From Flammeovirgaceae bacterium 311 (GTDB lineage: Bacteria; Bacteroidota; Bacteroidia; Cytophagales; Cyclobacteriaceae): a stretch of DNA of 64,000 bases. Position numbers and translations under genes: made by a program. Shown here one piece after another: positions 1-64,000 of this stretch (positions are counted from its first letter, which is position 1; the number at the start of each line of letters is the position of its first letter). The stretch covers positions 4,865,001-4,929,000 of the forward strand of contig CP004371.1 of NCBI GenBank assembly GCA_000597885.1, read 5' to 3'. The notes beneath the pieces were generated by a model. The model saw only the letters and a program-made list of their open reading frames with translations, did no database searches and was not told the origin of the DNA.

Positions 1-486
1 CCCCGGATTTGTAATTAATCTTCATAGATTTTTTAAAAGATGGATATGTGATTGTGTAATGAATACAAAGGAATAAGTAAAAAAGTGCGTTGTAGCAGCA
101 ATTATTTTTAAAAAAGATAAATAGCTTCCAAATGATTGGGTAGTAACTATTATTATCAAAACAAGTTAATAATCAATGAATCAAAATCCAATTAAAATTT
201 TAAAATGAAATTTATTTTTAACGTACATGCCCTTTGTTGAGCAATCTGTTGTATTACTATCATGTAAGATATACAATATGATTGCCTGTAAAAAATGGTG
301 TAATAATTTTAATGATATTTTAATATGTAACTACCGTTCATGCCTGTCTGCAGCTGATGTTAATGATGGAGCAGAAAACAGCTGCCGGAAGTGCAGGTAA
401 AATTCTCCTGCGCATTTGTAACTTATGCCAAATCTTTTTACTTGCCGGAGAATTCTATTTTTAGATCTGTCATAAATCCTGCTGCC
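1..486. other. AT-rich leader region, no gene seen
   Basis: This stretch upstream of the D-lactate dehydrogenase gene is strongly AT-rich. I see no convincing gene, RNA or repeat in it. The reading frame on the minus strand at 331-621 overlaps the dehydrogenase start region and has no recognisable protein character. The promoter of the lactate genes is presumably here, but I cannot place it. Confidence 0.5.
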
Positions 487-1482
487 ATGAAGGTTATTTT
501 TTTCAGCACAAAAGCATACGATAAACAATTCTTTACCCAGGCTAATCAGCAATGGGGATTTAATCTTGATTTTCTGGAAGTGCCTCTGAACCGCAGCACT
601 GCCGTACTGGCCAGAGGCCATGAGGTGGTATGTGTGTTTGTAAACGATGTAGTTAATGCCGATGTGCTGGAGGAGCTGGCACGGCAGGGCGTAAGGCTAC
701 TGGCTTTGCGCTGCGCCGGCTACAACAATGTAGACCTTAAAAAGGCTGCCGAGCTGGGTATCAAGGTAGTGCGTGTACCTGCTTACTCACCCTATTCAGT
801 AGCAGAGCATACCCTTGCCCTTATTCTGACCCTGAACCGCAAGACCCACAGGGCCTACAACCGGGTTAAGGAGGGTAACTTTGCCCTCAGTGGACTAATG
901 GGTTTTGATTTGCATGGCAAAACGGTAGGGCTGATAGGCCTGGGCAAAATCGGACTTGTTACCGGCCGTATCCTGAAAGGCTTTGGCTGCAGGGTGCTGG
1001 GCTATGATATCCAAAGATCAGCAGAAGCAGACGAGACAGGCATAGAATTTTCAGACCTGGATATGCTTTACGCCCAGTCGGATATTATCTCCCTGCACTG
1101 CCCCCTGACGCCCGATACCTACCACCTGATTAACGAGAACAGCATTGCCCGGATGAAAAAAGGAGTGATGCTGATCAATACCAGCCGTGGAGCGCTTATA
1201 GATACCAGGGCAGTGATTGCAGGTCTTAAAAGCGAACAGATCAGCTACCTGGGGCTGGATGTGTACGAAGAAGAAGCTGACCTGTTTTTTGAAGATCTCT
1301 CCAGCAGGGTAATCCAGGACGATGTTTTCATGCGCCTGCTCTCTTTTAACAATGTACTGATCACCGGCCACCAGGCCTTCTTTACCAGCAATGCCCTGCA
1401 AAGTATTGCCGAGGTAACGCTGCATAATATTTCCCAGTTTCAAAATCAGCAGGCGCTGCAAAATGAGGTTTGTCTGGCCTAA
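487..1482 (+). CDS. ldhA: D-lactate dehydrogenase (2-hydroxyacid dehydrogenase family)
   Basis: This enzyme reduces pyruvate to D-lactate with NADH in the cytoplasm. The 331-residue product begins MKVIFFSTKAYDKQFF, a start typical of fermentative D-LDH, so the ATG at 487 is preferred over an in-frame upstream start at 391. The Rossmann motif GLIGLGKIG is present, and the segments DIISLHCPLTPDTYHLI, INTSRGALIDT and GHQAF place the usual Arg, Glu and His catalytic region in the expected order. Length matches the family (about 330). A lactate permease follows after 32 bp, suggesting a two-gene lactate unit. Confidence 0.9.
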   Translation: MKVIFFSTKAYDKQFFTQANQQWGFNLDFLEVPLNRSTAVLARGHEVVCVFVNDVVNADVLEELARQGVRLLALRCAGYNNVDLKKAAELGIKVVRVPAYSPYSVAEHTLALILTLNRKTHRAYNRVKEGNFALSGLMGFDLHGKTVGLIGLGKIGLVTGRILKGFGCRVLGYDIQRSAEADETGIEFSDLDMLYAQSDIISLHCPLTPDTYHLINENSIARMKKGVMLINTSRGALIDTRAVIAGLKSEQISYLGLDVYEEEADLFFEDLSSRVIQDDVFMRLLSFNNVLITGHQAFFTSNALQSIAEVTLHNISQFQNQQALQNEVCLA

Positions 1483-1514
1483 ACCTGCCTCTTAACCCGG
1501 AATGCCTTGCTGCT

Positions 1515-2965
1515 ATGGCCTATTTCCTAGCCCTTTTGCCTATTGTACTGCTCATTGTGCTTTCGCTGCTGCGAAGTGTAAAGGAGGCTGTGCTGGTGGC
1601 TGCCCTGCTAAGTGCCGTGCTTTTTTTTTACTGGGGTGCAGGGGTAAATCATTTTCTGGGTACCCTGGCTGTATCGCTGGTTACCACACTTAACATTCTG
1701 ATGATCGTGTTCGGGGCTGCCTTTCTGTACAACATCATGGATAAAACAGGGATGATTGGTAAAATAAGCCACTCTCTGGATGATCTGCACCCCTCTAAGG
1801 AACTACGCTTTTTTCTACTTGCCATCTGCCTCACTGCTTTTTTCGAAGGGTGGCTGGCTTTGGTACGCCGGGTGCCATTGTGCCACTGCTGCTCATAGCC
1901 ATGGGCTTTGAGGCGGTACTTTCTGTATCGGTGGTGCTGCTGTTCGATGGACTTTTTGCCCTTTTTGGGGCGGTTGGTACCCCTGTATTGATTGGCCTGC
2001 AGGTACCGCTGCAGCTATCGCCCCATCAGGTACAGCAGATCAGCCTGCTGGCTGCCGGGCTGGGGGTGCTGGCAAGCAGCGTAATATTGCTGTTTATCTT
2101 CAGGCTTTTTGCTGCCAGCCATGCGCCCCTGCAACATAAGGGAAAAGTAGTTTTGCTCTACCTCTTTTTTGCCGTTCCCTTTTGCCTGTTTGCATACCTG
2201 ATTGCCGAGCTGGCCACCGTACTGGCCGCCCTGCTGATGCTGGCGCTCTCCATCTGGTATTTAAAACGCCGGGACACCCGCATCGACCTTAGCCCCTGGC
2301 TGCCCTATCTGCTGCTGGCTATCCTGCTCTTACTACCCAAGCTTTTTAATCCCCTAAGCCGCTGGATTGGCTGGGATGTAGGTTTCGCAGATCTATTTGG
2401 CAGCGGCATCAGCACTTCCTTCAAGCCGATGCAATCGCCCCTGATTCCATTTTTGATCGTGGGCTTTGGCGTAGCCTTATACAAGAAAAGCCCGTCACTT
2501 TACCTGGGAGATGCGTTTAAAAAGATTCTCAATGTGTTTGTGGTGCTGTTTCCTTCCATTGCCGTTGCACAGCTGATGATCAATTCAGGCGTAACGCAGC
2601 CCTCCATGATCCAGTATATTTCAGAGCTGCAGAGCGGCCTGGGGAGCTTCTACCCCCTTATGGCTCCTTTTGTAGGAGTGGTTGGTGCATTTATTACCGG
2701 CAGTACCACTATTTCTAATGTAGTATTTGGTGCATCGCAGCTGGAAACAGCTCAGCTCCTGGCCATGGAGCCGGTTGTTATTCTATCGCTGCAGCATACA
2801 GGTGCTGCGCTGGGTAACTCCATCTGCCTGTTCAATATTAATGCTGCCGCCTCTATTGCCAACCTGCAAAATTACCGGCAGGTGCTGGCAAATAACCTGC
2901 TGCCTGCTGTTTGTGGTACCCTGCTGGCAGGCCTGTTGGGTTTGGGACTCTTGTTTCTGCTTTAG
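1515..2965 (+). pseudogene. lldP: L-lactate permease (LldP/LctP family), frameshifted
   Basis: This would be a multi-helix inner-membrane lactate/H+ symporter. The first piece (1515-1898) carries the N-terminal helices and ends in a wrong frame just after FFEG. The second frame resumes at 1850 with VAGFGTPGAIVPLLLIAMGF, the conserved lactate-permease motif, and continues to 2965. Adding one G to the GGG run at 1848-1850 restores a single protein of about 483 residues. Either the gene is inactivated or the base call is wrong. The start at 1515 (MAYFLALLPIVLL) fits the family better than the upstream TTG at 1470. Confidence 0.8.
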
Positions 2966-3164
2966 AAGACTATAGCAGGTAGTGCGCCGGGAACAGTAGG
3001 GCTTTGGTTGCCAGCCTGATTACTGTAGACTTAAAACACTAATGCCTGAAATTAAGCTGATCTTTTCTATTACTATGGTTTTTTTACTACTATAGCAGTA
3101 CTGAAGAGGTGCTGATCAAAAGCCCGTTTTATCATTGCTTCTTTATTTAACATTAGTCCTATCA

Positions 3165-3815
3165 ATGGAGATTCATAATATCAGGATCAGGGTACCCATT
3201 AGTGTTCCCTACGCCTCGCTGGAAGAAGCGATAAGGTTGAAAATGGTTGGAGAATATATTTCAGCAAAAGACGATTCCGGAGCGGAGGTAAAATACGCGC
3301 AGATTCTCGGTGTAAGCCTTTTTAATAGCAGCCTGAAGAATTATGACCTAACCCTGGCCTTAAGGCTAAAGGTGCTGCGTACGCTGTTTAAAAAGGATAG
3401 TGTTGATATCTACGTCCATGCAGCGATGGGGTATGACAATAGCAGGCAAGAACTTTTTTTGAGCCGTTACAACATGGATGTGCGAACTCAGAGCAGTTTT
3501 TACAACACCGGCCTGGAGGTGTTGGCCAACACAATAGCCAATAGTAAAATAATGGGTAAATCCAGGGTCAACCTGGGTGCAAAAATAGGGGAGCAGGTCC
3601 GGAAGATCAACAGCCAGCTGGAAACAGGTCTTGATGTGAAAGGCCTGAAGCTGACAGGTACCGTTGCCTCGGTAGAGGTGCAGAATATTATGCTGCAGGA
3701 AGCCAGCCTTTCACTCGTCGTGATTGTAAGTGCAGATGTTGAAGTGCAGGTGATTGATCTGACCAGCCTGCTTCCTCCCGGTTTACTACCTGGTTCAGGA
3801 GGTGTGGCGCAATAG
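3165..3815 (+). CDS. DUF4403-like hypothetical protein
   Basis: The protein has 216 residues from the ATG at 3165; an upstream TTG at 3135 would add ten residues. It has alternating beta-strand character, with repeated segments such as YDLTLALRLKVLRTLF and LKLTGTVASVEVQNI, and a C-terminal LLPPGLLPG. The pattern recalls the C-terminal half of DUF4403 proteins, lipid-binding-like repeats in Gram-negative bacteria, but it is about half the usual length. The family assignment is from memory of the pattern and is weak. No signal peptide is visible with this start. Confidence 0.5.
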   Translation: MEIHNIRIRVPISVPYASLEEAIRLKMVGEYISAKDDSGAEVKYAQILGVSLFNSSLKNYDLTLALRLKVLRTLFKKDSVDIYVHAAMGYDNSRQELFLSRYNMDVRTQSSFYNTGLEVLANTIANSKIMGKSRVNLGAKIGEQVRKINSQLETGLDVKGLKLTGTVASVEVQNIMLQEASLSLVVIVSADVEVQVIDLTSLLPPGLLPGSGGVAQ

Positions 3816-3860
3816 CTTTTTCACTATTGTCTTGTGATTTTACCAGCATCAGGGGTGTTT

Positions 3861-4634
3861 TTACACCAGCATGATGCCGGCTGCAAAACGGCCGGAGTCG
3901 CCTTTTCTGGCAGAGAAAAAGTGCTGGTTGTTTTTTACCGTACACAGGTTTGTAATTTCTATGGCGGAGTCTTTAACACCGAACTCCTGCAGCTGCATTT
4001 TATTAGCCATCCAGAGATCAAGCCTGGCCTTTTGGCCGGCCTGTGGATTAAGTAAATCACTATGTGCCCCAAATGCTTTCTCTACCTCCTGCACCACCTC
4101 CGGGCCAACCTCGTAAGATTCCTGGCACACAGAAGGCCCTATGCAGGCTAACAGATCTGTGCCCCTTGTGCCAAAAGCCGATTGCATTTCCTGAAGCGTC
4201 TTTTTCAGTATATGGGCAACAGTGCCTCTCCAGCCTGAATGTACGGCGCCTACCGCAGCATTCTTTCGGTCGTACAGCAGAATGGGCACACAGTCGGCCG
4301 CCAGAACAGCAATGCAGAGGCCTTTTTCATTGGTGATGAGTGCATCTGTTTCCATCAGCTCCTGCTTTTCTGTATGGCTGCTTACCCTTGTAATATTGGT
4401 TTTATGCACCTGTGATGGTAAGTACAGCTGATGCTCCCCAACGCCCATGGCTGCTGCCAGCCGGCTTCTGTTGGTCTGTATCTCTTCCCGGTCTGGCGAG
4501 CTTGAGTAGCTTAGGGTAAACTCTTTTCCCTCTTCTGCTGTGCTTCTGTCGGTTATAAAATGCTTAACCGCAGCTTCTTTGCTTAAGCTTTCACACTGCC
4601 ATAGCCTGAGGCCATTCATTAAGACTTGCTTCAT
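3861..4634 (-). CDS. pgeF: Laccase-domain protein, PgeF/YfiH family
   Basis: This belongs to the multicopper polyphenol oxidase/YfiH family, whose members act as purine nucleoside phosphorylases or peptidoglycan-editing enzymes. The 257-residue product shows the hallmark metal-site motifs in order: SQVHKTN, ADCVPILLYD and HSGWRGT, followed by IGPSVCQESYEVG. The ATG at 4634 (MKQVLMNGL) is preferred; an in-frame upstream start at 4667 adds 11 atypical residues. It is convergent with the DUF4403-like gene. Function in this organism is inferred from the family only. Confidence 0.88.
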   Translation of the reverse strand: MKQVLMNGLRLWQCESLSKEAAVKHFITDRSTAEEGKEFTLSYSSSPDREEIQTNRSRLAAAMGVGEHQLYLPSQVHKTNITRVSSHTEKQELMETDALITNEKGLCIAVLAADCVPILLYDRKNAAVGAVHSGWRGTVAHILKKTLQEMQSAFGTRGTDLLACIGPSVCQESYEVGPEVVQEVEKAFGAHSDLLNPQAGQKARLDLWMANKMQLQEFGVKDSAIEITNLCTVKNNQHFFSARKGDSGRFAAGIMLV

Positions 4635-5135
4635 ATTACAATTTTTGCCGGGTGCTGATAAATGCACTTTAAATATAGCTAAAAACTATTGCAGGTGCAG
4701 CCGCAGACTTTTTCAGGAGATAAGTCAAATAAACCGCTCTGGCCGGAATAACAAAAATAAATGTATGTAGCATCACAGGCTTTGGTCTTTTCAGAAAAAG
4801 GGATCAGGCACTAATAAGTTGTTTGTAGAATAAAAATGTTATTTTTTTTTGCCTTCCAATGGTGGGTTTTTTTAGTTTTACCTCCGGACATGCACTACTT
4901 TTTAGGAGGTTATCCTTATTTAAGATCCTCCACATGTTGATGGCTTGTTTTTGGCCATGGATTATATGCCAGTGCATCGTTTAAAAAACAGGACAGATAG
5001 CAGGGATCATACCCATGCAATATTAGTCCTGAATATGTTAACCCTGGATAGGACATTTCTTTTACCTTATTATCAAAAAGGGCTTATGTTTTTTGAGCTG
5101 TAGCTTTAATTTTTTCAGAGGGCAGCATTTCGTTA
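4635..5135. other. Intergenic, divergent promoters expected
   Basis: This 500-bp gap separates the leftward pgeF from the rightward histidine kinase, so promoters for both should lie here. It is AT-rich with several T runs. I see no RNA gene, strong inverted repeat or small gene. Confidence 0.4.
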
Positions 5136-7277
5136 ATGTACTTAAGAATGGATGAGCTGAGGAGTTATAAAAATAGGTTAACGTTTTCTGAGGTTAGGTT
5201 TGAGGCGATTGCACAAACGGCTACTGATGTTATTGTTATTTCTGACGAACATTCTAACATCATTTTTGCCAATAATAAGGCATACGAGGTTTTTGGCTAT
5301 CAGCAGGGAGAGCTCGTGGGCCTAAGCCTGGGTGTTCTCATGCCAGAACGTTACAGGCAGGGGCATATTACGGGCATGCAGCGTTATATGGCTTCTGGTA
5401 TTCCAAAGCTTATTGGGCATACCATTGAAATTGAAGGCTTACGCAAAGATGGTACAGTATTTCCGCTGGAGCTTTCCCTGTCGTCCTGGAAGGAAGAAGA
5501 AAACTACTTTTTCTCAGGCATCATCCGCGATATAACCAAACGAAAGCAGCAGGAAAAAGAAAAAGAGAAGAACGGGTTGTTGCTGGTGGAAAAGCAGAAA
5601 GAATTAGAGGCGGCCAATGAAGAGCTTCTGCTTTTTCAGGAAGAATTACAGGCCACCAACGAAGAGCTAAGGGCCTCTAATGAAAAGCTTTCGCAAAAAG
5701 AAGTGCAGCTGCAGGCATTGAACAGCCAGCTGGAAGACAGGGTACTTAGCAGAACACGTGATCTGCAGCAGGCCCGTATCGATGCGGAACGCCAGCGGGA
5801 CAGGCTGGAGCGTTTCCTGATGGAAGCACCAGCCATCATCTGTATTCACAGCGGACCGGATTTTATCTTTGAGTTTATCAACCCCCTGTACCAGCGCGTG
5901 TTCCCCGGCCGCCAATTGCTGGGCAAACCCCTGCTGGAGGGCTTGCCGGAGCTGGCAGACCAGCCTGTGTGGCCCATTATTAAACAGGTTTACGAAACTG
6001 GAGAAACCTATGTAGGCCGGGAGGTGCTAATGCCGATGGCCAGCCATGATGGCGGCCCTCTTCAAAATAATTATTACACCTTTACCTATCAGCCCCGCTA
6101 CGATACAGCGGGTAAAATTGATGGCATTATGGTATTTGCCTACGATGTTACCAAGCAGGTGCAGGCCAGAAAAGTGGTGGAAGAAAGCGCTGCCCGTTTT
6201 CATTTTATGGCCGATGCCATGCCCCAGAAGGTGTGGACAGCCAATGCCAATGGAGATGTAGATTATTTTAACCAGAAATGGCTAGATTATACCGGCCTCA
6301 CCTTCGAGGAGCTAAAGGGCTGGGGCTGGAGAAGTATTATACATCCTGATGATTGGGAAGAAACCAGGCTGGTATGGATGCAGTCTATAGATACCGGCCT
6401 TGATTTTCAGCTGGAACATCGCTTAAGAGCAAAAGAAGATGAATATCGCTGGCACCTGAGCAGGGGAATTGCCCAGCGTGATGCCAGTGGCACCATCAGC
6501 ATGTGGGTTGGCACCAATACCGATATACACGACAGGAAAATAGCAGGTGAAAAACTCTTGCTGGCGCAGGAAGATCTGAAAGCCACAAATGCAGAACTGA
6601 ACAAGATCAACAACGACCTCGATAATTTTATCTATACAGCCTCTCATGATCTGAGAAGCCCCATTTTAAATCTGGAAGGATTGGTGGCTTTGGCAAGAAA
6701 GAATTTTGAAGAGAAAATTGCAGAAAAAGACCGGTCAGTTCTGGAGATGATGGAATCTTCCATATTGCGGCTGAAAAGCACCATCCTGGATCTGGCAGAA
6801 ATAACAAAGACACAGAAAGGCAGCAGCGAAGCGCCGGAGCAGCTTTTATTTGCAGCTATTCTGGAAGAGCTGAAGGCCGACCTGGCAGGTAACCTTGAGG
6901 TGACAGGTGCAAGCTTCCGGGAAGATCTGCAGGTTACCGGGTTGCTCTATCCAAAAAAGAACCTGAGGAGCATTCTATATAATCTTCTTTCCAATGCCAT
7001 TAAATACCAGTCGCCACAGCGGCCCCTGGTGGTAGAGACAAAAACCTGGCGGGAGGCAGGCCATGTTGTGCTAAGTGTAACAGATAATGGCATAGGCCTT
7101 AGCCCTGAGCAGCTGCCTAAGCTCTTTACTATGTTTAAGCGGCTGCATACCCATGTAGAAGGAACTGGCATTGGTCTTTATATTGTTAAACGCATAGTAG
7201 AAAATGCCGGAGGCAGGATAGAAGTAGAGAGCAGCCTGAACCAGGGAACAAGCTTCAAAGTATATTTTAAAGCTTAG
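5136..7277 (+). CDS. PAS-domain sensor histidine kinase
   Basis: This 713-residue protein is a soluble signal-sensing kinase. PAS1 spans about 20-135 and ends in SGIIRDITKRK. A coiled coil rich in Glu/Gln (about 135-225) follows. PAS2 covers about 225-345 (APAIICIHSGPDFIFEFINP). PAS3 covers about 350-470 with its PAC segment (WVGTNTDIHDRK). The dimerisation box TASHDLRSPIL places the phospho-acceptor at His504. The ATPase domain has an N box (NLLSNAIKYQ), a G1 box (VTDNGIGLS) and a G2 box (GTGIGLYIVKR). There are no membrane segments or receiver domain, and no cognate regulator is adjacent. The sensed signal cannot be told. Confidence 0.9.
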   Translation: MYLRMDELRSYKNRLTFSEVRFEAIAQTATDVIVISDEHSNIIFANNKAYEVFGYQQGELVGLSLGVLMPERYRQGHITGMQRYMASGIPKLIGHTIEIEGLRKDGTVFPLELSLSSWKEEENYFFSGIIRDITKRKQQEKEKEKNGLLLVEKQKELEAANEELLLFQEELQATNEELRASNEKLSQKEVQLQALNSQLEDRVLSRTRDLQQARIDAERQRDRLERFLMEAPAIICIHSGPDFIFEFINPLYQRVFPGRQLLGKPLLEGLPELADQPVWPIIKQVYETGETYVGREVLMPMASHDGGPLQNNYYTFTYQPRYDTAGKIDGIMVFAYDVTKQVQARKVVEESAARFHFMADAMPQKVWTANANGDVDYFNQKWLDYTGLTFEELKGWGWRSIIHPDDWEETRLVWMQSIDTGLDFQLEHRLRAKEDEYRWHLSRGIAQRDASGTISMWVGTNTDIHDRKIAGEKLLLAQEDLKATNAELNKINNDLDNFIYTASHDLRSPILNLEGLVALARKNFEEKIAEKDRSVLEMMESSILRLKSTILDLAEITKTQKGSSEAPEQLLFAAILEELKADLAGNLEVTGASFREDLQVTGLLYPKKNLRSILYNLLSNAIKYQSPQRPLVVETKTWREAGHVVLSVTDNGIGLSPEQLPKLFTMFKRLHTHVEGTGIGLYIVKRIVENAGGRIEVESSLNQGTSFKVYFKA

Positions 7278-7393
7278 CATAACACATACAGATTTTGAAA
7301 GCTTTAAAACAGCAGCAACATCTTTATGGAATTAGCCGCATATAAAGCGGGATAGTTCTTAATTTTGCCAGCACTGATCTGACGCAAAAACAC

Positions 7394-7786
7394 ATGGGCA
7401 AGGGAAATTCTTTGATCTATAGTATACTGGCTGCTAAATGCCCCAGGTGCCGCGAGGGGAACATGTTCCTGAAAGGTGCTCTGTACACCAGGCGCTTCGC
7501 TGAAATGAATCCCCGCTGCCCCTGCTGCGGCCAGCCTTTCGAGCCAGAGCCTGGTTACTATTTTGGGGCTATGTTTGTAAGCTATGCCATTACCACCGCT
7601 ATTTTTCTGGTGGCTTTGTTTTTCCTGAACCTGCTGGTGGAAGAAATAACCATGCTGATGGTCTTCATAACCGTGGTGGGCATAGTGGTTGGTCTCCTGC
7701 CTATCATCTTCAGGCTTTCCAGGTCTATCTGGATCAATATTTTTGTGCGCTACGAAGGGCCCTGTGATAAGATCAGAAAGCTATAA
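7394..7786 (+). CDS. DUF983 family membrane protein
   Basis: The 130-residue protein has the DUF983 layout: a cytoplasmic zinc ribbon (CPRCREG, then CPCCGQPFEPEPGYYFGAM) followed by two hydrophobic helices (about 55-80 and 85-110). DUF983 is common in Bacteroidota and Alphaproteobacteria and its function is unknown. The ATG at 7394 gives the usual family length. It is convergent with the YceI gene, with only 6 bp between the ends. Confidence 0.88.
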   Translation: MGKGNSLIYSILAAKCPRCREGNMFLKGALYTRRFAEMNPRCPCCGQPFEPEPGYYFGAMFVSYAITTAIFLVALFFLNLLVEEITMLMVFITVVGIVVGLLPIIFRLSRSIWINIFVRYEGPCDKIRKL

Positions 7787-7792
7787 TACCCA

Positions 7793-8380
7793 CTAAGGAT
7801 TAGTATATTGACTGATGAAGGCACCATCGGCATTGATGTTTACCTCATCGCCCACCATGGAAGCCATAAAGCCCCGGCCAATGTTAAAGTCAGAACGTTT
7901 TAATGTTCCGGTTACCTGAAAGCCAGAGGTAAGGGCTTTGGTGGTGGGGTCCTGGGTAGTGCCTTTGTACAGAAGGTCCATGCTAACCACTTTGGTTACC
8001 CCATGCATGCTTAAATCTCCGGTCAGTTTATAAGTATTAGGGCCTGTTTTAGTAATGGAGGTGCTCCTGAAGGTTATTTGTGGCAGGTTCTCCACATCAA
8101 AAAAATTATCGCTTCTTAAATCATTATCCCTTCTTTTGATATCGGTATCTATAGAAGCAGCATCTACTGTTAAACTAAAAACAGCGTCGCTGAAATCTTC
8201 TTTAGAGGAAAGAATAGTGGCCTCAAAGTTTTTAAATAAGCCATGCACCTCATTAATGCCCATGCTGGTAACACTAAAGCCAAGTTTGGATTGCTTTTGA
8301 TCAGACTTCCACTGTGGTTGTGCAAACACGGCAAAAGTGTGCCATGCAATAGCAGCGAAGGTTAACATTAATTTTTTCAT
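7793..8380 (-). CDS. YceI family periplasmic protein
   Basis: The 195-residue protein carries an N-terminal signal peptide (MKKLMLTFAAIAWHTFAVFA, cleavage near AFA-QPQW). The YceI lipocalin-like fold follows: SKLGFSVTSMGINEVHGLFKNF, then DNDLRSDNFFDVENLP, then LTGDLSMHGVTKVV. Family members bind isoprenoid-type lipids in the periplasm. Length matches the family. The ligand is not determined by sequence. Confidence 0.9.
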   Translation of the reverse strand: MKKLMLTFAAIAWHTFAVFAQPQWKSDQKQSKLGFSVTSMGINEVHGLFKNFEATILSSKEDFSDAVFSLTVDAASIDTDIKRRDNDLRSDNFFDVENLPQITFRSTSITKTGPNTYKLTGDLSMHGVTKVVSMDLLYKGTTQDPTTKALTSGFQVTGTLKRSDFNIGRGFMASMVGDEVNINADGAFISQYTNP

Positions 8381-9134
8381 GGCTGTATTAGGTTTATCCC
8401 TTACTGTAGGTTATGATTTGGGCTGTTGTGTCTGCGACAGCAGCTTTTAAGCATATCAGAAGCTATTTCATATTTTTTTTAGAATTAACAAACAGATGTT
8501 GCAGGTATTTATTTTCTTTCCTGTAGCAATTGTTTGCAGTCAGCTGAACACGGCATTAGTCTTTGAAGGCCAGTCCCTTGTGCAGTTACAACAGCTGTTT
8601 GACGGTTTAAAAAACCTGGCCTGAGGTGTGCAGATTTCCTGAAGTTTTCCGGATATTTCAACTTCTCTTTTTTTCTGATGGTTTTTCAGAACGGTAAATT
8701 TTTTATTCAATCCCTGAAATTTGTTTCCAGCAGGAGGTAAGCAGCAGTACCTTTCAGGAAATATAGCTGCAACACTTTGATAATCTGCTGGAAAACCTGG
8801 ATAGCCAAGGGCCGTTTTCCAGATGTTGATTTTTTTGCCAGATGGGGTAGCTCATGCTGCTGAACAAAAAATTCTATTTCAACAGTAAAAAAATTATCAG
8901 GGGCAGAAGGGGAATTCAAACGTTTACGGGCACCAGATTTACCCGCTAAGCCTGCTACACCTGGTCAGGATTGAAAACAAAATAGCAGCGAACTCTATTG
9001 ATGAAGGGTAAAGATGTTTTAACTTCAGCCCTAAGGCATCCGTATTCTCATTTTATTACTGTGCACTTAATCCCCCCTCACCGCATGGATTATACGCTAA
9101 AGTGCCTCTAATTTTCTAAAAAATCCCTTTGCAT
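8381..9134. other. Long intergenic region, nothing recognised
   Basis: About 750 bp lie between the divergent yceI-like gene and the glucan phosphorylase. The region has T-rich tracts and scattered short frames. A 70-codon minus-strand frame at 8707-8919 has no family resemblance, and I do not accept it. No RNA gene, repeat array or clear promoter was found. Confidence 0.4.
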
Positions 9135-10838
9135 ATGAGCAATTACAACAAATGGTATCATCCCTACGATATTGACGAAAAATACAGTACCCGCGTAGCT
9201 TACTTCTCTATGGAGTTTGGTATCGATCAGGCTCTTAAAATCTACTCCGGCGGATTGGGCTACCTGGCAGGATCGCATATGCGCAGTGCCTATGATTTAC
9301 GGCAAAATCTGATTGGCGTAGGAATGTTATGGAAGTATGGATACTATGATCAGGTTCGGAACGATGATCAGACCATGCGCATCCAGTTTCAGAAAAAATA
9401 CTATACCTACCTGGAAGATACCGGCATAAAAGTACCCGTTGTGATTCATGGCAATACAGTATGGGTTAAAGCCATGGTACTAAAGCCGGAAACATTTGGT
9501 ACAGTGCCTGTTTACCTGCTTACCACCGATATTCCGGAAAACGATTACCTGGCCCGCACCATTTCTTATAAGCTATATGATGTAACCCCTGAGGCCCGCA
9601 TTGCACAAAGCATTGTGCTGGGTATTGGCGGTGCCAAAGTTGTAGACGCATTGGGTGGGGCTGATATATTCCATATGAATGAAGCCCATGCCCTGCCACT
9701 GGCCTTCTACAAATATGAGAAGAGAAAAGATTTGAATGCTGTCAGAAACAGGATTGTGTTAACCACACACACACCTGAAAAAGCCGGCAATGAAGAGCGT
9801 GATATTCACCTGCTCAACCGGATGAATTTCTTTAACGGCCTTCCGCTGGAGAAAGTCAGGGACATTACCGGTATGTATGGCGATATGTTTAACTATACCC
9901 TGGCGGCCCTGCGCATTGCCAGGGTGGCCAATGGCGTATCGCAGCTGCATGGCCATGTTGCACGCGATATGTGGTATGGCAATGATAATATTGCTGAAAT
10001 TAAGGCCATTACCAATGCACAAAATGTGCCTTTCTGGAGAGATAAGGCACTGCAGCAGGCATTGGAAAATAGCGACGACAGGGCCCTGGTGCATCGGAAA
10101 GCCGAAATGAAAAAAACACTTTTTGAAGTGGTGGCCGACCAGACGGGCAAAATTTTTAGACCAGATGTACTCACCATTGTATGGGCCAGAAGATTTGCAG
10201 GCTATAAAAGGGCCGATCTGCTGCTGCGCGATATACACTATTTCTTTTACCTGATTAACCGCAGCGACCAGCCGGTACAGTTTATCTGGGCGGGCAAGCC
10301 TTATCCTTTCGATCATGGTGCTATCGAAATCTTCGATAAACTGGTAAAGCTTTCCTATCAGAAAGATAATTTTGCGGTATTAACGGGCTATGAGATAGAC
10401 CTGTCTAAAAAACTGAAGCAGGGCGCCGATGTATGGCTTAACACTCCCCGCAGGCCACGGGAAGCATCAGGCACCAGCGGCATGACGGCAGCCATGAACG
10501 GCGCCATCAACTTTACCATTCAGGATGGCTGGATTCCTGAATTTGCGCGTCATCAGGAAAACAGTTTCCTTATTCCTGTAACGGACACTAATCTGCCGGA
10601 TGCCGAACAGGACGATAATGATTATAACAACATGATGAGAATACTTCAGAACGAAGTAATACCTATGTATTACAACGACAGAAGCAGGTGGATCTCCATC
10701 ATGAAGCAGGGCATGCGCGATGTGGTTCCCTACTTTAGCGCCAACAGAATGGCCGATGAATATTATCGGGAAATATACCATCACCCAAATGTGGAGTCGC
10801 AGAGTAGGGCTACGGCAAATGAAGCCTACAACCAGTAA
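9135..10838 (+). CDS. glgP: Alpha-glucan family phosphorylase, short type
   Basis: Family members cleave terminal alpha-1,4-glucose from glycogen or maltodextrin using phosphate and PLP. The 567-residue product is the short bacterial form. Conserved segments include VAYFSMEFGI, YSGGLGYLAGSH, FHMNEAHALPL, WARRFAGYKRADLL and NTPRRPREASGTSGM. The PLP-lysine position of the classical GTxxMK motif is threonine here (Thr451, SGTSGMTAAMNG), which may change or abolish PLP catalysis. The ATG at 9135 (MSNYNKWYHPY) is used; an in-frame TTG lies two codons upstream. A strong terminator follows. Confidence 0.85.
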   Translation: MSNYNKWYHPYDIDEKYSTRVAYFSMEFGIDQALKIYSGGLGYLAGSHMRSAYDLRQNLIGVGMLWKYGYYDQVRNDDQTMRIQFQKKYYTYLEDTGIKVPVVIHGNTVWVKAMVLKPETFGTVPVYLLTTDIPENDYLARTISYKLYDVTPEARIAQSIVLGIGGAKVVDALGGADIFHMNEAHALPLAFYKYEKRKDLNAVRNRIVLTTHTPEKAGNEERDIHLLNRMNFFNGLPLEKVRDITGMYGDMFNYTLAALRIARVANGVSQLHGHVARDMWYGNDNIAEIKAITNAQNVPFWRDKALQQALENSDDRALVHRKAEMKKTLFEVVADQTGKIFRPDVLTIVWARRFAGYKRADLLLRDIHYFFYLINRSDQPVQFIWAGKPYPFDHGAIEIFDKLVKLSYQKDNFAVLTGYEIDLSKKLKQGADVWLNTPRRPREASGTSGMTAAMNGAINFTIQDGWIPEFARHQENSFLIPVTDTNLPDAEQDDNDYNNMMRILQNEVIPMYYNDRSRWISIMKQGMRDVVPYFSANRMADEYYREIYHHPNVESQSRATANEAYNQ

Positions 10839-10856
10839 ATAAACTGGTGTAGATAC

Positions 10857-10884
10857 AAAGGCCGGGTTCTTCCCGGCCTTTTTT
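10857..10884 (+). terminator. Rho-independent terminator after glgP
   Basis: A perfect 7-bp GC-rich stem (GGCCGGG / CCCGGCC) with a TTCTT loop is followed by six T residues. It begins about 20 bp after the stop codon of the phosphorylase gene. Confidence 0.9.
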
Positions 10885-11017
10885 AGTAAGCGGGTTTATT
10901 TTATTTATTGTAGCAAGAGCGCCGGCAAGCGCATTGTTGCACATGATTTGCCTCAAAAAAAACAGCTTTCAAAGGCCCAGAAGAATAACTCATTGTTTAA
11001 CCTAAATAATTGGGAAG

Positions 11018-12046
11018 GTGCATCAAAAATATAAAATAAAGAGTGGCCTGTTTTTACTGGCATTATGGAGTTTATGTATGCTTTCAGTACCTGGCCTGGC
11101 GCAGGAAAATGAGCTAAAACCGCTGGATATTAACCTGGAGAATTACCAGTACCCTTATCCGGTACAGTACCTGCAGTTCAGTGAGCAGGGGCAGCAATTG
11201 CGCATGGCTTATATGGATGTAAAACCAACAGCCGGTACAAATGGTAAAATCGTTATGCTGCTGCATGGTAAAAACTTCAACGGTGCTTACTGGGAACAAA
11301 CAGCGAAAGCGCTGGCGCAGCAGGGTTACAGAATTCTGATACCTGATCAGGTGGGCTTTGGCAAATCTACCAAGCCCGAGCACCTGCAATACAGCTTTCA
11401 GCTGCTGGCCAAAAATACAAAAGCCTTACTGGATACGCTGAAGGTGGGTAAGGTATCCGTACTGGGCCATTCCATGGGCGGCATGCTAGCCACCCGCTTT
11501 GCCCTGATGTACCCCGAAGTAACTGAAAAGCTGATCCTGCTGAATCCAATCGGGCTCGAGGACTGGAAGCGGAAAGTGCCCTACCAGACGGTTGAACAGT
11601 GGTATGCCAGCGAACTGGAGCAGAACTACGAGAAGATCAAAAAATACCAGACCCAAAATTACTATGGCGGCGAATGGAAGCCCCGTTACGACCGCTGGGC
11701 AAGGCTGCTGGCAGGCTGGACTCTCAGCGAGCAGTACCCGCTCATTGCCTGGAATTCTGCCCTTACCTACGATATGATCTTTACCCAGCCGGTGGTGTAT
11801 GAGTTTGAGGCGCTGAAGGTACCTACCCTGCTCATCATTGGCCAGCGCGACGAAACTGCCCTGGGCAAAAACCTGGTACCGGAAGAGGTACGCAAAACCA
11901 TGGGCAACTACCCGCAGTTAGGCAAAGACACAGCAGAAAAAATAAAGAATGCCAGACTGGTAGAGTTGGATAATGTAGGACACCTGCCTCATATAGAAGC
12001 ATTTGACCGCTTTATTACGCCGCTCCTACAGTTTTTAAAGATTTAG
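11018..12046 (+). CDS. Secreted alpha/beta hydrolase
   Basis: This is a 342-residue protein. It has a Sec signal peptide (about residues 1-29, ending SVPGLAQ) and an alpha/beta hydrolase fold. The oxyanion segment is LLHGKNFNGAYW, the nucleophile elbow is GHSMGG, the acid is near LIIGQRDETA, and the catalytic His is in NVGHLPHIE. It should hydrolyse a small ester or amide in the periplasm; the substrate is unknown. The start is a GTG at 11018, directly after a purine-rich GGGAAG. No better in-frame start includes the signal peptide. Confidence 0.85.
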   Translation: MHQKYKIKSGLFLLALWSLCMLSVPGLAQENELKPLDINLENYQYPYPVQYLQFSEQGQQLRMAYMDVKPTAGTNGKIVMLLHGKNFNGAYWEQTAKALAQQGYRILIPDQVGFGKSTKPEHLQYSFQLLAKNTKALLDTLKVGKVSVLGHSMGGMLATRFALMYPEVTEKLILLNPIGLEDWKRKVPYQTVEQWYASELEQNYEKIKKYQTQNYYGGEWKPRYDRWARLLAGWTLSEQYPLIAWNSALTYDMIFTQPVVYEFEALKVPTLLIIGQRDETALGKNLVPEEVRKTMGNYPQLGKDTAEKIKNARLVELDNVGHLPHIEAFDRFITPLLQFLKI

Positions 12047-12160
12047 GAGAAGTGCGTATGCCAGACTGACAGCATTTGGCTGGCAGCGGTTTTGGAATGA
12101 TGTTTGAACATTATTATCCGAAATATTTTTTAAACAACCAGACCTTAAGAATAAAGAACT

Positions 12161-13015
12161 ATGAGAACCATTAAGAAACAGCATAAAGCAGTAGGAGCCC
12201 CTATTGCTGACCTTACCACCTACCGTGCCCTCCCCACCAATTCAATTGACCAGATAGATCCTTTCCTGTTTTTAAACCACCACGGGCCACAGGTTTACAA
12301 AAGCAACAACAGGGGCCTGCCCTTTGGCCCTCACCCACACCGGGGCTTCGAAACCGTTACCTTTATTCTGGCAGGCGATATCATGCACAGAGACTCGGGC
12401 GGCTTTGAGAGTACCATCGAGGCCGGAGGGGTGCAGTGGATGACTGCCGGCAGCGGCCTGATCCACGCAGAGGTTTCTTCTGATAACTTCAAGAAAAAGG
12501 GAGGAGACCTGGAAATACTGCAGTTGTGGGTTAACCTGCCCGCAAAGTATAAAATGGTAAAGCCACACTATGTGGGCCTTCAGAAAGATGATATTCCTTC
12601 CATACAGCTGGATGGTGGCATGGTAACCATCAATGCCGTAGCTGGCGAGTGGGAGGGGTCTAAAGGTGCTTTTCAGCCCCTGGCTGACCTGCACATTGCC
12701 ACCATCGAATTTAAAGCAGGCGGAAGCTTTAGGCTGGATATTGCCCGAGAGCGGAATGTGTTCTTCTATGTGATCAGGGGTACATTGGCTGTGAATGGAG
12801 AGGCTACCGAAGCCCTGCGCCTGGTGGAATTTAACAATGATGGCAGCACGATTAATATTGAGGCATCTACTGATGCTGTTGTGCTGTTAGGCCATGCCGT
12901 ACCCTTTAATGAACCGGTGGTAGCGCAGGGCCCCTTTGTTATGAACACAGAGCAGGAAATTAAGCAGGCCTACAGCGATTACCAGGCAGGCAGGTTCGGC
13001 ACCTGGAGCCATTAA
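12161..13015 (+). CDS. Pirin family protein
   Basis: The 284-residue protein has the bicupin pirin pattern. Metal-binding residues lie in PHPHRGFETVTF and in GSGLIHAEVS, and the C-terminal cupin contains GTLAVNGEA. Pirins are Fe-binding, and some are quercetinases or redox sensors. The gene is convergent with the downstream reductase, and the two ends overlap by 4 bp (12161-13015 against 13012-14049). Confidence 0.9.
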   Translation: MRTIKKQHKAVGAPIADLTTYRALPTNSIDQIDPFLFLNHHGPQVYKSNNRGLPFGPHPHRGFETVTFILAGDIMHRDSGGFESTIEAGGVQWMTAGSGLIHAEVSSDNFKKKGGDLEILQLWVNLPAKYKMVKPHYVGLQKDDIPSIQLDGGMVTINAVAGEWEGSKGAFQPLADLHIATIEFKAGGSFRLDIARERNVFFYVIRGTLAVNGEATEALRLVEFNNDGSTINIEASTDAVVLLGHAVPFNEPVVAQGPFVMNTEQEIKQAYSDYQAGRFGTWSH

Positions 13016-14049
13016 GCTTCAAGCACTACATCGCCACCTACCGGATAGCCCACGCAGGTAAGCACCAGTCCCTGCTCCAGCTCCCGCTCTGTTAATACCT
13101 CATTGTTCAGCATCCAGACCTGCCCTTTGCGGCACTTGGCTACACAGTTGCCGCAGCGCCCCAGCTCGCAGCTGTAGGGCAGGCTGATGCCTTTCTTTCT
13201 GGCGGCATCCAGAATGGTGTGGGGATACTGCACTTCCAGCTCATGGGTTTCTCCGTTCAGCTGGAAGGTAACCCTGTGGAGGTCTGTATCCGGCGGTTCA
13301 ATTTTGTGCACAATCTGCGGTATGTGAAAGATCTCCCTCCTGATGTTTTCCGCAGGTACCTGTGCCTGCCGTAATCCATACACACACATGCGCATATAAT
13401 TTTCCGGCCCGCATATATAAGAGAGCAGCTGCTGCCCTGCTGCAATGGCATGCTTTTCCAGCAGGGTTTTCAGTAAGTCTTTGTAAAGCCTCGCCCTGGA
13501 CAGATTTTTGGAAACGCTGAATAAAAACTCGATGTGCAGCCTGCCGGCAAAATCAGTGGCCAGCGCCTGCAGTTCCTCCAGATAGATAGTGCTTTGGGGT
13601 GCATGGTTGCTGTAGATGAGCACGATGTGGATTTCGGGATGGGTATGCAGTACCGTTTTCAGGAGTGAATAAATGGGTGCTATACCGCTTCCGGCAGCAA
13701 AAAAGAAAATCTGCTTAATGCCGGAAATATCTGCCGGCAGCGTGAAAAAGCCGCCTGCTCCAATGGTCATCAGCTTATCGCCCGGCTGTGCATGGTCCAG
13801 CATGTGGCGTGAAAAAACGCCATTTGGCACCCGCTTCACCACAATGGAGAGGGGTTCTGTAAGGGCAGGGGAGGAAGTGATCGAATACGACCTTCTGACT
13901 TCCTGATTCCCTGCCGGTACTACAAAAGTGAGGTACTGGCCTGCCTGGTAGGAGATAGTATCTGCATCCGCTTCATCGAAAAAAAAGGATTTCACGCCCG
14001 GCACCTCTTCTTTGATTGCTGCCAGGGTTAACGTTTTGTAAAGAGACAT
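13012..14049 (-). CDS. FAD/NAD-binding oxidoreductase with C-terminal 2Fe-2S ferredoxin domain
   Basis: This 345-residue protein is a ferredoxin-NADP reductase-type electron-transfer enzyme, similar to PaaE or HmpX-type reductases. The FAD site is RRSYSITSSP, the substrate loop is NGVFSRHML, and the NAD(P) site is AAGSGIAPIYSLLK. The C-terminal plant-type ferredoxin contains YSCELGRCGNCVAKC and a distant LTC, giving four cluster cysteines. It should pass electrons from NAD(P)H to an oxygenase or other acceptor; no partner is adjacent. Confidence 0.88.
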   Translation of the reverse strand: MSLYKTLTLAAIKEEVPGVKSFFFDEADADTISYQAGQYLTFVVPAGNQEVRRSYSITSSPALTEPLSIVVKRVPNGVFSRHMLDHAQPGDKLMTIGAGGFFTLPADISGIKQIFFFAAGSGIAPIYSLLKTVLHTHPEIHIVLIYSNHAPQSTIYLEELQALATDFAGRLHIEFLFSVSKNLSRARLYKDLLKTLLEKHAIAAGQQLLSYICGPENYMRMCVYGLRQAQVPAENIRREIFHIPQIVHKIEPPDTDLHRVTFQLNGETHELEVQYPHTILDAARKKGISLPYSCELGRCGNCVAKCRKGQVWMLNNEVLTERELEQGLVLTCVGYPVGGDVVLEA

Positions 14050-14317
14050 TTTACTTTTGAATATTCAGCTTTATTATGAGCTGCTGTATAACAATTAGCT
14101 GGTGAACACATTTTTATATCTAAAGAAGAATAAGGCAGGGATGGTTTTTGATAATTTATGCTATCATCATCCATAAAAACAGCCGAAACAGGAGCCTTTT
14201 CGCAGATAATCCGTACTAAAGTATAAGGATCGACAGGAAATCTTCAACAGAACAGGCTGCATGGCTGTTCATTTGCAGAGCAGCCTCCTCTATTACCATT
14301 CGCACTAATCATTTTTT

Positions 14318-15607
14318 ATGCAGACTCAGACCAAACATAGCATACAGGCAGAAGCTAAAGGGCTTCTGGACCGCTTTAAGCAAATACGCTCCATGAGCGA
14401 AGAAATATGTACTCCTCTTCAGCCGGAAGATTACGTAGTGCAGCCCGTGGTAGATGTAAGTCCGCCCAAATGGCACCTGGGACACACCACCTGGTTTTTC
14501 GAAGAATTTGTGTTGGATGGCAATCTGCCCGGTTACAAACGGTATGATTCACAATTTGCCTACATCTTTAACAGTTATTACGAAACGGTGGGCAAACGCA
14601 TTTTGCGCACCAACAGGGGCAATCTTACCCGTCCGCCTATTGATGAAGTTTACCGCTACCGCAGCTGGGTAAACGAGCATATGGAGCGCTACCTGCAGGA
14701 AGAGGAAATTGGCGAAGAAATGCAGCATATCATAGAGCTGGGCCTTCAGCACGAGCAGCAGCACCAGGAGCTGCTGGTTTACGATATCAAGTACATTTTA
14801 GGTAATAATCCTCTATTTCCGGTTTATAAACCAAAGCCTGAAACTAGTGCTGCTCCAGCAGCTGCCCCTGAACCCATGCGTATGCTGCCCATAGAAGAGG
14901 GCGTATACGAAATAGGCTGGCAGCACCCTAAGCGCTTTTGTTTTGATAATGAACTGGGCCGGCACAAGGTATACCTGCAGGCCTACACCATTGCCAACCG
15001 GCTGGTGACCAACCGCGAGTACCTGGAGTTTATGGAAGCGGGGGGCTATGGCTATTTCCGCCACTGGCTTTCGGAAGCCTGGGAGTGGGTAAAGCAGGAG
15101 AAGGTTCAGTCGCCCTACCACTGGCACCAGGTAGAGGGCGAGTGGCACCGCTTTACCATGCATGGGCTGGAACCTATTAACCTGGATGAGCCTGTTACAC
15201 ATATCAGTTTTTTCGAGGCCGATGCTTATGCCAAATGGAAAGGTCTGCGCCTGCCCACCGAGCAGGAGTGGGAGGTGGCCTGCGGGCGTTTAAGCCCCGA
15301 GGCTCCGGCAGCTGCTAATTTTCAGGGCAGCAGGCGCTACGAACCTGCAGTACGCTCCGCAGGCAACCTGCAGTTCTGGGGAGATGCCTGGGAGTGGACT
15401 GCCAGTGCCTATCGACCCTATCCATATTTCCACGAGGCCGAAGGCGCCGTTGGTGAGTACAATGGTAAATTTATGATCAACCAGATGGTACTCCGCGGGG
15501 GCTCCTGCGCCACCCCCCGCGATCATATCCGTGCTACCTACCGTAACTTCTTCAACCCACACCTGCGCTGGATGTACAGCGGTATCAGGCTGGCGCAGCA
15601 TATTTAA
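14318..15607 (+). CDS. egtB: Ergothioneine biosynthesis protein EgtB
   Basis: This non-haem iron sulfoxide synthase joins hercynine to a thiol donor using O2. The 429-residue product has an N-terminal DinB-like domain with the iron-site HX3HXE motif (QHEQQHQELLVYD, about residue 147). A C-terminal formylglycine-generating-enzyme-like fold follows (RLPTEQEWEVAC, WEWTASAY, LRGGSCATP, YSGIRLAQHI). egtD follows 114 bp downstream in the same direction, supporting the pathway assignment. Which thiol it uses, and hence ergothioneine against ovothiol-type products, cannot be settled here. Confidence 0.9.
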   Translation: MQTQTKHSIQAEAKGLLDRFKQIRSMSEEICTPLQPEDYVVQPVVDVSPPKWHLGHTTWFFEEFVLDGNLPGYKRYDSQFAYIFNSYYETVGKRILRTNRGNLTRPPIDEVYRYRSWVNEHMERYLQEEEIGEEMQHIIELGLQHEQQHQELLVYDIKYILGNNPLFPVYKPKPETSAAPAAAPEPMRMLPIEEGVYEIGWQHPKRFCFDNELGRHKVYLQAYTIANRLVTNREYLEFMEAGGYGYFRHWLSEAWEWVKQEKVQSPYHWHQVEGEWHRFTMHGLEPINLDEPVTHISFFEADAYAKWKGLRLPTEQEWEVACGRLSPEAPAAANFQGSRRYEPAVRSAGNLQFWGDAWEWTASAYRPYPYFHEAEGAVGEYNGKFMINQMVLRGGSCATPRDHIRATYRNFFNPHLRWMYSGIRLAQHI

Positions 15608-15721
15608 TGCACTGGTGCTACTGATGAATAGCTGCTGAAATTTATTGTAGAGCCATCATTTTAATCATACAAGAAGAGTACTTGGGCAGCTCCGTGCTTT
15701 TTAATTTTTGTTTCTATCAGA

Positions 15722-16765
15722 ATGATATCACAACCTAATGATAAAACCTCCCGGCAGGCTGCGGCAAGAAGCGCTGAAGAAGCTCGTGAGCGCCAGGCAG
15801 CAAAAAAGCCGGCCCCTAAAAACAGTGCGTTTGCCCGTGATGTGCTGGCAGGGCTAACTGCTCCGCAAAGGCGCCTGCCCTCCAAATATTTTTACGACAA
15901 GCGGGGCGATGCTATTTTCCAGGCCATCATGAAAATGCCGGAGTACTACCTTACGCGCTCTGAATATGAAATACTGGACATGCACAAGGAGAAGCTGCAG
16001 GAGCTGTTTCTGAATGGCAGTGGCCGTTTTAACCTCATTGAATTTGGTGCCGGAGATGGCTTCAAGACAAAGATCCTGCTAAAGCATTTTACTGAAGCAG
16101 GTGTGGATTTTAAGTACCTGCCCATTGATATATCAGAAAATGTACTTCAGATCCTGACCAGTGACCTGAAGAAAAGCATACCCGGCCTGCAGGTAGAGGG
16201 CATCAGCAACGACTATTTTAAAGCCCTGGGCCAGCTGAGGCAAACGGCAGACCGCCGCAATGTGGTGCTTTTTCTGGGCTCCAACATTGGTAATTTTGCT
16301 GAAAAAGAAGCGCTGGATTTTCTCGGGCAGCTGGCAGATGGCCTTAACCCGCACGACCTGATCCTGATCGGTTTTGACCTGAAAAAGGATCCCGACCAGA
16401 TCCTGGCCGCCTATAACGACGAGGCCGGTATCACCCGCGCCTTTAACCTGAACCTGCTGCGCAGGATCAACGAGGAGCTGGGCGGCAATTTTAACCTGCA
16501 GCAATGGAAGCATTATCCGCTCTATGAGCCTGGCAGTGGCGAGGCCCGCAGCTACCTGATGAGCTGTGTAGAGCAGGAGGTGCACATCAGCAGCCTGGAG
16601 AAAACCTTTAGTTTTAAGGCCTGGGAGCCGGTTCATGTAGAAATCAGCCGCAAGTACGACCTGGATACCATTAGCCGCTACGCCAAATCAAGTGGGTTTA
16701 GGGTAAAGGAAAACTTCCTGGATTGCCGGCATTATTTTGCCGACTCGCTCTGGGAAAAAATATAG
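15722..16765 (+). CDS. egtD: L-histidine N(alpha)-methyltransferase EgtD
   Basis: This SAM-dependent enzyme trimethylates histidine to hercynine. The 347-residue product has a disordered, charged N-terminus of about 40 residues. The EgtD core then shows LPSKYFYDKRGDAIFQ, LTRSEYEIL, the SAM site EFGAGDGFKTKILL, and FLGSNIGNF. The C-terminal YAKSSGFRVKE and FADSLWEKI match the family end. It pairs with egtB upstream. Confidence 0.92.
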   Translation: MISQPNDKTSRQAAARSAEEARERQAAKKPAPKNSAFARDVLAGLTAPQRRLPSKYFYDKRGDAIFQAIMKMPEYYLTRSEYEILDMHKEKLQELFLNGSGRFNLIEFGAGDGFKTKILLKHFTEAGVDFKYLPIDISENVLQILTSDLKKSIPGLQVEGISNDYFKALGQLRQTADRRNVVLFLGSNIGNFAEKEALDFLGQLADGLNPHDLILIGFDLKKDPDQILAAYNDEAGITRAFNLNLLRRINEELGGNFNLQQWKHYPLYEPGSGEARSYLMSCVEQEVHISSLEKTFSFKAWEPVHVEISRKYDLDTISRYAKSSGFRVKENFLDCRHYFADSLWEKI

Positions 16766-16820
16766 GCAAAAAGGAGATTTGCAATAATTGAAAAATGCGC
16801 TATTTTTGTACTCCAATCCT

Positions 16821-16904
16821 GCGCATGTGGTGAAACTGGTAGACACGCCATCTTGAGGGGGTGGTGCTCGCAAGGGCATGGAAGTTCGAGTCTTCTCATG
16901 CGCA
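16821..16904 (+). tRNA. tRNA-Leu(GAG)
   Basis: The cloverleaf is complete. The acceptor GCGCATG pairs with CATGCGC, and the D arm contains AACTGGTAGA. The anticodon stem CCATC/GGTGG encloses the loop TTGAGGG with anticodon GAG (16855-16857). A long class II variable arm and the T loop TTCGAGT follow. CCA is not encoded. The 3' half from the anticodon arm onward is the phage attachment site, and integration kept the gene intact. Confidence 0.95.
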
Positions 16905-16906
16905 CA
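16851..16906 (+). repeat. attL core repeat (within tRNA-Leu)
   Basis: This 56-bp sequence, from the 5' side of the anticodon loop to just past the tRNA end, recurs without mismatch at 58038-58093. After two mismatched bases, homology resumes through the AAAAGGCC terminator. The tRNA 3' half is a standard tyrosine-integrase target. Confidence 0.95.
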
Positions 16907-16908
16907 GC

Positions 16909-16944
16909 TAAAAGGCCTTTTTCTTCGGAATTAGGCCTTTTTTT
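16909..16944 (+). terminator. Terminator after tRNA-Leu
   Basis: AAAAGGCC pairs with GGCCTTTT across a CTTCGG-containing loop and runs into a T tract. A near-identical hairpin follows attR at 58097-58130, so the integrated sequence re-supplies a terminator at both ends. Confidence 0.85.
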
Positions 16945-16999
16945 ATTCTCTTCTTTTGTGCGTATTGTGCATATTTACCCAGTATTATTAAATGTTTCC

Positions 17000-17015
17000 T
17001 GTCCTATATCTGTCC
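17000..17015 (+). repeat. Direct repeat, probable integrase arm site (left)
   Basis: The 16-mer TGTCCTATATCTGTCC contains two TGTCC half-sites. It is repeated exactly at 57981-57996 near attR. It lies just upstream of the integrase start and 94 bp inside the attL core. The role as an arm-type integrase or excisionase site is inferred from position. Confidence 0.6.
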
Positions 17016-17019
17016 CACG

Positions 17020-18192
17020 ATGTCGGCCTACATCAAGATCTTTTGCCATAAACACAAAGTGCGCTCCGATGGCACCTCCCCAATCTACTACCTGGTGCGA
17101 ATGGAAGGGGAGGAGATCAGAATCGCAGCAAAAAAATATGTAGTGGCCAAGCACTTCGATAATAAGGCCGGAGTAGTGAAGCCAGGAGCCAACAACTCCA
17201 TCAGGCTTAACACCTGGTTAAGCTCGGAGAAGAGTAAGCTGGAAAAGATCATCCTGGATATCGAGAACGAAGGCAGGCCGCTAAGCCTGGAGCTGATCAA
17301 AGAAGATTACCTGGGTGGGGATGATAATAAAAGCTTTATCCAGTTCTGTCGGGATGAGATCCGGAACCTGAAAGGCATCCAGGCCAGCAGTACCCTGAAG
17401 GAAAACGGCTACTGCATTAATAACCTGGAGAAGTTTGCACCAGGTGTAACCTTCGCCCAGATCGATTACAAGTTCCTGCAGAACTACCAGCACTATATGG
17501 CCAATGTGCTTGGTAAATCAAAGAATGGCCAGTTCAATGATTTTAAAACGCTCCGGAAGTTTTTCAATATCGCAGTTAAAAAAGGGAAGACGAAAAATTA
17601 CCCCTTCCGGAACTTCAGCTTTTCGGATGAGGAGGTGGAGAAAAACTTCCTAACCATAGAGGAGCTGCAGGCGCTGCATGCAAAGGTGATGAGCCGGGAG
17701 CTGCCTGACAAGCTCTACTGGACTGCCGGCTATTTCGTGCTCTCCTGTTATACTGGCATCCGACGCTCCGATATGTTCAGGTTCTCAAAGCTCGGGAGGC
17801 AGGAATTTATTCAGAAGCATATCCATGGTAACGACCTGCAGCTCCGGATGAACAAAACCAAAAAGATCACCAGGATCCCGCTTAGTACCGGCGCCTGGGA
17901 GATGATCAATGTGCTTTTCGATCGGCCGCTAAAGTACAGCGACTCCAGGTGCAATGAAGACTTAAAAGATATCATGGAGGTGCTAGGTATACAAAAGCAC
18001 ATCACCTACCACTGCAGCCGCCACACCTTTGCCATACTCTCCCTGATTCTGGGCATCCGGATCGAGGTAGTGAGCGATGTGCTGGGACACTCCAGCCTAA
18101 GAACTACGCAAATATATGCTAAAATTGTAGATACCTTCAGGCGTGATCAAATGGCAATGTGGAACTCTATTCATCCAAAACATGAAATCTAA
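17020..18192 (+). CDS. int: Tyrosine-type phage integrase
   Basis: The 390-residue enzyme should catalyse attP/attB recombination at the adjacent tRNA-Leu. It has an N-terminal arm-binding domain (about 1-85, SDGTSPIYYLVR), a SAM-like core-binding domain (about 100-200) and a catalytic domain. The catalytic residues are visible: Arg in TGIRRSD, Lys in NKTKKITRIPL, HxxR in HCSRHTFAIL, His in LGHSSLRTT and nucleophile Tyr in QIYAKI. This is the Bacteroidota-type architecture. A truncated homologue lies just outside attR (58211-58678). Confidence 0.93.
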   Translation: MSAYIKIFCHKHKVRSDGTSPIYYLVRMEGEEIRIAAKKYVVAKHFDNKAGVVKPGANNSIRLNTWLSSEKSKLEKIILDIENEGRPLSLELIKEDYLGGDDNKSFIQFCRDEIRNLKGIQASSTLKENGYCINNLEKFAPGVTFAQIDYKFLQNYQHYMANVLGKSKNGQFNDFKTLRKFFNIAVKKGKTKNYPFRNFSFSDEEVEKNFLTIEELQALHAKVMSRELPDKLYWTAGYFVLSCYTGIRRSDMFRFSKLGRQEFIQKHIHGNDLQLRMNKTKKITRIPLSTGAWEMINVLFDRPLKYSDSRCNEDLKDIMEVLGIQKHITYHCSRHTFAILSLILGIRIEVVSDVLGHSSLRTTQIYAKIVDTFRRDQMAMWNSIHPKHEI

Positions 18193-18448
18193 AGAAAGAA
18201 TAGTCAAGTACCTGCAGGCAACACCTGGTGCAGAGGTTGAATTGAAACCCTCTCAGCTGAAACAACTTTTTAGCATTCCAGATAGTCCGGCATCAGTGGG
18301 AGATAAACTGAACCTTATGGAGGTTGAATCAATAAAGGAGCAGCTCATTAAATTTTGCCAGGAGCACAACTTCAGCTGGCAGGAAAGATCATATGGCGGA
18401 AGAGAGTATGGTACCATGGCCATTATCAATCCGGAAGAGCATCCTTAG
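18182..18448 (+). CDS. Hypothetical small protein after integrase
   Basis: This 88-residue protein overlaps the integrase end by 11 bp, indicating translational coupling. It is mostly helical and charged (SKERIVKYLQATPG, SIKEQLIKFCQEHNFSW), with a C-terminal GREYGTMAIINPEEHP. No family is recognised. Its position could fit an excisionase-like or regulatory partner, but there is no clear helix-turn-helix. A terminator follows. Confidence 0.6.
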   Translation: MKSKERIVKYLQATPGAEVELKPSQLKQLFSIPDSPASVGDKLNLMEVESIKEQLIKFCQEHNFSWQERSYGGREYGTMAIINPEEHP

Positions 18449-18449
18449 C

Positions 18450-18484
18450 GATTGCGCATTTTAGCCAGAGAGCGCAATCTTTTG
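18450..18484 (+). terminator. Terminator after integrase operon
   Basis: A perfect 8-bp stem (GATTGCGC / GCGCAATC) with a 14-nt loop is followed by TTTTT. It closes the int operon before the second recombinase. Confidence 0.75.
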
Positions 18485-18528
18485 CCATAAACCAGCCCTT
18501 TAGCAGCTGCTTTGCCTCCTGATTTTAG

Positions 18529-18536
18529 TACTTTTG
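18529..18536 (+). promoter_or_regulatory. Bacteroidota -7 promoter box for second recombinase
   Basis: TACTTTTG matches the TAnnTTTG consensus of Bacteroidota housekeeping promoters and lies 27 bp upstream of the recombinase ATG, just past a terminator. A -33 element is not obvious. Confidence 0.5.
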
Positions 18537-18563
18537 CGTAATCCATAATGCAGGTACGCAATC

Positions 18564-19232
18564 ATGACTCAAAAGGAAATTGCCAAACAGTTTGCCTTCC
18601 TGATCCGGAAGCATCAGGTCGACTACACCCAATTCAAGAACATTGTGAAGATGGTCCGGAAGCAGGCAGGCCTGAAACCTCCCAGGGGAGCAAAGGGTAC
18701 TGTCGATCGCATGAGCAATGAGGAGCGTGACCGGTTCATCACTGAAGCCTATCGAAGGGATCCAAAGCAGGGCCTGATGATGCAAACCCTATATGAGACA
18801 GCTGCCAGGCTGGAGGAGTTTTGTAATCTTACTGTAGAAGATCTTTATACCTCCCAGGAGCTGATCATCATTCGCCAGGGCAAAGGTGACAAGCGGCGTG
18901 AGGTACCTGTTGATCCGGGCCTGGTCAGATCCCTGCTCATCCACCTGGATGGCCGCAGCTCCGGACCACTGTTCCTGAACATCCGGCACAAAGCTTTTGC
19001 TCCCCGGACAATTCAGGCCATGGTGAAAGATATCGCAGCTGATGCCGGCATTAAAACCAAGATCTACCCTCACCTACTCCGGCACACCCGGGCAACTGAT
19101 CTGGCAGAAGCCGGGATGAAGGTGGAGCTGATCAGCAAGATTCTGGGACACTCTAAAATTGAAACTACCCAGATCTATACCAGGACTGCCCAGCTGGATG
19201 TAAAGGAAGGGCTAAGGAACCTGAAGATCTAA
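18564..19232 (+). CDS. Second tyrosine recombinase (compact XerC/D-like)
   Basis: The 222-residue protein contains little more than the catalytic domain: Arg in ETAARLEEFCNL, Lys in GKGDKRREVPV, HxxR in HLLRHTRATDL, His in LGHSKIETT and Tyr in QIYTRT. All catalytic residues are present, but the arm-binding and most of the core-binding domain are absent. Its N-terminal 40 residues are helical. It has its own promoter box and a preceding terminator, so it is expressed separately from int. Possible roles are genome dimer resolution, inversion or help in excision. Confidence 0.85.
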   Translation: MTQKEIAKQFAFLIRKHQVDYTQFKNIVKMVRKQAGLKPPRGAKGTVDRMSNEERDRFITEAYRRDPKQGLMMQTLYETAARLEEFCNLTVEDLYTSQELIIIRQGKGDKRREVPVDPGLVRSLLIHLDGRSSGPLFLNIRHKAFAPRTIQAMVKDIAADAGIKTKIYPHLLRHTRATDLAEAGMKVELISKILGHSKIETTQIYTRTAQLDVKEGLRNLKI

Positions 19233-19762
19233 TTACCCAATCCTGTCTTTGCCTGATTGACCAGGCTCTCCTGGTATCCTTCGATCAGTCTTCCTATCAG
19301 AACATTGATCTGGCCATAGAACTGCTTTGCAAACCATTTGCGAGGCTTGTGCCGATAACTTTTTAATCTGCCTTTTGAGATTGCCCATGCAAGGCGCTTG
19401 ACCGCTATGCTTTCTGATGGAATCTTTCCCTCCTTATAACCTGGTACATACTTGAATTTTGAAACACCCAGCTTACGCACAAACTCCTCCATTGCCTCCA
19501 CTGGAGGCTGCTTGGTGTAGAGCAGGTTCCGCATATCATGGTGACGCCCATGGTCTGAGAACACAAAAATTACCCTGCCAAGGATCTTGCCAGATGCATC
19601 CTGTACCTGCTCTTCAAAACTCTGCTGCAATCCCTTAGTCAGGGTAAGCTTTTTCTTCTCAACATTTTCTGCAAGCAACCTGCTAACATTTGCGCTCCAG
19701 TCTCCCAATTCAGCTTTGATATAAGCCTCTATTTGATCAGTGGTAAGATTCTTAGCATCCAT
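19229..19762 (-). CDS. Inverted phage protein, possible tail-completion type
   Basis: The 177-residue product starts at MDAKNLTTDQIEAYIK (19762); longer in-frame starts run into the late promoter. The C-terminal half (SIAVKRLAWAISKGRLK, WFAKQFYGQINVLIGRLIEG) resembles the basic helical part of gp10-like tail-completion proteins, but this is a weak, pattern-level impression. It is transcribed from its own copy of the GCATCC-type late promoter, back-to-back with the amidase operon, so it is probably expressed late. It converges with the second recombinase, with stops overlapping by 4 bp. Confidence 0.6.
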   Translation of the reverse strand: MDAKNLTTDQIEAYIKAELGDWSANVSRLLAENVEKKKLTLTKGLQQSFEEQVQDASGKILGRVIFVFSDHGRHHDMRNLLYTKQPPVEAMEEFVRKLGVSKFKYVPGYKEGKIPSESIAVKRLAWAISKGRLKSYRHKPRKWFAKQFYGQINVLIGRLIEGYQESLVNQAKTGLGN

Positions 19763-19765
19763 ATA

Positions 19766-19802
19766 GCAAGCTACCTGCAGGCCTGCAGATCTATTAGGAT
19801 GC
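19766..19802 (-). promoter_or_regulatory. Putative phage late promoter, leftward copy
   Basis: On the minus strand, GCATCCTAA starts at 19802, a TAGCTTGC box starts 29 bp later, and the ATG follows 40 bp from the first base. This matches the geometry of the rightward copies. It is divergent from the copy at 19811, and the two GCATCCT boxes form an inverted repeat with an 8-bp spacer. Confidence 0.6.
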
Positions 19803-19810
19803 TGAATTTG

Positions 19811-19848
19811 GCATCCTAAAAATGGCAATTGCCATGCATCAACTTTGC
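19811..19848 (+). promoter_or_regulatory. Putative phage late promoter with TGGCAATTGCCA palindrome
   Basis: The GCATCCTAAAA box at 19811 is followed by the 12-bp palindrome at 19823-19834. CAACTTTGC then lies exactly 29 bp from the first base, and the ATG is at 19852. The start codon is only 4 nt after TTTG, which predicts a leaderless or nearly leaderless mRNA. Confidence 0.7.
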
Positions 19849-19851
19849 TGC

Positions 19852-20445
19852 ATGGGGAATGCAGATTACTTAATGCTTCATTGTGCTGCCACGCCGGAAG
19901 GGCGCGATGTGCAGCCACAGCACATTGCACAAATGCACCTGGGGCCATGCGACATCTTGAAGGGTGGCAAATACCTGGGCACAAAATACAACGGCCGCAC
20001 CTACCATAATAGGGCCGTGCTTCCGGAAGCAATCATCGGCGGCGTACCCATACACAAACTCAATGGCCGTGGCTGGCAGCAGGTAGGTTATCGGGAGCTG
20101 ATCGACATTTTCGGAAAGGTCCACATCCTGGTTGATTATAATGATGATGCCTGGATCCAGGACAATGAGATCACCAACGGCGCGGCCGGATGGAATCACA
20201 AAACCATTCACATTGTGTATGCCGGCGGCGTCGATCAGAACCTAAAGGCCAAGGACACCCGCACCGCAAAGCAACGCGAAGCCATGGCTGCCCTGGTGTG
20301 CCGCTACATCCTCCATCACCCCAACATCAAAGTAATAGGCCACAACCAGGTAGCCCGCAAGGATTGCCCTTCATTTGATGTGCCGGCATGGGCTAAGAGC
20401 CTGGGCCTCGATCCAAAGAACATCGAAACCCGCAAATTCTACTAA
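19852..20445 (+). CDS. N-acetylmuramoyl-L-alanine amidase (endolysin)
   Basis: This 197-residue enzyme should cleave the amide between MurNAc and L-Ala during lysis. It belongs to the Amidase_2/T7-lysozyme type. The N-terminal LMLHCAATPEGRD supplies the first zinc His, NHKTIHIVYAGG the central strand, and GHNQVARKDCPSFDVPAW the second His and the Cys ligand. There is no signal peptide, so a holin or other export route is needed. The ATG at 19852 fits the promoter geometry; ATG 19873 is an alternative. It heads an operon with tail-appendage genes. Confidence 0.85.
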   Translation: MGNADYLMLHCAATPEGRDVQPQHIAQMHLGPCDILKGGKYLGTKYNGRTYHNRAVLPEAIIGGVPIHKLNGRGWQQVGYRELIDIFGKVHILVDYNDDAWIQDNEITNGAAGWNHKTIHIVYAGGVDQNLKAKDTRTAKQREAMAALVCRYILHHPNIKVIGHNQVARKDCPSFDVPAWAKSLGLDPKNIETRKFY

Positions 20446-21020
20446 TGGCAGTCATTGTTAAAGCGGCTCCCAGAACAGTAGGCCCTAATCCTCCGGGCCT
20501 GGCCATGGTGATCCCTATCCCCGCTGATCAGATCATCAGCATGCCTGAATACGTGCCTAATGGTGAGCTGGACGATGATCTCCTGGTATTAAATGATGCC
20601 ACCGTGCATGCTTTTTGGGTGCATGATCTTGGAGGAGAATTTGAGGAGCGCTTGAGGGTAAACAGTGCCGGCGGCTACTATGATGTTTCTGTTGAGTTTC
20701 TGCACGTTGGTCCGGAAGCAGAATCAGATGCCATCTTCCGCCCATGGAAGGGCCGGGAGTTTTGCCTGCTGGCCACCACGAACCAGGGCAAGCGGCTGCT
20801 AATCGGCAGTAAGGAGCGCCCGCTCCAGGTCGAGATCCGGAAGACGACCGGATCACTTAGCGGCCTTTATGGCTACCGCTTAAGCTTCCAGGGTGAGCAG
20901 CTCTGGCCGGCTCCCCGCATGATCGGTGAATTTGTTGGCGGCAATCCAGAGGTACCACCAGCAGAGCAGCAGATGATCGACTGGAGCGAATACGACTTTA
21001 CATACATGGATTTCTACTAA
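20445..21020 (+). CDS. Phage hypothetical protein
   Basis: This 191-residue protein starts within the stop of the amidase gene (TAATG), so it is translationally coupled. It is rich in beta-strand character (FWVHDLGGEFEERLRV, GGYYDVSVEFLHVG) with an acidic, aromatic end. No family is recognised. Its position in front of appendage genes suggests a virion or tail-fibre accessory protein. Confidence 0.65.
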   Translation: MAVIVKAAPRTVGPNPPGLAMVIPIPADQIISMPEYVPNGELDDDLLVLNDATVHAFWVHDLGGEFEERLRVNSAGGYYDVSVEFLHVGPEAESDAIFRPWKGREFCLLATTNQGKRLLIGSKERPLQVEIRKTTGSLSGLYGYRLSFQGEQLWPAPRMIGEFVGGNPEVPPAEQQMIDWSEYDFTYMDFY

Positions 21021-21021
21021 G

Positions 21022-21717
21022 ATGGCTGTACTGGATAAAAGTGCATTACTGCAGCGCATGCTGCAAAAGATCCGCTCCAATGGAGTGGGAGGCAAAACCC
21101 AGGCTGTTGAGCTTAGGGATTTTCTTACCGATTTGATCGATACAGTTTTTAGCCTGGCAGAAGGTGCATCCGTTAGCCAGGCAGAGCTGGCCTGGGATCC
21201 GGAGGCAACCTATAATACCACAGACAAACCTTTTGCTGTATATGATGATCGGTTTTACAAATCGAAGGTAGCTCCTAACATCAACAACGTGCCCCCCATA
21301 GTTCCGGACGTCAATGGCAAGTATGAAGATGCCAACTGGGTGGAAGTATCTGCAGGCCTGAAGAGCAGTATAAAAGCCTGGAGGCCGGGCCTGTTCACTG
21401 CCACCGAAGAAGACGAAAAGATCATCGTGGGCCAGGGCACCTATTTATATGCCCTCAATGAAAATGTTTCCCTTCCCTTTGAAAGTACTGACTTCACCAC
21501 AGAGCTGGCGCAGGGCAAGTGGGTGCTGCAGGGTAGTAAGATTAAGACCTCTGATGATTCAGGGCTTTTGATTGATATGTCTACTTACCAAGCTGGCTAT
21601 GTGCTGGTTGCGCATCCTACTACACCTAACCTCTTAGTTTTTGCGGAAGCGACTACCACAGAAACACCTCCTGAATCAGGACAATTCACCTATACATTAC
21701 CCTTAACACTGGTATAA
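21022..21717 (+). CDS. Phage hypothetical, probable tail-appendage protein
   Basis: The 231-residue protein has a helical N-terminus (LLQRMLQKIRSNG, ELRDFLTDLIDTVFS). A beta-rich part with a carbohydrate-binding-like motif follows (AYDPEAT-type: AWDPEATYNTTDKPFAVYDD). The latter resembles small modules in phage receptor-binding proteins. The start is 1 bp after the preceding stop. Function is inferred from context only. Confidence 0.6.
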   Translation: MAVLDKSALLQRMLQKIRSNGVGGKTQAVELRDFLTDLIDTVFSLAEGASVSQAELAWDPEATYNTTDKPFAVYDDRFYKSKVAPNINNVPPIVPDVNGKYEDANWVEVSAGLKSSIKAWRPGLFTATEEDEKIIVGQGTYLYALNENVSLPFESTDFTTELAQGKWVLQGSKIKTSDDSGLLIDMSTYQAGYVLVAHPTTPNLLVFAEATTTETPPESGQFTYTLPLTLV

Positions 21718-23325
21718 ATGGCAAAGATCACAACTGCAAATAAAACCACCGGCGAGACCTTCAGCGCTGCAGAGTATAATGAAATCAAATCTTCAGTTAA
21801 CAGCCTATACGACAACACAGAAACTGTAGTTGAGGCTTTTTCAACAGAGCTATTATTTAACAAGCCTGCTAAAGACCAAAGTGGCGGCACTTATCAGCAA
21901 ACCGGCCCGCTCTCTTTTACTGTAAATGCGGCAAGTAGTTATATTTCTGGTACAATACGCCGCGAAATAGAGGCAGACGGAATAAGCCCGATCTCTTTTT
22001 CATCCGACTTTAACCGGATTTACCATAATGATTTTTTAAACGGGCAACCTTTAACGGCGGGCGTACATGAATTACTCTTTATGTATAAGCACGGCGGGCT
22101 AGTGAGTGTTAATATACTTTCCGGAGCGACGGCCGGCTCAGGTGGCGGAAATGCTAATTTACCGCCCGCTCCGCAAGATGTAACCGTAACAAATGTACAA
22201 GATACTACAGCTACGGTGAGCTGGTCGGCGGTTAGCAATATGCAGGGGTATAATGTATTTGTTAACGGCAACAAGTCGAACGACCCTATAATTACAGCGC
22301 TTACCTACAACATAACAGGCTTAACGCCTGGCACGTCTTATAGTATCGAGGTTAAGGCCGTGAACGCTGAAAACGCCGTTTCAGCTACAGATCCGGCGCA
22401 ACTTAAAACGATTCTTACCAAGCCTGCACAAGTCGGTTCTGTTACTGTTACGCCGGGTACATTCCAGAATACTATATCCTGGGGAGCGGTTGTAAGTGCA
22501 ACAAGTTACGGGCTTGAATTTAGCACGGACGGCGCAACCTTTGCGGCGCTGGTTGTACAATCCGGCACAAACTATCTGCATAGCGGATTAACCGCCGGCA
22601 CTACTTACCACTACAGAGTAAGGGCGATTAACGCAACTGGAACGTCTGTAAACTGGAGCAATGTAGTTACCGGCGTACCTACATCCGGGGTAACAACCTT
22701 GTATAGCCATAACTTTGCAGGCACTACCAACGATGCAAGCAAAGGAACTGTTATTAATCCTAACCCTACGCTTATACAAATTAGCCAGAACGATAAGCTA
22801 GAACTACGCAACTTAGCAAGCGGTACAACGGGCGGTTCTTATAATAACCGCTGGGAATCTGTATCACTTGGAAATGCCAACGTGATGAATGGCCTTTTAA
22901 CCTTTGATGCTACAGTAGTAGGCGAAAACGGCGTGGCTACTCATAACATCGGATTAGGGGAAAGTTTTGCAGACTGCCTTTATTTTAACAGGCAGTCAAG
23001 TTCTGGTAGATTTAATAAGGTTAGGCTTACGATTCGTAAAGATTCGGTAAGCATACATACAATAGATTTAGCAGATACTGATGTTGTAAACCCTAACAGC
23101 ATAGATTATGCCTTTATTACACATATGCGAATCATTAAAAACGGTACAAATTTCAGGTTCTTTACCTCAATTGACAATGGTGCTTCATTCCAGCAAATCG
23201 GTAATGTAGGTGGATATACAGTAGATTACGGCACAAGGCCGATGAAAGCGTTTGCCGCGCTGGATGCAAATAACTCTACGCTTAAAGTGGTTACTGTTAA
23301 CCTTGTAACCCTAACAGATAGTTAA
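21718..23325 (+). CDS. Fibronectin type III tail-appendage protein
   Basis: The 535-residue protein begins with a short helical attachment segment (about 1-60). A linker leads into two fibronectin type III repeats (about 150-235: PPAPQDVTVTNVQDTTATVSW; and 240-325: TYHYRVRAINATG). The C-terminal 200 residues form a beta-sandwich, lectin-like domain. It is likely a receptor-binding or host-surface adhesion protein. From about 21.9 kb the codon choice shifts towards A/T-ending codons compared with the flanking phage genes, suggesting module exchange. Confidence 0.75.
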   Translation: MAKITTANKTTGETFSAAEYNEIKSSVNSLYDNTETVVEAFSTELLFNKPAKDQSGGTYQQTGPLSFTVNAASSYISGTIRREIEADGISPISFSSDFNRIYHNDFLNGQPLTAGVHELLFMYKHGGLVSVNILSGATAGSGGGNANLPPAPQDVTVTNVQDTTATVSWSAVSNMQGYNVFVNGNKSNDPIITALTYNITGLTPGTSYSIEVKAVNAENAVSATDPAQLKTILTKPAQVGSVTVTPGTFQNTISWGAVVSATSYGLEFSTDGATFAALVVQSGTNYLHSGLTAGTTYHYRVRAINATGTSVNWSNVVTGVPTSGVTTLYSHNFAGTTNDASKGTVINPNPTLIQISQNDKLELRNLASGTTGGSYNNRWESVSLGNANVMNGLLTFDATVVGENGVATHNIGLGESFADCLYFNRQSSSGRFNKVRLTIRKDSVSIHTIDLADTDVVNPNSIDYAFITHMRIIKNGTNFRFFTSIDNGASFQQIGNVGGYTVDYGTRPMKAFAALDANNSTLKVVTVNLVTLTDS

Positions 23326-23326
23326 T

Positions 23327-24700
23327 ATGAGGGCTTTTATTAATTCTCTTTTTAGGGGGGTTCAACTTTCGGGAATCCCGCCGCGCCAGTCGCTTTACCT
23401 TACCGAGGAAGGTAGGTTGAGCGAATGGAAGCCGGTAAGCAGCCCTTTTAGTACGGTTAACGGACTAGTTTATAACCGCGTGAACGGCCATCACTATTTT
23501 TCGGCACAAAGCATCGGAGGTATACCCTGGAACAGAAGCAGCTTTGTTTATCGATACGATAAATCCGGTAATCAGATTGTGCAACAGGTACATATACCGA
23601 AACATAATGATATTACCGAGGCCTGGGACACTCACCCAGTGCCCGTTACTCATGTATTAGAGGATGGCAATATCTTGGTTACGGTTGAAAAAACGATGGA
23701 TTCAAACAACAGGAGTAACGGACATAATACCGATATGTTACTTTACAAAACAACGGTTCCGGGTGATTTGTCTACGTTAGCTTATTGGAAAAGCCTACCC
23801 GGCTTTTACTGTTATCCAAAAGTTTGGCAAAAGGGGCCGTACATTCATTTTAATTTCAGGGGTACGAGAGGCGGCCTGGACCTTACAAAAACTATCTTAG
23901 AAAGCAGCTATGATAGCGGCGTAACATTTACAGATCGTATAATTGTAGATATTCCGATGACCTCTCCGTTGCGCAGGGCTTACACCCGTATGTTGTGGGA
24001 TGAAAGCAGCGAGGAAATGATATTGCTACTTACTATCCGAAACGATAGTATAGGCATTTATGAAAGTGTTTATGCAATTCGGAGTCATATTTCAGACGGC
24101 AAGGTATGGCAAAATTGGGAGGGGACATTTAGTAAAGACGTAAGCACCCAGGGCGCTATTACCTTTGCTGAAATTCAACCCTGTTTAGTCTGGTATAATA
24201 ACCCGGAGCAATACATAACACTTGCAGAGGGCGGGGCGGCCGCAAACGGCACACTTAAATTGCTCATGAGTCGTAGTATACCCACAGGCGGCGTATTTGA
24301 TAACAACGCGGAGAGTACGCAAGAAGATTTAAGACTGTTTTTCAATGATGGTAGCGGCTGGAAGTGGAACAGTTTAAAATCGATAATGCCTTCACCGAGC
24401 TATGCTCATTACACTTCGCAAGAAAACCTTATATCTTTCGCTTCGCTGCCGGATGCCGATTATATACAGGTGATGGATAAAACAAATTCTCCTGTTTGCC
24501 GCCTTTACGAACACAGAAGCACAAATAACTTTCAAAGCTATACCTCTAAATTGATTTGGGAGGGCGTTGGGAGCTATTACCTAGGGCCTAAAACTGCAAA
24601 CGCAAGAAGCATAAAAGAGCAATTAAGCTTGTTAGTAGATGTTCAGGGGCAGCAAACTCAATTTAATTCCAGTTCAAATCTTTTGGTTTTAGATGCCTAA
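23327..24700 (+). CDS. BNR/sialidase-like beta-propeller appendage protein
   Basis: This 457-residue protein starts 1 bp after the FN3 protein. Repeated blade-like elements such as NGLVYNRVNGHHYFSAQ, LPGFYCYPKVWQKGPYIHF and SSYDSGVTFTDRI, and the Asp-box-like SYDSGVTF, suggest a six-bladed propeller of the BNR type. It could bind or cleave a surface glycan during adsorption. No catalytic triad was assigned. It shares the unusual codon use of the preceding gene. An overlapping terminator/promoter follows. Confidence 0.6.
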   Translation: MRAFINSLFRGVQLSGIPPRQSLYLTEEGRLSEWKPVSSPFSTVNGLVYNRVNGHHYFSAQSIGGIPWNRSSFVYRYDKSGNQIVQQVHIPKHNDITEAWDTHPVPVTHVLEDGNILVTVEKTMDSNNRSNGHNTDMLLYKTTVPGDLSTLAYWKSLPGFYCYPKVWQKGPYIHFNFRGTRGGLDLTKTILESSYDSGVTFTDRIIVDIPMTSPLRRAYTRMLWDESSEEMILLLTIRNDSIGIYESVYAIRSHISDGKVWQNWEGTFSKDVSTQGAITFAEIQPCLVWYNNPEQYITLAEGGAAANGTLKLLMSRSIPTGGVFDNNAESTQEDLRLFFNDGSGWKWNSLKSIMPSPSYAHYTSQENLISFASLPDADYIQVMDKTNSPVCRLYEHRSTNNFQSYTSKLIWEGVGSYYLGPKTANARSIKEQLSLLVDVQGQQTQFNSSSNLLVLDA

Positions 24701-24715
24701 CTAACCCCCATTTTC

Positions 24716-24753
24716 GCATCCTAAAATATTTTTTCAGTCCTGAAGAGCTTTGT
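24716..24753 (+). promoter_or_regulatory. Putative phage late promoter overlapping a terminator
   Basis: GCATCCTAAAA begins at 24716 and GAGCTTTGT sits at the conserved 29-bp offset. Here the ATG lies 68 bp from the box instead of 40-42, giving a predicted leader of about 27 nt. The -7-like box is also the left arm of the hairpin at 24744-24781. Confidence 0.55.
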
Positions 24754-24781
24754 GATCAACACTGACCACAAAGCTCTTTTT
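24744..24781 (+). terminator. Terminator ending the tail-appendage operon
   Basis: A perfect 11-bp stem (AGAGCTTTGTG / CACAAAGCTCT) with a 12-nt loop runs into TTTT immediately before the protease start codon. Transcripts arriving from upstream can form the full hairpin. Transcripts starting at the overlapping promoter would begin in the loop and lack the left arm. Confidence 0.75.
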
Positions 24782-24783
24782 GC

Positions 24784-26025
24784 ATGCACGAGATTCTATC
24801 TACCAGACTCTGGGCTCTTGAAAGTAAGTACTTCGATGCGATGGCACCCCTGGTGCTTAAGCGTATTGCCAATGGCGGCAATATCGAGGCACTGAAGGCA
24901 GAGCACAAGGAGCTGCAGGCAGGGCTCGCTTACGATGATGCCACAGGCCTGATCGTATTTGAGACCGAGCAGGGCAAAGTGTGCATCATCCAGGTGACTG
25001 GCGCCATGAGCAAAAACGGGGGCATGTGCTCCTACGGCACCAAGTCTCTTTCCTCTGCAATTGCTAAAGTCAATTCAGCGGATCATATCAAAGGGATCGT
25101 GCTCGTGGGTGATACACCAGGTGGAGCCGTCGATGGCCTGCCGGAGTTTGCTGAAGCAATTCGCACCAGCACAAAGCCGATTGTAACATTTATCGACGGT
25201 ATGCTTTGCAGTGCCGGCTACTGGTTCGGATCCCAATCCAGGTACATCATCGCCAATAAGCTTAACTACGCTACTATCGGATCAATCGGCACGCTCTGCA
25301 TGCTGGTGGATCAGACGGAATGGCTGAAGAAAGAAGGTCTGAAGGTGACGATCCTCCGCGCTGATCAGAGCAAGGATAAGGCTGTACTGAATCCTTATGA
25401 AGAGGCTCCAACCGAAGCAGTGGAGGCTCTGAAAGCAGAGCTGAACCTGATCACGGAAGACTTCATCTCCGCAGTGAAGGCCGGCAGGGGCATCAAACTT
25501 AGAACCGGCAAGGAAGATATCTTCACCGGCAAAACCTACTCCAAAGATGAAGCCCTTAAGATGGGCATGATCGACAGCATCGGATCTCTGAATGATGCTG
25601 TAACCAAAGTGCTCCAGCTGGCTAAGCAAAAGAGCACCTCCACAATACCCGCAACCACTTCCAAGCAATCAAATATGAAGATTTTCGGAATCTCCTTCGG
25701 CAAAGAAGCCGGAGCAGAGCTCACTGATGAGCAAACCTCTGCCCTGCAGGCCGCTGAAGCAAAAGCGAATGCTGCTGAGGCGAAAGTAGCACAACAGGCT
25801 ACTGAATTAGAATCGCTCAAATCTGCCAAGGCAGCACTGGAGCAGAAGGATCAGGAGCAGGCGAAGACGATCAGCGAACAGGCTGATCAGATCAAGCGCC
25901 TGGAGGCAGCTGGTGACTCCACCACTGCCGCAATCAAAGAAGGTGATAACAACACCGGCGCTGGCCAGCAGACTCGCAAGAAGTACAGCTGGGAAGTGAA
26001 AGCCGAGAAAAAGGCAGGTAAATAA
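24784..26025 (+). CDS. Capsid maturation protease (S49/SppA-like) fused to scaffold
   Basis: The 413-residue protein has a peptidase S49/ClpP-like domain (about 60-280: GIVLVGDTPGGAVDGLPEF, FIDGMLCSAGYWFGSQS with the likely Ser nucleophile in CSAGYW, and GSIGTL). A C-terminal coiled coil follows (about 320-395, Ala/Glu/Lys-rich). Protease-scaffold fusions like this lie upstream of major capsid genes in many phages. An internal in-frame ATG at 25675 could yield free scaffold. The major capsid gene follows 23 bp downstream. Confidence 0.85.
   Translation: MHEILSTRLWALESKYFDAMAPLVLKRIANGGNIEALKAEHKELQAGLAYDDATGLIVFETEQGKVCIIQVTGAMSKNGGMCSYGTKSLSSAIAKVNSADHIKGIVLVGDTPGGAVDGLPEFAEAIRTSTKPIVTFIDGMLCSAGYWFGSQSRYIIANKLNYATIGSIGTLCMLVDQTEWLKKEGLKVTILRADQSKDKAVLNPYEEAPTEAVEALKAELNLITEDFISAVKAGRGIKLRTGKEDIFTGKTYSKDEALKMGMIDSIGSLNDAVTKVLQLAKQKSTSTIPATTSKQSNMKIFGISFGKEAGAELTDEQTSALQAAEAKANAAEAKVAQQATELESLKSAKAALEQKDQEQAKTISEQADQIKRLEAAGDSTTAAIKEGDNNTGAGQQTRKKYSWEVKAEKKAGK
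25675..26025 (+). CDS. Candidate nested scaffold protein
   Basis: An in-frame ATG (codon 298 of the protease gene) begins MKIFGISFGKEAGAEL, which looks like an authentic protein start. It precedes the acidic coiled coil. Internal translation here would give a 116-residue scaffold, like lambda Nu3 within gene C. The upstream A-rich CAATCAAAT fits Bacteroidota initiation regions, which rarely use strong Shine-Dalgarno sites. Confidence 0.4.
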   Translation: MKIFGISFGKEAGAELTDEQTSALQAAEAKANAAEAKVAQQATELESLKSAKAALEQKDQEQAKTISEQADQIKRLEAAGDSTTAAIKEGDNNTGAGQQTRKKYSWEVKAEKKAGK

Positions 26026-26048
26026 ACTACTACTCTTAAACGCAAATC

Positions 26049-26996
26049 ATGAGCGCTCTGAAAATTGACGAACTCGTTGACGCACTAGGCGATTACAACC
26101 GCGAGCACAGGGATGTGCTGATCAGCGAGGCTCTTCTGGATGAAGACTTCCAGAACAATTATGAGGTGATGGATGATGTGACCGACGAGGTTCCCCTTCC
26201 CAGCCTTGCCATCACTGACCTGATCAAGCCAGGTAACCCAACCGCCTTCCAGCCTACCAGCAATGCGCTGCAGTTTGGAGCCCGTATTCTGAAGGTTCGC
26301 CCTATCAAGGTTGACCTTTTGCTTGTACCCCAGATCATGGAAAAGACCTGGTTGGGCAAGATGAAAAAGTCTTCTGATCATGGTGCAATTCCATTCGAGC
26401 AATTCATCATGCAGTACATCTCCAGCAAGATCCGCGAAAACGTGCGTCTGCAGGGCATCTACAAAGGCGTTTACAACGCTGCCGGCACTACGCCTATCGA
26501 TACCATGACTGGCTGGCTGAAGCTGATCGCTGATGACATCGCTGATGTTGCCAATGGCCAGATCTCTCCGGTAGTTACTGGTGCAGTTACTGCCACTAAC
26601 ATCATCGATTCTGCAGAAGCAGTGTATGATGGACTTGGTGAGGCTTACAAAAACGTGCCTACCGAAATGAAGGTAGCACCTTCACTTTTTGACTGGTATG
26701 GCCGCCGCTACCGCTCGCTTTTCAATGGCTCTCCAATCTATACCGGCATCAAGCGTGACCGCGTGCAGCTGGATGGCACCCTTTGCGAGCTGGTACGTGA
26801 TCCAGGCCTGGCAGGTAGCCAGCGCATGATCTGCACTCCTAAGGAGAACCTGGTATTTGGTGTAGACAGCTTAAGCGACTACAACCTGGACATCCAGAAG
26901 GAGAACAGGACTATCAAGATCCTGATCGACTTCAAGGCAGGCGTTGAATTCAAAGAAGTGCACCCACGCGCACTCTCTGTAAACGACCAGGCGTAA
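26049..26996 (+). CDS. Major capsid protein
   Basis: The 315-residue product follows the protease/scaffold gene directly. Its make-up is typical of an HK97-fold capsid subunit: a helical N-terminus, a long segment with VRPIKVDLLLVPQIMEKTWLG, and a late strand pair (NRTIKILIDFKAGVEF). The end EVHPRALSVNDQA is also consistent. Direct family recognition is not possible by eye; position and size carry the call. Codon use is strongly biased to common codons, as expected of an abundant protein. Confidence 0.8.
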   Translation: MSALKIDELVDALGDYNREHRDVLISEALLDEDFQNNYEVMDDVTDEVPLPSLAITDLIKPGNPTAFQPTSNALQFGARILKVRPIKVDLLLVPQIMEKTWLGKMKKSSDHGAIPFEQFIMQYISSKIRENVRLQGIYKGVYNAAGTTPIDTMTGWLKLIADDIADVANGQISPVVTGAVTATNIIDSAEAVYDGLGEAYKNVPTEMKVAPSLFDWYGRRYRSLFNGSPIYTGIKRDRVQLDGTLCELVRDPGLAGSQRMICTPKENLVFGVDSLSDYNLDIQKENRTIKILIDFKAGVEFKEVHPRALSVNDQA

Positions 26997-27065
26997 GAAA
27001 GTGCCCTCCGGGGCTCTTTCTCTTTAGTAAATCAATTGTAAGACTTCACTTAAAAGTTAATTATA

Positions 27066-27314
27066 GTGAGCAAGAAAAAAGCGGCAGAAGAAGCTAAAAA
27101 AGCTGCACTGCCAACTTCAACATTTGAAGCCGGAAAGATCGGTATTTTCCGCTTCAAGCATAATAGATTTCGCGTGCCTGGCTTCAACGAAGGTGCAGTA
27201 ATTACTGCAGAGGAAGCGCTGAAAGACCAGGAGCTCCTGGCCCACCTGGTAGAGGTGAAAGCTGCCGTAATCGAAAAGGTTGGCGAGGTAGCTGAAGAAG
27301 AGGAGGAGGGCTAA
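27066..27314 (+). CDS. Small acidic phage protein downstream of capsid
   Basis: This 82-residue protein has a Lys/Ala-rich start and an acidic tail (EEEEEG), with a middle FKHNRFRVPGFNEGAVITAEEAL. A GTG start at 27066 is used; no in-frame ATG is available. It may be a head-completion or decoration-type protein by position, but no family is recognised. Confidence 0.6.
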   Translation: MSKKKAAEEAKKAALPTSTFEAGKIGIFRFKHNRFRVPGFNEGAVITAEEALKDQELLAHLVEVKAAVIEKVGEVAEEEEEG

Positions 27315-27317
27315 GCC

Positions 27318-27845
27318 ATGGCGAATGTCATTAAGCTTAGGGATCTGCGCCATCAGAATGGCCCTATCCCTGGTGGAGTTGTAAAGCTCTATCTGGCAAA
27401 AGATGCCGACGTTACCAATATGACGATCACCACGGATCCAACCACTGGTGCAAAGTCTATTGACGTTGACATGACTGTAGGCGGCGATGGGTTCAAAGAA
27501 TTTGAGTTTGAGCCCGGCACATGCAAGCTTTCGCATCCAACAGTTGGCGAAGATGGCTCCAAGTCATTCGAGCAACTGGTTGACTGGGTGATTGCAGGTG
27601 ATGATGATCGCCTGGAGCTGTTCAACAACATGATCAATGGCCGTTACATCGCTATTACTGATAGCGCATCAGGTGGACTTCGTGTTGTAGGTACCAAGCG
27701 TGCTCCAGCGCTGTTGACCACTGCCACTTACGACAGTGGCGCTGATCAGCCCGAGCGTAACGCTACTACCTTCCAGCTGAAGAGCCGCGCCGGCCATTAT
27801 AGTATCAAATACACTGGTGCAGTACCAGTAGTAGCTGGTCCGTAA
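27318..27845 (+). CDS. Phage structural protein, possible tail tube
   Basis: The 175-residue protein has alternating beta segments (GGVVKLYLAKDADVTNMTITT, GFKEFEFEPGTCKLSHP, TTFQLKSRAGHYSIKYTGAVP) like major tail or tube subunits. It starts 3 bp after the previous stop. The assignment rests on size, beta content and position; a capsid decoration protein is the alternative. Confidence 0.55.
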   Translation: MANVIKLRDLRHQNGPIPGGVVKLYLAKDADVTNMTITTDPTTGAKSIDVDMTVGGDGFKEFEFEPGTCKLSHPTVGEDGSKSFEQLVDWVIAGDDDRLELFNNMINGRYIAITDSASGGLRVVGTKRAPALLTTATYDSGADQPERNATTFQLKSRAGHYSIKYTGAVPVVAGP

Positions 27846-28066
27846 TGGCTGGGCTGGAGCAATACCGGCTTAAGGTGACACCGGAGAGCAAATTCATTGT
27901 CTCCAGTAAACTCCCGGGCGGTATGGTGCACATCGATCATTTAACGGATGCTTTAGCCGCCCTGCTGATAGGTGACGGCATAAGCCATTACGTTGAGAAG
28001 ATAAAGGTCGAGCAGCAGACGGAAACGAAGCGAGGGAAGACCAATAAGAAGCCTGCTAGTAAATAG
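27845..28066 (+). CDS. Small basic phage protein
   Basis: This 73-residue protein starts inside the preceding stop (TAATG). It has a compact N-terminal domain and a Lys-rich tail (ETKRGKTNKKPASK). No family is recognised. Its stop codon lies inside the terminator hairpin that closes this capsid operon. Confidence 0.6.
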   Translation: MAGLEQYRLKVTPESKFIVSSKLPGGMVHIDHLTDALAALLIGDGISHYVEKIKVEQQTETKRGKTNKKPASK

Positions 28067-28077
28067 CAGGCTTTTTT
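28051..28077 (+). terminator. Terminator of capsid operon
   Basis: A perfect 8-bp stem (GCCTGCTA / TAGCAGGC) with a GTAAA loop is followed by six T residues. The T run touches the next GCATCC late-promoter box at 28078. Confidence 0.9.
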
Positions 28078-28115
28078 GCATCCTAAAAATGGCAATTGCC
28101 TCTGTGCATTTTTGG
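28078..28115 (+). promoter_or_regulatory. Putative phage late promoter with palindrome
   Basis: GCATCCTAAAA at 28078 is followed by TGGCAATTGCC (the palindrome minus its last base) at 28090. CATTTTTGG lies at the 29-bp offset, and the ATG is at 28120, 42 bp from the box. It is directly fused to the preceding terminator. Confidence 0.7.
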
Positions 28116-28119
28116 CGTA

Positions 28120-28701
28120 ATGAAGATTACAGTATACACAGACGGCAAAGCCGAAGAGCTTCAAAAAAAGGTAAAGCCCACCATAACCGCTTCATCTATA
28201 CGTGTGCTGGACCAGCCAGTTGCGGCAATTACCGAAAAGCCTGCAGCTCCAGTGGCAGCTCCTGTCACACCTACCCCACAGGATGCTGAAGAAGCCGATC
28301 GGATCAGGGTTAACCAGGGCGAACTCTACCGCCAGAAGTGTAAGCTGGCCAACCAACTGGTTGACCTGGCAGAGACCGGCACCCAGGAGCAACGCAAAGA
28401 ACTGGTGGATCTGATCCTGTTCAATAAATCCATTTATAACAGCAATGCGATTGCCCTGCAGCACTTCGAAAAGACCGGAGTACTCCCCAGGGAGCCGGAG
28501 CCGGAAAAGCCCAAACTTTCCGAGATGGATAAGGTGGAGCTGCTGCAGCGCCGGGGCAACGTCCGTGCTAACATATCAAAAGCCAAAAAACTGGTTGAAA
28601 GGCACCAGCACAACCCCTCCAGAGTAGTAATCTATCAAAATAAGCTGGCCAGCCTCCAGGCGGAGCTTTCAGAAATCGAAGAACGCTTAATCCAGGGATA
28701 A
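28120..28701 (+). CDS. Phage hypothetical, coiled-coil protein upstream of terminase
   Basis: This 193-residue protein starts at MKITVYTDGKAEELQ; the start is set by the promoter geometry. A Pro/Ala-rich linker (about 30-55) separates a short N-terminal strand region from a long helical, charged C-terminus (ELYRQKCKLANQLVDL, KAKKLVERHQHN). It heads the terminase operon. No family is recognised. Confidence 0.65.
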   Translation: MKITVYTDGKAEELQKKVKPTITASSIRVLDQPVAAITEKPAAPVAAPVTPTPQDAEEADRIRVNQGELYRQKCKLANQLVDLAETGTQEQRKELVDLILFNKSIYNSNAIALQHFEKTGVLPREPEPEKPKLSEMDKVELLQRRGNVRANISKAKKLVERHQHNPSRVVIYQNKLASLQAELSEIEERLIQG

Positions 28702-28702
28702 G

Positions 28703-29200
28703 ATGAGCACTGAAATAGAGAAGTTGGATCGCCTGGACCAGATCCGGGCTCATTTGCTGGATAAAGAACCCCTTTCAGAAAAGCAATCTGAAATGCTCTC
28801 CAGGTACCGGGCATGCTTCACCTGGATGAGCGAAAACCAAAGCCCGGCCAGAGCTATTGCCCTGGCTGAAGCCGAATATGGCATTAGCTATGCCCAAGCT
28901 GCCAAAATCGTTAGGGATAGCATCCAGCTCTATGGCGATATCCATGATTACAGCAAAGAGGGTCTGAAAAATCTCATGTTTGAGCGTTTTTTAGCCTTTG
29001 CAGATCGTGCTGAAGAGGCTGGTGACTTCAGGGCTGCAGAACGTGCCCTGGATAAAGCAGCCAAGATAAAAGACCTCTACAATCCAAAGGTTGCCGCGTT
29101 CGATATTTCCGCCCATCTAACTTTCAATATTGCCTATACAGATGATCCGGAGGCTCTGAAGCGCCAGCAGACAATTGATGTATCTTACGATGAAGAATGA
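28703..29200 (+). CDS. Terminase small subunit (putative)
   Basis: The 165-residue helical protein lies directly before the large terminase and overlaps it by 11 bp. The segment SPARAIALAEAEYGISYAQA may be a DNA-binding helix-turn-helix that recognises the packaging site, and the C-terminal half (RFLAFADRAEEAGDFRAAE) is helical as in small terminases. The call is mainly from context. Confidence 0.7.
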   Translation: MSTEIEKLDRLDQIRAHLLDKEPLSEKQSEMLSRYRACFTWMSENQSPARAIALAEAEYGISYAQAAKIVRDSIQLYGDIHDYSKEGLKNLMFERFLAFADRAEEAGDFRAAERALDKAAKIKDLYNPKVAAFDISAHLTFNIAYTDDPEALKRQQTIDVSYDEE

Positions 29201-30680
29201 GGAAGCCATAAGGGAAGTATACCTAAACCCTAAGCAGCTGGCCTTCATCAAAAGCCCTGCTAAAAATAAGGATATCATTGGTGGCCGTGGATCCGGAAAA
29301 ACGGGCCTTATCGGAGTACATAATTTTCAAAAGTTTCGGTTCCTACCTGGTGCTCGCAGCGGATTGGCCGCGCTCACTTTCGGGCAGCTGCTTAATAACA
29401 CACTACCCAGCATGGAGGAGCTCTGGAAGGCACACGGCCTGAAGGAGCACACTGATCATGAGCCGGGGCATTATGTTGTTGGTAAAAGGCCTCCGGAGCA
29501 CTGGATGAAGTGTAATAATCGCCCTAAAAAATTCGACACCACAATCACCTTCATTAATGGCTATACCATTCAGATGATCAGCGTCGATCGGATCGATACT
29601 GTGCGTGGCTTATCCTTGGATGCGCTCGATGTAGATGAAAAAGGATGGGTAAAGCAGGAGGATTATGATAAGGTACTGGCTCCCCTGGTGAGGGCCAATA
29701 AATACCGGAGCTATTCCGGCCATTACCTGCATAAAAGCAAGTGTGGTTTCTCTTCTATGCCCTGGCTGGCAAAACAACACTGGATCCTAAGAGCTGAAGA
29801 GCTCGCCGTGAAGGATCCTGAAAAATACTTCTACATAGAGGCCACCGCTGAAGATAACATCAAGGTATTGGGCGAAGAATACCTGGAGGAGGCGCGAATG
29901 TCCTTACCTAACATCATATTTATGGTTGAATACATGAACATGCGGCCAAAAAGGGTCAGCAATGCCTTTTACCCTGCTTTCGATGATGAAAAGCATTGTG
30001 ATGCCTTTACCTATACCTACGATAAGAGTGATGCAGGCCTTTGGCTTGCCAAGGATAGTGATGTACAGCGCAATAAGCCCCTTGAATTAAGCTGGGACTT
30101 CAACGTTGCCTTTACCTCATTGCTGGTGTGCCAGGAGCATATTTATTCCGGCTACAGAGAATTGAGAGTATGCAATGAGCTGTACATTGAAGAAGCTAAG
30201 GGCAACCTGGTGGAAGACCTTTGCTATAAGTTCATCGATGAGTATCGCAACCATCCGAACCGCGACATCTTCATCCATGGCGATAGAAATGGTAACAGTA
30301 AGAATGCAGGCAGCAATGAAACGTTTTATGAGCAGATCACCAGGATCCTATCAGCTGCTGGCTTCAATGTATACAACCAGGTGGAGGGCTTAGATGGTGC
30401 TCTCAAGAAAAGATACTTCCTGATTAACCGTATCCTGGGGGAGCAGGAGAAAGGCATGCCAAGGGTACGGATCAATCAGAACAAATGCAAATTCCTGCCT
30501 ATATCAATCCAGATGGCCGGTATGGTTGGTGACTTTCAAAAGGATAAGCGCAGTGAGAAGGGATCTGGTGATCAGAAGAAAGCCACTCACTTGAGCGACT
30601 GCTTTGATAACATCCTTTGGAGGAAGTACTCCAATTATATGGGAGTAGAGATTGAACGCTGGGAGGCTGGCGTTTGCTAA
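29190..30680 (+). CDS. Terminase large subunit
   Basis: This 496-residue packaging motor has an ATPase with Walker A (GGRGSGKT, about residue 32) and Walker B (LSLDALDVDE). A C-terminal RNase H-like nuclease follows (ELSWDFNVAFTSLLV and FIHGDRNGNS supply acidic residues). It pumps DNA into proheads with the portal. The ATG at 29190 (MKNEEAIRE) is preferred over a start five codons upstream. A terminator follows the next short gap. Confidence 0.9.
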   Translation: MKNEEAIREVYLNPKQLAFIKSPAKNKDIIGGRGSGKTGLIGVHNFQKFRFLPGARSGLAALTFGQLLNNTLPSMEELWKAHGLKEHTDHEPGHYVVGKRPPEHWMKCNNRPKKFDTTITFINGYTIQMISVDRIDTVRGLSLDALDVDEKGWVKQEDYDKVLAPLVRANKYRSYSGHYLHKSKCGFSSMPWLAKQHWILRAEELAVKDPEKYFYIEATAEDNIKVLGEEYLEEARMSLPNIIFMVEYMNMRPKRVSNAFYPAFDDEKHCDAFTYTYDKSDAGLWLAKDSDVQRNKPLELSWDFNVAFTSLLVCQEHIYSGYRELRVCNELYIEEAKGNLVEDLCYKFIDEYRNHPNRDIFIHGDRNGNSKNAGSNETFYEQITRILSAAGFNVYNQVEGLDGALKKRYFLINRILGEQEKGMPRVRINQNKCKFLPISIQMAGMVGDFQKDKRSEKGSGDQKKATHLSDCFDNILWRKYSNYMGVEIERWEAGVC

Positions 30681-30723
30681 TAAAGATGTGCGAGTTCTTT
30701 GACGTATGTTGCTGTTACTGACT

Positions 30724-30754
30724 GCCCAGCCTATAAAGCTGGGCTTTATTTTTT
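30724..30754 (+). terminator. Terminator after terminase operon
   Basis: A 7-bp perfect stem (GCCCAGC / GCTGGGC) is followed by TTTATTTTTT. The T-rich tail leads into a TATATTG promoter-like box for the next small gene. Confidence 0.85.
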
Positions 30755-30765
30755 ATATTGTAGTC

Positions 30766-30909
30766 ATGGAAAAGCTGGCCATGTTCTTATACTATTTCGT
30801 ACTTTGCTGGTGTGGCCTGCTCTGCATATCATGGCAGGTTGATCGCATCAAGAAGTATTGGACCCGACATAACAGCCATAGACGGCAAGCCCATGATGGG
30901 CGCGATTAG
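30766..30909 (+). CDS. Small single-span membrane protein
   Basis: The 47-residue protein has one hydrophobic helix (MFLYYFVLCWCGLLCISW) and a basic Arg/His-rich tail. The TATATTG box ends 5 nt before the ATG, giving a near-leaderless start. Size and topology would fit a holin- or antiholin-like or superinfection-exclusion peptide, but nothing shows this directly. Confidence 0.5.
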   Translation: MEKLAMFLYYFVLCWCGLLCISWQVDRIKKYWTRHNSHRRQAHDGRD

Positions 30910-30931
30910 TGTGGATTAGCGCAAAGCGATC

Positions 30932-30963
30932 AGCCCCGGCAATTCGGCCGGGGCTTTATTTTT
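30932..30963. terminator. Bidirectional terminator between convergent genes
   Basis: A perfect 9-bp stem (AGCCCCGGC / GCCGGGGCT) is followed on the plus strand by TTATTTTTC. It separates the small membrane gene from the convergent minus-strand gene, whose end it touches. Confidence 0.85.
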
Positions 30964-31195
30964 CTATTCTAATGAACCTCCAGCAAAGAAATACATCTTC
31001 CAGGTAGAGCTTCTCAAATACTACCACACAGTGATCCGGACTTACTACTCCTTTTGGCAGCTCCATTGGTAAGCTGGTTGGAAGGATATCTATAAGGCTT
31101 AGCTCAAATATGGGAACATAATACCTATCAGCTTCTACGGCATCCGGATGAGGCAAGCGTGCTCTAGCCTTTGCTACTATCTTCTCTAAACTCAT
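30956..31195 (-). CDS. Inverted small phage gene (possible moron)
   Basis: This 79-residue protein runs against the surrounding late genes between terminase and portal. The ATG at 31195 (MSLEKIVAKARARLPHPDA) is set by a perfect Bacteroidota promoter box, TATATTTG, 3 nt upstream. The sequence is amphipathic with a central YYVPIFELSLIDILP. With a host-type promoter it may be expressed in the lysogen. No family is recognised. Confidence 0.6.
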   Translation of the reverse strand: MSLEKIVAKARARLPHPDAVEADRYYVPIFELSLIDILPTSLPMELPKGVVSPDHCVVVFEKLYLEDVFLCWRFIRIEK

Positions 31196-31198
31196 GAT

Positions 31199-31247
31199 CA
31201 AATATAATGAAAGGATAGTCAAGGATGTGCAAGGATCATGAAAGGAT
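31199..31247 (-). promoter_or_regulatory. Promoter with helically phased AAGGAT repeats
   Basis: On the minus strand TATATTTG (31199-31206) matches the TAnnTTTG consensus. Upstream, AAGGAT (plus-strand reading) occurs at 31211, 31221, 31231 and 31242, with a period of 10, 10 and 11 bp. Such phased repeats suggest cooperative binding of a regulator on one DNA face. Confidence 0.6.
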
Positions 31248-31306
31248 GAGGCAGCAGCTGCCGGCAGGAGGAGCAGCTGCCATTCATATATCCTCATTTT
31301 TCGAAA

Positions 31307-31318
31307 TGGCAATTGCCA
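31307..31318. promoter_or_regulatory. Isolated TGGCAATTGCCA palindrome
   Basis: This is the same perfect 12-bp palindrome that sits inside the late promoters at 19823, 28090 and 36128. It is preceded by TCCTCATTTTT, a degenerate version of the GCATCCTAAAA box, but no good -7 box lies at the expected spacing. The 302-bp gap 31196-31497 otherwise holds only promoters and operators. Confidence 0.5.
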
Positions 31319-31456
31319 TTCCCGCTAAAGGGCGCGGACAGCATCGTGCCTAAACGTAAGAATTTTTGTTTATGTGGTTTCGATAAGTCGCCAGACCGTC
31401 AGCCACTTATATGCTTTTACCTGCCAAAAACATAATAGTAGATTTTGGCCCTTTTC

Positions 31457-31494
31457 GCATCCTAAAATTTCCATAGTGCAACTGGCAATTTTGC
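31457..31494 (+). promoter_or_regulatory. Putative phage late promoter, portal operon
   Basis: GCATCCTAAAA at 31457 is followed by CAATTTTGC exactly 29 bp on, with the ATG at 31498 (41 bp). The palindrome is absent between the boxes; instead a half (TGGCAATT) overlaps the -7-like box. Confidence 0.68.
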
Positions 31495-31497
31495 TGC

Positions 31498-31800
31498 ATG
31501 AGCAAAGTAAGCATCGCTGTTGTGCTGGCTGAGATTGATCAGTCTGTTGTCAATGGAAAACCGCGCAAGCACCACGTCAAATACCACAAGACTGATGGAT
31601 CCCAGGGAGAGTGCGTCGATGCACAGAAGGGGGTAAAGCATGCCTACAAAGGTGAGAAATCTGAGGAGGGCAGCGGCTTCAAACACAACATCAAGCACAG
31701 TGGCAACCTCATGCTCTACTCTGAAAGAAAGGGTCATCACTTCGAGGTGAAGATCGATCTGATTTTTGAATTCAACGGGAGCAAGGTATTTCACGCATGA
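31498..31800 (+). CDS. Phage hypothetical, first gene of portal operon
   Basis: The 100-residue protein is rich in His/Lys and Gly (KHHVKYHKTDGSQGECVDAQ). It may be a small nucleic-acid- or virion-binding protein. It overlaps the portal gene by 4 bp (ATGA). Its start lies 4 nt after the TTTG of the late promoter. No family is recognised. Confidence 0.6.
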   Translation: MSKVSIAVVLAEIDQSVVNGKPRKHHVKYHKTDGSQGECVDAQKGVKHAYKGEKSEEGSGFKHNIKHSGNLMLYSERKGHHFEVKIDLIFEFNGSKVFHA

Positions 31801-33152
31801 GCGCACAGGTAAACAGGATCGATGAGAACACCTACACTGCTTTTGTGCAGAAGGATGAGGTATTTGCTGTTGAGTTTGTGTCTGGAGAGCCTCCAAAATT
31901 TTCTCCGGAACAAGCCTTGGAGAAACCAAAAGGCGTCACCAGGGGCACCGATAAAGAAGGTGCTATCAAGTTTGCTGCCTGGGGATCCGACAACCGCCTG
32001 CCTAACCACCTGGTAACACTTCTGCTCAACAACAACCTTGCACCTGGTGTGATGGACACCAAGGATCAGCTCCTGATCGGTGATGATTACGTGTTCTACT
32101 ACGAGAAGTACGAGAACAATAAGAAGATCAAAGTGCCTTTCGATGATCCGGAACTGGATGACTGGCTGGAGGAGGCAGGCTTTGAGCAGTACATGCGCGA
32201 GGCAGTGATTGATTACAACTGGCTTGCCAATGTTTTTGCAAAGCTTTCTTATGGAAATAAAGCAGGTGGCCAGGCTGATAAGATCACGAAAGTAACCCGC
32301 CTGCAGGCGCTCGATTGCCGCGCATCGATGATGAACGAGCAAAGCAGGCGCGTCGAATGGTATGGTGTTGCCGACTGGATGGGCAAGCAGAACCAGCAAG
32401 TACAGGTGCTGCCTGCTTATAACCCGGATCCAAAGAAGACAAAGCAGCCTCAGGAGTTCGTGATGCATGTTAAAAAGGACATTCCGGGCAATCCATACTA
32501 TGCTTTACCTCCCTACATAGGTGCTCAGTACTGGATCCGTCACGCGAATAAGATCCCTGTTTGGAAAACCGCCAACATGGACAACTCCGCTAACATTAAA
32601 TATCATATCCAGGTACCTGAAAAGTACTTCCAGGATATGTATCCATCGCCTGACTACACCAGGGAGGAGCGCGAAGCCAAGCGGAAAGAGATGATTGCCA
32701 CCATTGCCAGCGTGCTTAGTGGTGCTGATAATGCCGGCAAAACCTTCTACAGTTCTTTTGCTGTCGACGACCAGGGCAGGGAAAGACCAGGCTGGAAGAT
32801 CGAAGCAATCAAAAACGATATCCAGCATGAGGCCTACAGCAAAGATTTTCAGGATGCAAACAGCGCAATCCTTAGCTCACTGGGGGTAGATCCTGCCCTT
32901 AGTGGCGTGCTTTTGCCTGGCGCCATGGGTGCCGGCAGCGGATCCAAGGAGCGTATGGCTTTCGAGGTGGCCATCAAAAAGACCAGGTACGGCCGCAACA
33001 TCCTGCTTGAGCCCTGGCACCAGGCAATGAAGATCAATAAAACGCACAAGCGCCAGGTCGATGGGCTGCTGCGCCGCGTGTGGATCGGCATCCAGGACAC
33101 CATCTTTCAGACTTTAGACGCTAACCCTACCGGCAAACAAGATGCTATTTAA
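31797..33152 (+). CDS. Portal protein (putative)
   Basis: The 451-residue protein has portal-like features: an N-terminal wing, a helical mid-part, and a C-terminal segment with SSLGVDPALSGVLLPGAMG followed by KERMAFEVAI and LEPWHQAMKIN. That pattern is typical of dodecameric portals, which often carry the (I/L)LGVPP-type motif. It lies downstream of terminase and is coupled to the flanking genes by overlaps. It would form the DNA entry ring. Confidence 0.75.
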   Translation: MSAQVNRIDENTYTAFVQKDEVFAVEFVSGEPPKFSPEQALEKPKGVTRGTDKEGAIKFAAWGSDNRLPNHLVTLLLNNNLAPGVMDTKDQLLIGDDYVFYYEKYENNKKIKVPFDDPELDDWLEEAGFEQYMREAVIDYNWLANVFAKLSYGNKAGGQADKITKVTRLQALDCRASMMNEQSRRVEWYGVADWMGKQNQQVQVLPAYNPDPKKTKQPQEFVMHVKKDIPGNPYYALPPYIGAQYWIRHANKIPVWKTANMDNSANIKYHIQVPEKYFQDMYPSPDYTREEREAKRKEMIATIASVLSGADNAGKTFYSSFAVDDQGRERPGWKIEAIKNDIQHEAYSKDFQDANSAILSSLGVDPALSGVLLPGAMGAGSGSKERMAFEVAIKKTRYGRNILLEPWHQAMKINKTHKRQVDGLLRRVWIGIQDTIFQTLDANPTGKQDAI

Positions 33153-34122
33153 AGCCACTTCCGATATCGCGGCGCATGTTGAGATCAATGACAACGCCAC
33201 CTTTGATTTGCTGGTCCCGAGTGTACAGGCCGCAACCCTGGAGTATATCATTCCAGCCATTTCAGATGAGTTTTACCTTGAGCTGGAGGAAAAATATACA
33301 ACCGGTGCAGAGCTGGATCCGAAGGAGCAGGAAGTTCTGAAGCGCCTCCAGTCTGCCCTGGCCAATTACATGCTTTGCATCTATGGGCCCAAAGGTATGG
33401 TTAGGGTAGGTGATGCCGGCATCGTGGAAACCAACAGCGCCAATACCACACCAACCAGGCAGTGGGTGCTCCGGAGCTGGAAGCGTGCACACATGAAAGC
33501 TGGCGATAAAGCCCTGGATTATGCGCTGAAGTACCTGGAGGATAATAAAGAATTTTTCACCACCTGGGCAGAAAGCGAAGCCTATACCGAAAGCAAGGAG
33601 CTCATCTTCCGGAATGCTGGCCAGCTGGCCGAGTACATCAACGTAAGCAACAGCCGTCGCACCTTCATGAAGCTGAAACCCTTCATCCGAAGGGCAGAGC
33701 GCAGGGTGCTTCGCCAGGTCCTGGGTGATGATCTTTTTCAGGAAGTAAAAGACAACCTGAAGGCAGCGGCACCAGGTGAACAATATACCAAGCTGCTGCA
33801 GGAATACATCCGGCCTGCCATGGCTCCGATCGTGCTGCAGATGGGCATCTCTGAAATGAACCTGGAGGTTAGTGAAGACGGCATCCGGATCAAATCAACC
33901 AACGACGGACTGGAGCAGGATCAGCCTGCAGGCAGCGATGATAAGAGCGCGCTGTTCCGGAGCCTGGACACCAATGGCGAAGCAGAGCTGGAGGATCTTA
34001 AGCAATTCCTGATGAAGGAAATTGATACTTACCCAGCTTTCGAAAGCAGCAAAGTATATATGGACCGCACGTCCGGATCAAAGCCATGGGACTCCAACGG
34101 TAAAACCTGGGTAATTGTATGA
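33142..34122 (+). CDS. Head-tail connector-like protein (DUF6712-like)
   Basis: The 326-residue helical protein overlaps the portal gene by 11 bp. Two similar halves are suggested by SVQAATLEYIIPAISDEFY and KPFIRRAERRVLRQVLGDDLF, as if two connector-type units were fused. I recall DUF6712 proteins of Bacteroidota phages with similar size and position, but this is a tentative match. It probably sits below the portal. Confidence 0.55.
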   Translation: MLFKATSDIAAHVEINDNATFDLLVPSVQAATLEYIIPAISDEFYLELEEKYTTGAELDPKEQEVLKRLQSALANYMLCIYGPKGMVRVGDAGIVETNSANTTPTRQWVLRSWKRAHMKAGDKALDYALKYLEDNKEFFTTWAESEAYTESKELIFRNAGQLAEYINVSNSRRTFMKLKPFIRRAERRVLRQVLGDDLFQEVKDNLKAAAPGEQYTKLLQEYIRPAMAPIVLQMGISEMNLEVSEDGIRIKSTNDGLEQDQPAGSDDKSALFRSLDTNGEAELEDLKQFLMKEIDTYPAFESSKVYMDRTSGSKPWDSNGKTWVIV

Positions 34123-34547
34123 AGCTACTCCTTATGCTGGGCTTCCTGATGCTATTGCAGGCGGATATGCCCGATTTTCAGATGCATTCCAGCACTATAA
34201 ATGTGCCGGTACCGGCCGGATCTGCTGACTATAGCACCTGGTACATCATCGGCGCTTTTGGTGTGGCCATCTCAGCCCTGTTCAGCCTGGCCTTATGGCT
34301 GCTCCGGGTGATCTTTCGGGAGAAAGAAAAGGCACTGGAGCGCGAGATTGAGCGTGCAAACCGCATGCGGGAGGATCAGAACAGCAATGATACCAGCCTG
34401 AAGGAGGTACTCCAGAACATCAACCATACCATGGGCAGCCTCAAAGATGTGATCAATGACCTTAAGAAAACTGATGAGAAGGTGCTCGATGAGCTGGCAG
34501 TAGTCAAAGAAAGAATTAGCGAGGGCTTTATAAAAATACAGCGATGA
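34119..34547 (+). CDS. Membrane protein with signal-like N-terminus and coiled coil
   Basis: The 142-residue protein has a hydrophobic N-terminus (MKLLLMLGFLMLLQ), a clear transmembrane helix (YIIGAFGVAISALFSLALWLL, about residues 47-67) and a long charged coiled coil to the end. It is the first of four coupled membrane genes (ATGA overlaps). It may be a holin- or spanin-type lysis component. Confidence 0.6.
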   Translation: MKLLLMLGFLMLLQADMPDFQMHSSTINVPVPAGSADYSTWYIIGAFGVAISALFSLALWLLRVIFREKEKALEREIERANRMREDQNSNDTSLKEVLQNINHTMGSLKDVINDLKKTDEKVLDELAVVKERISEGFIKIQR

Positions 34548-34945
34548 GGAGTGTGAGAGGATATAAAGCAAGAATGCTGGCCATCGTGGCCATCATCTTT
34601 ACACTGGTGCTGGGGCTGTTCGGCTTCTGCATGTACATGATTTTCTGGCAGCAGACTTACTATTCAGTCAACATCGAGAGCTACCACCGGGACAATGAAA
34701 CCCTTACGGAAGCCTACGAAAAGGAAAAAACGCTAAGGAGTTTCCTGCAAAATAAGTTGGCTGAAGAAAAGATGACCATGATCCGGGAGCTCCTGGATAA
34801 AGACAGCCTGATCAGCCGCCACCGGATCGAGAGGGAAAAACTCCTGCATGAAAAAACGCAAGCACTGCACCAGGTACAAAAGCTCCAGCATGAAAAGGAT
34901 AGCATTCTTAATATTATTCGCAGTCTTCAGCGCGTGCCTGAGTAG
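34544..34945 (+). CDS. Single-span coiled-coil protein (i-spanin-like)
   Basis: This 133-residue protein has one N-terminal membrane helix (LAIVAIIFTLVLGLFGFCMYM) followed by about 90 residues of coiled coil, the layout of inner-membrane spanins such as Rz. The next gene starts out of frame inside its 3' end, 56 bp before the stop, as in Rz/Rz1. Sequence identity to a known spanin is not claimed. Confidence 0.55.
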   Translation: MRSVRGYKARMLAIVAIIFTLVLGLFGFCMYMIFWQQTYYSVNIESYHRDNETLTEAYEKEKTLRSFLQNKLAEEKMTMIRELLDKDSLISRHRIEREKLLHEKTQALHQVQKLQHEKDSILNIIRSLQRVPE

Positions 34946-35438
34946 CACTGCCCAGATTGGAAAGGATGATCTGCTGATCAGCCGGCAGCAATACCAGGAG
35001 CTGAAGTCTTACCATGGCAAGCACCTGGAGCTGCTTGTGCTCCAGGCCCGCTTCGACTCCTTGATCAGCCGCAACCGGCTACTCACGGCAGAGCTGGGCC
35101 TGCTCAAGGAAGGTGCCCGGATCCAGCATAATACGATCGAGCACCTGGAGAGCAGGAACACTGAGCTGCAGCTCAGCAATTATAAGCTAAATACCAGTGT
35201 AGATGCGCTCCGGAGCACGGCCAACAAATACCGGTACCGCTATGAGCATGGCCCTCAGTTCAGGGAATACCTAACCTATTCAATCTTGTGGGCAGGCCTG
35301 ATGAGCGCTGCCTTTTACATGGCCATGACCGACGACCTGAAGCAGGAAGCCCTGATCGTGTCGGGGGTATCGGGCCTGGCCACCATTACCCTTGCCCTTA
35401 CATTCAATTATCGCACTAAAAAACTAAGCGCACCATGA
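34890..35438 (+). CDS. Secreted or lipid-anchored coiled-coil protein overlapping i-spanin-like gene
   Basis: The ATG at 34890 (MKRIAFLILFAVFSACLSST) gives a signal peptide with a possible lipobox at FSAC; an upstream start at 34848 would bury this signal. The 182-residue product has a coiled coil (about 25-115) and two C-terminal hydrophobic stretches (LTYSILWAGLMSAAFYM, ALIVSGVSGLATITLAL). It overlaps the preceding gene out of frame. Confidence 0.55.
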   Translation: MKRIAFLILFAVFSACLSSTAQIGKDDLLISRQQYQELKSYHGKHLELLVLQARFDSLISRNRLLTAELGLLKEGARIQHNTIEHLESRNTELQLSNYKLNTSVDALRSTANKYRYRYEHGPQFREYLTYSILWAGLMSAAFYMAMTDDLKQEALIVSGVSGLATITLALTFNYRTKKLSAP

Positions 35439-35998
35439 GACTACTCCTCTTACTCCTATTTACCACCCTGTACATAAGCTGCAGCGTCGGGAAAAAGAAC
35501 CCAGTGGCCAGCTCCACCGAGCAGGATACTACCTACCAGACCCATACCGAAGTGGTCCAGGCGGAGGATCTGGGCGATCTGGCTCCGGAACCCGGCCATC
35601 AAATTGAACTGAAGACGCCAAAGCTGCATGTAAAACTATACCGTGGCTATGATGGCGAGGTAGTGGTAACGCATGAGCAACCTCTAATCAGGCAGAAGAC
35701 CCGGGAAGTTGAGCTGATACCGGTTAAGATTAAGAATAAAAACCGCACTAAAATCACTGAAACCACTAATAATGACAGCAACAATGAGGTCAAAGTGAAG
35801 GATTTCAGCAAGGAAAAAGTAAAGGAGAAACCTAAGATTAAGATCGAAGCGCCTACCATTACCGACAGCCAGAACCGGCATAAGGAAAAGAAAAGCGATC
35901 CCTTCTCCCTGCTCCTGATCATGCTGGCCATGGTGGGGGGAACGATCCTTATTCTATGGTTCCGCCATAAGAATGGAATAAGGCGCGGCCAATTCTAA
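35435..35998 (+). CDS. Lipoprotein with C-terminal membrane helix
   Basis: The 187-residue product starts with a lipoprotein signal (MRLLLLLLFTTLYISCS, lipobox ending at Cys16). It has a Lys/Asn/Glu-rich periplasmic middle and a C-terminal membrane helix (LLLIMLAMVGGTILILWF). This layout could link the outer and inner membranes, as in unimolecular spanins. It is the last gene of the portal/membrane operon. Confidence 0.6.
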   Translation: MRLLLLLLFTTLYISCSVGKKNPVASSTEQDTTYQTHTEVVQAEDLGDLAPEPGHQIELKTPKLHVKLYRGYDGEVVVTHEQPLIRQKTREVELIPVKIKNKNRTKITETTNNDSNNEVKVKDFSKEKVKEKPKIKIEAPTITDSQNRHKEKKSDPFSLLLIMLAMVGGTILILWFRHKNGIRRGQF

Positions 35999-36018
35999 TG
36001 GACTGGAATAAGCATTTA

Positions 36019-36056
36019 GCCTCCTAAACATCCGGATGCTTTATCACTACCTTAGC
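36019..36056 (+). promoter_or_regulatory. Variant late promoter without a following gene
   Basis: GCCTCCTAAAC differs from the GCATCCTAAAA box by two bases, and TACCTTAGC lies at exactly the same 29-bp offset. No ATG follows at the usual distance, and a terminator ends the predicted transcript about 55 nt later. Confidence 0.45.
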
Positions 36057-36059
36057 ACT

Positions 36060-36115
36060 CTACGTTTTCATTTTGTTTATTTGAAAGCCTGGCCCTTCTA
36101 CGGCCGGGCTTTTTT
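36060..36115 (+). ncRNA. Candidate short noncoding transcript
   Basis: The interval between the variant late promoter and the terminator at 36086-36115 has no start codon or reading frame. If the promoter is active, an RNA of about 55 nt ending in a GC-rich hairpin would be made at late times. This is inference from paired signals only. Confidence 0.3.
36086..36115 (+). terminator. Terminator upstream of tail operon
   Basis: A 9-bp stem (AGCCTGGCC / GGCCGGGCT, one G-U pair) with loop CTTCTAC is followed by six T residues. The T run abuts the next GCATCC box at 36116, the same terminator-promoter fusion as at 28051-28115. Confidence 0.85.
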
Positions 36116-36153
36116 GCATCCTAAAAGTGGCAATTGCCATGTTGCACCTTTGC
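36116..36153 (+). promoter_or_regulatory. Putative phage late promoter with palindrome, tail operon
   Basis: GCATCCTAAAA at 36116, the perfect palindrome TGGCAATTGCCA at 36128-36139, CACCTTTGC at the 29-bp offset, and the ATG at 36158 (42 bp). TTGCA and TGCAA flank the -7-like box as a small inverted repeat. Confidence 0.7.
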
Positions 36154-36157
36154 AACA

Positions 36158-37018
36158 ATGGAACCACTAGAGATCAGATTCGAAGATAAAGTACTGCACA
36201 CCGTACAGGTGCCAAGATGCTGGGATCATGTAAGCCCAAAGCTGTACAGGAAAATTTTCCCAATCCTCTTTGCCGGCTTCAAACCAAGCCATAAGATCAG
36301 GCTTGCCCTGGTGAAACTACTCCTCTTTTCTACTTACAATCCAGTCAAGGCGCTACGCTACTGGTTCTGGATCCGGCAGCTCCCGGGCGAAACTGTCTAT
36401 GATATCAGCGAGGCCTTTAAATGGATCTGGGATAAGCCGGCTCCTAAAGCATGGTTCAATAGCTTTCGCCTCTGGATCTGGCGCTACCACCTACCAGGTG
36501 ATCAGCTGGAGAATGCCACCTTCGTGGAATATATCTATGCAGATAACTGCCTGGAGGCAATTGCCGAACACCAGGGCGACATCCGGAAGTGCCAGGCGCT
36601 CGATGAGCTGGTGGCCACACTCTGCAGGCCAAGCAAGTGGTTTCTGTTCATCAGGATGCGGATGAGTAATTATGATGGCGATATCAGGCAGCGCTTTAAT
36701 CCTGCCATCATGAAGCGCCGGGCTAAATTCTTTCGCTGGCTCCCGATCAGGTGGAAGCTCTACGTGCTTAGCTACTTCATTGCCTGTAAAATTTCGATCG
36801 TGGAAGATCCTGCTTACAGCTATGTTTTTCCCAAATCGAAGAAAGCGAAAGCTAAGGCCGCTGACCAGGGAGGGGGGAGCCTCACTGAATTGCTCAAAGA
36901 CCTGGCACACCAGAAGCTTTACGGCTCATACGATGAGACGGCCTACCAGAACCTGCACACCATTCTGACCAACCTGAACTACGACAACCGCAAGGCAGCG
37001 GAACAACCTTCAAAATAA
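36158..37018 (+). CDS. Phage hypothetical, first gene of tail operon
   Basis: The 286-residue protein is Trp/Arg/Lys-rich and helical (ALRYWFWIRQLPGETVYD, LWIWRYHLPGDQL, RRAKFFRWLPIRWKLYVLS). The start is set by the promoter. Its composition and position suggest a tail assembly or chaperone-like role, but no family is recognised. The next gene starts in its stop codon. Confidence 0.6.
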   Translation: MEPLEIRFEDKVLHTVQVPRCWDHVSPKLYRKIFPILFAGFKPSHKIRLALVKLLLFSTYNPVKALRYWFWIRQLPGETVYDISEAFKWIWDKPAPKAWFNSFRLWIWRYHLPGDQLENATFVEYIYADNCLEAIAEHQGDIRKCQALDELVATLCRPSKWFLFIRMRMSNYDGDIRQRFNPAIMKRRAKFFRWLPIRWKLYVLSYFIACKISIVEDPAYSYVFPKSKKAKAKAADQGGGSLTELLKDLAHQKLYGSYDETAYQNLHTILTNLNYDNRKAAEQPSK

Positions 37019-37512
37019 TGAGACAGGGCAGTTATCAAGAATTCATCAACCTGCTGGAGGAAATTGCCAACAGGCACCCGGATATAAAATTCTTTCACGA
37101 GCTGGAGGAAAAAGAAGTAGTGGAAGGCAAGCTCCGGAAGAAGGTTAAATATCCTGCCATGATGGTAGAATACCCGGACCTGGGCTTTGCCGATAACAAG
37201 GGCAATACCGATAAACTTTCCCTGACTGGCTTTGCCATCCTGGAGAATGTTCCGGAGGGCAACGATGTGCGGAAGCGGGAGGTGCTGGCCAGAACAGAAG
37301 GGATCATGCTCGATGTGATCAGCTACCTCCGGGAGGAGCGTAAAAAGGCCCGCTTTCACGTCGATACAAATGAGTTCAAAGCCAACAAGGTAGGCCCTGA
37401 ATTTTCCGACAACCTGTACGGATGGCGCCTGGAGCTCCGGCATCGCAGCTGGGTAGACCTGCACTTCAGGCCAGCAGAATGGAATGATTACGATCCTGAA
37501 AAATTTAAGTAA
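37018..37512 (+). CDS. Phage hypothetical, possible tail-terminator type
   Basis: This 164-residue alpha/beta protein (YQEFINLLEEIANRHPDIKF, VLARTEGIMLDVISYLREE, YGWRLELRHRSWVDLHF) is linked by TAATG overlaps on both sides. Size and position between assembly and tail genes would suit a tail terminator or completion protein. This is a context guess. Confidence 0.55.
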   Translation: MRQGSYQEFINLLEEIANRHPDIKFFHELEEKEVVEGKLRKKVKYPAMMVEYPDLGFADNKGNTDKLSLTGFAILENVPEGNDVRKREVLARTEGIMLDVISYLREERKKARFHVDTNEFKANKVGPEFSDNLYGWRLELRHRSWVDLHFRPAEWNDYDPEKFK

Positions 37513-38672
37513 TGGCGCTATTTCCTCCAACCATAAAACCACCTGTCAGGCGATTCTTAAGCCGGAACCCGATCGTTGTTGAATACATGTCTGGCTACCA
37601 CCAGGAGCTAAACTTCCGGATGGAATGCGAGCTTGCTGTTTACAACAGTGTTGGCGCATACATGGGCACCCATATCCAAAGAGGTGTGCCTGACAGCGCT
37701 GGCCTATTCGGCTTTCACCTGCATAGCATTGCTCATTCCTTTCTTAAGCCGGCGCTGCCAGCTAAAAACGGTATCTCCTGGGGCGATACTGCCATGGTAA
37801 ACGTCAAGGTTAAAATCAGGGAGTACTGGGGGGAACCTGCTACTTATAAAAGAATAGCGCTAGAGGCCAGCCACTTTGTCTTTTTAGGTGGAGTCGATCC
37901 CCGAAAAACATCTACAGACTGGTTTGCCAAAATAAAAGGATACCAGACCTGGGCGCCCAACAATAAGCTGGTGGGACCTGCTCAGGAGGATTACCTGACG
38001 CTATTTACCTCCCTGGCTGCCTATAGCACAGTATATCTGCATGCAAAGGTTGTATATGATGATGGCAGCTTTGGTGAATACATGCTGCTGACTGCCAACA
38101 ATGTGCTTAACACAGTCCTTCATTTCCCTGCAGGCTTTGAGCAGCTGGGGCTGCACCTGAAGCAACCGGCTAAAAGAGCGCTTAGCTACACCCTGTATGC
38201 CAGCAATAATGCAGATCCTGCAGCACTGGCAGGCAGAAACGACGAGCGCACTTACCTGCTGGATTACGCGCACTATCCAACTGCCAGAACCTTCCTGTAC
38301 CTCAACAGCCTGGGCGGGTGGGAAACCCTTCGCTGCACCGGCTCTTTTAAGGAAAACTGGGATGAGGAGCATGAAACTGCCCAGCGCATGGTACCCTACA
38401 ACCAGACTTCACAGATCAGCCCTTTCTTTTCTTTCAATCATAGTGCCAGGACCAGCATCAAGGGCAACACGGGCCGGCAGCTCTCCAGGACCTGGTACCG
38501 GCATCTGAAAGAATTTACGCTTAGCCGGGAGGTGTACGAAATTACGCCTGCAGGCAGAGTTAAGGTGATCCTGAAGCCTGGTAAATACCAGATTGGCGAG
38601 GACCGGAACACTGAAATGAGCCTCGATTTTGACTACAGCTACGCCCACGAAACCCATAGCTATACGCCTTAA
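37512..38672 (+). CDS. Phage tail protein, hypothetical
   Basis: The 386-residue, beta-rich protein contains many Tyr/Phe strands (YHQELNFRMECELAVY, NVKVKIREYWGEP, GKYQIGEDRN, LDFDYSYAHETHSY). It lies directly before a 659-residue probable tail-tip protein. A baseplate or distal-tail role is plausible. No family is recognised. Confidence 0.6.
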   Translation: MALFPPTIKPPVRRFLSRNPIVVEYMSGYHQELNFRMECELAVYNSVGAYMGTHIQRGVPDSAGLFGFHLHSIAHSFLKPALPAKNGISWGDTAMVNVKVKIREYWGEPATYKRIALEASHFVFLGGVDPRKTSTDWFAKIKGYQTWAPNNKLVGPAQEDYLTLFTSLAAYSTVYLHAKVVYDDGSFGEYMLLTANNVLNTVLHFPAGFEQLGLHLKQPAKRALSYTLYASNNADPAALAGRNDERTYLLDYAHYPTARTFLYLNSLGGWETLRCTGSFKENWDEEHETAQRMVPYNQTSQISPFFSFNHSARTSIKGNTGRQLSRTWYRHLKEFTLSREVYEITPAGRVKVILKPGKYQIGEDRNTEMSLDFDYSYAHETHSYTP

Positions 38673-38674
38673 TT

Positions 38675-40654
38675 ATGCTCGATATTCAGATCAAGCCTGA
38701 AGGCTACACAGATTACGTAAGCCTGGAGCTTCCGGAGAACTTCAATCTCTCCATGGAGGACAATAACCCCTTGTTTGCCATCGATATCATCGAGGGCACC
38801 TACAGCTTTGCTACAAGCCTGCCTGCATCTCCTCATAACACCAGGCTGCTTAATTTTGCCAACGACTGGCACGCATCCACGCCGCCGCCCAGGCAGATAC
38901 CGGCACGGCTTTTTAAAGATGGTATCCTGCACTCTCCGGGGATCCTGATGCTCCGGGGCTCCGGAGCCAAAGGCTTCCGGATCAACTACCAGAGCAAGAT
39001 GAGCGGCCTGGGTGATAAGCTTAGCATGAAGCTTACTGAGCTTAACCAGGTGGAGCATGTGTTGCTTAGCCTCAACAACATCTCCTTTCTAAGGGGGCAG
39101 GATAAGCAGGGTAATGCCCCTCAGGTTACATACGCTCCTCCGTTGCCGGATGGTAATAGAAAGTGGGTGAGAATCAGATTCACCCGATCCTTAGATATCA
39201 CTTTTGCATCAAAGGTTAAGATCAATGAAGAGGAATTTGTGCGTGTTGATCTTATACCCATTGAAAATATCATTGATAATATCAATGCCTCTCAAAGCTA
39301 CAGAGCCTGCTATGAATTCTATCGATATGGCTCCTCTGCTGGTGAGAATGATGGCATGGACCTGTTCATCTGGCAGCTGAACGGAGATCCCTCTGCTCCA
39401 TTGGAGGTTACATTCGAGGATCCTATCAAAGACCCTACAAGGATCTCCGTGTATGATAGCTATGCCCCTTACTGGAATGCAGCTATTCAGGCCAGCATCG
39501 ATGCGCTGTATTTCAACAATGCAGAGAGCAACTTTGTATGCCCTACCTTCTATGGGCCCAATCTTTGGACAGGCGTCGATGAGTCGCTGGCCATTAAGCT
39601 GGGCAAGCAGGTAAACCGGCCAAAGCTTGCCGGCAACGGCTACGAGCTGGCGCCCATATCGCCGCATTTCAGCACCTACAGCATCGTACCGATGTTCACC
39701 CTTAAATACCTGCTGCGGCAAATTGAAAGCACCACCGGCGTCAGGATTATGGTGAACTGGGGCAATATGCCGGGCCTGGAGCAGCTGTTTCTCTTCAACA
39801 CGCAAACCATTAATTGCTTTGAAAAAGTATATGAGGATTACTGGGTAGGCACCTATCAGCCAGTGATCAAGCCGATTGATCATCTTCCGGACATGTCGGT
39901 GAGTGAATTCCTGCTGGAGCTGAAAAAGCTGTTTGCGCTCTCGATCACCTACAGTGTGGAGGATAATGTACTGACCATTGGCGCGATCGATAATGCACTG
40001 AAGGGCAAGCCAATTGAAGACTGGACCATTAAGACTGATCCGGACTATGATATTGAGTGGACCGAAAACCCTGGACTCAAGGTAGGTTACAAAACTGATA
40101 AGGATGATGTGCTCACGCAGATCGTTAGTGAGGATGGCGTTGTTGTGCAGGAGGGGATCACGACAGAACTGGTGATAGGATCCGGCCAGCAGGACTACAG
40201 GAGCATGCTAAGCCCTACGCTTGTTGCCCATCTCAATGGCGCTATGAAGATGCCAAAGACAAGCCTGAAGGGGGGCTGGTTTACTTCTAAGGTAGAGGTA
40301 AAGCCAAAGGTATTGCTTTACCATGGCATAAGCGCCAGCACCAGAAATCACCCGTATCCTTTTGCCAGCATTGACAATATCGATAGCAACGGCAATGTGG
40401 TGGGATTGCTTAGCCTGGAGCTGGAGGGTGATTACAGCCTCTATAAGCTTTATCTTCGCAGGCACGCTGATATGATGCATGTCGGGCTGCAGATCAGTGG
40501 TACCCTGTATCTTAGCCTTCCGGATCTGCTCAACTGGGAGTACAATAATGTGTACCGGATTAACCAGCGAAACTTCCTGATCCGGAAGCTTAGCTATAAC
40601 CTGAACCGCAGTGAAACGATCATTGCAAAAGCTGAGATTGTCTCCGCTTACTGA
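38675..40654 (+). CDS. Tail tip / hub-like protein
   Basis: The 659-residue protein begins with strands reminiscent of hub proteins (MLDIQIKPEGYTDYVSLELP, FSMEDN-type turn, IIEGTYSFATSLPASPHNTRLLNF). A long mixed region follows, with a beta-rich end (LNRSETIIAKAEIVSAY). In related Bacteroidota prophages a protein of this type lies near the tape measure. Function is inferred. Confidence 0.6.
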   Translation: MLDIQIKPEGYTDYVSLELPENFNLSMEDNNPLFAIDIIEGTYSFATSLPASPHNTRLLNFANDWHASTPPPRQIPARLFKDGILHSPGILMLRGSGAKGFRINYQSKMSGLGDKLSMKLTELNQVEHVLLSLNNISFLRGQDKQGNAPQVTYAPPLPDGNRKWVRIRFTRSLDITFASKVKINEEEFVRVDLIPIENIIDNINASQSYRACYEFYRYGSSAGENDGMDLFIWQLNGDPSAPLEVTFEDPIKDPTRISVYDSYAPYWNAAIQASIDALYFNNAESNFVCPTFYGPNLWTGVDESLAIKLGKQVNRPKLAGNGYELAPISPHFSTYSIVPMFTLKYLLRQIESTTGVRIMVNWGNMPGLEQLFLFNTQTINCFEKVYEDYWVGTYQPVIKPIDHLPDMSVSEFLLELKKLFALSITYSVEDNVLTIGAIDNALKGKPIEDWTIKTDPDYDIEWTENPGLKVGYKTDKDDVLTQIVSEDGVVVQEGITTELVIGSGQQDYRSMLSPTLVAHLNGAMKMPKTSLKGGWFTSKVEVKPKVLLYHGISASTRNHPYPFASIDNIDSNGNVVGLLSLELEGDYSLYKLYLRRHADMMHVGLQISGTLYLSLPDLLNWEYNNVYRINQRNFLIRKLSYNLNRSETIIAKAEIVSAY

Positions 40655-40831
40655 TCAGTCTTTGTTTATGCTGAAGAACTCTACAACATCCATTATGACT
40701 GCGATCAGTAAAACGTAACCTAATTTTTCGAAAAGGTTCTTTACCATCTCCTCCTTTTCAGGTGTTATTTCAGTGGTTTCTAGAATGGCCGCTCCAATAA
40801 AGAGCAGGCCAATAAAAATTACTGTCCTCAT
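40655..40831 (-). CDS. Small two-helix membrane protein (accessory operon gene 5)
   Basis: This 58-residue protein has two hydrophobic segments (TVIFIGLLFIGAAIL and LGYVLLIAVIMDVVEFF) joined by a charged loop. It is the last gene of a leftward five-gene operon in the late region. Size and topology fit a holin-like or exclusion protein. Its stop codon directly abuts that of the tail-tip gene. Confidence 0.55.
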   Translation of the reverse strand: MRTVIFIGLLFIGAAILETTEITPEKEEMVKNLFEKLGYVLLIAVIMDVVEFFSINKD

Positions 40832-40836
40832 AACGC

Positions 40837-41022
40837 TTAATCGTTTACTTGATCCTGGGAGAAAATTTGTTTGTAAGGATAGAAAACCAGCAACACCAGG
40901 TGATGCAGCAAGCTTAGCCATGCCATCTTTGGGCAGCTGGTATTGAATAGCCAGACATGAATGAGTACCAGCAGCACATTTCCGATCAGGAAGGGCACCA
41001 GGTGCAAGAGTTTCTTTTTCAT
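40837..41022 (-). CDS. Small membrane protein (accessory operon gene 4)
   Basis: The 61-residue protein has hydrophobic segments (LLHLVPFLIGNVLLVLIHVW, WLSLLHHLVLLVFY). The ATG at 41022 overlaps the previous gene's stop (ATGA). Together with the next gene it forms a membrane pair. No family is recognised. Confidence 0.55.
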   Translation of the reverse strand: MKKKLLHLVPFLIGNVLLVLIHVWLFNTSCPKMAWLSLLHHLVLLVFYPYKQIFSQDQVND

Positions 41023-41336
41023 ACGATCCTGGTGCAACCTGCATTGATAAGTTTTTTGCTTGCATTGGCCATGTTCAATGCCTGAAAGTAGATACAGTGT
41101 TCTTTGATTACTACTTTGCTGCGCATAGTTGGCTTTTCCGGATTCTTAGCAGAGAAATCTGCTACATGAACTTTCTCCTCTGTAAAAGCGGCCTTGTTCA
41201 GCTCCCCTGTTAACTTGTTGTATTCGAATAGCGTCAGACCAGGTCTTTTTCTGGTAGTGCCCAGGAGCTCGACAACTTTTTTTTCCTGCTGCTCTATGGC
41301 AACAGGATCTGCTTTACAGCTTTTTGTCTGTATCAT
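41019..41336 (-). CDS. Hypothetical protein (accessory operon gene 3)
   Basis: This 105-residue protein is soluble and basic, with TRKRPGLTLFEYNKLTGE and a C-terminal NAGCTRIV. It is coupled by ATGA overlaps to its neighbours on both sides. No family is recognised. Confidence 0.55.
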   Translation of the reverse strand: MIQTKSCKADPVAIEQQEKKVVELLGTTRKRPGLTLFEYNKLTGELNKAAFTEEKVHVADFSAKNPEKPTMRSKVVIKEHCIYFQALNMANASKKLINAGCTRIV

Positions 41337-41566
41337 TTGTGGAAGTGGTATTGGATATTCTGGCCCCTCACTGGCTTGGTAGTAGGCTTAGGCAGGGCTA
41401 TGATCAGGAACTCCTGGGGAGCATCCGGTACCGGTTCATCTGCACTCATCAGCCTCCCGGTAAGTTGGGTGATGGCGGCCAGGTGATGCGATGGCTGCTG
41501 TGCAACCAGCTCCAGATTACCCAGCAGCATGAGAATTTCTTTATAGGTTGATTTTACGAGTATCAT
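41333..41566 (-). CDS. Hypothetical protein (accessory operon gene 2)
   Basis: The 77-residue protein has a helical N-terminus (MILVKSTYKEILMLLGNLEL) and a Pro-rich C-terminus. ATGA overlaps couple it to genes 1 and 3. No family is recognised. Confidence 0.55.
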   Translation of the reverse strand: MILVKSTYKEILMLLGNLELVAQQPSHHLAAITQLTGRLMSADEPVPDAPQEFLIIALPKPTTKPVRGQNIQYHFHK

Positions 41567-42018
41567 ATTCCCCACTTTCCGGTTAGGTGTGCGTTGTAAT
41601 AGCGCCGCAGATTGTCGCGGCCATAATCGTCTTCTGAAAGGTCGTAGCGCTCGTAAAAAGCATCGATGGCTTTTACAATATCTCCGTGCTTCTCATAGGT
41701 AGCTTTCAGCCACATGCAGAAAGACTGCTTGAAGAACTGGTCCAGGAACTGGCTTATCATCTCCAGCTTCCACTCCTCCACACATGCGTTTTTTACAAAA
41801 GATGAGTCTAAAATGAAGGCTAGGCTTTGCTTAGGTATGCGCTGAGGCTTAAATTGTGAAAGATCACTGGTGAGGCCCATGGCCATGATATTGCCAAGCA
41901 AGTGCCTCCGGTTTACTTTGATAGCGGTACCCTCACGGTGATCTACCACCCGATGAGCAAACTCATGGATGAGGTACTTCTTAACAGCTTCCGAAACCGG
42001 CACATGCACTACTATCAT
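41563..42018 (-). CDS. Prophage hypothetical with HEFAH motif (accessory operon gene 1)
   Basis: The 151-residue protein starts MIVVHVPVSEAVKKY and contains HEFAH near residue 18, which matches HExxH, but no third metal ligand is evident. The C-terminal half (HGDIVKAIDAFYERYDLSEDDY, NLRRYYNAHLTG) resembles a domain I recall in Bacteroidota prophage hypotheticals. It opens a leftward operon against the late genes. The function is unknown. Confidence 0.6.
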   Translation of the reverse strand: MIVVHVPVSEAVKKYLIHEFAHRVVDHREGTAIKVNRRHLLGNIMAMGLTSDLSQFKPQRIPKQSLAFILDSSFVKNACVEEWKLEMISQFLDQFFKQSFCMWLKATYEKHGDIVKAIDAFYERYDLSEDDYGRDNLRRYYNAHLTGKWGI

Positions 42019-42090
42019 TGCAGATATTTGCGTGAATCTTGAGCCAAATTAGCATGTAAGAAAAAGGTAAAATAGTAGCATTTGGACACC

Positions 42091-42130
42091 GTGGGGAACA
42101 GTGCTTTTTAGTGGGGGAAAGTGCGTTTTT
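42091..42130. repeat. Two tandem 20-bp repeats in divergent control region
   Basis: GTGGGGAACAGTGCTTTTTA (42091-42110) is followed directly by GTGGGGGAAAGTGCGTTTTT (42111-42130), 16 of 20 bases identical. A degenerate GTGGGTTTTGGTGGGG follows at 42141. The exact 20-bp period equals two helical turns. They lie between divergent genes 42018(-) and 42253(+). Confidence 0.6.
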
Positions 42131-42211
42131 GTTGCCTATCGTGGGTTTTGGTGGGGCATGAAATAAAAGCCACCTGCACATAGTATTTATTTTATATCAG
42201 CATATTATATT

Positions 42212-42222
42212 CTGACAGTCAG
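42212..42222. promoter_or_regulatory. CTGACAGTCAG palindrome upstream of small HTH gene
   Basis: A perfect inverted repeat, CTGAC-A-GTCAG, lies about 30 bp upstream of the ATG at 42253. A CACCTTTTG promoter-like box ends 6 nt before that ATG. It differs from the GCATCC late promoters, so this gene is controlled separately. Confidence 0.45.
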
Positions 42223-42252
42223 GAATTATCTCAACAACACCTTTTGTAAGAA

Positions 42253-42423
42253 ATGACCACAATACGCAAAAGCGAGCTTGCCAACGCACTTGGTATCAGC
42301 ACAGAAGAATTGCGCCGTACCTGTAAGAAAATAGGCTTTTCCTCTGGCAACAGAAAGAACCTCTGGCCCTCTGAAGTAAGACGGATCAAGGAGGGAATCG
42401 AACTTAGTGTAGCCAAACCGTAA
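42253..42423 (+). CDS. Small helix-turn-helix protein
   Basis: A 56-residue protein reads MTTIRKSELANALGISTEEL and continues with a basic helix (LRRTCKKIGFSSG, WPSEVRRIKEGIEL). This looks like a compact MerR/excisionase-type winged or helix-turn-helix DNA-binding protein. It sits between the accessory operon and the tape measure with its own promoter. It is a candidate regulator of the late promoters, by size and fold only. Confidence 0.6.
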   Translation: MTTIRKSELANALGISTEELRRTCKKIGFSSGNRKNLWPSEVRRIKEGIELSVAKP

Positions 42424-42433
42424 GGGCAAATTC

Positions 42434-42470
42434 GCATCCTAGTTTAGCCCTCCTGGTGCTGCCAAATTGC
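42434..42470 (+). promoter_or_regulatory. Putative phage late promoter, tape-measure gene
   Basis: GCATCCTAG at 42434 is followed by CCAAATTGC at a 28-bp offset, and the ATG is at 42476 (42 bp). Both boxes are slightly degenerate compared with the other copies, and there is no palindrome. Confidence 0.6.
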
Positions 42471-42475
42471 CTATT

Positions 42476-44950
42476 ATGGCAGCAACTAGGGTTGATAAAG
42501 TACAAGTTGAAGTTGAAATAGGCGGAGAAAAGGTCAAAAACACGATTGGCGACCTTGAGAAAGCCTATAAACAGCTGAACCGTGAGCGCAAGCACATGAC
42601 CGTTGGTACCGAAGAGTATATTCGAAAAACGGAAGCGCTTAAGGATGTAAAGTCAAGACTTAAGGAAGTTGGCAATGAGGTGAATGGCATCGACGATGCC
42701 AATAAAGGGGCACTTCAAAGCTTCCTGCAGTTAACCGGCATGGATGGGAAAGTGGCAGCACTTTCCTCCACTATCAAAGGTACTGGAGGCAATGTATTAA
42801 GCATGGCCAAAAGCTTTACCACATTGAGGGGAGCCATCATCGGCACTGGTTTTGGTGCGCTCATTATTCTGCTGGGCTCCCTGATCAGCTATTTTACTAC
42901 CACCCAGGAAGGCATCGATAGAGTTACTGCCGTGACCCGGCCGCTTACTGCTATTTTTGAACGCCTCAAAGGCGTAGTGCAGGAGTTGGGAGGCAAGACA
43001 TTCAAAGGCCTGGCCACTGCAGTCAAAGAGCCGCAGAAAGCGCTCGATGGGCTCGTCAGTTTTATCAAGGACCAGGTGATGGCGCGATTTGAGGCTATTG
43101 GCCTTGCCGGCAGAGCCATCATGAAGATCATCAAAGGTGATTGGGAGGATGGCCTTAAAGACCTGGGCAATGCCGGGATCCAGTATACGACGGGTATGCG
43201 CGATGGCATCGATAAGATCAGCAATGCCGCAAAAGAAACCAGCAAATGGGTTAAGGAGGGTGTAGATGCCGGCGCTAAGCTGGATAAGCTGCAGAAAGAA
43301 ATTGAGCGCGACGAGATCAATGCCAAAAAGCGCAGGCAGGAGCTTATGCTACTTGCCAAACAGCAGAATTTTATAGTTGAAGACGAGACGAAAAGCTTTA
43401 ATGAGCGCCGTGAGGCTGCACAAAAAGCACTAGCTGCCCAGGAACAAATGGACCTGATCAACCTCAATCTGATGGATAAGAAGATTGAGAAGATCAAGCT
43501 GGAGCAGAGCCTGAACGACACCAGCCGCGAAAATGAAATGGAGCTGGCAGAGCTGGAGGCAGAGCGTGCGGAGAAGGCTGCAGCTATCGTCGAAATGCGT
43601 ACCACTACGCGCAACAAGCTTAACCAGCTTAATAAGGCTGAATCTGCCGAAACCAAAAAGCACATCGATGAGGAGGCCAAGCTCCGGGAGGATATGCGCA
43701 AGCGGGAGCTGGAGGCAGAGCAGGCCCTGCAGGAGCTCCGGATTGCCCTGATGGCCGATGGCCTGCCAAAGCTGGAGGCACAGCTCAACCTGGAATACGA
43801 TCGCAAGCTTGCTGCACTCCAGGGCAATGAAGCACAGATCACAGAGCAGAGGCTGCTCCTGGAGCAGGAACGCCAGCTCAGGCTGGAAGCCGTGCAGGAT
43901 GAGTGGGCGGAAAAGGAAAAAGTTAAGCAGCAGGAGCGCTGGGCCAAGCGCATGGAGGAAAACAAGCTGGCAGAAGAAATGGAGCTGCTGGAGCTTGAAG
44001 AAAAGTATGCGCGTGCGATCGAAAGTGAGCAGGCTTATGAGGATGCCAAATTTGAGGTGCAACGTGAGGCTTTGCTGCAGCGCCTGGAGATGCAGGCAGA
44101 ACTGCATGGTACCGAAAGCATCGAATACCAGCGTGTGCTTACAGAGCTGGCCAGGATGGATAAGGCTCATCTGGATCAGAAGCTCGACCAGGAGAAAAAG
44201 CACCAGGAGCACCTGGGAAAACTTAGGGAAGCTGGCCACAAAGGGGCAGTAGATATGCTGCAGCTGGGCATTGAGCTGCTTAGCCAGGACGAAGATTCCC
44301 GTAAAAAACATGCTAAGAAAATTAAGGCTCTGGCCATTGCTCAGATAGGCATCAACCTGCTCGATGAGGTGCAGGGTATCTGGAAGAATGCGAACCAGCT
44401 GCCGCCCTACATTGGTATTCCGCTGGGTATTATACAAACAGGCCTGGCTGTTGCCCGTGGAGGTGCTGCGATCGGCAAGGTTAATTCTACGAAATACGCG
44501 AAGGGTGGTATATTGGGAGGATCCAGGCACTCCCAGGGCGGCAATCCTGTGATCGACAGCAGAACAGGCGAAGTGATCGCAGAGCTGGAGGCCGGAGAGC
44601 CTCACATGATTTTAAGCCGAAACACCTACGCCAACAACCGTGGCATTGTAGATATGCTGCTTTACAACAGCCAGTACCGCCAGGGTGCTCCAATCTTCGA
44701 ATCCGGAGGTGTGCTCAATCCATACAAGGCAGCTGCCAGTGCTGCCGCCAGTGGAGGCTCCCAGATGAACCCTGCAGCAGGGGCGCCTGCTCCGGATCCG
44801 TACATGCCTATGATCCTGGCAGAGCTGCAGCGACTCAATGCGATTACCAGCGCCTGGCCTACTGTGGTAAAGGCTGCTGTCTATCTCAACGAGCTGGAGG
44901 CTGCCCAGGATGAGAAAGCCCAAGTGATCTCTGATGCCCAGGTGAAATAA
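42476..44950 (+). CDS. Tail tape measure protein
   Basis: The 824-residue protein has the tape-measure make-up: an N-terminal domain, a hydrophobic segment (GAIIGTGFGALIILLGSLISY, about 123-143), and long Glu/Lys/Leu coiled coils (about 260-600). A C-terminal Gly-rich region (KYAKGGILGGSRHSQGGNP) is followed by a helical end. At about 1.5 angstrom per residue it would set a tail near 120 nm. ATG 42476 is used; a TTG three codons upstream is not compatible with the promoter. Confidence 0.88.
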   Translation: MAATRVDKVQVEVEIGGEKVKNTIGDLEKAYKQLNRERKHMTVGTEEYIRKTEALKDVKSRLKEVGNEVNGIDDANKGALQSFLQLTGMDGKVAALSSTIKGTGGNVLSMAKSFTTLRGAIIGTGFGALIILLGSLISYFTTTQEGIDRVTAVTRPLTAIFERLKGVVQELGGKTFKGLATAVKEPQKALDGLVSFIKDQVMARFEAIGLAGRAIMKIIKGDWEDGLKDLGNAGIQYTTGMRDGIDKISNAAKETSKWVKEGVDAGAKLDKLQKEIERDEINAKKRRQELMLLAKQQNFIVEDETKSFNERREAAQKALAAQEQMDLINLNLMDKKIEKIKLEQSLNDTSRENEMELAELEAERAEKAAAIVEMRTTTRNKLNQLNKAESAETKKHIDEEAKLREDMRKRELEAEQALQELRIALMADGLPKLEAQLNLEYDRKLAALQGNEAQITEQRLLLEQERQLRLEAVQDEWAEKEKVKQQERWAKRMEENKLAEEMELLELEEKYARAIESEQAYEDAKFEVQREALLQRLEMQAELHGTESIEYQRVLTELARMDKAHLDQKLDQEKKHQEHLGKLREAGHKGAVDMLQLGIELLSQDEDSRKKHAKKIKALAIAQIGINLLDEVQGIWKNANQLPPYIGIPLGIIQTGLAVARGGAAIGKVNSTKYAKGGILGGSRHSQGGNPVIDSRTGEVIAELEAGEPHMILSRNTYANNRGIVDMLLYNSQYRQGAPIFESGGVLNPYKAAASAAASGGSQMNPAAGAPAPDPYMPMILAELQRLNAITSAWPTVVKAAVYLNELEAAQDEKAQVISDAQVK

Positions 44951-44952
44951 AA

Positions 44953-44976
44953 AAAGCCCGGGCTTATCCGGGCTTT
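44953..44976. terminator. Bidirectional terminator between tape measure and higA
   Basis: AAAGCCCGG pairs with CCGGGCTTT around GCTTAT. It has an A run on one side and T residues on the other, so it can serve the convergent tape-measure and higBA transcripts. Confidence 0.85.
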
Positions 44977-44978
44977 AG

Positions 44979-45380
44979 TTATGCTATTTCTTTACGTTTT
45001 TCTATGTCTTTACCCCTGGTCACTAAAACATCCAAAGGTATGTTAAGCCCCTTCCAAAGATTGTATACCTGATCAAGGGTAAAATATCTCTTGCGGTTCA
45101 GAATCTCTGACACTCGGGATTTAGGGCCAATATACTCTACAAGATCCTTTGGCTTAAGCCCCCTTTGTTCCATTACAAATTTTAAATATTCAATAGGGTC
45201 GGGGTCGGGTACAGGATAATGCACTTCTTCATATTTCTGTACTAGCGTGGTAAGCGCATCTAGAACATAGTATTCATCTGTGCCTTGTTGTGGATTTTTC
45301 TCTAATAATGAGTCGATTTTTTCCAGCGTTTTTTGGTAATCTTCTTCAGATATTATGGGTGTGATTACAATTTCCATCAT
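44979..45380 (-). CDS. higA: HigA-like antitoxin (XRE domain)
   Basis: The 133-residue protein has an N-terminal acidic half that probably neutralises the toxin. A C-terminal XRE helix-turn-helix follows (EYLKFVMEQRGLKPKDLVEYIG, SRVSEILNRKRYFTLDQVYNL). It is downstream of higB in the same operon, the toxin-first order typical of higBA. It should repress the operon by binding the upstream palindromes. Confidence 0.85.
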   Translation of the reverse strand: MMEIVITPIISEEDYQKTLEKIDSLLEKNPQQGTDEYYVLDALTTLVQKYEEVHYPVPDPDPIEYLKFVMEQRGLKPKDLVEYIGPKSRVSEILNRKRYFTLDQVYNLWKGLNIPLDVLVTRGKDIEKRKEIA

Positions 45381-45459
45381 AAAAAGGGGATTGAAGGGTA
45401 CGGGAATTCAAAAGATACGGGATGTAAAAAACTCCATGGACTTGTAATTACTTGGAAGT

Positions 45460-45750
45460 TTATATCGTTTCAGGATCTATCTTATCATATTCGGCATGTG
45501 TACCAAACCATCTTAGATACACCGTTTGATTTGCAACCAATACTATAGCTATCAGCCGGTAATCATTTCCTTTTATTTTAAAGATCACCCGGTTGTTACC
45601 TAGAACTTTAACCTGATAGTAATCCCGGAGCTGATTTAAATTGTCAATATGCAGCTTTTTAATGTCCGCTCTCCAGGCAAGTAATTGTTGTTCAGCATTC
45701 ACATGTTGCCTACACCATTCCAGCAGCAGGCTATTCTTAATTATATTCAT
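45460..45750 (-). CDS. higB: HigB-like mRNA interferase toxin
   Basis: The 96-residue RelE/HigB-type toxin (NLNQLRDYYQVKVLGNNRVIFKIKGNDYRLI, YLRWFGTHAEYDKI) should cleave mRNA on the ribosome. The Arg/Tyr/His residues of the C-terminal strand are as in HigB. The ATG at 45750 is used. The pair lies between structural and early genes and may stabilise the prophage or act against other phages. Confidence 0.85.
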   Translation of the reverse strand: MNIIKNSLLLEWCRQHVNAEQQLLAWRADIKKLHIDNLNQLRDYYQVKVLGNNRVIFKIKGNDYRLIAIVLVANQTVYLRWFGTHAEYDKIDPETI

Positions 45751-45785
45751 TGGCAAAGAGGATGAGAGTTAAATCATGTTGCCAA

Positions 45786-45836
45786 GTTACATTATATGTA
45801 ACACATCAAAAAGAAAAAAGTTACAAAATATGTAAC
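45786..45836. promoter_or_regulatory. Paired GTTACA operators upstream of higBA
   Basis: Two inverted repeats are centred 34 bp apart: GTTACATTATATGTAAC (45786-45802) and GTTACAAAATATGTAAC (45820-45836). They lie 36-86 bp upstream of higB, overlap the likely promoter, and match expected HigA autoregulatory sites. Binding is inferred. Confidence 0.7.
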
Positions 45837-45920
45837 TTATATTGGGGTAAGAGCAAGTTTATCATAAATGATCCACAACTTATATAGCTTGCTTTTCAAA
45901 ATCTTGCTCTTATCAAAACT

Positions 45921-45945
45921 AAAAAAGCAGGGCTAATGCCTTGCT
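45921..45945 (-). terminator. Terminator of leftward early operon
   Basis: On the minus strand AGCAAGGC pairs with GCCCTGCT (one mismatch) around ATTA and is followed by TTTTTT. It lies about 100 bp past the last early gene (46045). Confidence 0.7.
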
Positions 45946-46044
45946 TTACTTTTACTTAGGGTGAAAAAAATAAGCTATATGCTTTGCCCACATTCCAGAT
46001 AATCTAACACAAATCAGAAAATAAGAGCGTATGATCAGGAACGT

Positions 46045-46284
46045 TCATTGCTGACCTCCTTCCAGATCCTGGGGTCCCTTGCCTGTGAGCTCACAATAAG
46101 CCACCGGGAAAGCACCGTATTTGCGGCCGCGCACCATTTTGAAGTCATGATTTACGCCTTCGACGATATCTCTAAGCTCATTTTTTTGGCCTTTTACTCT
46201 AAACTCCCAGCCGATTGATTCTTCAAAAAGATCCAGCAGCTGCTTCTCTATGGCTTCTTTGTAGTTGTTAGGATTATGTTGCAT
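46045..46284 (-). CDS. Small early phage protein
   Basis: This 79-residue protein reads YKEAIEKQLLDLFEESIGWE, then a basic strand region (GQKNELRDIVEGVNHDF, RGRKYGAFPVAYCELTGKG). It is the last gene of the leftward early operon. No family is recognised. Confidence 0.55.
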   Translation of the reverse strand: MQHNPNNYKEAIEKQLLDLFEESIGWEFRVKGQKNELRDIVEGVNHDFKMVRGRKYGAFPVAYCELTGKGPQDLEGGQQ

Positions 46285-46314
46285 TTGTCGGGTTTTACTT
46301 TACATTTTTGTCAA

Positions 46315-46692
46315 CTAAAATGTGCTTTTGTAATTGATCAGATAACCAATATCACAGGCATGTTTGTCCACCTGGTCAATCAGTACCTGGGCTTCGGATC
46401 CGGGCGGTAATGGCGTGTGTGCCATCACTGTCCAGAGACTAAGTAGCTCCGGTATGCTTAGGCTAAAGCTCATTTCAAGTTTGCCCTGGCAGGTACATTT
46501 CATGATCTTCATGTACATAAGCTGCTGTACCTCCTGGATGTGAGCAAGGATCAGGAAGCGGGGCAAAGGGATATAGACTTCTTCAATCTTCCGGGCATAC
46601 TGGCTGCCCTCAATCAGGAGGCACAGATCCATGAAAGATTTAGTGCTTGAGCTGATTTTGACCTGCTGACGTAACTTGGAGGGTAGCATCAT
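46315..46692 (-). CDS. Early phage hypothetical protein
   Basis: The 125-residue protein overlaps the upstream gene by 4 bp. It contains SSSTKSFMDLCLLIEGSQYARK and helical ILAHIQEVQQLMYMKIMKC. No family or motif is recognised. Confidence 0.55.
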   Translation of the reverse strand: MMLPSKLRQQVKISSSTKSFMDLCLLIEGSQYARKIEEVYIPLPRFLILAHIQEVQQLMYMKIMKCTCQGKLEMSFSLSIPELLSLWTVMAHTPLPPGSEAQVLIDQVDKHACDIGYLINYKSTF

Positions 46693-46958
46693 ACTTCTTT
46701 TCCTTTCTCATTATAGCGCCGTAATTCTTCGCCGGTATTATCCGGCGTGTTGCGGTAGATGATCACGCGCTTGTATTTGCCTAGGTACTGATCCACCACG
46801 CGCTTTTTAAGGCCTGCCAGTCCTGGCTGATGGTTCAGATCATTGATGGCCTTAGGCCGATCTAAGCTGTAAAAGGTGCTCACAGATCTACCGTCCATCT
46901 CTTCGATCCAGTAGACCAGGGCTTTGGTGAGTGCTTTGTTTTTGAAACTGCTTTTCAT
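46689..46958 (-). CDS. Small early basic protein
   Basis: The 89-residue basic protein (KNKALTKALVYWIEEMDG, LAGLKKRVVDQYLGKYKRVII) overlaps the next gene by 4 bp. A three-codon ATG CAG AAG TAA frame lies immediately upstream and could be a leader. No family is recognised. Confidence 0.55.
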   Translation of the reverse strand: MKSSFKNKALTKALVYWIEEMDGRSVSTFYSLDRPKAINDLNHQPGLAGLKKRVVDQYLGKYKRVIIYRNTPDNTGEELRRYNEKGKEV

Positions 46959-47018
46959 ACATTTACTTCTGCATTTTGTGTAATAGCTTCCCAGTTGGTG
47001 AGACGCCTGGGAGCTAAG

Positions 47019-47047
47019 AGCCGGAGGCGAAAGCCCCCGGCTTTTTT
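47019..47047 (+). terminator. Hairpin with plus-strand T run inside leftward operon
   Basis: AGCCGGAGGC pairs with GCCCCCGGCT (one mismatch) around GAAA and is followed by six T residues on the plus strand. It opposes the direction of transcription here. It may block antisense read-through or act as a stable mRNA hairpin on the minus strand. Confidence 0.5.
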
Positions 47048-47049
47048 AT

Positions 47050-47565
47050 TTAGCTAAAAGGTTCTTTTCCCCAATCCTTATAAATGATAGAGTTGGTGCA
47101 ATGGCCACAACAACAGGAATAGACTTCTTTTTCAGCTAATAGGATGGTTGAAGGGGAATGATAAAAGACCTGGTTGCATCTATCGCACCTGAACTGGCCA
47201 TAATCAGCTCGTAAACTGGTTTGCATGAAGTGTACCTGGTATCGGTGCTTATTCAGAAACTCCTGGCGCTTTTCTTCTTTCCTTTCCAGCCTGCACTTGT
47301 ATTCAGTACTGGCCATTTCCCTTTTTACCCACCGTCTTATATTCGGATCACTATCATACCTATCTCTGATCCGCCAGCAGAGACTGACGCATCGCCTATG
47401 AGCCTCGGAGTAAAGCCATTTTTTATCATAGAGGTCTGACTTTTCTGCATATGTTTCTGCTTCCTCTGCCAGTTCGGAGAAGCGCCTTTCCTTATGCTGG
47501 AAGTTTTCTAAAAGCTTGATTGTATTATATCGCTTATCACGATATTCAATAGCTAAGCTGCTCAT
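47050..47565 (-). CDS. Early phage protein with C-terminal zinc ribbon
   Basis: The 171-residue protein is helical and charged in its first 110 residues. It ends with a likely zinc ribbon (FRCDRCNQVFYH and YSCCCGHCTN). It overlaps the upstream gene by 4 bp. A nucleic-acid-binding role is plausible from the ribbon; no family is recognised. Confidence 0.6.
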   Translation of the reverse strand: MSSLAIEYRDKRYNTIKLLENFQHKERRFSELAEEAETYAEKSDLYDKKWLYSEAHRRCVSLCWRIRDRYDSDPNIRRWVKREMASTEYKCRLERKEEKRQEFLNKHRYQVHFMQTSLRADYGQFRCDRCNQVFYHSPSTILLAEKEVYSCCCGHCTNSIIYKDWGKEPFS

Positions 47566-47756
47566 GGCTGCACCTCCCTCTTTTTGCGCTTAATTGCAGA
47601 TTCCAAAAGCTTTACTACTGTTTTGCGGGGCGTATCCTTGCTGTTCTCATCTTTCATCGCTGCTTCCAGTTTGTCGATAGACCAGCCTGATCCTTTAAGG
47701 GTTGTGCGAATATCATCTACACTACCCATCTGATTTGGTAACCAATCGTTTTTCAT
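47562..47756 (-). CDS. Small early phage protein
   Basis: A 64-residue protein (WLPNQMGSVDDIRTTLKGSG, KLLESAIKRKKREVQP) with ATGA overlaps on both sides. The helical, basic C-terminus suggests nucleic-acid or protein binding. No family is recognised. Confidence 0.55.
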   Translation of the reverse strand: MKNDWLPNQMGSVDDIRTTLKGSGWSIDKLEAAMKDENSKDTPRKTVVKLLESAIKRKKREVQP

Positions 47757-47971
47757 GCTGCTACCTCCATTCCCATTACTGCCAGTAGGTTTTTGATTTC
47801 CCTGGTTAGCCGATAGATCTCATTTACTTTTTCGGTTCGTTTTTTTGTAGACATGAGTGGATCGCTGCTGATCTCTTTGCGAAGCCTGGCTATGCTTGCG
47901 TTGTGCGACTCCAGGAGAGATAACTGAAGATCGGATTCCAAAAGGGGCATTTTGTTAATAGCTGTTTGCAT
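47753..47971 (-). CDS. Small early helical protein
   Basis: The 72-residue product starts MQTAINKMPLLESDLQL at 47971, in an ACAAAATGC context shared with other early genes. A longer frame from 48013 overlaps the preceding gene. The rest is helical and charged (ASIARLRKEISSDP, VNEIYRLTREIKNLLAVMG). No family is recognised. Confidence 0.55.
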   Translation of the reverse strand: MQTAINKMPLLESDLQLSLLESHNASIARLRKEISSDPLMSTKKRTEKVNEIYRLTREIKNLLAVMGMEVAA

Positions 47972-47984
47972 TTTGTAATAGGGT

Positions 47985-48158
47985 TTAGAACATATTGATC
48001 TGCTTACTTTCAAATTCCTGGATCATCTTATCCAGCTTGGCTTCTGCAGCTTTTGAGGCTTTCAGGGCTGATTTATCTCCATTGAAAAACTGCTTCTGGA
48101 GTTTGCGCATATTCTTGGCATGCGCTACAAATACATCTAGTTTGAGGGACTCTGGCAT
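47985..48158 (-). CDS. Small early helical protein (57 residues)
   Basis: The frame starts in AACAAAATGCCAGAG at 48158 and encodes MPESLKLDVFVAHAKNMRKL, a Lys/Ala-rich middle, and a C-terminal KLDKMIQEFESKQINMF. It fills the gap between the replication-type gene and the next early gene with 13-18 bp spacing. The coding character is good, though there is no family match. Confidence 0.55.
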   Translation of the reverse strand: MPESLKLDVFVAHAKNMRKLQKQFFNGDKSALKASKAAEAKLDKMIQEFESKQINMF

Positions 48159-48176
48159 TTTGTTGATGGGTTTTGA

Positions 48177-49598
48177 TTAATCAATGTTCTTAGGTGCTTT
48201 GGAATAGCCGGCGTAGAAGCCAGGATTTTGAGCAACGAAGCCTTTGAACTGCTCCAGCATCTCCGAATTGCCATAGGAGGAAATGTATTGGCAGTGATCA
48301 GCGTAGAGCTGGTGGAGGGTCGGCTTGTATTTGTTGCCTTTGTATCCCTTGGTGAGGGTTCCCTTCCGGAATTTGTCAGCCTCGGCATAGACCCTGGCCA
48401 TGATCCGGGAGCGTTCTTTGTTCTGGTACCAGACCACGGTCCGGTGGAAACTGCCCTGCATGTCCTGGTCTCCGAAATACTTATCCGGATCCAGGATGGA
48501 AAAGCCCGGGTGGCTCATGAGGTAGTTGTGCGCCATATCGATGCGCTGCTTGCATTGCTTCAGGTACTGGCGGTAATCGTTGTGGGTGCCAGAGCGGGGG
48601 AAGCCGCCAAAAACGTTGTTCCAGATGAAATTCTTGATCACCTTCTCATCCAGGGGAATAAATTTTTTGTAGGGGTAAAGCCGCTGTTTGGAGTAAAGCC
48701 AGAAATCTTCCACCATGCTGATGCCAAACTGTCGCCAGTGCTGCCGCTCGGCCAGCTCCTCGGCCGTCGCCGCCGCGCCGCCGCCGCCCGCGCAATTTTT
48801 TTTCATTTTTTGTGGCACTCCAGGGGAGGGTTGGGGTTGCATCTGACCCAAATTCCCTTCACCTTTCCTCGTGGTCCTGCAAGGTACGGAGGTACGGTCC
48901 TGTGCCGATGCCTGGCCAGCTGCCGGCTGCTCTGGTTCTGCTGATGTTTCCTGGCCAGGCTCAGGCACTCCGTCGAAGACACCTTTATTCACAGGCCCAA
49001 TTTTCTTTTCTGGGTCTTGAAGTTCAGGACCTAAGGGGCGTAAATTTTTCGTTTCGGTACTTTCCGAAGACGGGAAAGGGGCTAAAATTGCATTATTCGA
49101 AGGCATATTTTCGGGGCTTTCGGCTGCAGCTTCTTCTCTCCACAGCTTTTGCACGAAGTCTTTTAGGAATAGGGTAGGGTTTAGCCAGATCCGGAGGCCA
49201 AATGCTCCATGGTTCTCTTCTGCTGTGATGATACCGGCCTGCACCAGGGCGCGGCGGTGGTTCTGGATGGTTTTGTCGGTAACGCCCAGGCAGGTGGCCA
49301 GGGAGGGTGTGTAAGTGCGGAAGGGAGGGAGATCAGTGACCTTTATGCGGTCAAGCCTGTTAAGCTCGGATAGTTGCTTGATGTACAGCCGGAGAATAAA
49401 CTCAATCGTTCTGCCGAGGCCATTCCTGATAATTTTAGCATCTGCAGGTAAAACCTCTCCATCTGCCTTCGCTTCTCGTATACGCTCATTGTGGTTGGCG
49501 ATATACTCCATTAGGTTTTTGTATCCGGTGGTCCAGGGGGTGTAAATGGTTGCCCCGCCATCGTCCTGAATACTTGTTTCTAGTACCGCATTTTGCAT
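48177..49598 (-). CDS. Phage replication initiator-like protein
   Basis: The 473-residue protein has a winged helix-turn-helix (about 95-160: LATCLGVTDKTIQNHRRALVQAGIIT in outline). A Pro/Glu/Gln-rich linker (about 175-290) with a short CAGGGGAAA stretch follows, then a helical C-terminal domain (about 295-473). This layout resembles replisome organiser proteins such as lambda O or phage DnaD-type factors, but no direct match is claimed. It is the largest gene of the early operon. Confidence 0.6.
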   Translation of the reverse strand: MQNAVLETSIQDDGGATIYTPWTTGYKNLMEYIANHNERIREAKADGEVLPADAKIIRNGLGRTIEFILRLYIKQLSELNRLDRIKVTDLPPFRTYTPSLATCLGVTDKTIQNHRRALVQAGIITAEENHGAFGLRIWLNPTLFLKDFVQKLWREEAAAESPENMPSNNAILAPFPSSESTETKNLRPLGPELQDPEKKIGPVNKGVFDGVPEPGQETSAEPEQPAAGQASAQDRTSVPCRTTRKGEGNLGQMQPQPSPGVPQKMKKNCAGGGGAAATAEELAERQHWRQFGISMVEDFWLYSKQRLYPYKKFIPLDEKVIKNFIWNNVFGGFPRSGTHNDYRQYLKQCKQRIDMAHNYLMSHPGFSILDPDKYFGDQDMQGSFHRTVVWYQNKERSRIMARVYAEADKFRKGTLTKGYKGNKYKPTLHQLYADHCQYISSYGNSEMLEQFKGFVAQNPGFYAGYSKAPKNID

Positions 49599-49604
49599 AG
49601 ATTC

Positions 49605-49853
49605 CTATAATTCCTGATCGTTCAGTAACTCAGATACCGTCTCCTTACAGATTGTGAGCAAGCGACGGTATCTGTTTATTTTGCGCTGCTGCTCCTTCAT
49701 TTCCTCCAGGTGCTGCTCGATAAGGGCAATGGCCTCCAGCTCCTGCTCCGCCTGGCTGTAGCCAACCGCTATTTCAGATTCGCACTGCATGCGTCTGGCA
49801 GCAAGCCAGGCATGCATACGCTGCTCTGCAAATACTTTGTTGGCAATACTCAT
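49605..49853 (-). CDS. Small early coiled-coil protein
   Basis: This 82-residue protein is Gln/Glu/Arg-rich and fully helical (SQAEQELEAIALIEQHLEEM, QQRKINRYRRLLTICKE). It lies 6 bp before the replication-type gene. No family is recognised. Confidence 0.55.
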   Translation of the reverse strand: MSIANKVFAEQRMHAWLAARRMQCESEIAVGYSQAEQELEAIALIEQHLEEMKEQQRKINRYRRLLTICKETVSELLNDQEL

Positions 49854-49968
49854 AAGGCCTTTTCGCTATCTCTACATGATATCCCTTCTCCTGCATCTTG
49901 CTGGCCAGCTCCTTCAGCTGCCAGCTCTGGAGGCTGTGAAGAGTGTACAAAAGAGTCTGTTGTTCCAT
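49774..49968 (-). CDS. Possible small early protein overlapping its neighbour
   Basis: A 64-residue frame starts MEQQTLLYTLHSLQSWQLKE with plausible helical coding character for its first 40 residues. It then overlaps the next gene by 80 bp in another frame, with a Cys/Ala-rich tail. It may be real with a long overlap. Confidence 0.35.
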   Translation of the reverse strand: MEQQTLLYTLHSLQSWQLKELASKMQEKGYHVEIAKRPYEYCQQSICRAAYACLACCQTHAVRI

Positions 49969-49988
49969 GGCCTTTGCATTTTGATTTG

Positions 49989-50062
49989 TAGCGGGGGTGG
50001 GACTCGAACCACACGACCTCCAGATTATGAGCCTGGCGAGCTACCTACTGCTCTACCCCGCG
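49989..50062 (-). tRNA. Initiator-like tRNA-Met (CAU), slightly degenerate
   Basis: On the minus strand the gene begins CGCGGGG. It has a D arm (GAGC / GCTC) and an anticodon stem CCAGG/TCTGG with loop CTCATAA (anticodon CAT). It ends CCCCGCT plus discriminator A. Position 1 (C) and 72 (U) do not pair and A11-U24 is present, both initiator traits. The anticodon stem lacks the usual three G-C pairs, and the T stem (GTGTGG / CCCAC) carries one extra base. CCA is not encoded. Confidence 0.7.
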
Positions 50063-50160
50063 ATGTCGCCCGCTACTTTCCCGGGCTGGTCAGGTTTTCA
50101 CCGTTCCTGTGCTCTTTGTAGTGGTATCGCTCCACCTGGTTACCCTCCAGGGCAAAGAGT

Positions 50161-50568
50161 TTACTTTCTTTTTGGACCGCCTGCATACTGACCAAGGCTC
50201 TTACTGGCATGCTGCTGCTGGGCGGCATTCCGCAGTACTGTATTTCTCCTGGTCGTTTGCTTGCGCTCATTAAAATGATTCTCTTGGGCCTGCTCCCGGA
50301 GCCTCTCCAACTCTGAGTGGTAGATCATCCACTTGCCGCCGGTGGTTGGTTGCGTTGCCTTAAGGATCCCCTCGAGGCAATAATGTTGCACGGCGCTTTT
50401 GCTAAGCCCTGTGAGCTTGGCAAACTCCGGAATGGTGTAGAACTGCTTGGTGCTTACCTCATCGGCAATACGCTGGAGCAGGGTGTAGAACTGGCCAAGC
50501 ATCTTGTCCTGTTCCTGCACCTTAAGGCGTAGTTGCTGCAATTCGGTATGGAGCAATTCTGCGTTCAT
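50161..50568 (-). CDS. Helix-turn-helix protein (excisionase/MerR-like)
   Basis: The 135-residue protein has an N-terminal coiled coil (about 1-35). A helix-turn-helix of the excisionase/DNA-binding type follows (FYTIPEFAKLTGLSKSAVQHY, then GKWMIYHSELERLR), and the C-terminus is basic and disordered. It is early, leftward and second in the operon. It may be an excisionase or an early/late regulator. Confidence 0.65.
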   Translation of the reverse strand: MNAELLHTELQQLRLKVQEQDKMLGQFYTLLQRIADEVSTKQFYTIPEFAKLTGLSKSAVQHYCLEGILKATQPTTGGKWMIYHSELERLREQAQENHFNERKQTTRRNTVLRNAAQQQHASKSLGQYAGGPKRK

Positions 50569-50571
50569 TCT

Positions 50572-50814
50572 TTAGTCCTGGATTTTCAACTGTGTGCCAG
50601 CCTCGTCAAACAGGCGCATATCTATCTTATGAATAGACTTTAGCCATGCCTGAAGTCTTAGCTGTTCAGAAACAGTCATCTCCTGATTGCCTTTGTTTTC
50701 CACTAACTGAAAGAACCTTTTGCGGGTCATATCCAGCTTTTCCAGTAAAGCATCGGTAGGAGATAGCTTTTCAAAGCCCCACTGGGTAAAAATCTTTTGA
50801 AGCCTGTTTTCCAT
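50572..50814 (-). CDS. Cro-like early regulator (putative)
   Basis: This 80-residue protein is the first leftward gene from the switch region, divergent from the repressor. Its helical content (SPTDALLEKLDMTRKRFFQLVEN, MTVSEQLRLQAWL) is consistent with a degenerate XRE-type fold. The Cro role is inferred from position and size. Confidence 0.5.
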   Translation of the reverse strand: MENRLQKIFTQWGFEKLSPTDALLEKLDMTRKRFFQLVENKGNQEMTVSEQLRLQAWLKSIHKIDMRLFDEAGTQLKIQD

Positions 50815-50884
50815 TTTTTGGCCTGATAATTGTTTGAAGAGTTCTAAATCTGGTTTCCCTTCCCTGATTTATTAATATACTTCT

Positions 50885-50934
50885 CAAAACAAGAAAAAGT
50901 TTCTTACATAAACAAGAATAAGACGCTTGTTTTG
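50885..50934. promoter_or_regulatory. Lysis-lysogeny switch operators
   Basis: The 184-bp gap between divergent regulator genes holds related half-sites: CAAAACAAG (50885-50893), TAAACAAG (50909-50916) and the inverse CTTGTTTTG (50926-50934), plus TCTTGTGT near 50953. They are likely operators for the repressor and the Cro-like protein. Confidence 0.55.
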
Positions 50935-50998
50935 TGCTAAAAACTTATGAAGTCTTGTGTCTAAGCAGTCTAATTTTACCTAAAATGAGAAGGGAAGT

Positions 50999-51379
50999 AT
51001 GGACATAGCCGAAATTCTAAGAAGATTACGACTAGAACATAACTACACGCAGGAGAAACTTGGTGATGTCTTAGGAGTAGAATATTCAACCTATGGTAAG
51101 TATGAGAAAGGAGCAAGCAAGCTTCGCTTAGATCAAGCGAAGATCTTAGCTGACTTTTATCGTATGTCCTTAGATGATTTCTACAACTATGGAGAAAAAA
51201 AGGATTCTGCTCAAAAACAGTCTGTTCCAATACTTGAGGAAGACATTGAGTTGTATCTCCGCAAGAGGCGTAGACAAGCCGTTAGCTTAACTATTGAGCT
51301 GGATGGTACTAGCGAAACCGTCAATCACTACCTGAAGCTCATAGAAGATCTGAATAAACTAGTTGCAGCTAGGGGGTAA
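50999..51379 (+). CDS. XRE-family phage repressor (CI-like)
   Basis: The 126-residue protein has an N-terminal XRE helix-turn-helix (IAEILRRLRLEHNYTQEKLG, VEYSTYGKYEKGASKLRL, DQAKILADFYRMSLDDFYN) and a helical C-terminus for oligomerisation. It has no RecA-type autoprotease domain. An AGGGAAG Shine-Dalgarno-like sequence precedes the ATG at 50999. It is divergent from the Cro-like gene and probably maintains lysogeny. Confidence 0.8.
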   Translation: MDIAEILRRLRLEHNYTQEKLGDVLGVEYSTYGKYEKGASKLRLDQAKILADFYRMSLDDFYNYGEKKDSAQKQSVPILEEDIELYLRKRRRQAVSLTIELDGTSETVNHYLKLIEDLNKLVAARG

Positions 51380-51381
51380 AT

Positions 51382-51651
51382 ATGGGCGGAGTTAAATTTT
51401 ATCATCCTCCTAAAATGGTTCGCAAGGGATTGTCCATAGACAATTTCAAAAAGCTTTTGAAAGGGTATAAATGCCCAAATAATTGTGATGGTGTTACTGA
51501 TTTTTGGTTGCGACCAGATGGAAAGTACTCTTTTCTTCCCTGCTGTGTGGAAGCATATTTGGAAATAGATCAGATTTGTGGAAACCAGATGTTCTTCGAA
51601 GAACACGGGCACTATCCCATTGATCAAAAACCTATAATGCGCAAAAGCTAA
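51382..51651 (+). CDS. Small Cys-containing phage protein
   Basis: This 89-residue protein starts 2 bp after the repressor gene. It has Cys pairs (YKCPNNCDG and LPCCVEAYLEIDQICGN) that could bind zinc. It may act with the repressor. No family is recognised. Confidence 0.55.
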   Translation: MGGVKFYHPPKMVRKGLSIDNFKKLLKGYKCPNNCDGVTDFWLRPDGKYSFLPCCVEAYLEIDQICGNQMFFEEHGHYPIDQKPIMRKS

Positions 51652-51656
51652 GTTCT

Positions 51657-51833
51657 ATGGACAAAAATTATACTAAGGAAGAATACGAGCAGAAGATTCA
51701 AGAGGCCAAAGAAGAAGCCCGTATGTGGCAAGATAAATGTATTCATGTCCTGGAGAAGAGTATTGCGCTTCAAGAAGCGATGCTGGCTGAAAAAGAAAGA
51801 CCACAGCAACAGGATCATAAAGATGAAAGATAA
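51657..51833 (+). CDS. Small charged helical protein (58 residues)
   Basis: The frame encodes MDKNYTKEEYEQKIQEAKEE, then WQDKCIHVLEKSIALQEAMLAEKE and a Gln/Asp-rich end. It starts 5 bp after the previous gene and overlaps the next by 11 bp, a tightly packed operon arrangement. Fully helical; no family is recognised. Confidence 0.5.
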   Translation: MDKNYTKEEYEQKIQEAKEEARMWQDKCIHVLEKSIALQEAMLAEKERPQQQDHKDER

Positions 51834-51927
51834 AGACTCCCAACTCCGCTCCCTGGCCATCCACAACCTCCAGCTCTCCCTGGAGAACAACACCCTTCTC
51901 CGGAAAATCTACGCTGCCCATCAATAA
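51823..51927 (+). CDS. 34-residue peptide sharing a motif with 55139 gene
   Basis: The peptide reads MKDKDSQLRSLAIHNLQLSL and ends ENNTLLRKIYAAHQ. The pattern AIxxLQLxLENxxLLxxIYA recurs in the 104-residue protein at 55139-55453. The shared motif supports it as a real gene despite its length. Confidence 0.45.
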   Translation: MKDKDSQLRSLAIHNLQLSLENNTLLRKIYAAHQ

Positions 51928-51938
51928 AATAGTATACC

Positions 51939-52541
51939 ATGCAGTTAACCCCTAATGATATGATTGTCGTTCAGAATATCCTAGCGACACTTAGATTTCC
52001 TCAGAGGGGTAGAGTTAGCGCTGGGTGTTTTTTCATGAGAGCTGACTTTTTATGGATTGATGAAAACAAATATCAGCATCAAGACGAGGAGTACAGGCAT
52101 TATAAGCGACTGCTCGACTATTTAGTAAGAAAGGGAATTCTCGATAAAGGTAAAACAATGCCGATAGAAGGTGAAACCTATGTTTTATCTGAGCTGGGAA
52201 TAGAGATTGAGGATTCTCATGGTGGTTTTCAGCAATATCTTATTTATGAGGCTGCCATTGAAAAGAAGAATGAGGCAAAGGAGGAGTTGGAAGCAGAAGC
52301 CTTGAGATCAGGCATATCAAACAATCAGTTTACATTTTACATCTCCTGGATTGGCCTAGTTGTGGCTGCTTTTGGGGCTGTTCATACAGCAACCAATAGT
52401 CTGGTATTGGCAATTGCAGTGGGGGTGGTTACTGCACTAGCTGTATTTATTGGACATAAATACAGTGCAAGCAAAGCTATGAAGATGACTAGCAAAACAA
52501 CCTGGATAATCCGGAGCATGTTGACCCCTCTGTGGGTTTGA
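51939..52541 (+). CDS. Membrane protein with C-terminus replaced by IS sequence
   Basis: The 200-residue protein has a soluble N-terminal part (FLWIDENKYQHQDEEYRHYK, a possible winged helix) and two C-terminal hydrophobic helices (FYISWIGLVVAAFGAV, SLVLAIAVGVVTALAVFIG). The IS21-family element inserted at 52503, so the last residues (WIIRSMLTPLWV) come from the IS end. Removing the IS and one target copy restores an in-frame native tail KTTGNNR with a stop at 55118-55120. Only the extreme C-terminus is changed, so it may still work. No family is recognised. Confidence 0.65.
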   Translation: MQLTPNDMIVVQNILATLRFPQRGRVSAGCFFMRADFLWIDENKYQHQDEEYRHYKRLLDYLVRKGILDKGKTMPIEGETYVLSELGIEIEDSHGGFQQYLIYEAAIEKKNEAKEELEAEALRSGISNNQFTFYISWIGLVVAAFGAVHTATNSLVLAIAVGVVTALAVFIGHKYSASKAMKMTSKTTWIIRSMLTPLWV

Positions 52542-52714
52542 AAAAAGAGCTGGTAAAACAGGAGATTGCCTAAAGTAATTTCTGACATTCCGGCGTAAGC
52601 TGACCCCCTGCTACTAGATGAAGTTGTTCCGGATTCCGGAGCATATTGACCCCTTCATTGAGTAGTTAAAGCAGGTTTTGGTTCCTTGTGATCTGTATCA
52701 CCAAAGCAGAGACG

Positions 52715-54268
52715 ATGGCAGGAAAACCAAAGCCCATGAGCCAGATCAAACAACTGCTGCTCCTGCATCAAAAAGGAAAAGCAAAGAAGTACATCGCCCG
52801 CAGCCTGGGCATCAGCAAAAACACAGTCAAGGCATATCTTTCCAAGCTCTCGCTGATGGAGTGTTCGGTAGAAGATCTTCTAGTGCTAGAAGATCCGCTG
52901 CTGGAAGCCAGATTCCATGCGGGTAATCCTGCCTATAAAGAAGACAGATTCCTGCATCTGAAAAGCAGGTTGGATTACTTTTCAAGAGAGCTAAAACGAG
53001 AGGGAGTAAATAAGCTCCTGCTCTGGCAGGAGTATAAGCAGGATTATCCCAAAGGCTACAGCTATACCCAGTTTTGCTTTCATTTATCTCAACAGCTGGT
53101 TGCACGCAGGCCTTCCATGGTGCTGGAGCATAAACCGTCAGAGAAGCTTTTCATTGATTTTGCCGGTAAAAAACTCTTCTATGTGGACCGGGAGACAGGA
53201 GAAGTGATTTACTGCCAGGTGTTTGTCGCCTGTCTTCCCTACTCGGACTACAGCTTTGCCATGGCTGTCAGGAGTCAAAGTATAATAGACTTCCTCTATG
53301 CCCTTGACTGCTGTTTGCAGGAGTTGGGAGGTGTGCCACAGGTACTGGTGCCGGATAATCTAAAGGCTGCTGTAGTAAAAACCAGCCGCTATGAACCTGA
53401 CATCAACAGAGCTTTAGAGGACTTTGCCAACCACTACAGCACCACTGTTATTCCGGCACGAGCCGGTAAGCCAAAGGACAAAGCACTGGTAGAAAATCAG
53501 GTAAAGCTTATCTACAGCCGGGTGTATGCTAAGCTGCGTAACCAGCAGTTCTTTGATCTGGTCTCGCTAAATGTTGCCATCAAAGAGAAGGTGCGGGAGC
53601 ATAACCAGACACGCATGCAACAGAAGCCTTATTGCCGGGAGGAAAGATTCTTGGCCAAGGAAAAACACCTGCTGGGCCCACTGCCAGATACTGCCTTTGA
53701 GCTCAAGCAGTACCGGGAGCTGAAGGTGGCCCAGAATAACCACATCTATCTCTCTGAAGATAAGCACTACTACAGTGTTCCCTACACCTACATCGGCACC
53801 AGAGTAAAGGTGATCTACACCCGCTCTATGGTCTATGTCTATGGCCAAGGCAAGCAGATTGCTGTTCATGAACGCAAGCAGCGTATGGGGGCCTACAGTA
53901 CCCACAGGGAACACCTCTGCTCACATCATCGCCACTACCTGGAACGAAGCCCGCAGTATTACCTACAGAAGGCTAAGGAGAGCTCTGATGAGCTGCACCA
54001 GCTGCTGGAGCTGGTATTCCAGCAAGACCGATATCCAGAGCAACTCTACCGCAGCTGTGATGGCTTAATGCGACTGCAGCGCAACTCGGATGCTGCCGCC
54101 TTTGCCAGGGCCTGCCAGATGGCTATAGCATACCAGAGCTACTCCTACAAGTTTGTCCGCAACCTGCTGGAAAATAAAATGGTGGAGCTGCAGCTGGAAT
54201 CTGCTAAGGAACAAGCCCTACCCCCTCACAAGAATATCCGGGGCAAAGAATACTTCAAACAAGCCTAA
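52715..54268 (+). CDS. istA: IS21-family transposase IstA
   Basis: The 517-residue transposase has an N-terminal helix-turn-helix (QLLLLHQKGKAKKYIARSLG, ISKNTVKAYL) and an rve-type DDE domain: Asp in LFIDFAGKKLFYVD, Asp in VLVPDNLKAAVV and Glu in KDKALVENQVKLIY. A C-terminal Mu-transposase-like domain with YYSVPYTYIG follows. The ATG at 52715 (MAGKPKPMSQIK) is preferred over an upstream alternative at 52688. Confidence 0.93.
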   Translation: MAGKPKPMSQIKQLLLLHQKGKAKKYIARSLGISKNTVKAYLSKLSLMECSVEDLLVLEDPLLEARFHAGNPAYKEDRFLHLKSRLDYFSRELKREGVNKLLLWQEYKQDYPKGYSYTQFCFHLSQQLVARRPSMVLEHKPSEKLFIDFAGKKLFYVDRETGEVIYCQVFVACLPYSDYSFAMAVRSQSIIDFLYALDCCLQELGGVPQVLVPDNLKAAVVKTSRYEPDINRALEDFANHYSTTVIPARAGKPKDKALVENQVKLIYSRVYAKLRNQQFFDLVSLNVAIKEKVREHNQTRMQQKPYCREERFLAKEKHLLGPLPDTAFELKQYRELKVAQNNHIYLSEDKHYYSVPYTYIGTRVKVIYTRSMVYVYGQGKQIAVHERKQRMGAYSTHREHLCSHHRHYLERSPQYYLQKAKESSDELHQLLELVFQQDRYPEQLYRSCDGLMRLQRNSDAAAFARACQMAIAYQSYSYKFVRNLLENKMVELQLESAKEQALPPHKNIRGKEYFKQA

Positions 54269-54281
54269 CCCAATAACAAAG

Positions 54282-55001
54282 ATGAACCCAATCGAAACAC
54301 AACTCAATTCCTTGCGCCTCTACGGTATGAGCCGCCATTGGCAGGGCCTCTTGGAGACCAGGAGAAGCCATGAGCTCACTCTTACTGAAGGCCTGCAACT
54401 ACTACTGCAGGCAGAAGATGATTACCGCTCTGATAAACGTTTTGAACGCCTGCAGAAGAATGCCCGCTTCCGTTATCAAGCATCCATAGAAGAACTGAAC
54501 CTGGAGGCATCCAGAGGCCTGGACAAAGGCCTGATCAGCAGCCTGGCTACAGGAGAGTATCTCTCTAAAGGAGAGTCAGTGCTTATCAGCGGCGCAACTG
54601 GATGCGGCAAAAGCTTCCTGGCTTCTGCACTGGGACATCAGGCCTGCGCCCAAGGATACAGAGTAGCCTATTACAACGTGCAGAAACTGCTGCTTAGAAG
54701 TAAAATGTCCAGGCTGGACGGTACCATCTATAAGTTCATGGAGAAGCTCTCCAAAACAGATCTGCTGATCCTGGATGACTTTGGTCTTACCCACCTGGAG
54801 CAACAGCAGCGACTAGACCTGATGGAAATAATCGAAGACAGGCATGGAAAAGCTTCCACTGTTATTGCCAGTCAGCTGCCGGTGGCCAGTTGGTATGATG
54901 TCATCGGAGAAGATACCATTGCAGATGCGATTCTGGACCGCCTGGTTCATGGCTCCTACAGAATCGAGCTGAAAGGTGAGAGTTTAAGAAAAAAACGGTA
55001 A
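54282..55001 (+). CDS. istB: IS21-family helper ATPase IstB
   Basis: The 239-residue AAA+ protein assists IstA in target selection. Walker A is GATGCGKS, Walker B is LLILDDFGL, and sensor motifs follow (VIASQLPV, DAILDRLVHGSYRIEL). It begins 13 bp after istA, at MNPIETQLNSLRLYGM. Both genes are intact, so the element may be active. Confidence 0.93.
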   Translation: MNPIETQLNSLRLYGMSRHWQGLLETRRSHELTLTEGLQLLLQAEDDYRSDKRFERLQKNARFRYQASIEELNLEASRGLDKGLISSLATGEYLSKGESVLISGATGCGKSFLASALGHQACAQGYRVAYYNVQKLLLRSKMSRLDGTIYKFMEKLSKTDLLILDDFGLTHLEQQQRLDLMEIIEDRHGKASTVIASQLPVASWYDVIGEDTIADAILDRLVHGSYRIELKGESLRKKR

Positions 55002-55138
55002 CATTGTCAGTCCATCGTCCTCTGTAAACCTCTACCTGCTAGAGGGGGTCAATATCACCGAAACAGGGGGTCAGCATTACCGAAATATCCACAACCAAAA
55101 CCACGGGAAACAATCGCTAACATTTAATAAATACTTTT

Positions 55139-55453
55139 ATGGCAAATTCTGAAGATAGTTTCGAGTCCTACATGAACGATCCTTATAAAAAAAGCCAAAA
55201 AGGTGAGCCCAATCCTCACCAATCAATGCAAGATTTCCTGAATAAAGAAGATGAGCGCAAACAAAAGGAAGAGGCCCAAAAGAAAACTATAGCTATCCAA
55301 GGCCTTCAGCTTGCACTCGAGAATAAGCTCCTGCTCCAGCGAATCTACGCCGAACAGTTGGGCAAAGATGTGGAGGAGATGCAGGAGACCTTCGATGAAA
55401 TAACCAAGGCAGCCTATAATCAGGCCCGGGAGCTGCTGGGGCTGCAATCATAA
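55139..55453 (+). CDS. Small phage protein with LQLxLEN motif
   Basis: This 104-residue acidic/basic helical protein contains AIQGLQLALENKLLLQRIYA, matching the 34-residue peptide at 51823. The end is EMQETFDEITKAAYNQAREL. It lies just downstream of the IS insertion and originally followed the disrupted membrane gene by about 18 bp. No family is recognised. Confidence 0.55.
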   Translation: MANSEDSFESYMNDPYKKSQKGEPNPHQSMQDFLNKEDERKQKEEAQKKTIAIQGLQLALENKLLLQRIYAEQLGKDVEEMQETFDEITKAAYNQARELLGLQS

Positions 55454-55465
55454 AATTAAAGTGCT

Positions 55466-55798
55466 ATGGACAATAATGAAACCTTGCTGAATATCGCTGA
55501 GCAGTTAGAGATATACGAGCGGTTGCTGAATGAAAATTATTTTGAAAATAATAATAAGGTAATAGACATCCATGAGGCCGTGGTGACCATGATTGGGTAT
55601 TTGAGACGCTATGATGGAGCTGCCGGCAATATGGAAAAAGTAAATGCTGACTCCAGCCTTGAGAATTTACTTAAATACATCCGTAAAGTTAGAGAAAGCG
55701 GGAATGATGAAGATTTCGATTATGGGTGGTACCAGGTACACCTGGCGGCGCCTATCAGTGATGTGAAAACATTTCTAAGCGCGGTAGCAGGACAATGA
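55466..55798 (+). CDS. Small acidic phage protein
   Basis: A 110-residue protein (LLNIAEQLEIYERLLNENYF, IDIHEAVVTMIGYLRRYDG, DFDYGWYQVHLAAP), helical and acidic. It is the last rightward gene of the immunity-side operon and converges with the P63C gene. No family is recognised. Confidence 0.55.
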   Translation: MDNNETLLNIAEQLEIYERLLNENYFENNNKVIDIHEAVVTMIGYLRRYDGAAGNMEKVNADSSLENLLKYIRKVRESGNDEDFDYGWYQVHLAAPISDVKTFLSAVAGQ

Positions 55799-55846
55799 TG
55801 ATCTCAGGCAGGAAGGTGATGGGGTTCAAATAATAATTAGATGCAC

Positions 55847-56506
55847 CTAACTTTTCTCTTCAAACATCTTAATTTGATAAGCTACACCATACTCTGTATG
55901 AAGCTTTATTCTGAACTCATACCAGGTTGAGCAAGTTTTCATAAGTGCGATGGCTTCATCTCTATATTGAATTACTCTTGCTTGCCCTTCTTCATTCAGG
56001 AATTGAAAATGTTTGTATAATCTAAGCCCTATAGGAGAGGCAGGATTCAATACTTGCAAAGCCCGTAATACCTCTTTTGTGAACCTGCCATAAATGATTT
56101 CATTTATCCAGACAGCAACAATCGGAGGTTTAATGTAATCATTAGGATTTAGATCCTTCCAAGCATTCAAACGATATATCTCACTGAAGAAGGCTGAACT
56201 GTTAGGGAACTTGGGTGAATATGGCTGCCGCTGAGCAGTGAGCAGTTCATTTATTTGGCTAATAGATATTTTGACCCCACTATGTAGCTCAATCGTTTCT
56301 TCTTCTCTTTTCTTTTTCCTGAGACGGGCTTCTTCTGCGAAGTTTTCTGTTCGCTGAATAAGTAAATCAGAAAGATATAGCCTCTCTTGTTCGGCCTCTT
56401 TACTTATTTCTACCCTTTTCTTGGTCTCTTTAGCTGGAGAGCTGCCTGGGAGTAGATCTTCTAATTTCTCGTTGCCTTGTTCATTTTCTTTTTTCATTGT
56501 ATTCAA
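55847..56506 (-). CDS. P63C domain protein
   Basis: The 219-residue protein has a Lys/Glu-rich coiled N-terminus. The C-terminal part fits P63C: PPIVAVWINEIIYGRFTKEV, LRALQVLNPAS, LYKHFQFLNEEGQARV, IALMKTCSTWYEF. P63C proteins occur in phages and mobile elements and are of unknown function. It is coupled to the upstream XRE-ImmA gene by a 4-bp overlap, so the two probably act together. Confidence 0.7.
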   Translation of the reverse strand: MNTMKKENEQGNEKLEDLLPGSSPAKETKKRVEISKEAEQERLYLSDLLIQRTENFAEEARLRKKKREEETIELHSGVKISISQINELLTAQRQPYSPKFPNSSAFFSEIYRLNAWKDLNPNDYIKPPIVAVWINEIIYGRFTKEVLRALQVLNPASPIGLRLYKHFQFLNEEGQARVIQYRDEAIALMKTCSTWYEFRIKLHTEYGVAYQIKMFEEKS

Positions 56507-57702
56507 TTGTAGGCCTCTGCCTTATGTTTGGTTGTTATTTTTTCGATTGGATCTTCATCCTGCCAATCGGTCTTAATGGAAATTACACTTTTGTTAACAT
56601 CAGGACTATGCTTTCTGGCCAGTGCCCAGCCTCTGTTATTTTTTTGGTCCCATGCATTGAATACATAAATAATGCTTGGATGCACATGATTATCGGAGGC
56701 ATAATTCTTCACAAACGACTCATCATAGATATAAGGTCGTATATTTTTTGTTTTCTCAGTTGAGAACAAATACTCCCGTGCAAATTTGTCTGCCTCAGCT
56801 TCTCTTTCTCGTACTGATAATTGTTCGTTAGAGTCGTCTGTTAAATGATACTTATTCACTTTAATTTCTTCCCAGTCAAAAAGAACATGGTATAATTCAT
56901 GAATTAACGCAAACCATAAAGTAGCATAGAAGCCCAAGTAATTGGTTAAAACGATACAAGGCTTATTCTTATGATTAAAGGTCGCGCCTCTCAATTGCAG
57001 TTTTTGTAGGGGGGGTTGAAATATTACTGTTATACCAACCCTATAAAGTATCTTTATGACTTCTACTAAGCCCTTCTCTTCATTCAAGGTGTGCCAGCGA
57101 ATCCTCGGAAAAACCTTAATTAGCTGCTCTCTATTATACTCGTAAGGGTTGTCTATCTCTTTAAGGTATGCCTGAGCTGCTTTGATCCAAAACGCACGTG
57201 TATTATCGTTTTTCTGTTTGAATAAGCCTGAGCTAAAGGCTACGTCGATATTTGGTTTACGATATTCAAAAATTGATCTTAGTCCTAGGCGGGACAGAAT
57301 TCTTGCTTCAATATGGGCAAAATCTGTAATATTCTTTATAAGACCGGCTTTCCTCAACACTGCCAAGTCAAAATTCTCTTTTATGAAATTTATTTTGTCA
57401 GGTGTTATATTGTTGATCGGAAAGTTTTCTTCAACAGTCTCTAGGTATAACTTTACCAAATCTTCCTTAGGAATCTGTAAGAAGTTAGCAATTTTGATAA
57501 GGCTGGTAATATCAACAACTTTTTGAGTGCCGCTTAATATTCCCTTTGCACTACGAGACTGTATTCCTATAATATCATAAGCAGATGTCGGAGTTAATTT
57601 AAGCTCATGTATCTTTCTGTCAAAAAGCTCTTTAAGTGTTTGCTTTTCAGGTTGAACAATACCATTCAATAAGGCGTCTATATCTCTATATTTATCACTC
57701 AT
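56503..57702 (-). CDS. XRE regulator fused to ImmA/IrrE metallopeptidase
   Basis: The 399-residue protein has a helix-turn-helix (about 25-80: YDIIGIQSRSAKGILSG, SLIKIANFLQIPKEDLVKL). A C-terminal ImmA/IrrE zinc peptidase carries the HExxH motif in FALIHELYHVLFDW and a downstream Glu in REREAEADKFAREYL. Such proteins sense DNA damage or other signals and cleave repressors, switching mobile elements on. It may trigger prophage induction, since the CI-like repressor lacks self-cleavage. Leftward, with operators upstream. Confidence 0.8.
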   Translation of the reverse strand: MSDKYRDIDALLNGIVQPEKQTLKELFDRKIHELKLTPTSAYDIIGIQSRSAKGILSGTQKVVDITSLIKIANFLQIPKEDLVKLYLETVEENFPINNITPDKINFIKENFDLAVLRKAGLIKNITDFAHIEARILSRLGLRSIFEYRKPNIDVAFSSGLFKQKNDNTRAFWIKAAQAYLKEIDNPYEYNREQLIKVFPRIRWHTLNEEKGLVEVIKILYRVGITVIFQPPLQKLQLRGATFNHKNKPCIVLTNYLGFYATLWFALIHELYHVLFDWEEIKVNKYHLTDDSNEQLSVREREAEADKFAREYLFSTEKTKNIRPYIYDESFVKNYASDNHVHPSIIYVFNAWDQKNNRGWALARKHSPDVNKSVISIKTDWQDEDPIEKITTKHKAEAYN

Positions 57703-57722
57703 GCTCGCACGTCACAAAAATA

Positions 57723-57802
57723 ATGTATCGTTACATCGGTAAAAATAATGCACTTCTAGCGCATTACAAAATGTTTTACAAGAAAAAATGTAAGCTTACA
57801 TT
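57723..57802. promoter_or_regulatory. Paired ATGTA-N4-TACAT operators
   Basis: ATGTATCGTTACAT (57723-57736) and ATGTAAGCTTACAT within a perfect 16-bp palindrome (57787-57802) share half-sites and spacing. The centres are 65 bp apart. They lie directly upstream of the XRE-ImmA/IrrE gene and are probably its own binding sites. Confidence 0.65.
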
Positions 57803-57980
57803 GGCAAATTTTCGCAACTGTATTTTTGATTTGCTGCGGCATAAGACACATAGACGTAAGTAACCAGTTGATCTTACAATAATGGGTTTTCTATAAGGCC
57901 TTAGCTGTTGTTTGTAAATCTATTCGTACAATCGGTATATAAAAAACACTTCTAGATTAGGGATGATTTATCAAAGTATT

Positions 57981-57996
57981 TGTCCTATATCTGTCC
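57981..57996 (+). repeat. Direct repeat, probable integrase arm site (right)
   Basis: This is an exact copy of the 16-mer at 17000-17015, with two TGTCC half-sites, lying 41 bp inside the attR core. On the excised circle both copies flank attP. A related single TGTCCTATA occurs at 58170 before the remnant integrase. Confidence 0.6.
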
Positions 57997-58037
57997 TATA
58001 TATAATTAACTAATTGATTTACAGGACCATCGAAGGT

Positions 58038-58093
58038 TCTTGAGGGGGTGGTGCTCGCAAGGGCATGGAAGTTCGAGTCTTCTCATGCGCACA
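58038..58093 (+). repeat. attR core repeat (tRNA-Leu 3' copy)
   Basis: The 56 bp are identical to 16851-16906. The sequence to the left (CGAAGGT) lacks the tRNA 5' half, so no functional tRNA is encoded here. A terminator copy follows. Confidence 0.95.
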
Positions 58094-58096
58094 CTT

Positions 58097-58130
58097 AAAA
58101 GGCCTTTTTCTTCGGAAAGAGGCCTTTTCT
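58097..58130 (+). terminator. Terminator after attR
   Basis: AAAAGGCC and GGCCTTTT pair around a CTTCGG-containing loop. It is nearly identical to the terminator after tRNA-Leu. Confidence 0.8.
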
Positions 58131-58210
58131 TATTTAACATTAATAGCGCATTTGGCGCGTAGTAGCTATTAATGTCCTATAAATTGGGCCCTATGTAGGC
58201 CCCAAGATCT

Positions 58211-58678
58211 ATGTCTGCAACAGTCCAGATCTACTGCCAAAAGGATAAGGTAAGAAAGGATGGCACCTCGCCAATTTACTTCAGGCTAAGGCATAACAGC
58301 AGTGATATAAAAATTGCTACCAGAAAATATGTTGAGGCGAAGCTGTTCGATAATGGTAAGGGAACGGTAAAGAAGGGTGGCAACAATGCCACAAAGCTTA
58401 ACACCTGGCTTAGTTTAGAAAAGGCCAAGCTGGAGAAGATTATCCTCGATATCGAAAATGATGATCGCCCACTAAGCCTAGAGCTCATCAGAAGAGAATA
58501 TGAGGCTGGAGGCAGCAGGAGCTTTATCGACTTTTGCCGGGAGGAGATCAAAAATTCAAAAGGCATCCTGGCCAGCAGTACCCTGCAGGAGAATGGTTAC
58601 TGCATCAATAATCTGGAGAAGTTTGCGCCAGGTGTTACATTCGATCAGGTTGATTACATTTCCTTCATGAAGCTGTAG
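58211..58678 (+). pseudogene. Truncated second tRNA-Leu integrase
   Basis: The first 150 residues align with the prophage integrase throughout (SPIYFRLRHNSSDIKIATRK, LNTWLSLEKAKLEKIILDIE, ENGYCINNLEKFAPGVTFDQ). The frame then breaks off at FMKL with a stop, losing the rest of the core-binding and all of the catalytic domain. It stands at the same distance from attR as int from attL, so it is the remnant of another element at the same tRNA site. Confidence 0.88.
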
Positions 58679-59039
58679 ACGTAGATCGTGAATCTTTAGC
58701 ATGACTGATCGGTACAATAGTCCCAAGGGCCATGGCATAGTAGCCAAGGAAAGGGTCCCAGCCATCCAGCTTTTTGTAATGAGCAAACATAAAAAGAAAT
58801 GGCCCAGTGAATGTGATCCCTGCCAGCCTTAGGAAATAAGCACGCTTCTTCTTTTTCCCTAAGTACAGGGTCAGGAGAAGGAAATGGCTGTAAAACACAT
58901 ACAAAACTGTCAGGATAACTGCTACAGTTAAGGTAGGCCAATAGGTATTATCCTGACTTAGTTGTAAAGCTTTCAGCAGGCTAAACAATGTCCAGAGAAT
59001 GATGTGGATCAGCGTGAAAACCTTTTTAATTCGATTCAT
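58665..59039 (-). pseudogene. Truncated membrane sensor (LytS-type kinase N-terminus?)
   Basis: A 124-residue frame starts MNRIKKVFTLIHIILWTLFS. It has four hydrophobic helices (including LTVAVILTVLYVFYSHFLLL, LAGITFTGPFLFMFAHY, FLGYYAMALGTIVPI) and then an unrelated Ser/Thr-rich tail. It resembles the sensor part of Bacteroidota LytS-type histidine kinases without the kinase domain. Its 3' end overlaps the truncated integrase end by 14 bp, marking a deletion junction. Confidence 0.55.
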
Positions 59040-59291
59040 AAAATAAAGATATCTCTTCCTGCCATTCCCCCATAACCTACTCGGCAGTAGCCTTACATCG
59101 ATCTGCGAAATGGGCATTTAGTCCTGCCAGTGGTCTGGCGGAAGCAAAACAGCCACTGGTCGATTACTTTGCACCAACCGCATAACTCTTTTTGCTTTCC
59201 CTTCCAGCAGCTGTTCTTTTACTCCAGAAACAAGCAAAAAGCTTTTCATAATTCTTCGCTTACACTAGTAATATGCTCAAAAACAGTAGGT

Positions 59292-60005
59292 ATGGAAAAT
59301 CAACCCTTTAGCCTCTCCATTCGCAATATATCTAAAACTTACCCAGGCGGACGTTCCGCCAACGGAGTAAAAGCCTTTAGTAACATCAACCTCACTATTC
59401 CTGCAGGTATGTACGGCCTGCTGGGCTCTAATGGTGCCGGCAAATCTACCCTTATGCATACGCTGGCAACGCTGCAGGAGCCCGATGCGGGCAGCATAAA
59501 CCTGGGAGTGCTCGATGTGCTGAATCAGAAGGAGGAGGTACGCCAGACGCATGGCTATCTGCCGCAGGAACCTACTGCAAGTCTGGACCCTGCCGAGCGG
59601 GTACGTTTCCTGAATCTGCTCAGTGAATTGAGTGAGAATAGCCTGGTGATTCTCTCCACCCACATTGTAGAAGATGTAGCAGAGCTATGCACCAACATTG
59701 CTAATATCAATGAGGGAAAGATATTACTTGAGGCCAAGCCGCTGCAGGCAACTGCTGCCCTGAAGGGCAAGATCTGGCGGAAGCTGATTGATAAGAATTC
59801 CATAAATCAACTGGAGCAAGAGCATAAAGTTATTTCTGCCAAATTGCTCAGTGGCCGCACCCTGGTGCATGTATATAATCCCGAAAATCCAGGTGGTGGT
59901 TTCGAGCCAGTAGAACCCGACCTGGAAGACGTATACTTCAGCACCATGACGGGCCACTACATACCCACTCACCAGGAGACTAAAACAGAGGAGGCAACCA
60001 TATGA
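59292..60005 (+). pseudogene. ABC transporter ATPase with internal deletion
   Basis: The 237-residue protein has Walker A (GLLGSNGAGKST, about residue 43), then a Q loop (YLPQE). It jumps directly to TASLDPAERVRFLNLL and the switch His (ILSTHIVEDV). The expected signature LSGGM and Walker B between the Q loop and DEPTAGLDP, roughly 85 residues, are missing while the frame is kept. It cannot be a normal ATPase. Confidence 0.85.
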
Positions 60006-61105
60006 TCCTTCAGAAGATCTTCCGCTATGAGTTCGTAGAACATAATCAATTTTCAAAGGCTTCCCGGTTTAGATACAGTGCTTTGGCAGTGATTTGCATG
60101 CTTTTATCAAGTTCAGTTCTTGGGCAGAATTCCTATAGTGAAAAAAGCTTTTTTCAATCACGTAGTTTTGGTCAATATTTTCTTGCAGACCATTATGCAC
60201 CATTTGTAAAAGTTGGGATTGGTACCACAATTGGTTTGGCAGAATATGATTTGGGGAATAGGGGGGAATCAATTTGGTTTGCAGAGCCAACGGTGGGAGC
60301 ACAAATTCCCTTATATTCCTATGAGGGTCCAATAAGTGGTTTTGCTCTTTCCATTCCTGTTTCCTTTTCTGTATGGTTTGATTTCGCTGAACCCAGAACT
60401 GCCCCTATTTTAAACACCGATTATAGGTTTGCTCTTTTGGAATTAAACTATTACCGAAATATTAATAATTCATTCATAAGAAACTGGGGGATAAGGGTAA
60501 TCCCCTTTTTTCATGAAAGTACACACCTAGGAGATGAAATTACACTATATAGGGTAAAACATTCAATTCCAACAACAAGAATTAATGTTTCCTACGAAAG
60601 CTTTGAATTAGCAGTTCTTATAAATGACCCTTATTTAGAAAAAGTAAGTAACCACTCCTTCCGGGTGGGAGCAAAATTTTTATACAGACCAGAAAAGGGA
60701 TACTACACCACAGATAGCTTAGAAGTTTTATCTGATGTAGAATTACAACCATCCAAAAGATGGATCGAGCCATATTTTCAGTATCAATTTCAAAATCCGA
60801 ACGGGTGGCTCTCGAACGATAAAATGATGTTTGTTTTTTCTGCTGATCTTAGTTTAAGAGTCAGGTTTGGTTACCCAGTTTATTCTACTGACCAATCAGG
60901 AAACACAAGTAAGATTGACGAGGGTAAAGAAGAATATAAACCTTCTATTAATACTCTATTCGGGTGGAAATTGTTAAATTCAAAAAAAGAGGTTTCAGAT
61001 TTGGGTGTTTTTCTTAAACTATATTATGGAATAAACCCACATGGACAATTCAGAAACATCCCTTTTTACCCATGGTTTGGACTTACTTTAATCTATGAAC
61101 TTTAA
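60002..61105 (+). CDS. DUF1207-like outer-membrane protein fused to a permease start
   Basis: The frame overlaps the ABC gene by 4 bp, and its first ten residues (MILQKIFRYEF) look like the start of an ABC permease. From about residue 22 it becomes a signal peptide (RYSALAVICMLLSSSVLGQ) and a beta-rich protein (NWGIRVIPFFHESTHLGDEI, NPHGQFRNIPFYPWFGLTL) reminiscent of DUF1207. The DNA is markedly more AT-rich than its surroundings after the junction near 60045. Probably a chimera made by deletion. The family call is tentative. Confidence 0.55.
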   Translation: MILQKIFRYEFVEHNQFSKASRFRYSALAVICMLLSSSVLGQNSYSEKSFFQSRSFGQYFLADHYAPFVKVGIGTTIGLAEYDLGNRGESIWFAEPTVGAQIPLYSYEGPISGFALSIPVSFSVWFDFAEPRTAPILNTDYRFALLELNYYRNINNSFIRNWGIRVIPFFHESTHLGDEITLYRVKHSIPTTRINVSYESFELAVLINDPYLEKVSNHSFRVGAKFLYRPEKGYYTTDSLEVLSDVELQPSKRWIEPYFQYQFQNPNGWLSNDKMMFVFSADLSLRVRFGYPVYSTDQSGNTSKIDEGKEEYKPSINTLFGWKLLNSKKEVSDLGVFLKLYYGINPHGQFRNIPFYPWFGLTLIYEL

Positions 61106-61816
61106 GCAATGACCTTCCGATTGGCCTGCCTCTCTTAATCCTTTTCCTGTAGACTTTACCCAGTGTGAGAGTACCTGCCTGTTACTACAAACCTGTACTC
61201 GGTCAAGCTTTTCAATGAGTCAACTGAACCATTATATGATGCTTCTATATATCCCAGCCCTTTCATATCTAAACTGTCTGATATTTTTTGTTGAACCTCA
61301 AAAAATCCTTTTCCAAATCTATTTTCAATTTCTTCAAATATTAGATTATCAGAGAAATTTTATCTCTGGTCTTATTAAATCGTAAGAAGTCACTACATAT
61401 TGAGTTTAAACAAAAAAAACGGCCCATAACAAGACATAAAATAGAGCAGCGGCTCATGTGGTAGCGGCAACTCCTGCTCTTTATGCAACTGGGTTTCGGA
61501 TTGATAGTGAATCTCTTTAAAGCGCTGCCCTATTTTATACTTATCCTTATGCGCTATTATTCAATAATGGATAAAAACAGTAAGGAAAATAATATAAAAT
61601 TATTTTATAAGGAAAAGAATTTCATCAGCAGAAAATTGTTTCGGAAAGGCAATGGCCGGGGCACCAAAATTCTAACCGCACCCACACTGTAAAAAAGGCC
61701 TTTTTCAATTCAACATTTATTTTACTGGCTTATAGCTTGATGTAATTCATGACAGCTTAGCAATTTGCTGCTACTGACGCTTACTACAATGTGGTTGGCA
61801 GGTATTTCATAGTTGA
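61106..61816. other. Decayed intergenic region
   Basis: About 700 bp without an intact gene. It contains a minus-strand C-terminal gene fragment (61156-61371) and an AT-rich stretch. A 69-codon frame at 61483-61692 has no convincing protein character. Confidence 0.5.
61156..61371 (-). pseudogene. C-terminal fragment of an unidentified protein
   Basis: On the minus strand an open stretch without a start codon encodes NLIFEEIENRFGKGFFEVQQ, then SLDMKGLGYIEASYNGSV and a normal stop. The codon pattern and amino-acid make-up are protein-like, but it is cut off by a stop upstream. The family is unknown. Confidence 0.4.
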
Positions 61817-62412
61817 TTAAGGTTGTAGTAAATGCATGTTCCATCCATTAGCTGCTCTTAAAAAGAGTTTTCTTTCATGAAAACGGTTCTTTTTAAACTC
61901 CATGAATTCTATTCGTGTAGGTGTTATAGAAAATCCCCCCAATTAGCTGGTCGTATAATCACCTTACCCTGAAGTTGGAATTCTTTTTCTTTATACTTCT
62001 CATTTAAAAATTCCAGGTCCTCCATTACTTTTCCCTGTTCGCTCACACATGATACAATTTGGGATTCACGCGACCTTTCACTGAAGTATTTATCTGCTTC
62101 AAAATCAGCTATCTCAACTACGTTCCCCTGGCATCTTACCTGCCTTTCTGAATTAGCCCACCAAAAAGTTAATGCGACTTTGGGATATTGTTGGATTTCA
62201 ATCCCTTTTTTTGAATTGACAGGGCCTGTGACAATAAATGCATCATTTTTGACTTCCTTCAATGAGACAAATCTTGCGTTAGGATAGCCGTCTAGCCCAA
62301 TAGTAGACAGGCAACATGCTGAAGGTATGCTAACCGCACTTTGTAGCAGCTCTTTACCATACCAATCCTGAAATAAAAGAAAAGGATTCAATGGGGTCGT
62401 ACTTGGATTCAA
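61817..62412 (-). pseudogene. pdxH: Pyridoxamine 5'-phosphate oxidase, frameshifted in G run
   Basis: PdxH makes PLP from PNP or PMP with FMN. The first frame (62412-61924, 162 residues) contains LSTIGLDGYPNARFVSLKEV and FWWANSERQVRCQG, and ends prematurely at RPANWGDFL. Adding one G to the run of six Gs (61936-61941) continues the family C-terminus, WGGFSITPTRIEFMEF, then NRFHERKLFL and a stop at 61817. The restored length of about 198 residues suits the family. Either a real lesion, a phase-variable tract or a base-call error. Confidence 0.85.
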
Positions 62413-62415
62413 AGT

Positions 62416-62814
62416 TTAACTGATTCTATCAATAATAAAGCTACTTTCCTGTTTCCGGAATCCCACTTTGGGGTAATATTCCATTGCAGACGGCACTGAG
62501 AGTAAAAGCACCATTGACTGTTCCCCAACCTTTTCTTTTGTCAGTTCGATTAACTTTTTTCCTATTCCCTTTCCTTTATACTCATGCCTTACTGCCAAAT
62601 CGGCCAGGTAACAGCTCCAACACCAGTCAGTGATAGAACGGGAGACGCCAACTAGCAATTCGCCATCCCAGGCGGTATAAATGAGGTTGGAGTTAGCATA
62701 CATCTGCCTTATCCTTTCAGGATCATCTGTCGGTCGCGGAAGCCCTGAATTGACATAAAGCTCAATTATCTTCTCTGATGCAGGAATATCGTCTGATTTA
62801 TAAAGTATTTCCAT
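62416..62814 (-). CDS. GNAT family N-acetyltransferase
   Basis: The 132-residue protein has the acetyl-CoA binding motif (LAVRHEYKGKGIGKKLIELT) and the GNAT C-terminal SAMEYYPKVGFRKQ. The substrate is unknown. It lies 3 bp upstream of the pdxH reading frame, forming a likely operon. Confidence 0.85.
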   Translation of the reverse strand: MEILYKSDDIPASEKIIELYVNSGLPRPTDDPERIRQMYANSNLIYTAWDGELLVGVSRSITDWCWSCYLADLAVRHEYKGKGIGKKLIELTKEKVGEQSMVLLLSVPSAMEYYPKVGFRKQESSFIIDRIS

Positions 62815-62850
62815 AGGAACATTTTCTTCATTAAATAGATACTAATGCTA

Positions 62851-63130
62851 TCAACGTTTCAGTATTTTTTCCTCGCCACCAGCTCTTTCAACCTCTTCGA
62901 GATCTCTCTTAGCATTACTAATCGTAAACTTCTCACCTTTGCTGAAGCGGTACTGTAGGTTAAGTCCTATGCTTTAGTTGCTTCCAGTTCTTCATAATTC
63001 TTAACGGTGCGGTTAGCATAGCGCTTAGGTTTTGAGAATCACCACATTGTTGCGGTTGAATATAGTTGTTTTTCGCTACGGAATCCTTCACGAATGGAAA
63101 TGGGTATAGGGAGTAGTTCACTCACCATAG
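62851..63130 (-). pseudogene. Remnant of outer-membrane barrel (TonB-receptor-like) C-terminus
   Basis: The minus strand contains GLNLQYRFSKGEKFTISNAK followed by a charged tail and a stop at 62851. That is the typical C-terminal strand of Bacteroidota outer-membrane beta-barrel proteins. Upstream fragments such as NNYIQPQQ lie in other frames, with stops between. No intact gene is possible. Confidence 0.5.
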
Positions 63131-63137
63131 TTTATTC

Positions 63138-63878
63138 TTACTGTAGGCCTTTGAGCATCTTGTAAAAGGCATCAGCATAGGTATCACTGATAGGTATTAT
63201 CCGGTCTGATATTTTGATCCTCCCTTTTTCAATACTGTCTATTTTATCTATAGCGACTAAATAGGAACGATGTACTCGAGCGAATTTACTCCTTGGCAGC
63301 AGCTCCTCTAACTTAGCGAAGTTCAGCAGCGACATAATTTTTTCCTTTGGCGTGTGAATCCGCAAATAGTCTTTCATCCCCTCCACAAAAAGAATCTCCC
63401 GGATTGGTAGTTTCTGAATGACATGACCAACCTTCAGGAAGATATACTCAGCTTCGCTAGTAGTATCTGACTGGACTTCTTTCTGCTCTGGCTGTTGCTG
63501 TGGCTGCTGTCTGTTACTTTGCTCCTGGTAGAGGCGTAAAACACTTTTATAGAAGCGCTCGAAAGAAAAGGGCTTTAGCAGGTAATCCTTTACTTCCAGC
63601 TCAAATGCTTTCAGGGCATACTGATCGTAGGCGGTTGTCAGGATAATGAGGGGCTTTGGATTCAGCATAGGGATAAAGCTTAGCCCATCCAGATCAGGCA
63701 TGTTAATATCCAGGAAGAGCAGATCCGGCTTATCTGCTTCTATTTGCGCTGCTGCTTCCAACGGGCTTACAAAACTGCCTTTCAATTCAAGAAAAGATAC
63801 CTTCGTAATATATTCCTCCAGTATCACATGGGCAAGATGCTCGTCATCAATGATATAGCAGGTTATCTTTTCTTTCAT
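63138..63878 (-). CDS. LytTR-family response regulator
   Basis: The 246-residue protein has an N-terminal receiver domain (phospho-acceptor Asp in DLLFLDINMPDLDG, Lys in VKDYLLKPFSFERF). A Gln-rich linker (about 125-140) leads to a LytTR DNA-binding domain (about 148-246: VGHVIQKLPIREILFVEGM, FARVHRSYLVAIDKI). It is the partner of the kinase whose end overlaps its start by 32 bp. Confidence 0.9.
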   Translation of the reverse strand: MKEKITCYIIDDEHLAHVILEEYITKVSFLELKGSFVSPLEAAAQIEADKPDLLFLDINMPDLDGLSFIPMLNPKPLIILTTAYDQYALKAFELEVKDYLLKPFSFERFYKSVLRLYQEQSNRQQPQQQPEQKEVQSDTTSEAEYIFLKVGHVIQKLPIREILFVEGMKDYLRIHTPKEKIMSLLNFAKLEELLPRSKFARVHRSYLVAIDKIDSIEKGRIKISDRIIPISDTYADAFYKMLKGLQ

Positions 63879-64000
63879 GTGGCTGTAACTGATGATCGTA
63901 AAGCTGAAGAGTAACTGTATAGATTTTGCCTGTAGAATCTATCTCCATGCTATGTTTGCCCGGATACAACAAAGCCAGCCTTTTACGGATATTCGGCAAC
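63847..64000 (-). CDS. LytS-type sensor histidine kinase (C-terminal end, runs off window)
   Basis: The last 50 residues are visible: LPNIRKRLALLYPGKHSMEI, then TVTLQLYDHQLQPHERKD and a stop. LxNIRKRLxLLYP is the terminal motif of the HATPase domain of LytS/YehU-type kinases. The gene begins beyond the right edge and overlaps the response regulator start. Confidence 0.85.
   Translation of the reverse strand, partial: LPNIRKRLALLYPGKHSMEIDSTGKIYTVTLQLYDHQLQPHERKDNLLYH

What the first reader, a model, noticed from the sequence alone, without database searches (positions are those of the whole stretch)
19766..42476. Prophage-specific late promoter family placed before every late gene block
Seven copies of GCATCCTA(A) start at 19811, 19802(-), 24716, 28078, 31457, 36116 and 42434, with a variant at 36019. 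Each has a CAnnTTTGC-like second box at an offset of 29 bp (28 in the last), and six have the ATG 40-42 bp from the first base. Every copy sits at the head of a late block: amidase/fibres, inverted tail gene, protease/capsid, terminase, portal, tail, tape measure. I found no other GCATCCTAA in the window. The second box resembles the Bacteroidota -7 element, whereas GCATCC replaces the usual -33 element. This implies a phage-encoded activator or sigma-like factor controlling a dispersed late regulon.
Basis: seen in the sequence. Interest (0 to 1): 0.92.

Follow-up and report, generated by a model that had tools for sequence, protein, structure and literature searches.

The report
Shared late promoter of Bacteroidota phages
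This prophage has matching switches in front of its blocks of virus-particle genes, and switches of the same build, together with a gene that may operate them, are found in distantly related viruses of the same bacterial phylum.

Summary
GCATCCTAA occurs 6 times in the prophage and 20 times in the rest of the 6.67-Mb genome; all 5 two-box matches lie in the prophage. The motif is a local spelling of a wider element. In 18 other phage/prophage regions, GTCCT is the most position-enriched of 1024 5-mers at 36-46 nt before an ATG: 50 of 717 copies in 15 of 18 regions, against 2 of 389 in host DNA. Aligned copies show RTCCT, then TAnnTTTG starting 27 nt on, and most often an ATG at 39 nt. By the published -7 spacing this puts the box at -39 to -35 and the ATG at +1: late mRNAs should be leaderless. 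A small basic protein family without a Pfam name (window 41563-42018, minus) accompanies the box, often just before the protease gene, and is my candidate activator. Shown: promoter architecture, conservation, late position. Inferred: that RNA starts there and that this protein acts at the box. Against the link: laban6-1, 6H, G623 and MT835875 have the gene but no placed GTCCT box.

The parts
19794..19802 (-). GCATCCTAA box of the leftward late promoter; -7 element TAGCTTGC at 19766-19773; ATG at 19762 of gene 19229-19762(-), whose homologs in G075 and G057 lie directly before the tape-measure-like gene
19811..19819 (+). GCATCCTAA box; -7 CAACTTTG 19840-19847; ATG 19852 of the amidase gene; back to back with the leftward box, 8 bp apart
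   Evidence: phrog_822 amidase
24716..24724 (+). GCATCCTAA box; -7 GAGCTTTG 24745-24752; S49 protease gene starts at 24784, so this mRNA would have a leader of about 27 nt
28078..28086 (+). GCATCCTAA box directly after a terminator-like hairpin and T-run; -7 CATTTTTG 28107-28114; ATG 28120; block with terminase large subunit 29178-30680
   Evidence: hairpin read by eye
31457..31465 (+). GCATCCTAA box; -7 CAATTTTG 31486-31493; ATG 31498; block with portal 31797-33152
36116..36124 (+). GCATCCTAA box directly after a terminator-like hairpin and T-run; -7 CACCTTTG 36145-36152; ATG 36158; probable tail block
   Evidence: hairpin read by eye
42434..42442 (+). GCATCCTAG box; -7-like CCAAATTG 42462-42469; ATG 42476 of a probable tape-measure gene
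36019..36027 (+). GCCTCCTAA variant, probably degenerate
19822..19835 (.). palindrome ATGGCAATTGCCAT in the promoter spacer, centred 16 nt after the start of RTCCT; perhaps a second regulatory site
28091..28100 (.). spacer palindrome GGCAATTGCC
36128..36139 (.). spacer palindrome TGGCAATTGCCA
19775..19788 (.). spacer palindrome CTGCAGGCCTGCAG of the leftward promoter
41563..42018 (-). candidate late activator (151 aa, pI 8.5), member of family A1, on the strand opposite to the neighbouring late genes
16851..58093 (.). prophage between direct repeats of part of a tRNA-Leu gene (50-bp repeats starting at 16851 and 58038; right end approximate)

Best explanation
These are the phage's late promoters. 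Each late operon starts at a host-polymerase promoter with the normal Bacteroidota -7 element (TAnnTTTG, -12 to -5). The place of the weak host -33 element is taken by a phage box, core RTCCT at -39 to -35 (written GCATCCTAA in this phage). A phage-encoded activator, most likely the A1-family protein of 41563-42018(-), binds the box late in the cycle and recruits or remodels the host sigma factor and RNA polymerase there. Several separate late operons, some beginning right after the terminator of the one before, then switch on together. Because the -7 element ends 4 nt before the ATG in the usual layout, the mRNAs start at or within about 1 nt of the start codon (leaderless), except for the protease operon at 24716. 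A palindrome in some spacers may be an operator for a second regulator. Shown: boxes, register, distance to the ATG, late location, conservation, rarity before host genes, frequent co-occurrence with A1. Inferred: transcription from these sites, leaderlessness, A1 as the activator, the role of the palindrome.
For: Sites and genome-wide counts. Hexamer test per region: an RTCCTA- or GTCCT-type word ranks first in own, G104, G569, G057, G042, Leef_1 and Ingeline and within the top six in G075, G007, G630, G651 and Mea-Yong. GTCCT is first of 1024 5-mers by positional enrichment, own prophage excluded. Distinct copies placed 36-46 nt before an ATG: 50 of 717 in the 18 regions, 2 of 389 in 400 kb of host DNA; GTCCTA 26 of 125 against 0 of 52. 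TAnnTTTG at box+27 to +34 in 53 aligned RTCCT promoters. Exact register (A28, T31, T32) in 33 of 50 placed copies and 34 of 667 others, in 0 of 2 placed host copies; 28 of 50 have the ATG exactly 39 nt on. Published -7 positions T-12...G-5, 4-5 nt to the start (PMC6847099, passages), make 39 nt an ATG at +1. Later sets: BT-TP2, MT835542 and Porphyromonas phage025a have 2, 1 and 1 well-formed sites; in G020, G026 and G123, related to one another, 7 of 7 placed copies are in register. A1: in 10 of the 12 regions first compared; in 14 of 295 family genomes, own included, the weakest at E 8e-4; with an extended profile also one gene before the protease in G026 and G020, which had been picked by terminase. 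pI 8.5-9.8 in 10 of 10 members.
Against: No RNA data. laban6-1, 6H and G623 have A1 but no placed GTCCT, nor does MT835875, a 16-kb piece; G559 has one placed copy, at the edge of its region, and TGTCCC before its A1 gene. In G123 A1 is only a weak hit (E 0.02; none below 1). A1 shows no recognised DNA-binding domain and no significant PDB match, so it could be a protein of another function that sits beside late genes. In this prophage and in Mea-Yong its gene lies elsewhere. An ATCCTA 38 nt before an early Ingeline gene is out of register and looks like chance. A matrix trained without this prophage ranks five of its seven sites 1, 2, 4, 7 and 8 in the window, but 19802(-) and 42434 are not among the 16 best shown, and 100 kb of host DNA gives scores up to 15.2: the matrix alone is not specific. 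Regions are partly related, so the P values overstate.
Confidence: 0.67

Rival explanations
1. Real late promoters with the RTCCT box, but the trans-acting factor is another phage protein or a host factor, and A1 does something else.
For: A1 has no known domain; laban6-1, 6H, G623 and MT835875 have A1 without a placed box; a 56-aa helix-turn-helix-like ORF at 42253-42423 lies beside A1 here.
Against: In one search the A1 gene and the two integrases are the only window ORFs outside the virion/lysis blocks with homologs in three or more of the 11 other regions; the 56-aa ORF had none in the 18 regions. The box is rare before host genes.
Confidence: 0.23
2. Strong constitutive host-type promoters: RTCCT is a favourable upstream sequence for the host sigma factor, with no activator.
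For: The -7 element is the host one and the host -33 element is poorly defined (PMC6847099 and PMC7366714, passages).
Against: Placed GTCCT is rare in host DNA, 2 of 389. In five Bacteroidota phages without detectable A1, 3 of 191 copies are placed and 0 of 3 are in register. Constitutive capsid and lysis genes would harm a lysogen (established knowledge).
Confidence: 0.06
3. Silencing sites: the box binds a phage repressor that keeps late operons off in the lysogen, like the stoperators of mycobacteriophage L5 (recalled).
For: Short asymmetric sites, oriented with transcription, in intergenic gaps; some spacers carry palindromes that could be operators.
Against: Fixed register to the -7 element and to the ATG fits a promoter element; the reverse complement AGGAC shows no positional peak.
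Confidence: 0.04

Closest known systems
Bacteroidota housekeeping promoter (-33 TTTG / -7 TAnnTTTG, sigma-ABfr)
   Same: -7 element, its register and the 4-nt spacing to the predicted start
   Different: RTCCT at -39 to -35 instead of TTTG at -33; predicted ATG at +1, whereas 87% of predicted transcripts of F. johnsoniae have leaders over 10 nt (PMC6847099, passages) and about 3.7% of B. thetaiotaomicron 5' UTRs are under 10 nt (PMC7366714, passages)
T4 middle promoters (MotA box plus normal -10, AsiA-remodelled sigma70); recalled
   Same: a phage box replaces the upstream promoter element while the host -10-type element is kept
   Different: other sequence, centre about -37 rather than -30, late rather than middle genes, no MotA or AsiA relative found for A1
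P2 Ogr / Mu C late activators; recalled
   Same: small phage activator serving several late operons through repeated sites
   Different: A1 matches neither family in Pfam; box overlaps the -33 region
BT-TP2 gp8, annotated 'transcriptional regulator' by its depositors
   Same: member of family A1, two genes before the protease gene gp10
   Different: annotation only; the record names no target site

Membership tests
Bacteroidota sigma-ABfr promoter | -7 element TAnnTTTG | tested here: met
   T45 A79 n n T71 T88 T52 G56 per cent at box+27 to +34 over 53 promoters, own excluded
Bacteroidota sigma-ABfr promoter | -33 element TTTG | tested here: not met
   with the box at -39 to -35, the bases at -36 to -33 are CTAA in six and CTAG in one of the seven own sites
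Bacteroidota sigma-ABfr promoter | transcript starts 4-5 nt after the -7 element | not testable with these tools
   needs 5'-end mapping
phage alternative sigma factor regulon | phage gene with a sigma-70 domain | tested here: not met
   no sigma family among matches of 40 proteins (PHROGs) and 20 proteins (Pfam); small ORFs not all scanned
T4 MotA/AsiA-type sigma appropriation | phage box in place of the -35-type element with an intact -10-type element | tested here: met
   by sequence only
T4 MotA/AsiA-type sigma appropriation | MotA- or AsiA-related protein | tested here: not met
   A1 has no such Pfam, NCBIfam or PDB match; other phage proteins not tested by fold
Ogr/Delta or Mor/C activator family | Pfam domain match of the candidate activator | tested here: not met
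   10 A1 members scanned; at E up to 0.1 only OrgA_MxiK, RpoY and CD1375-like, one member each, E 0.027 or worse
Late promoter class described here | several RTCCT boxes 36-46 nt before an ATG plus an A1 gene | tested here: met
   own prophage: 6 of 7 sites in range, A1 at 41563-42018

The most novel reading that the evidence does not exclude
Family A1 is the founding member of a new class of phage late activators that take over the Bacteroidota housekeeping sigma factor by replacing -33 recognition with an RTCCT box, giving leaderless late mRNAs in a phylum where leaderless mRNAs are rare. The system would be shared by isolated phages and prophages from marine flavobacteria to gut Bacteroides and oral Porphyromonas, with box flanks and protein diverging together from phage to phage.
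Probability: 0.5. Interest if true: 0.85.

Novelty: new variant of a known kind. Interest (0 to 1): 0.74.

Why it matters
I saw no description of such a late promoter or late regulator for Bacteroidota phages in the listings of ten searches (open-access PubMed Central only; only the first 10, 10 and 8 of 103, 2,983 and 605 papers were listed). If right, it gives a sequence rule for finding late operons and true start codons in phages of a major gut and marine phylum, names a candidate master regulator testable with one reporter, and makes the question of how Bacteroidota ribosomes start on leaderless mRNA directly testable.

Tried and rejected
The generic pattern GTCCTA-N20-21-AnnTTTG-N2-6-ATG in 395 genomes of the class gave matches in 65, one each in most and two in five; the reversed control looked at least as frequent (not counted), so the bare pattern is not specific outside prophages, and it misses the own prophage, which uses ATCCTA. 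The two-box pattern in viral contigs gave 18 contigs with one copy each, judged chance. The own-type box with palindrome gave 0 hits in genome contigs. Terminase relatives: none confirmed in genome contigs or viral contigs. The gene 44979-45380 was dropped as regulator because I read it, partly from memory, as a HigA-like antitoxin. A single-sequence fold of the window A1 protein was poor (pLDDT 45.7). A ribbon-helix-helix reading of the A1 N-terminus has no tool support. A weight matrix alone is not specific.

Mended on rechecking: searches counted copy-ATG pairs (53, with 27 for GTCCTA); one search counts distinct copies (50 and 26). The 53 promoters are one per gene and include four ATCCTA sites, so they are another set.

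Limits of the sets: the 18 regions mix phage records and prophage regions with some host flank; some placed copies (the edge of G559, several in G630) are probably chance. G651, G559, G623 and G123 are of one genus. crAss001 was examined for bases 1-50000 only. BT-TP2, MT835542, MT835875 and phage025a were chosen because they hold A1.
Full report
WHAT IS IN THE WINDOW. The window lies at 4865001-4929000 of a 6.67-Mb single-contig genome. A prophage spans about 16.85-58.09 kb, bounded by 50-bp direct repeats of part of a tRNA-Leu gene. It carries two integrases, an amidase, tail genes, S49 protease and terminase large subunit and a portal (by similarity to annotated portal genes). That 42476 is the tape-measure gene is inferred from length and position; PHROGs gave only a weak virion structural match.

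THE OBSERVATION. All seven sites exist as described. GCATCCTAA is found 26 times in the genome, 6 in the prophage, against 0.07 expected in 22.7 kb at the density of the rest. The two-box forms of this genome are found only in the prophage (4 of 4, 5 of 5; reversed controls 0). An eighth GCATCCTA, at 21612, is inside a gene.

IT IS NOT PRIVATE TO THIS PROPHAGE. Terminase relatives at 31-35% identity exist in G075, G057 and G104. Assuming only the -7 box, GTCCTA stood 27 nt before nAnnTTTG at three genes each in G075 and G104; counting repeated 9-mers alone gave CACGTCCTA at five genes of G057 and CCGTCCTAC at three of G007 (sequences). A per-region hexamer test at -47 to -30 of ORF starts puts a GTCCT- or ATCCTA-type word first in own, G104, G569, G057, G042, Leef_1 and Ingeline, and within the top six in G075, G007, G630, G651 and Mea-Yong; not in laban6-1, 6H, Porphyromonas phage017a, G623, G097 or the 7-kb G636, while G559 shows TGTCCC. 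Pooled over 18 regions without the own prophage, GTCCT is first of 1024 5-mers by positional enrichment, and its reverse complement shows no peak. Counted as distinct copies, 50 of 717 have an ATG 36-46 nt on, in 15 of 18 regions, against 2 of 389 in 400 kb of host DNA from five of the genomes; for GTCCTA 26 of 125 against 0 of 52 (pair counts).

ARCHITECTURE. Aligning 53 RTCCT promoters on the box shows a second conserved element at +27 to +34, T A n n T T T G, the Bacteroidota -7 element. Exact register (A28, T31, T32) holds for 33 of 50 placed copies, in 12 of 18 regions, and for 34 of 667 others; 28 of 50 have the ATG at exactly 39 nt. In F. johnsoniae the -7 element is T-12 A-11 T-8 T-7 T-6 G-5 (PMC6847099, passages read), so position +39 of the box is +1: the mRNA should begin at the A of the ATG. 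In the own prophage the distances from RTCCT to the ATG are 38 (19802-), 39 (19811), 40 (28078), 39 (31457), 40 (36116), 40 (42434) and 66 (24716). Leaders over 10 nt are the rule in F. johnsoniae (87%), and 5' UTRs under 10 nt are about 3.7% in B. thetaiotaomicron (PMC7366714, passages). Two own boxes, 28078 and 36116, follow directly on a hairpin and T-run (read by eye), so one late operon appears to end where the next begins.

EACH PHAGE HAS ITS OWN SPELLING. GCATCCTAA in own; CCCACGTCCTA at 5 of 5 placed GTCCT sites of G057; GTCCTG at 4 of 5 of G042; ATGTCCTTTT at 3 of 4 of Leef_1; GTCCTTTTAA at 3 of 3 of Ingeline; ACGCTGTCCTT at 3 of 3 of Mea-Yong; GTCCTTTT at 2 of 2 of Porphyromonas phage017a. 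One expects this if a diverging trans-acting factor reads the box; it is not proof.

LATE GENES. In four annotated phages the placed GTCCT sites precede virion-gene blocks: Leef_1 gp02, gp04, gp05, gp46 (4 of 4), Ingeline gp01, gp07, gp29 (3 of 3), Mea-Yong 3 of 3, Porphyromonas phage017a 2 of 2. The early/late division is mine, from the annotation. One ATCCTA before the early Ingeline gene gp12 is out of register.

CANDIDATE ACTIVATOR. In one search the window ORFs outside the virion/lysis blocks with homologs in three or more of the 11 other regions are the two integrases and 41563-42018(-). Iterated profiles found this family (A1) in 10 of the 12 regions then held and in 14 of 295 genomes of the family, own included; G057, missed at first, has it directly before its first late box. 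It stands next to the S49-type protease gene or one gene before it in G104, G569, Leef_1, Ingeline, Porphyromonas phages 017a and 025a, BT-TP2, G026 and G020, three or four genes before it in laban6-1 and 6H, and elsewhere in own (between tail genes) and Mea-Yong (near the primase). In own, G104 and G569 it is on the strand opposite to the late genes beside it. In G007 and G651 the A1 gene itself has a box, 39 or 42 nt before its ATG. The proteins are basic (pI 8.5-9.8, 10 of 10) and match no Pfam or NCBIfam family beyond chance; two of 10 match an unnamed PHROG strongly. AlphaFold2 on the G104 homolog with a 5-row alignment gave pLDDT 84. Foldseek found nothing significant in the PDB and, among viral models, Leef_1 gp39 (E 3e-6, TM 0.75), which agrees with the sequence family.

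LATER TESTS. (a) Phages chosen because they hold A1: BT-TP2, MT835542 and phage025a have 2, 1 and 1 well-formed sites; MT835875 (16 kb) has none. MT836146, chosen by portal similarity, has neither A1 nor a well-formed site. (b) Terminase-related regions where A1 had not been found: G020, G026 and G123 have 7 placed GTCCT copies, 7 of 7 in register. These three are close relatives. An extended A1 profile then found a 177-aa gene one gene before the protease in G026 (E 7.6e-7) and its ortholog in G020 (E 0.005); in G123 only a weak hit (E 0.02). (c) Five Bacteroidota phages without detectable A1 (B40-8, 11b, RAP44, FCL-2, first 50 kb of crAss001): 3 of 191 copies placed, 0 of 3 in register; the two of crAss001 lie inside a gene.

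RESULTS AGAINST. laban6-1, 6H, G623 and MT835875 have A1 without a placed GTCCT box. A matrix trained on other phages ranks five of the seven own sites 1, 2, 4, 7 and 8 in the window and the 36019 variant 12th, but not 19802(-) or 42434 among the 16 best shown, and 100 kb of host DNA reaches similar scores. The regions are partly related, so significance values overstate. No expression data exist here.

SECOND FEATURE. Perfect palindromes of at least 10 bp occur in 11 of 57 spacers (shuffle mean 1.1, largest of 500 shuffles 6). Five of the 11 are from the own prophage, and three of the 11 are simple A+T stretches or nearly so. GGCAATTGCC- or GGCGATCGCC-type palindromes are centred 16 nt after the box in own (three sites), G057 and, with 8 bp, G075. 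I read this as a possible operator for a second regulator acting on some late promoters; nothing tests it.

VERDICT. A real, conserved late-promoter class of Bacteroidota phages, of a known general kind (phage box plus host -7 element plus, probably, a phage activator), with a new box, a new candidate activator family and predicted leaderless transcripts.

Noticed in passing
window 42253-42423 (+): 56-aa helix-turn-helix-like ORF (by eye) divergent from the A1 gene and directly before the tape-measure promoter; no homolog in the 18 other regions.
   Followed up: partly
L062 (Microcystis phage Mea-Yong924-1): A phage recorded from Microcystis, a cyanobacterium, carries the late box at 3 genes, an A1 gene and a capsid protein close to that of this prophage (E 2e-126); its true host may be a Bacteroidota bacterium.
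   Followed up: partly
window 16998-17020 and 57979-58005: Direct repeats of TGTCCTATATC near both attachment sites, one just before the integrase ATG; perhaps integrase arm sites or sites of the same binding protein.
   Followed up: no
L063 9896-10212 and 46507-46523: Tandem GTCCTAC repeats, 8 to 10 bp apart in places, just before the A1 gene and beside the integrase of Porphyromonas phage017a.
   Followed up: no
window 19794-19819: Two late boxes back to back, 8 bp apart, head divergent genes; the leftward one is the only minus-strand box seen.
   Followed up: partly
window 44979-45750 (-): Looks like a HigB/HigA-type toxin-antitoxin pair at the end of the late region (regulator side from PHROG hits and recall; toxin side by eye).
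   Followed up: no
window 52715-55001 (+): Two ORFs that look like an IS21-type transposase pair inside the early region (by eye).
   Followed up: no
window 49988-50063 (-): A tRNA-Met gene inside the prophage early region.
   Followed up: no
window 58211-58678 (+): Integrase N-terminal-like fragment just right of the prophage, perhaps the trace of another integration (by eye).
   Followed up: no
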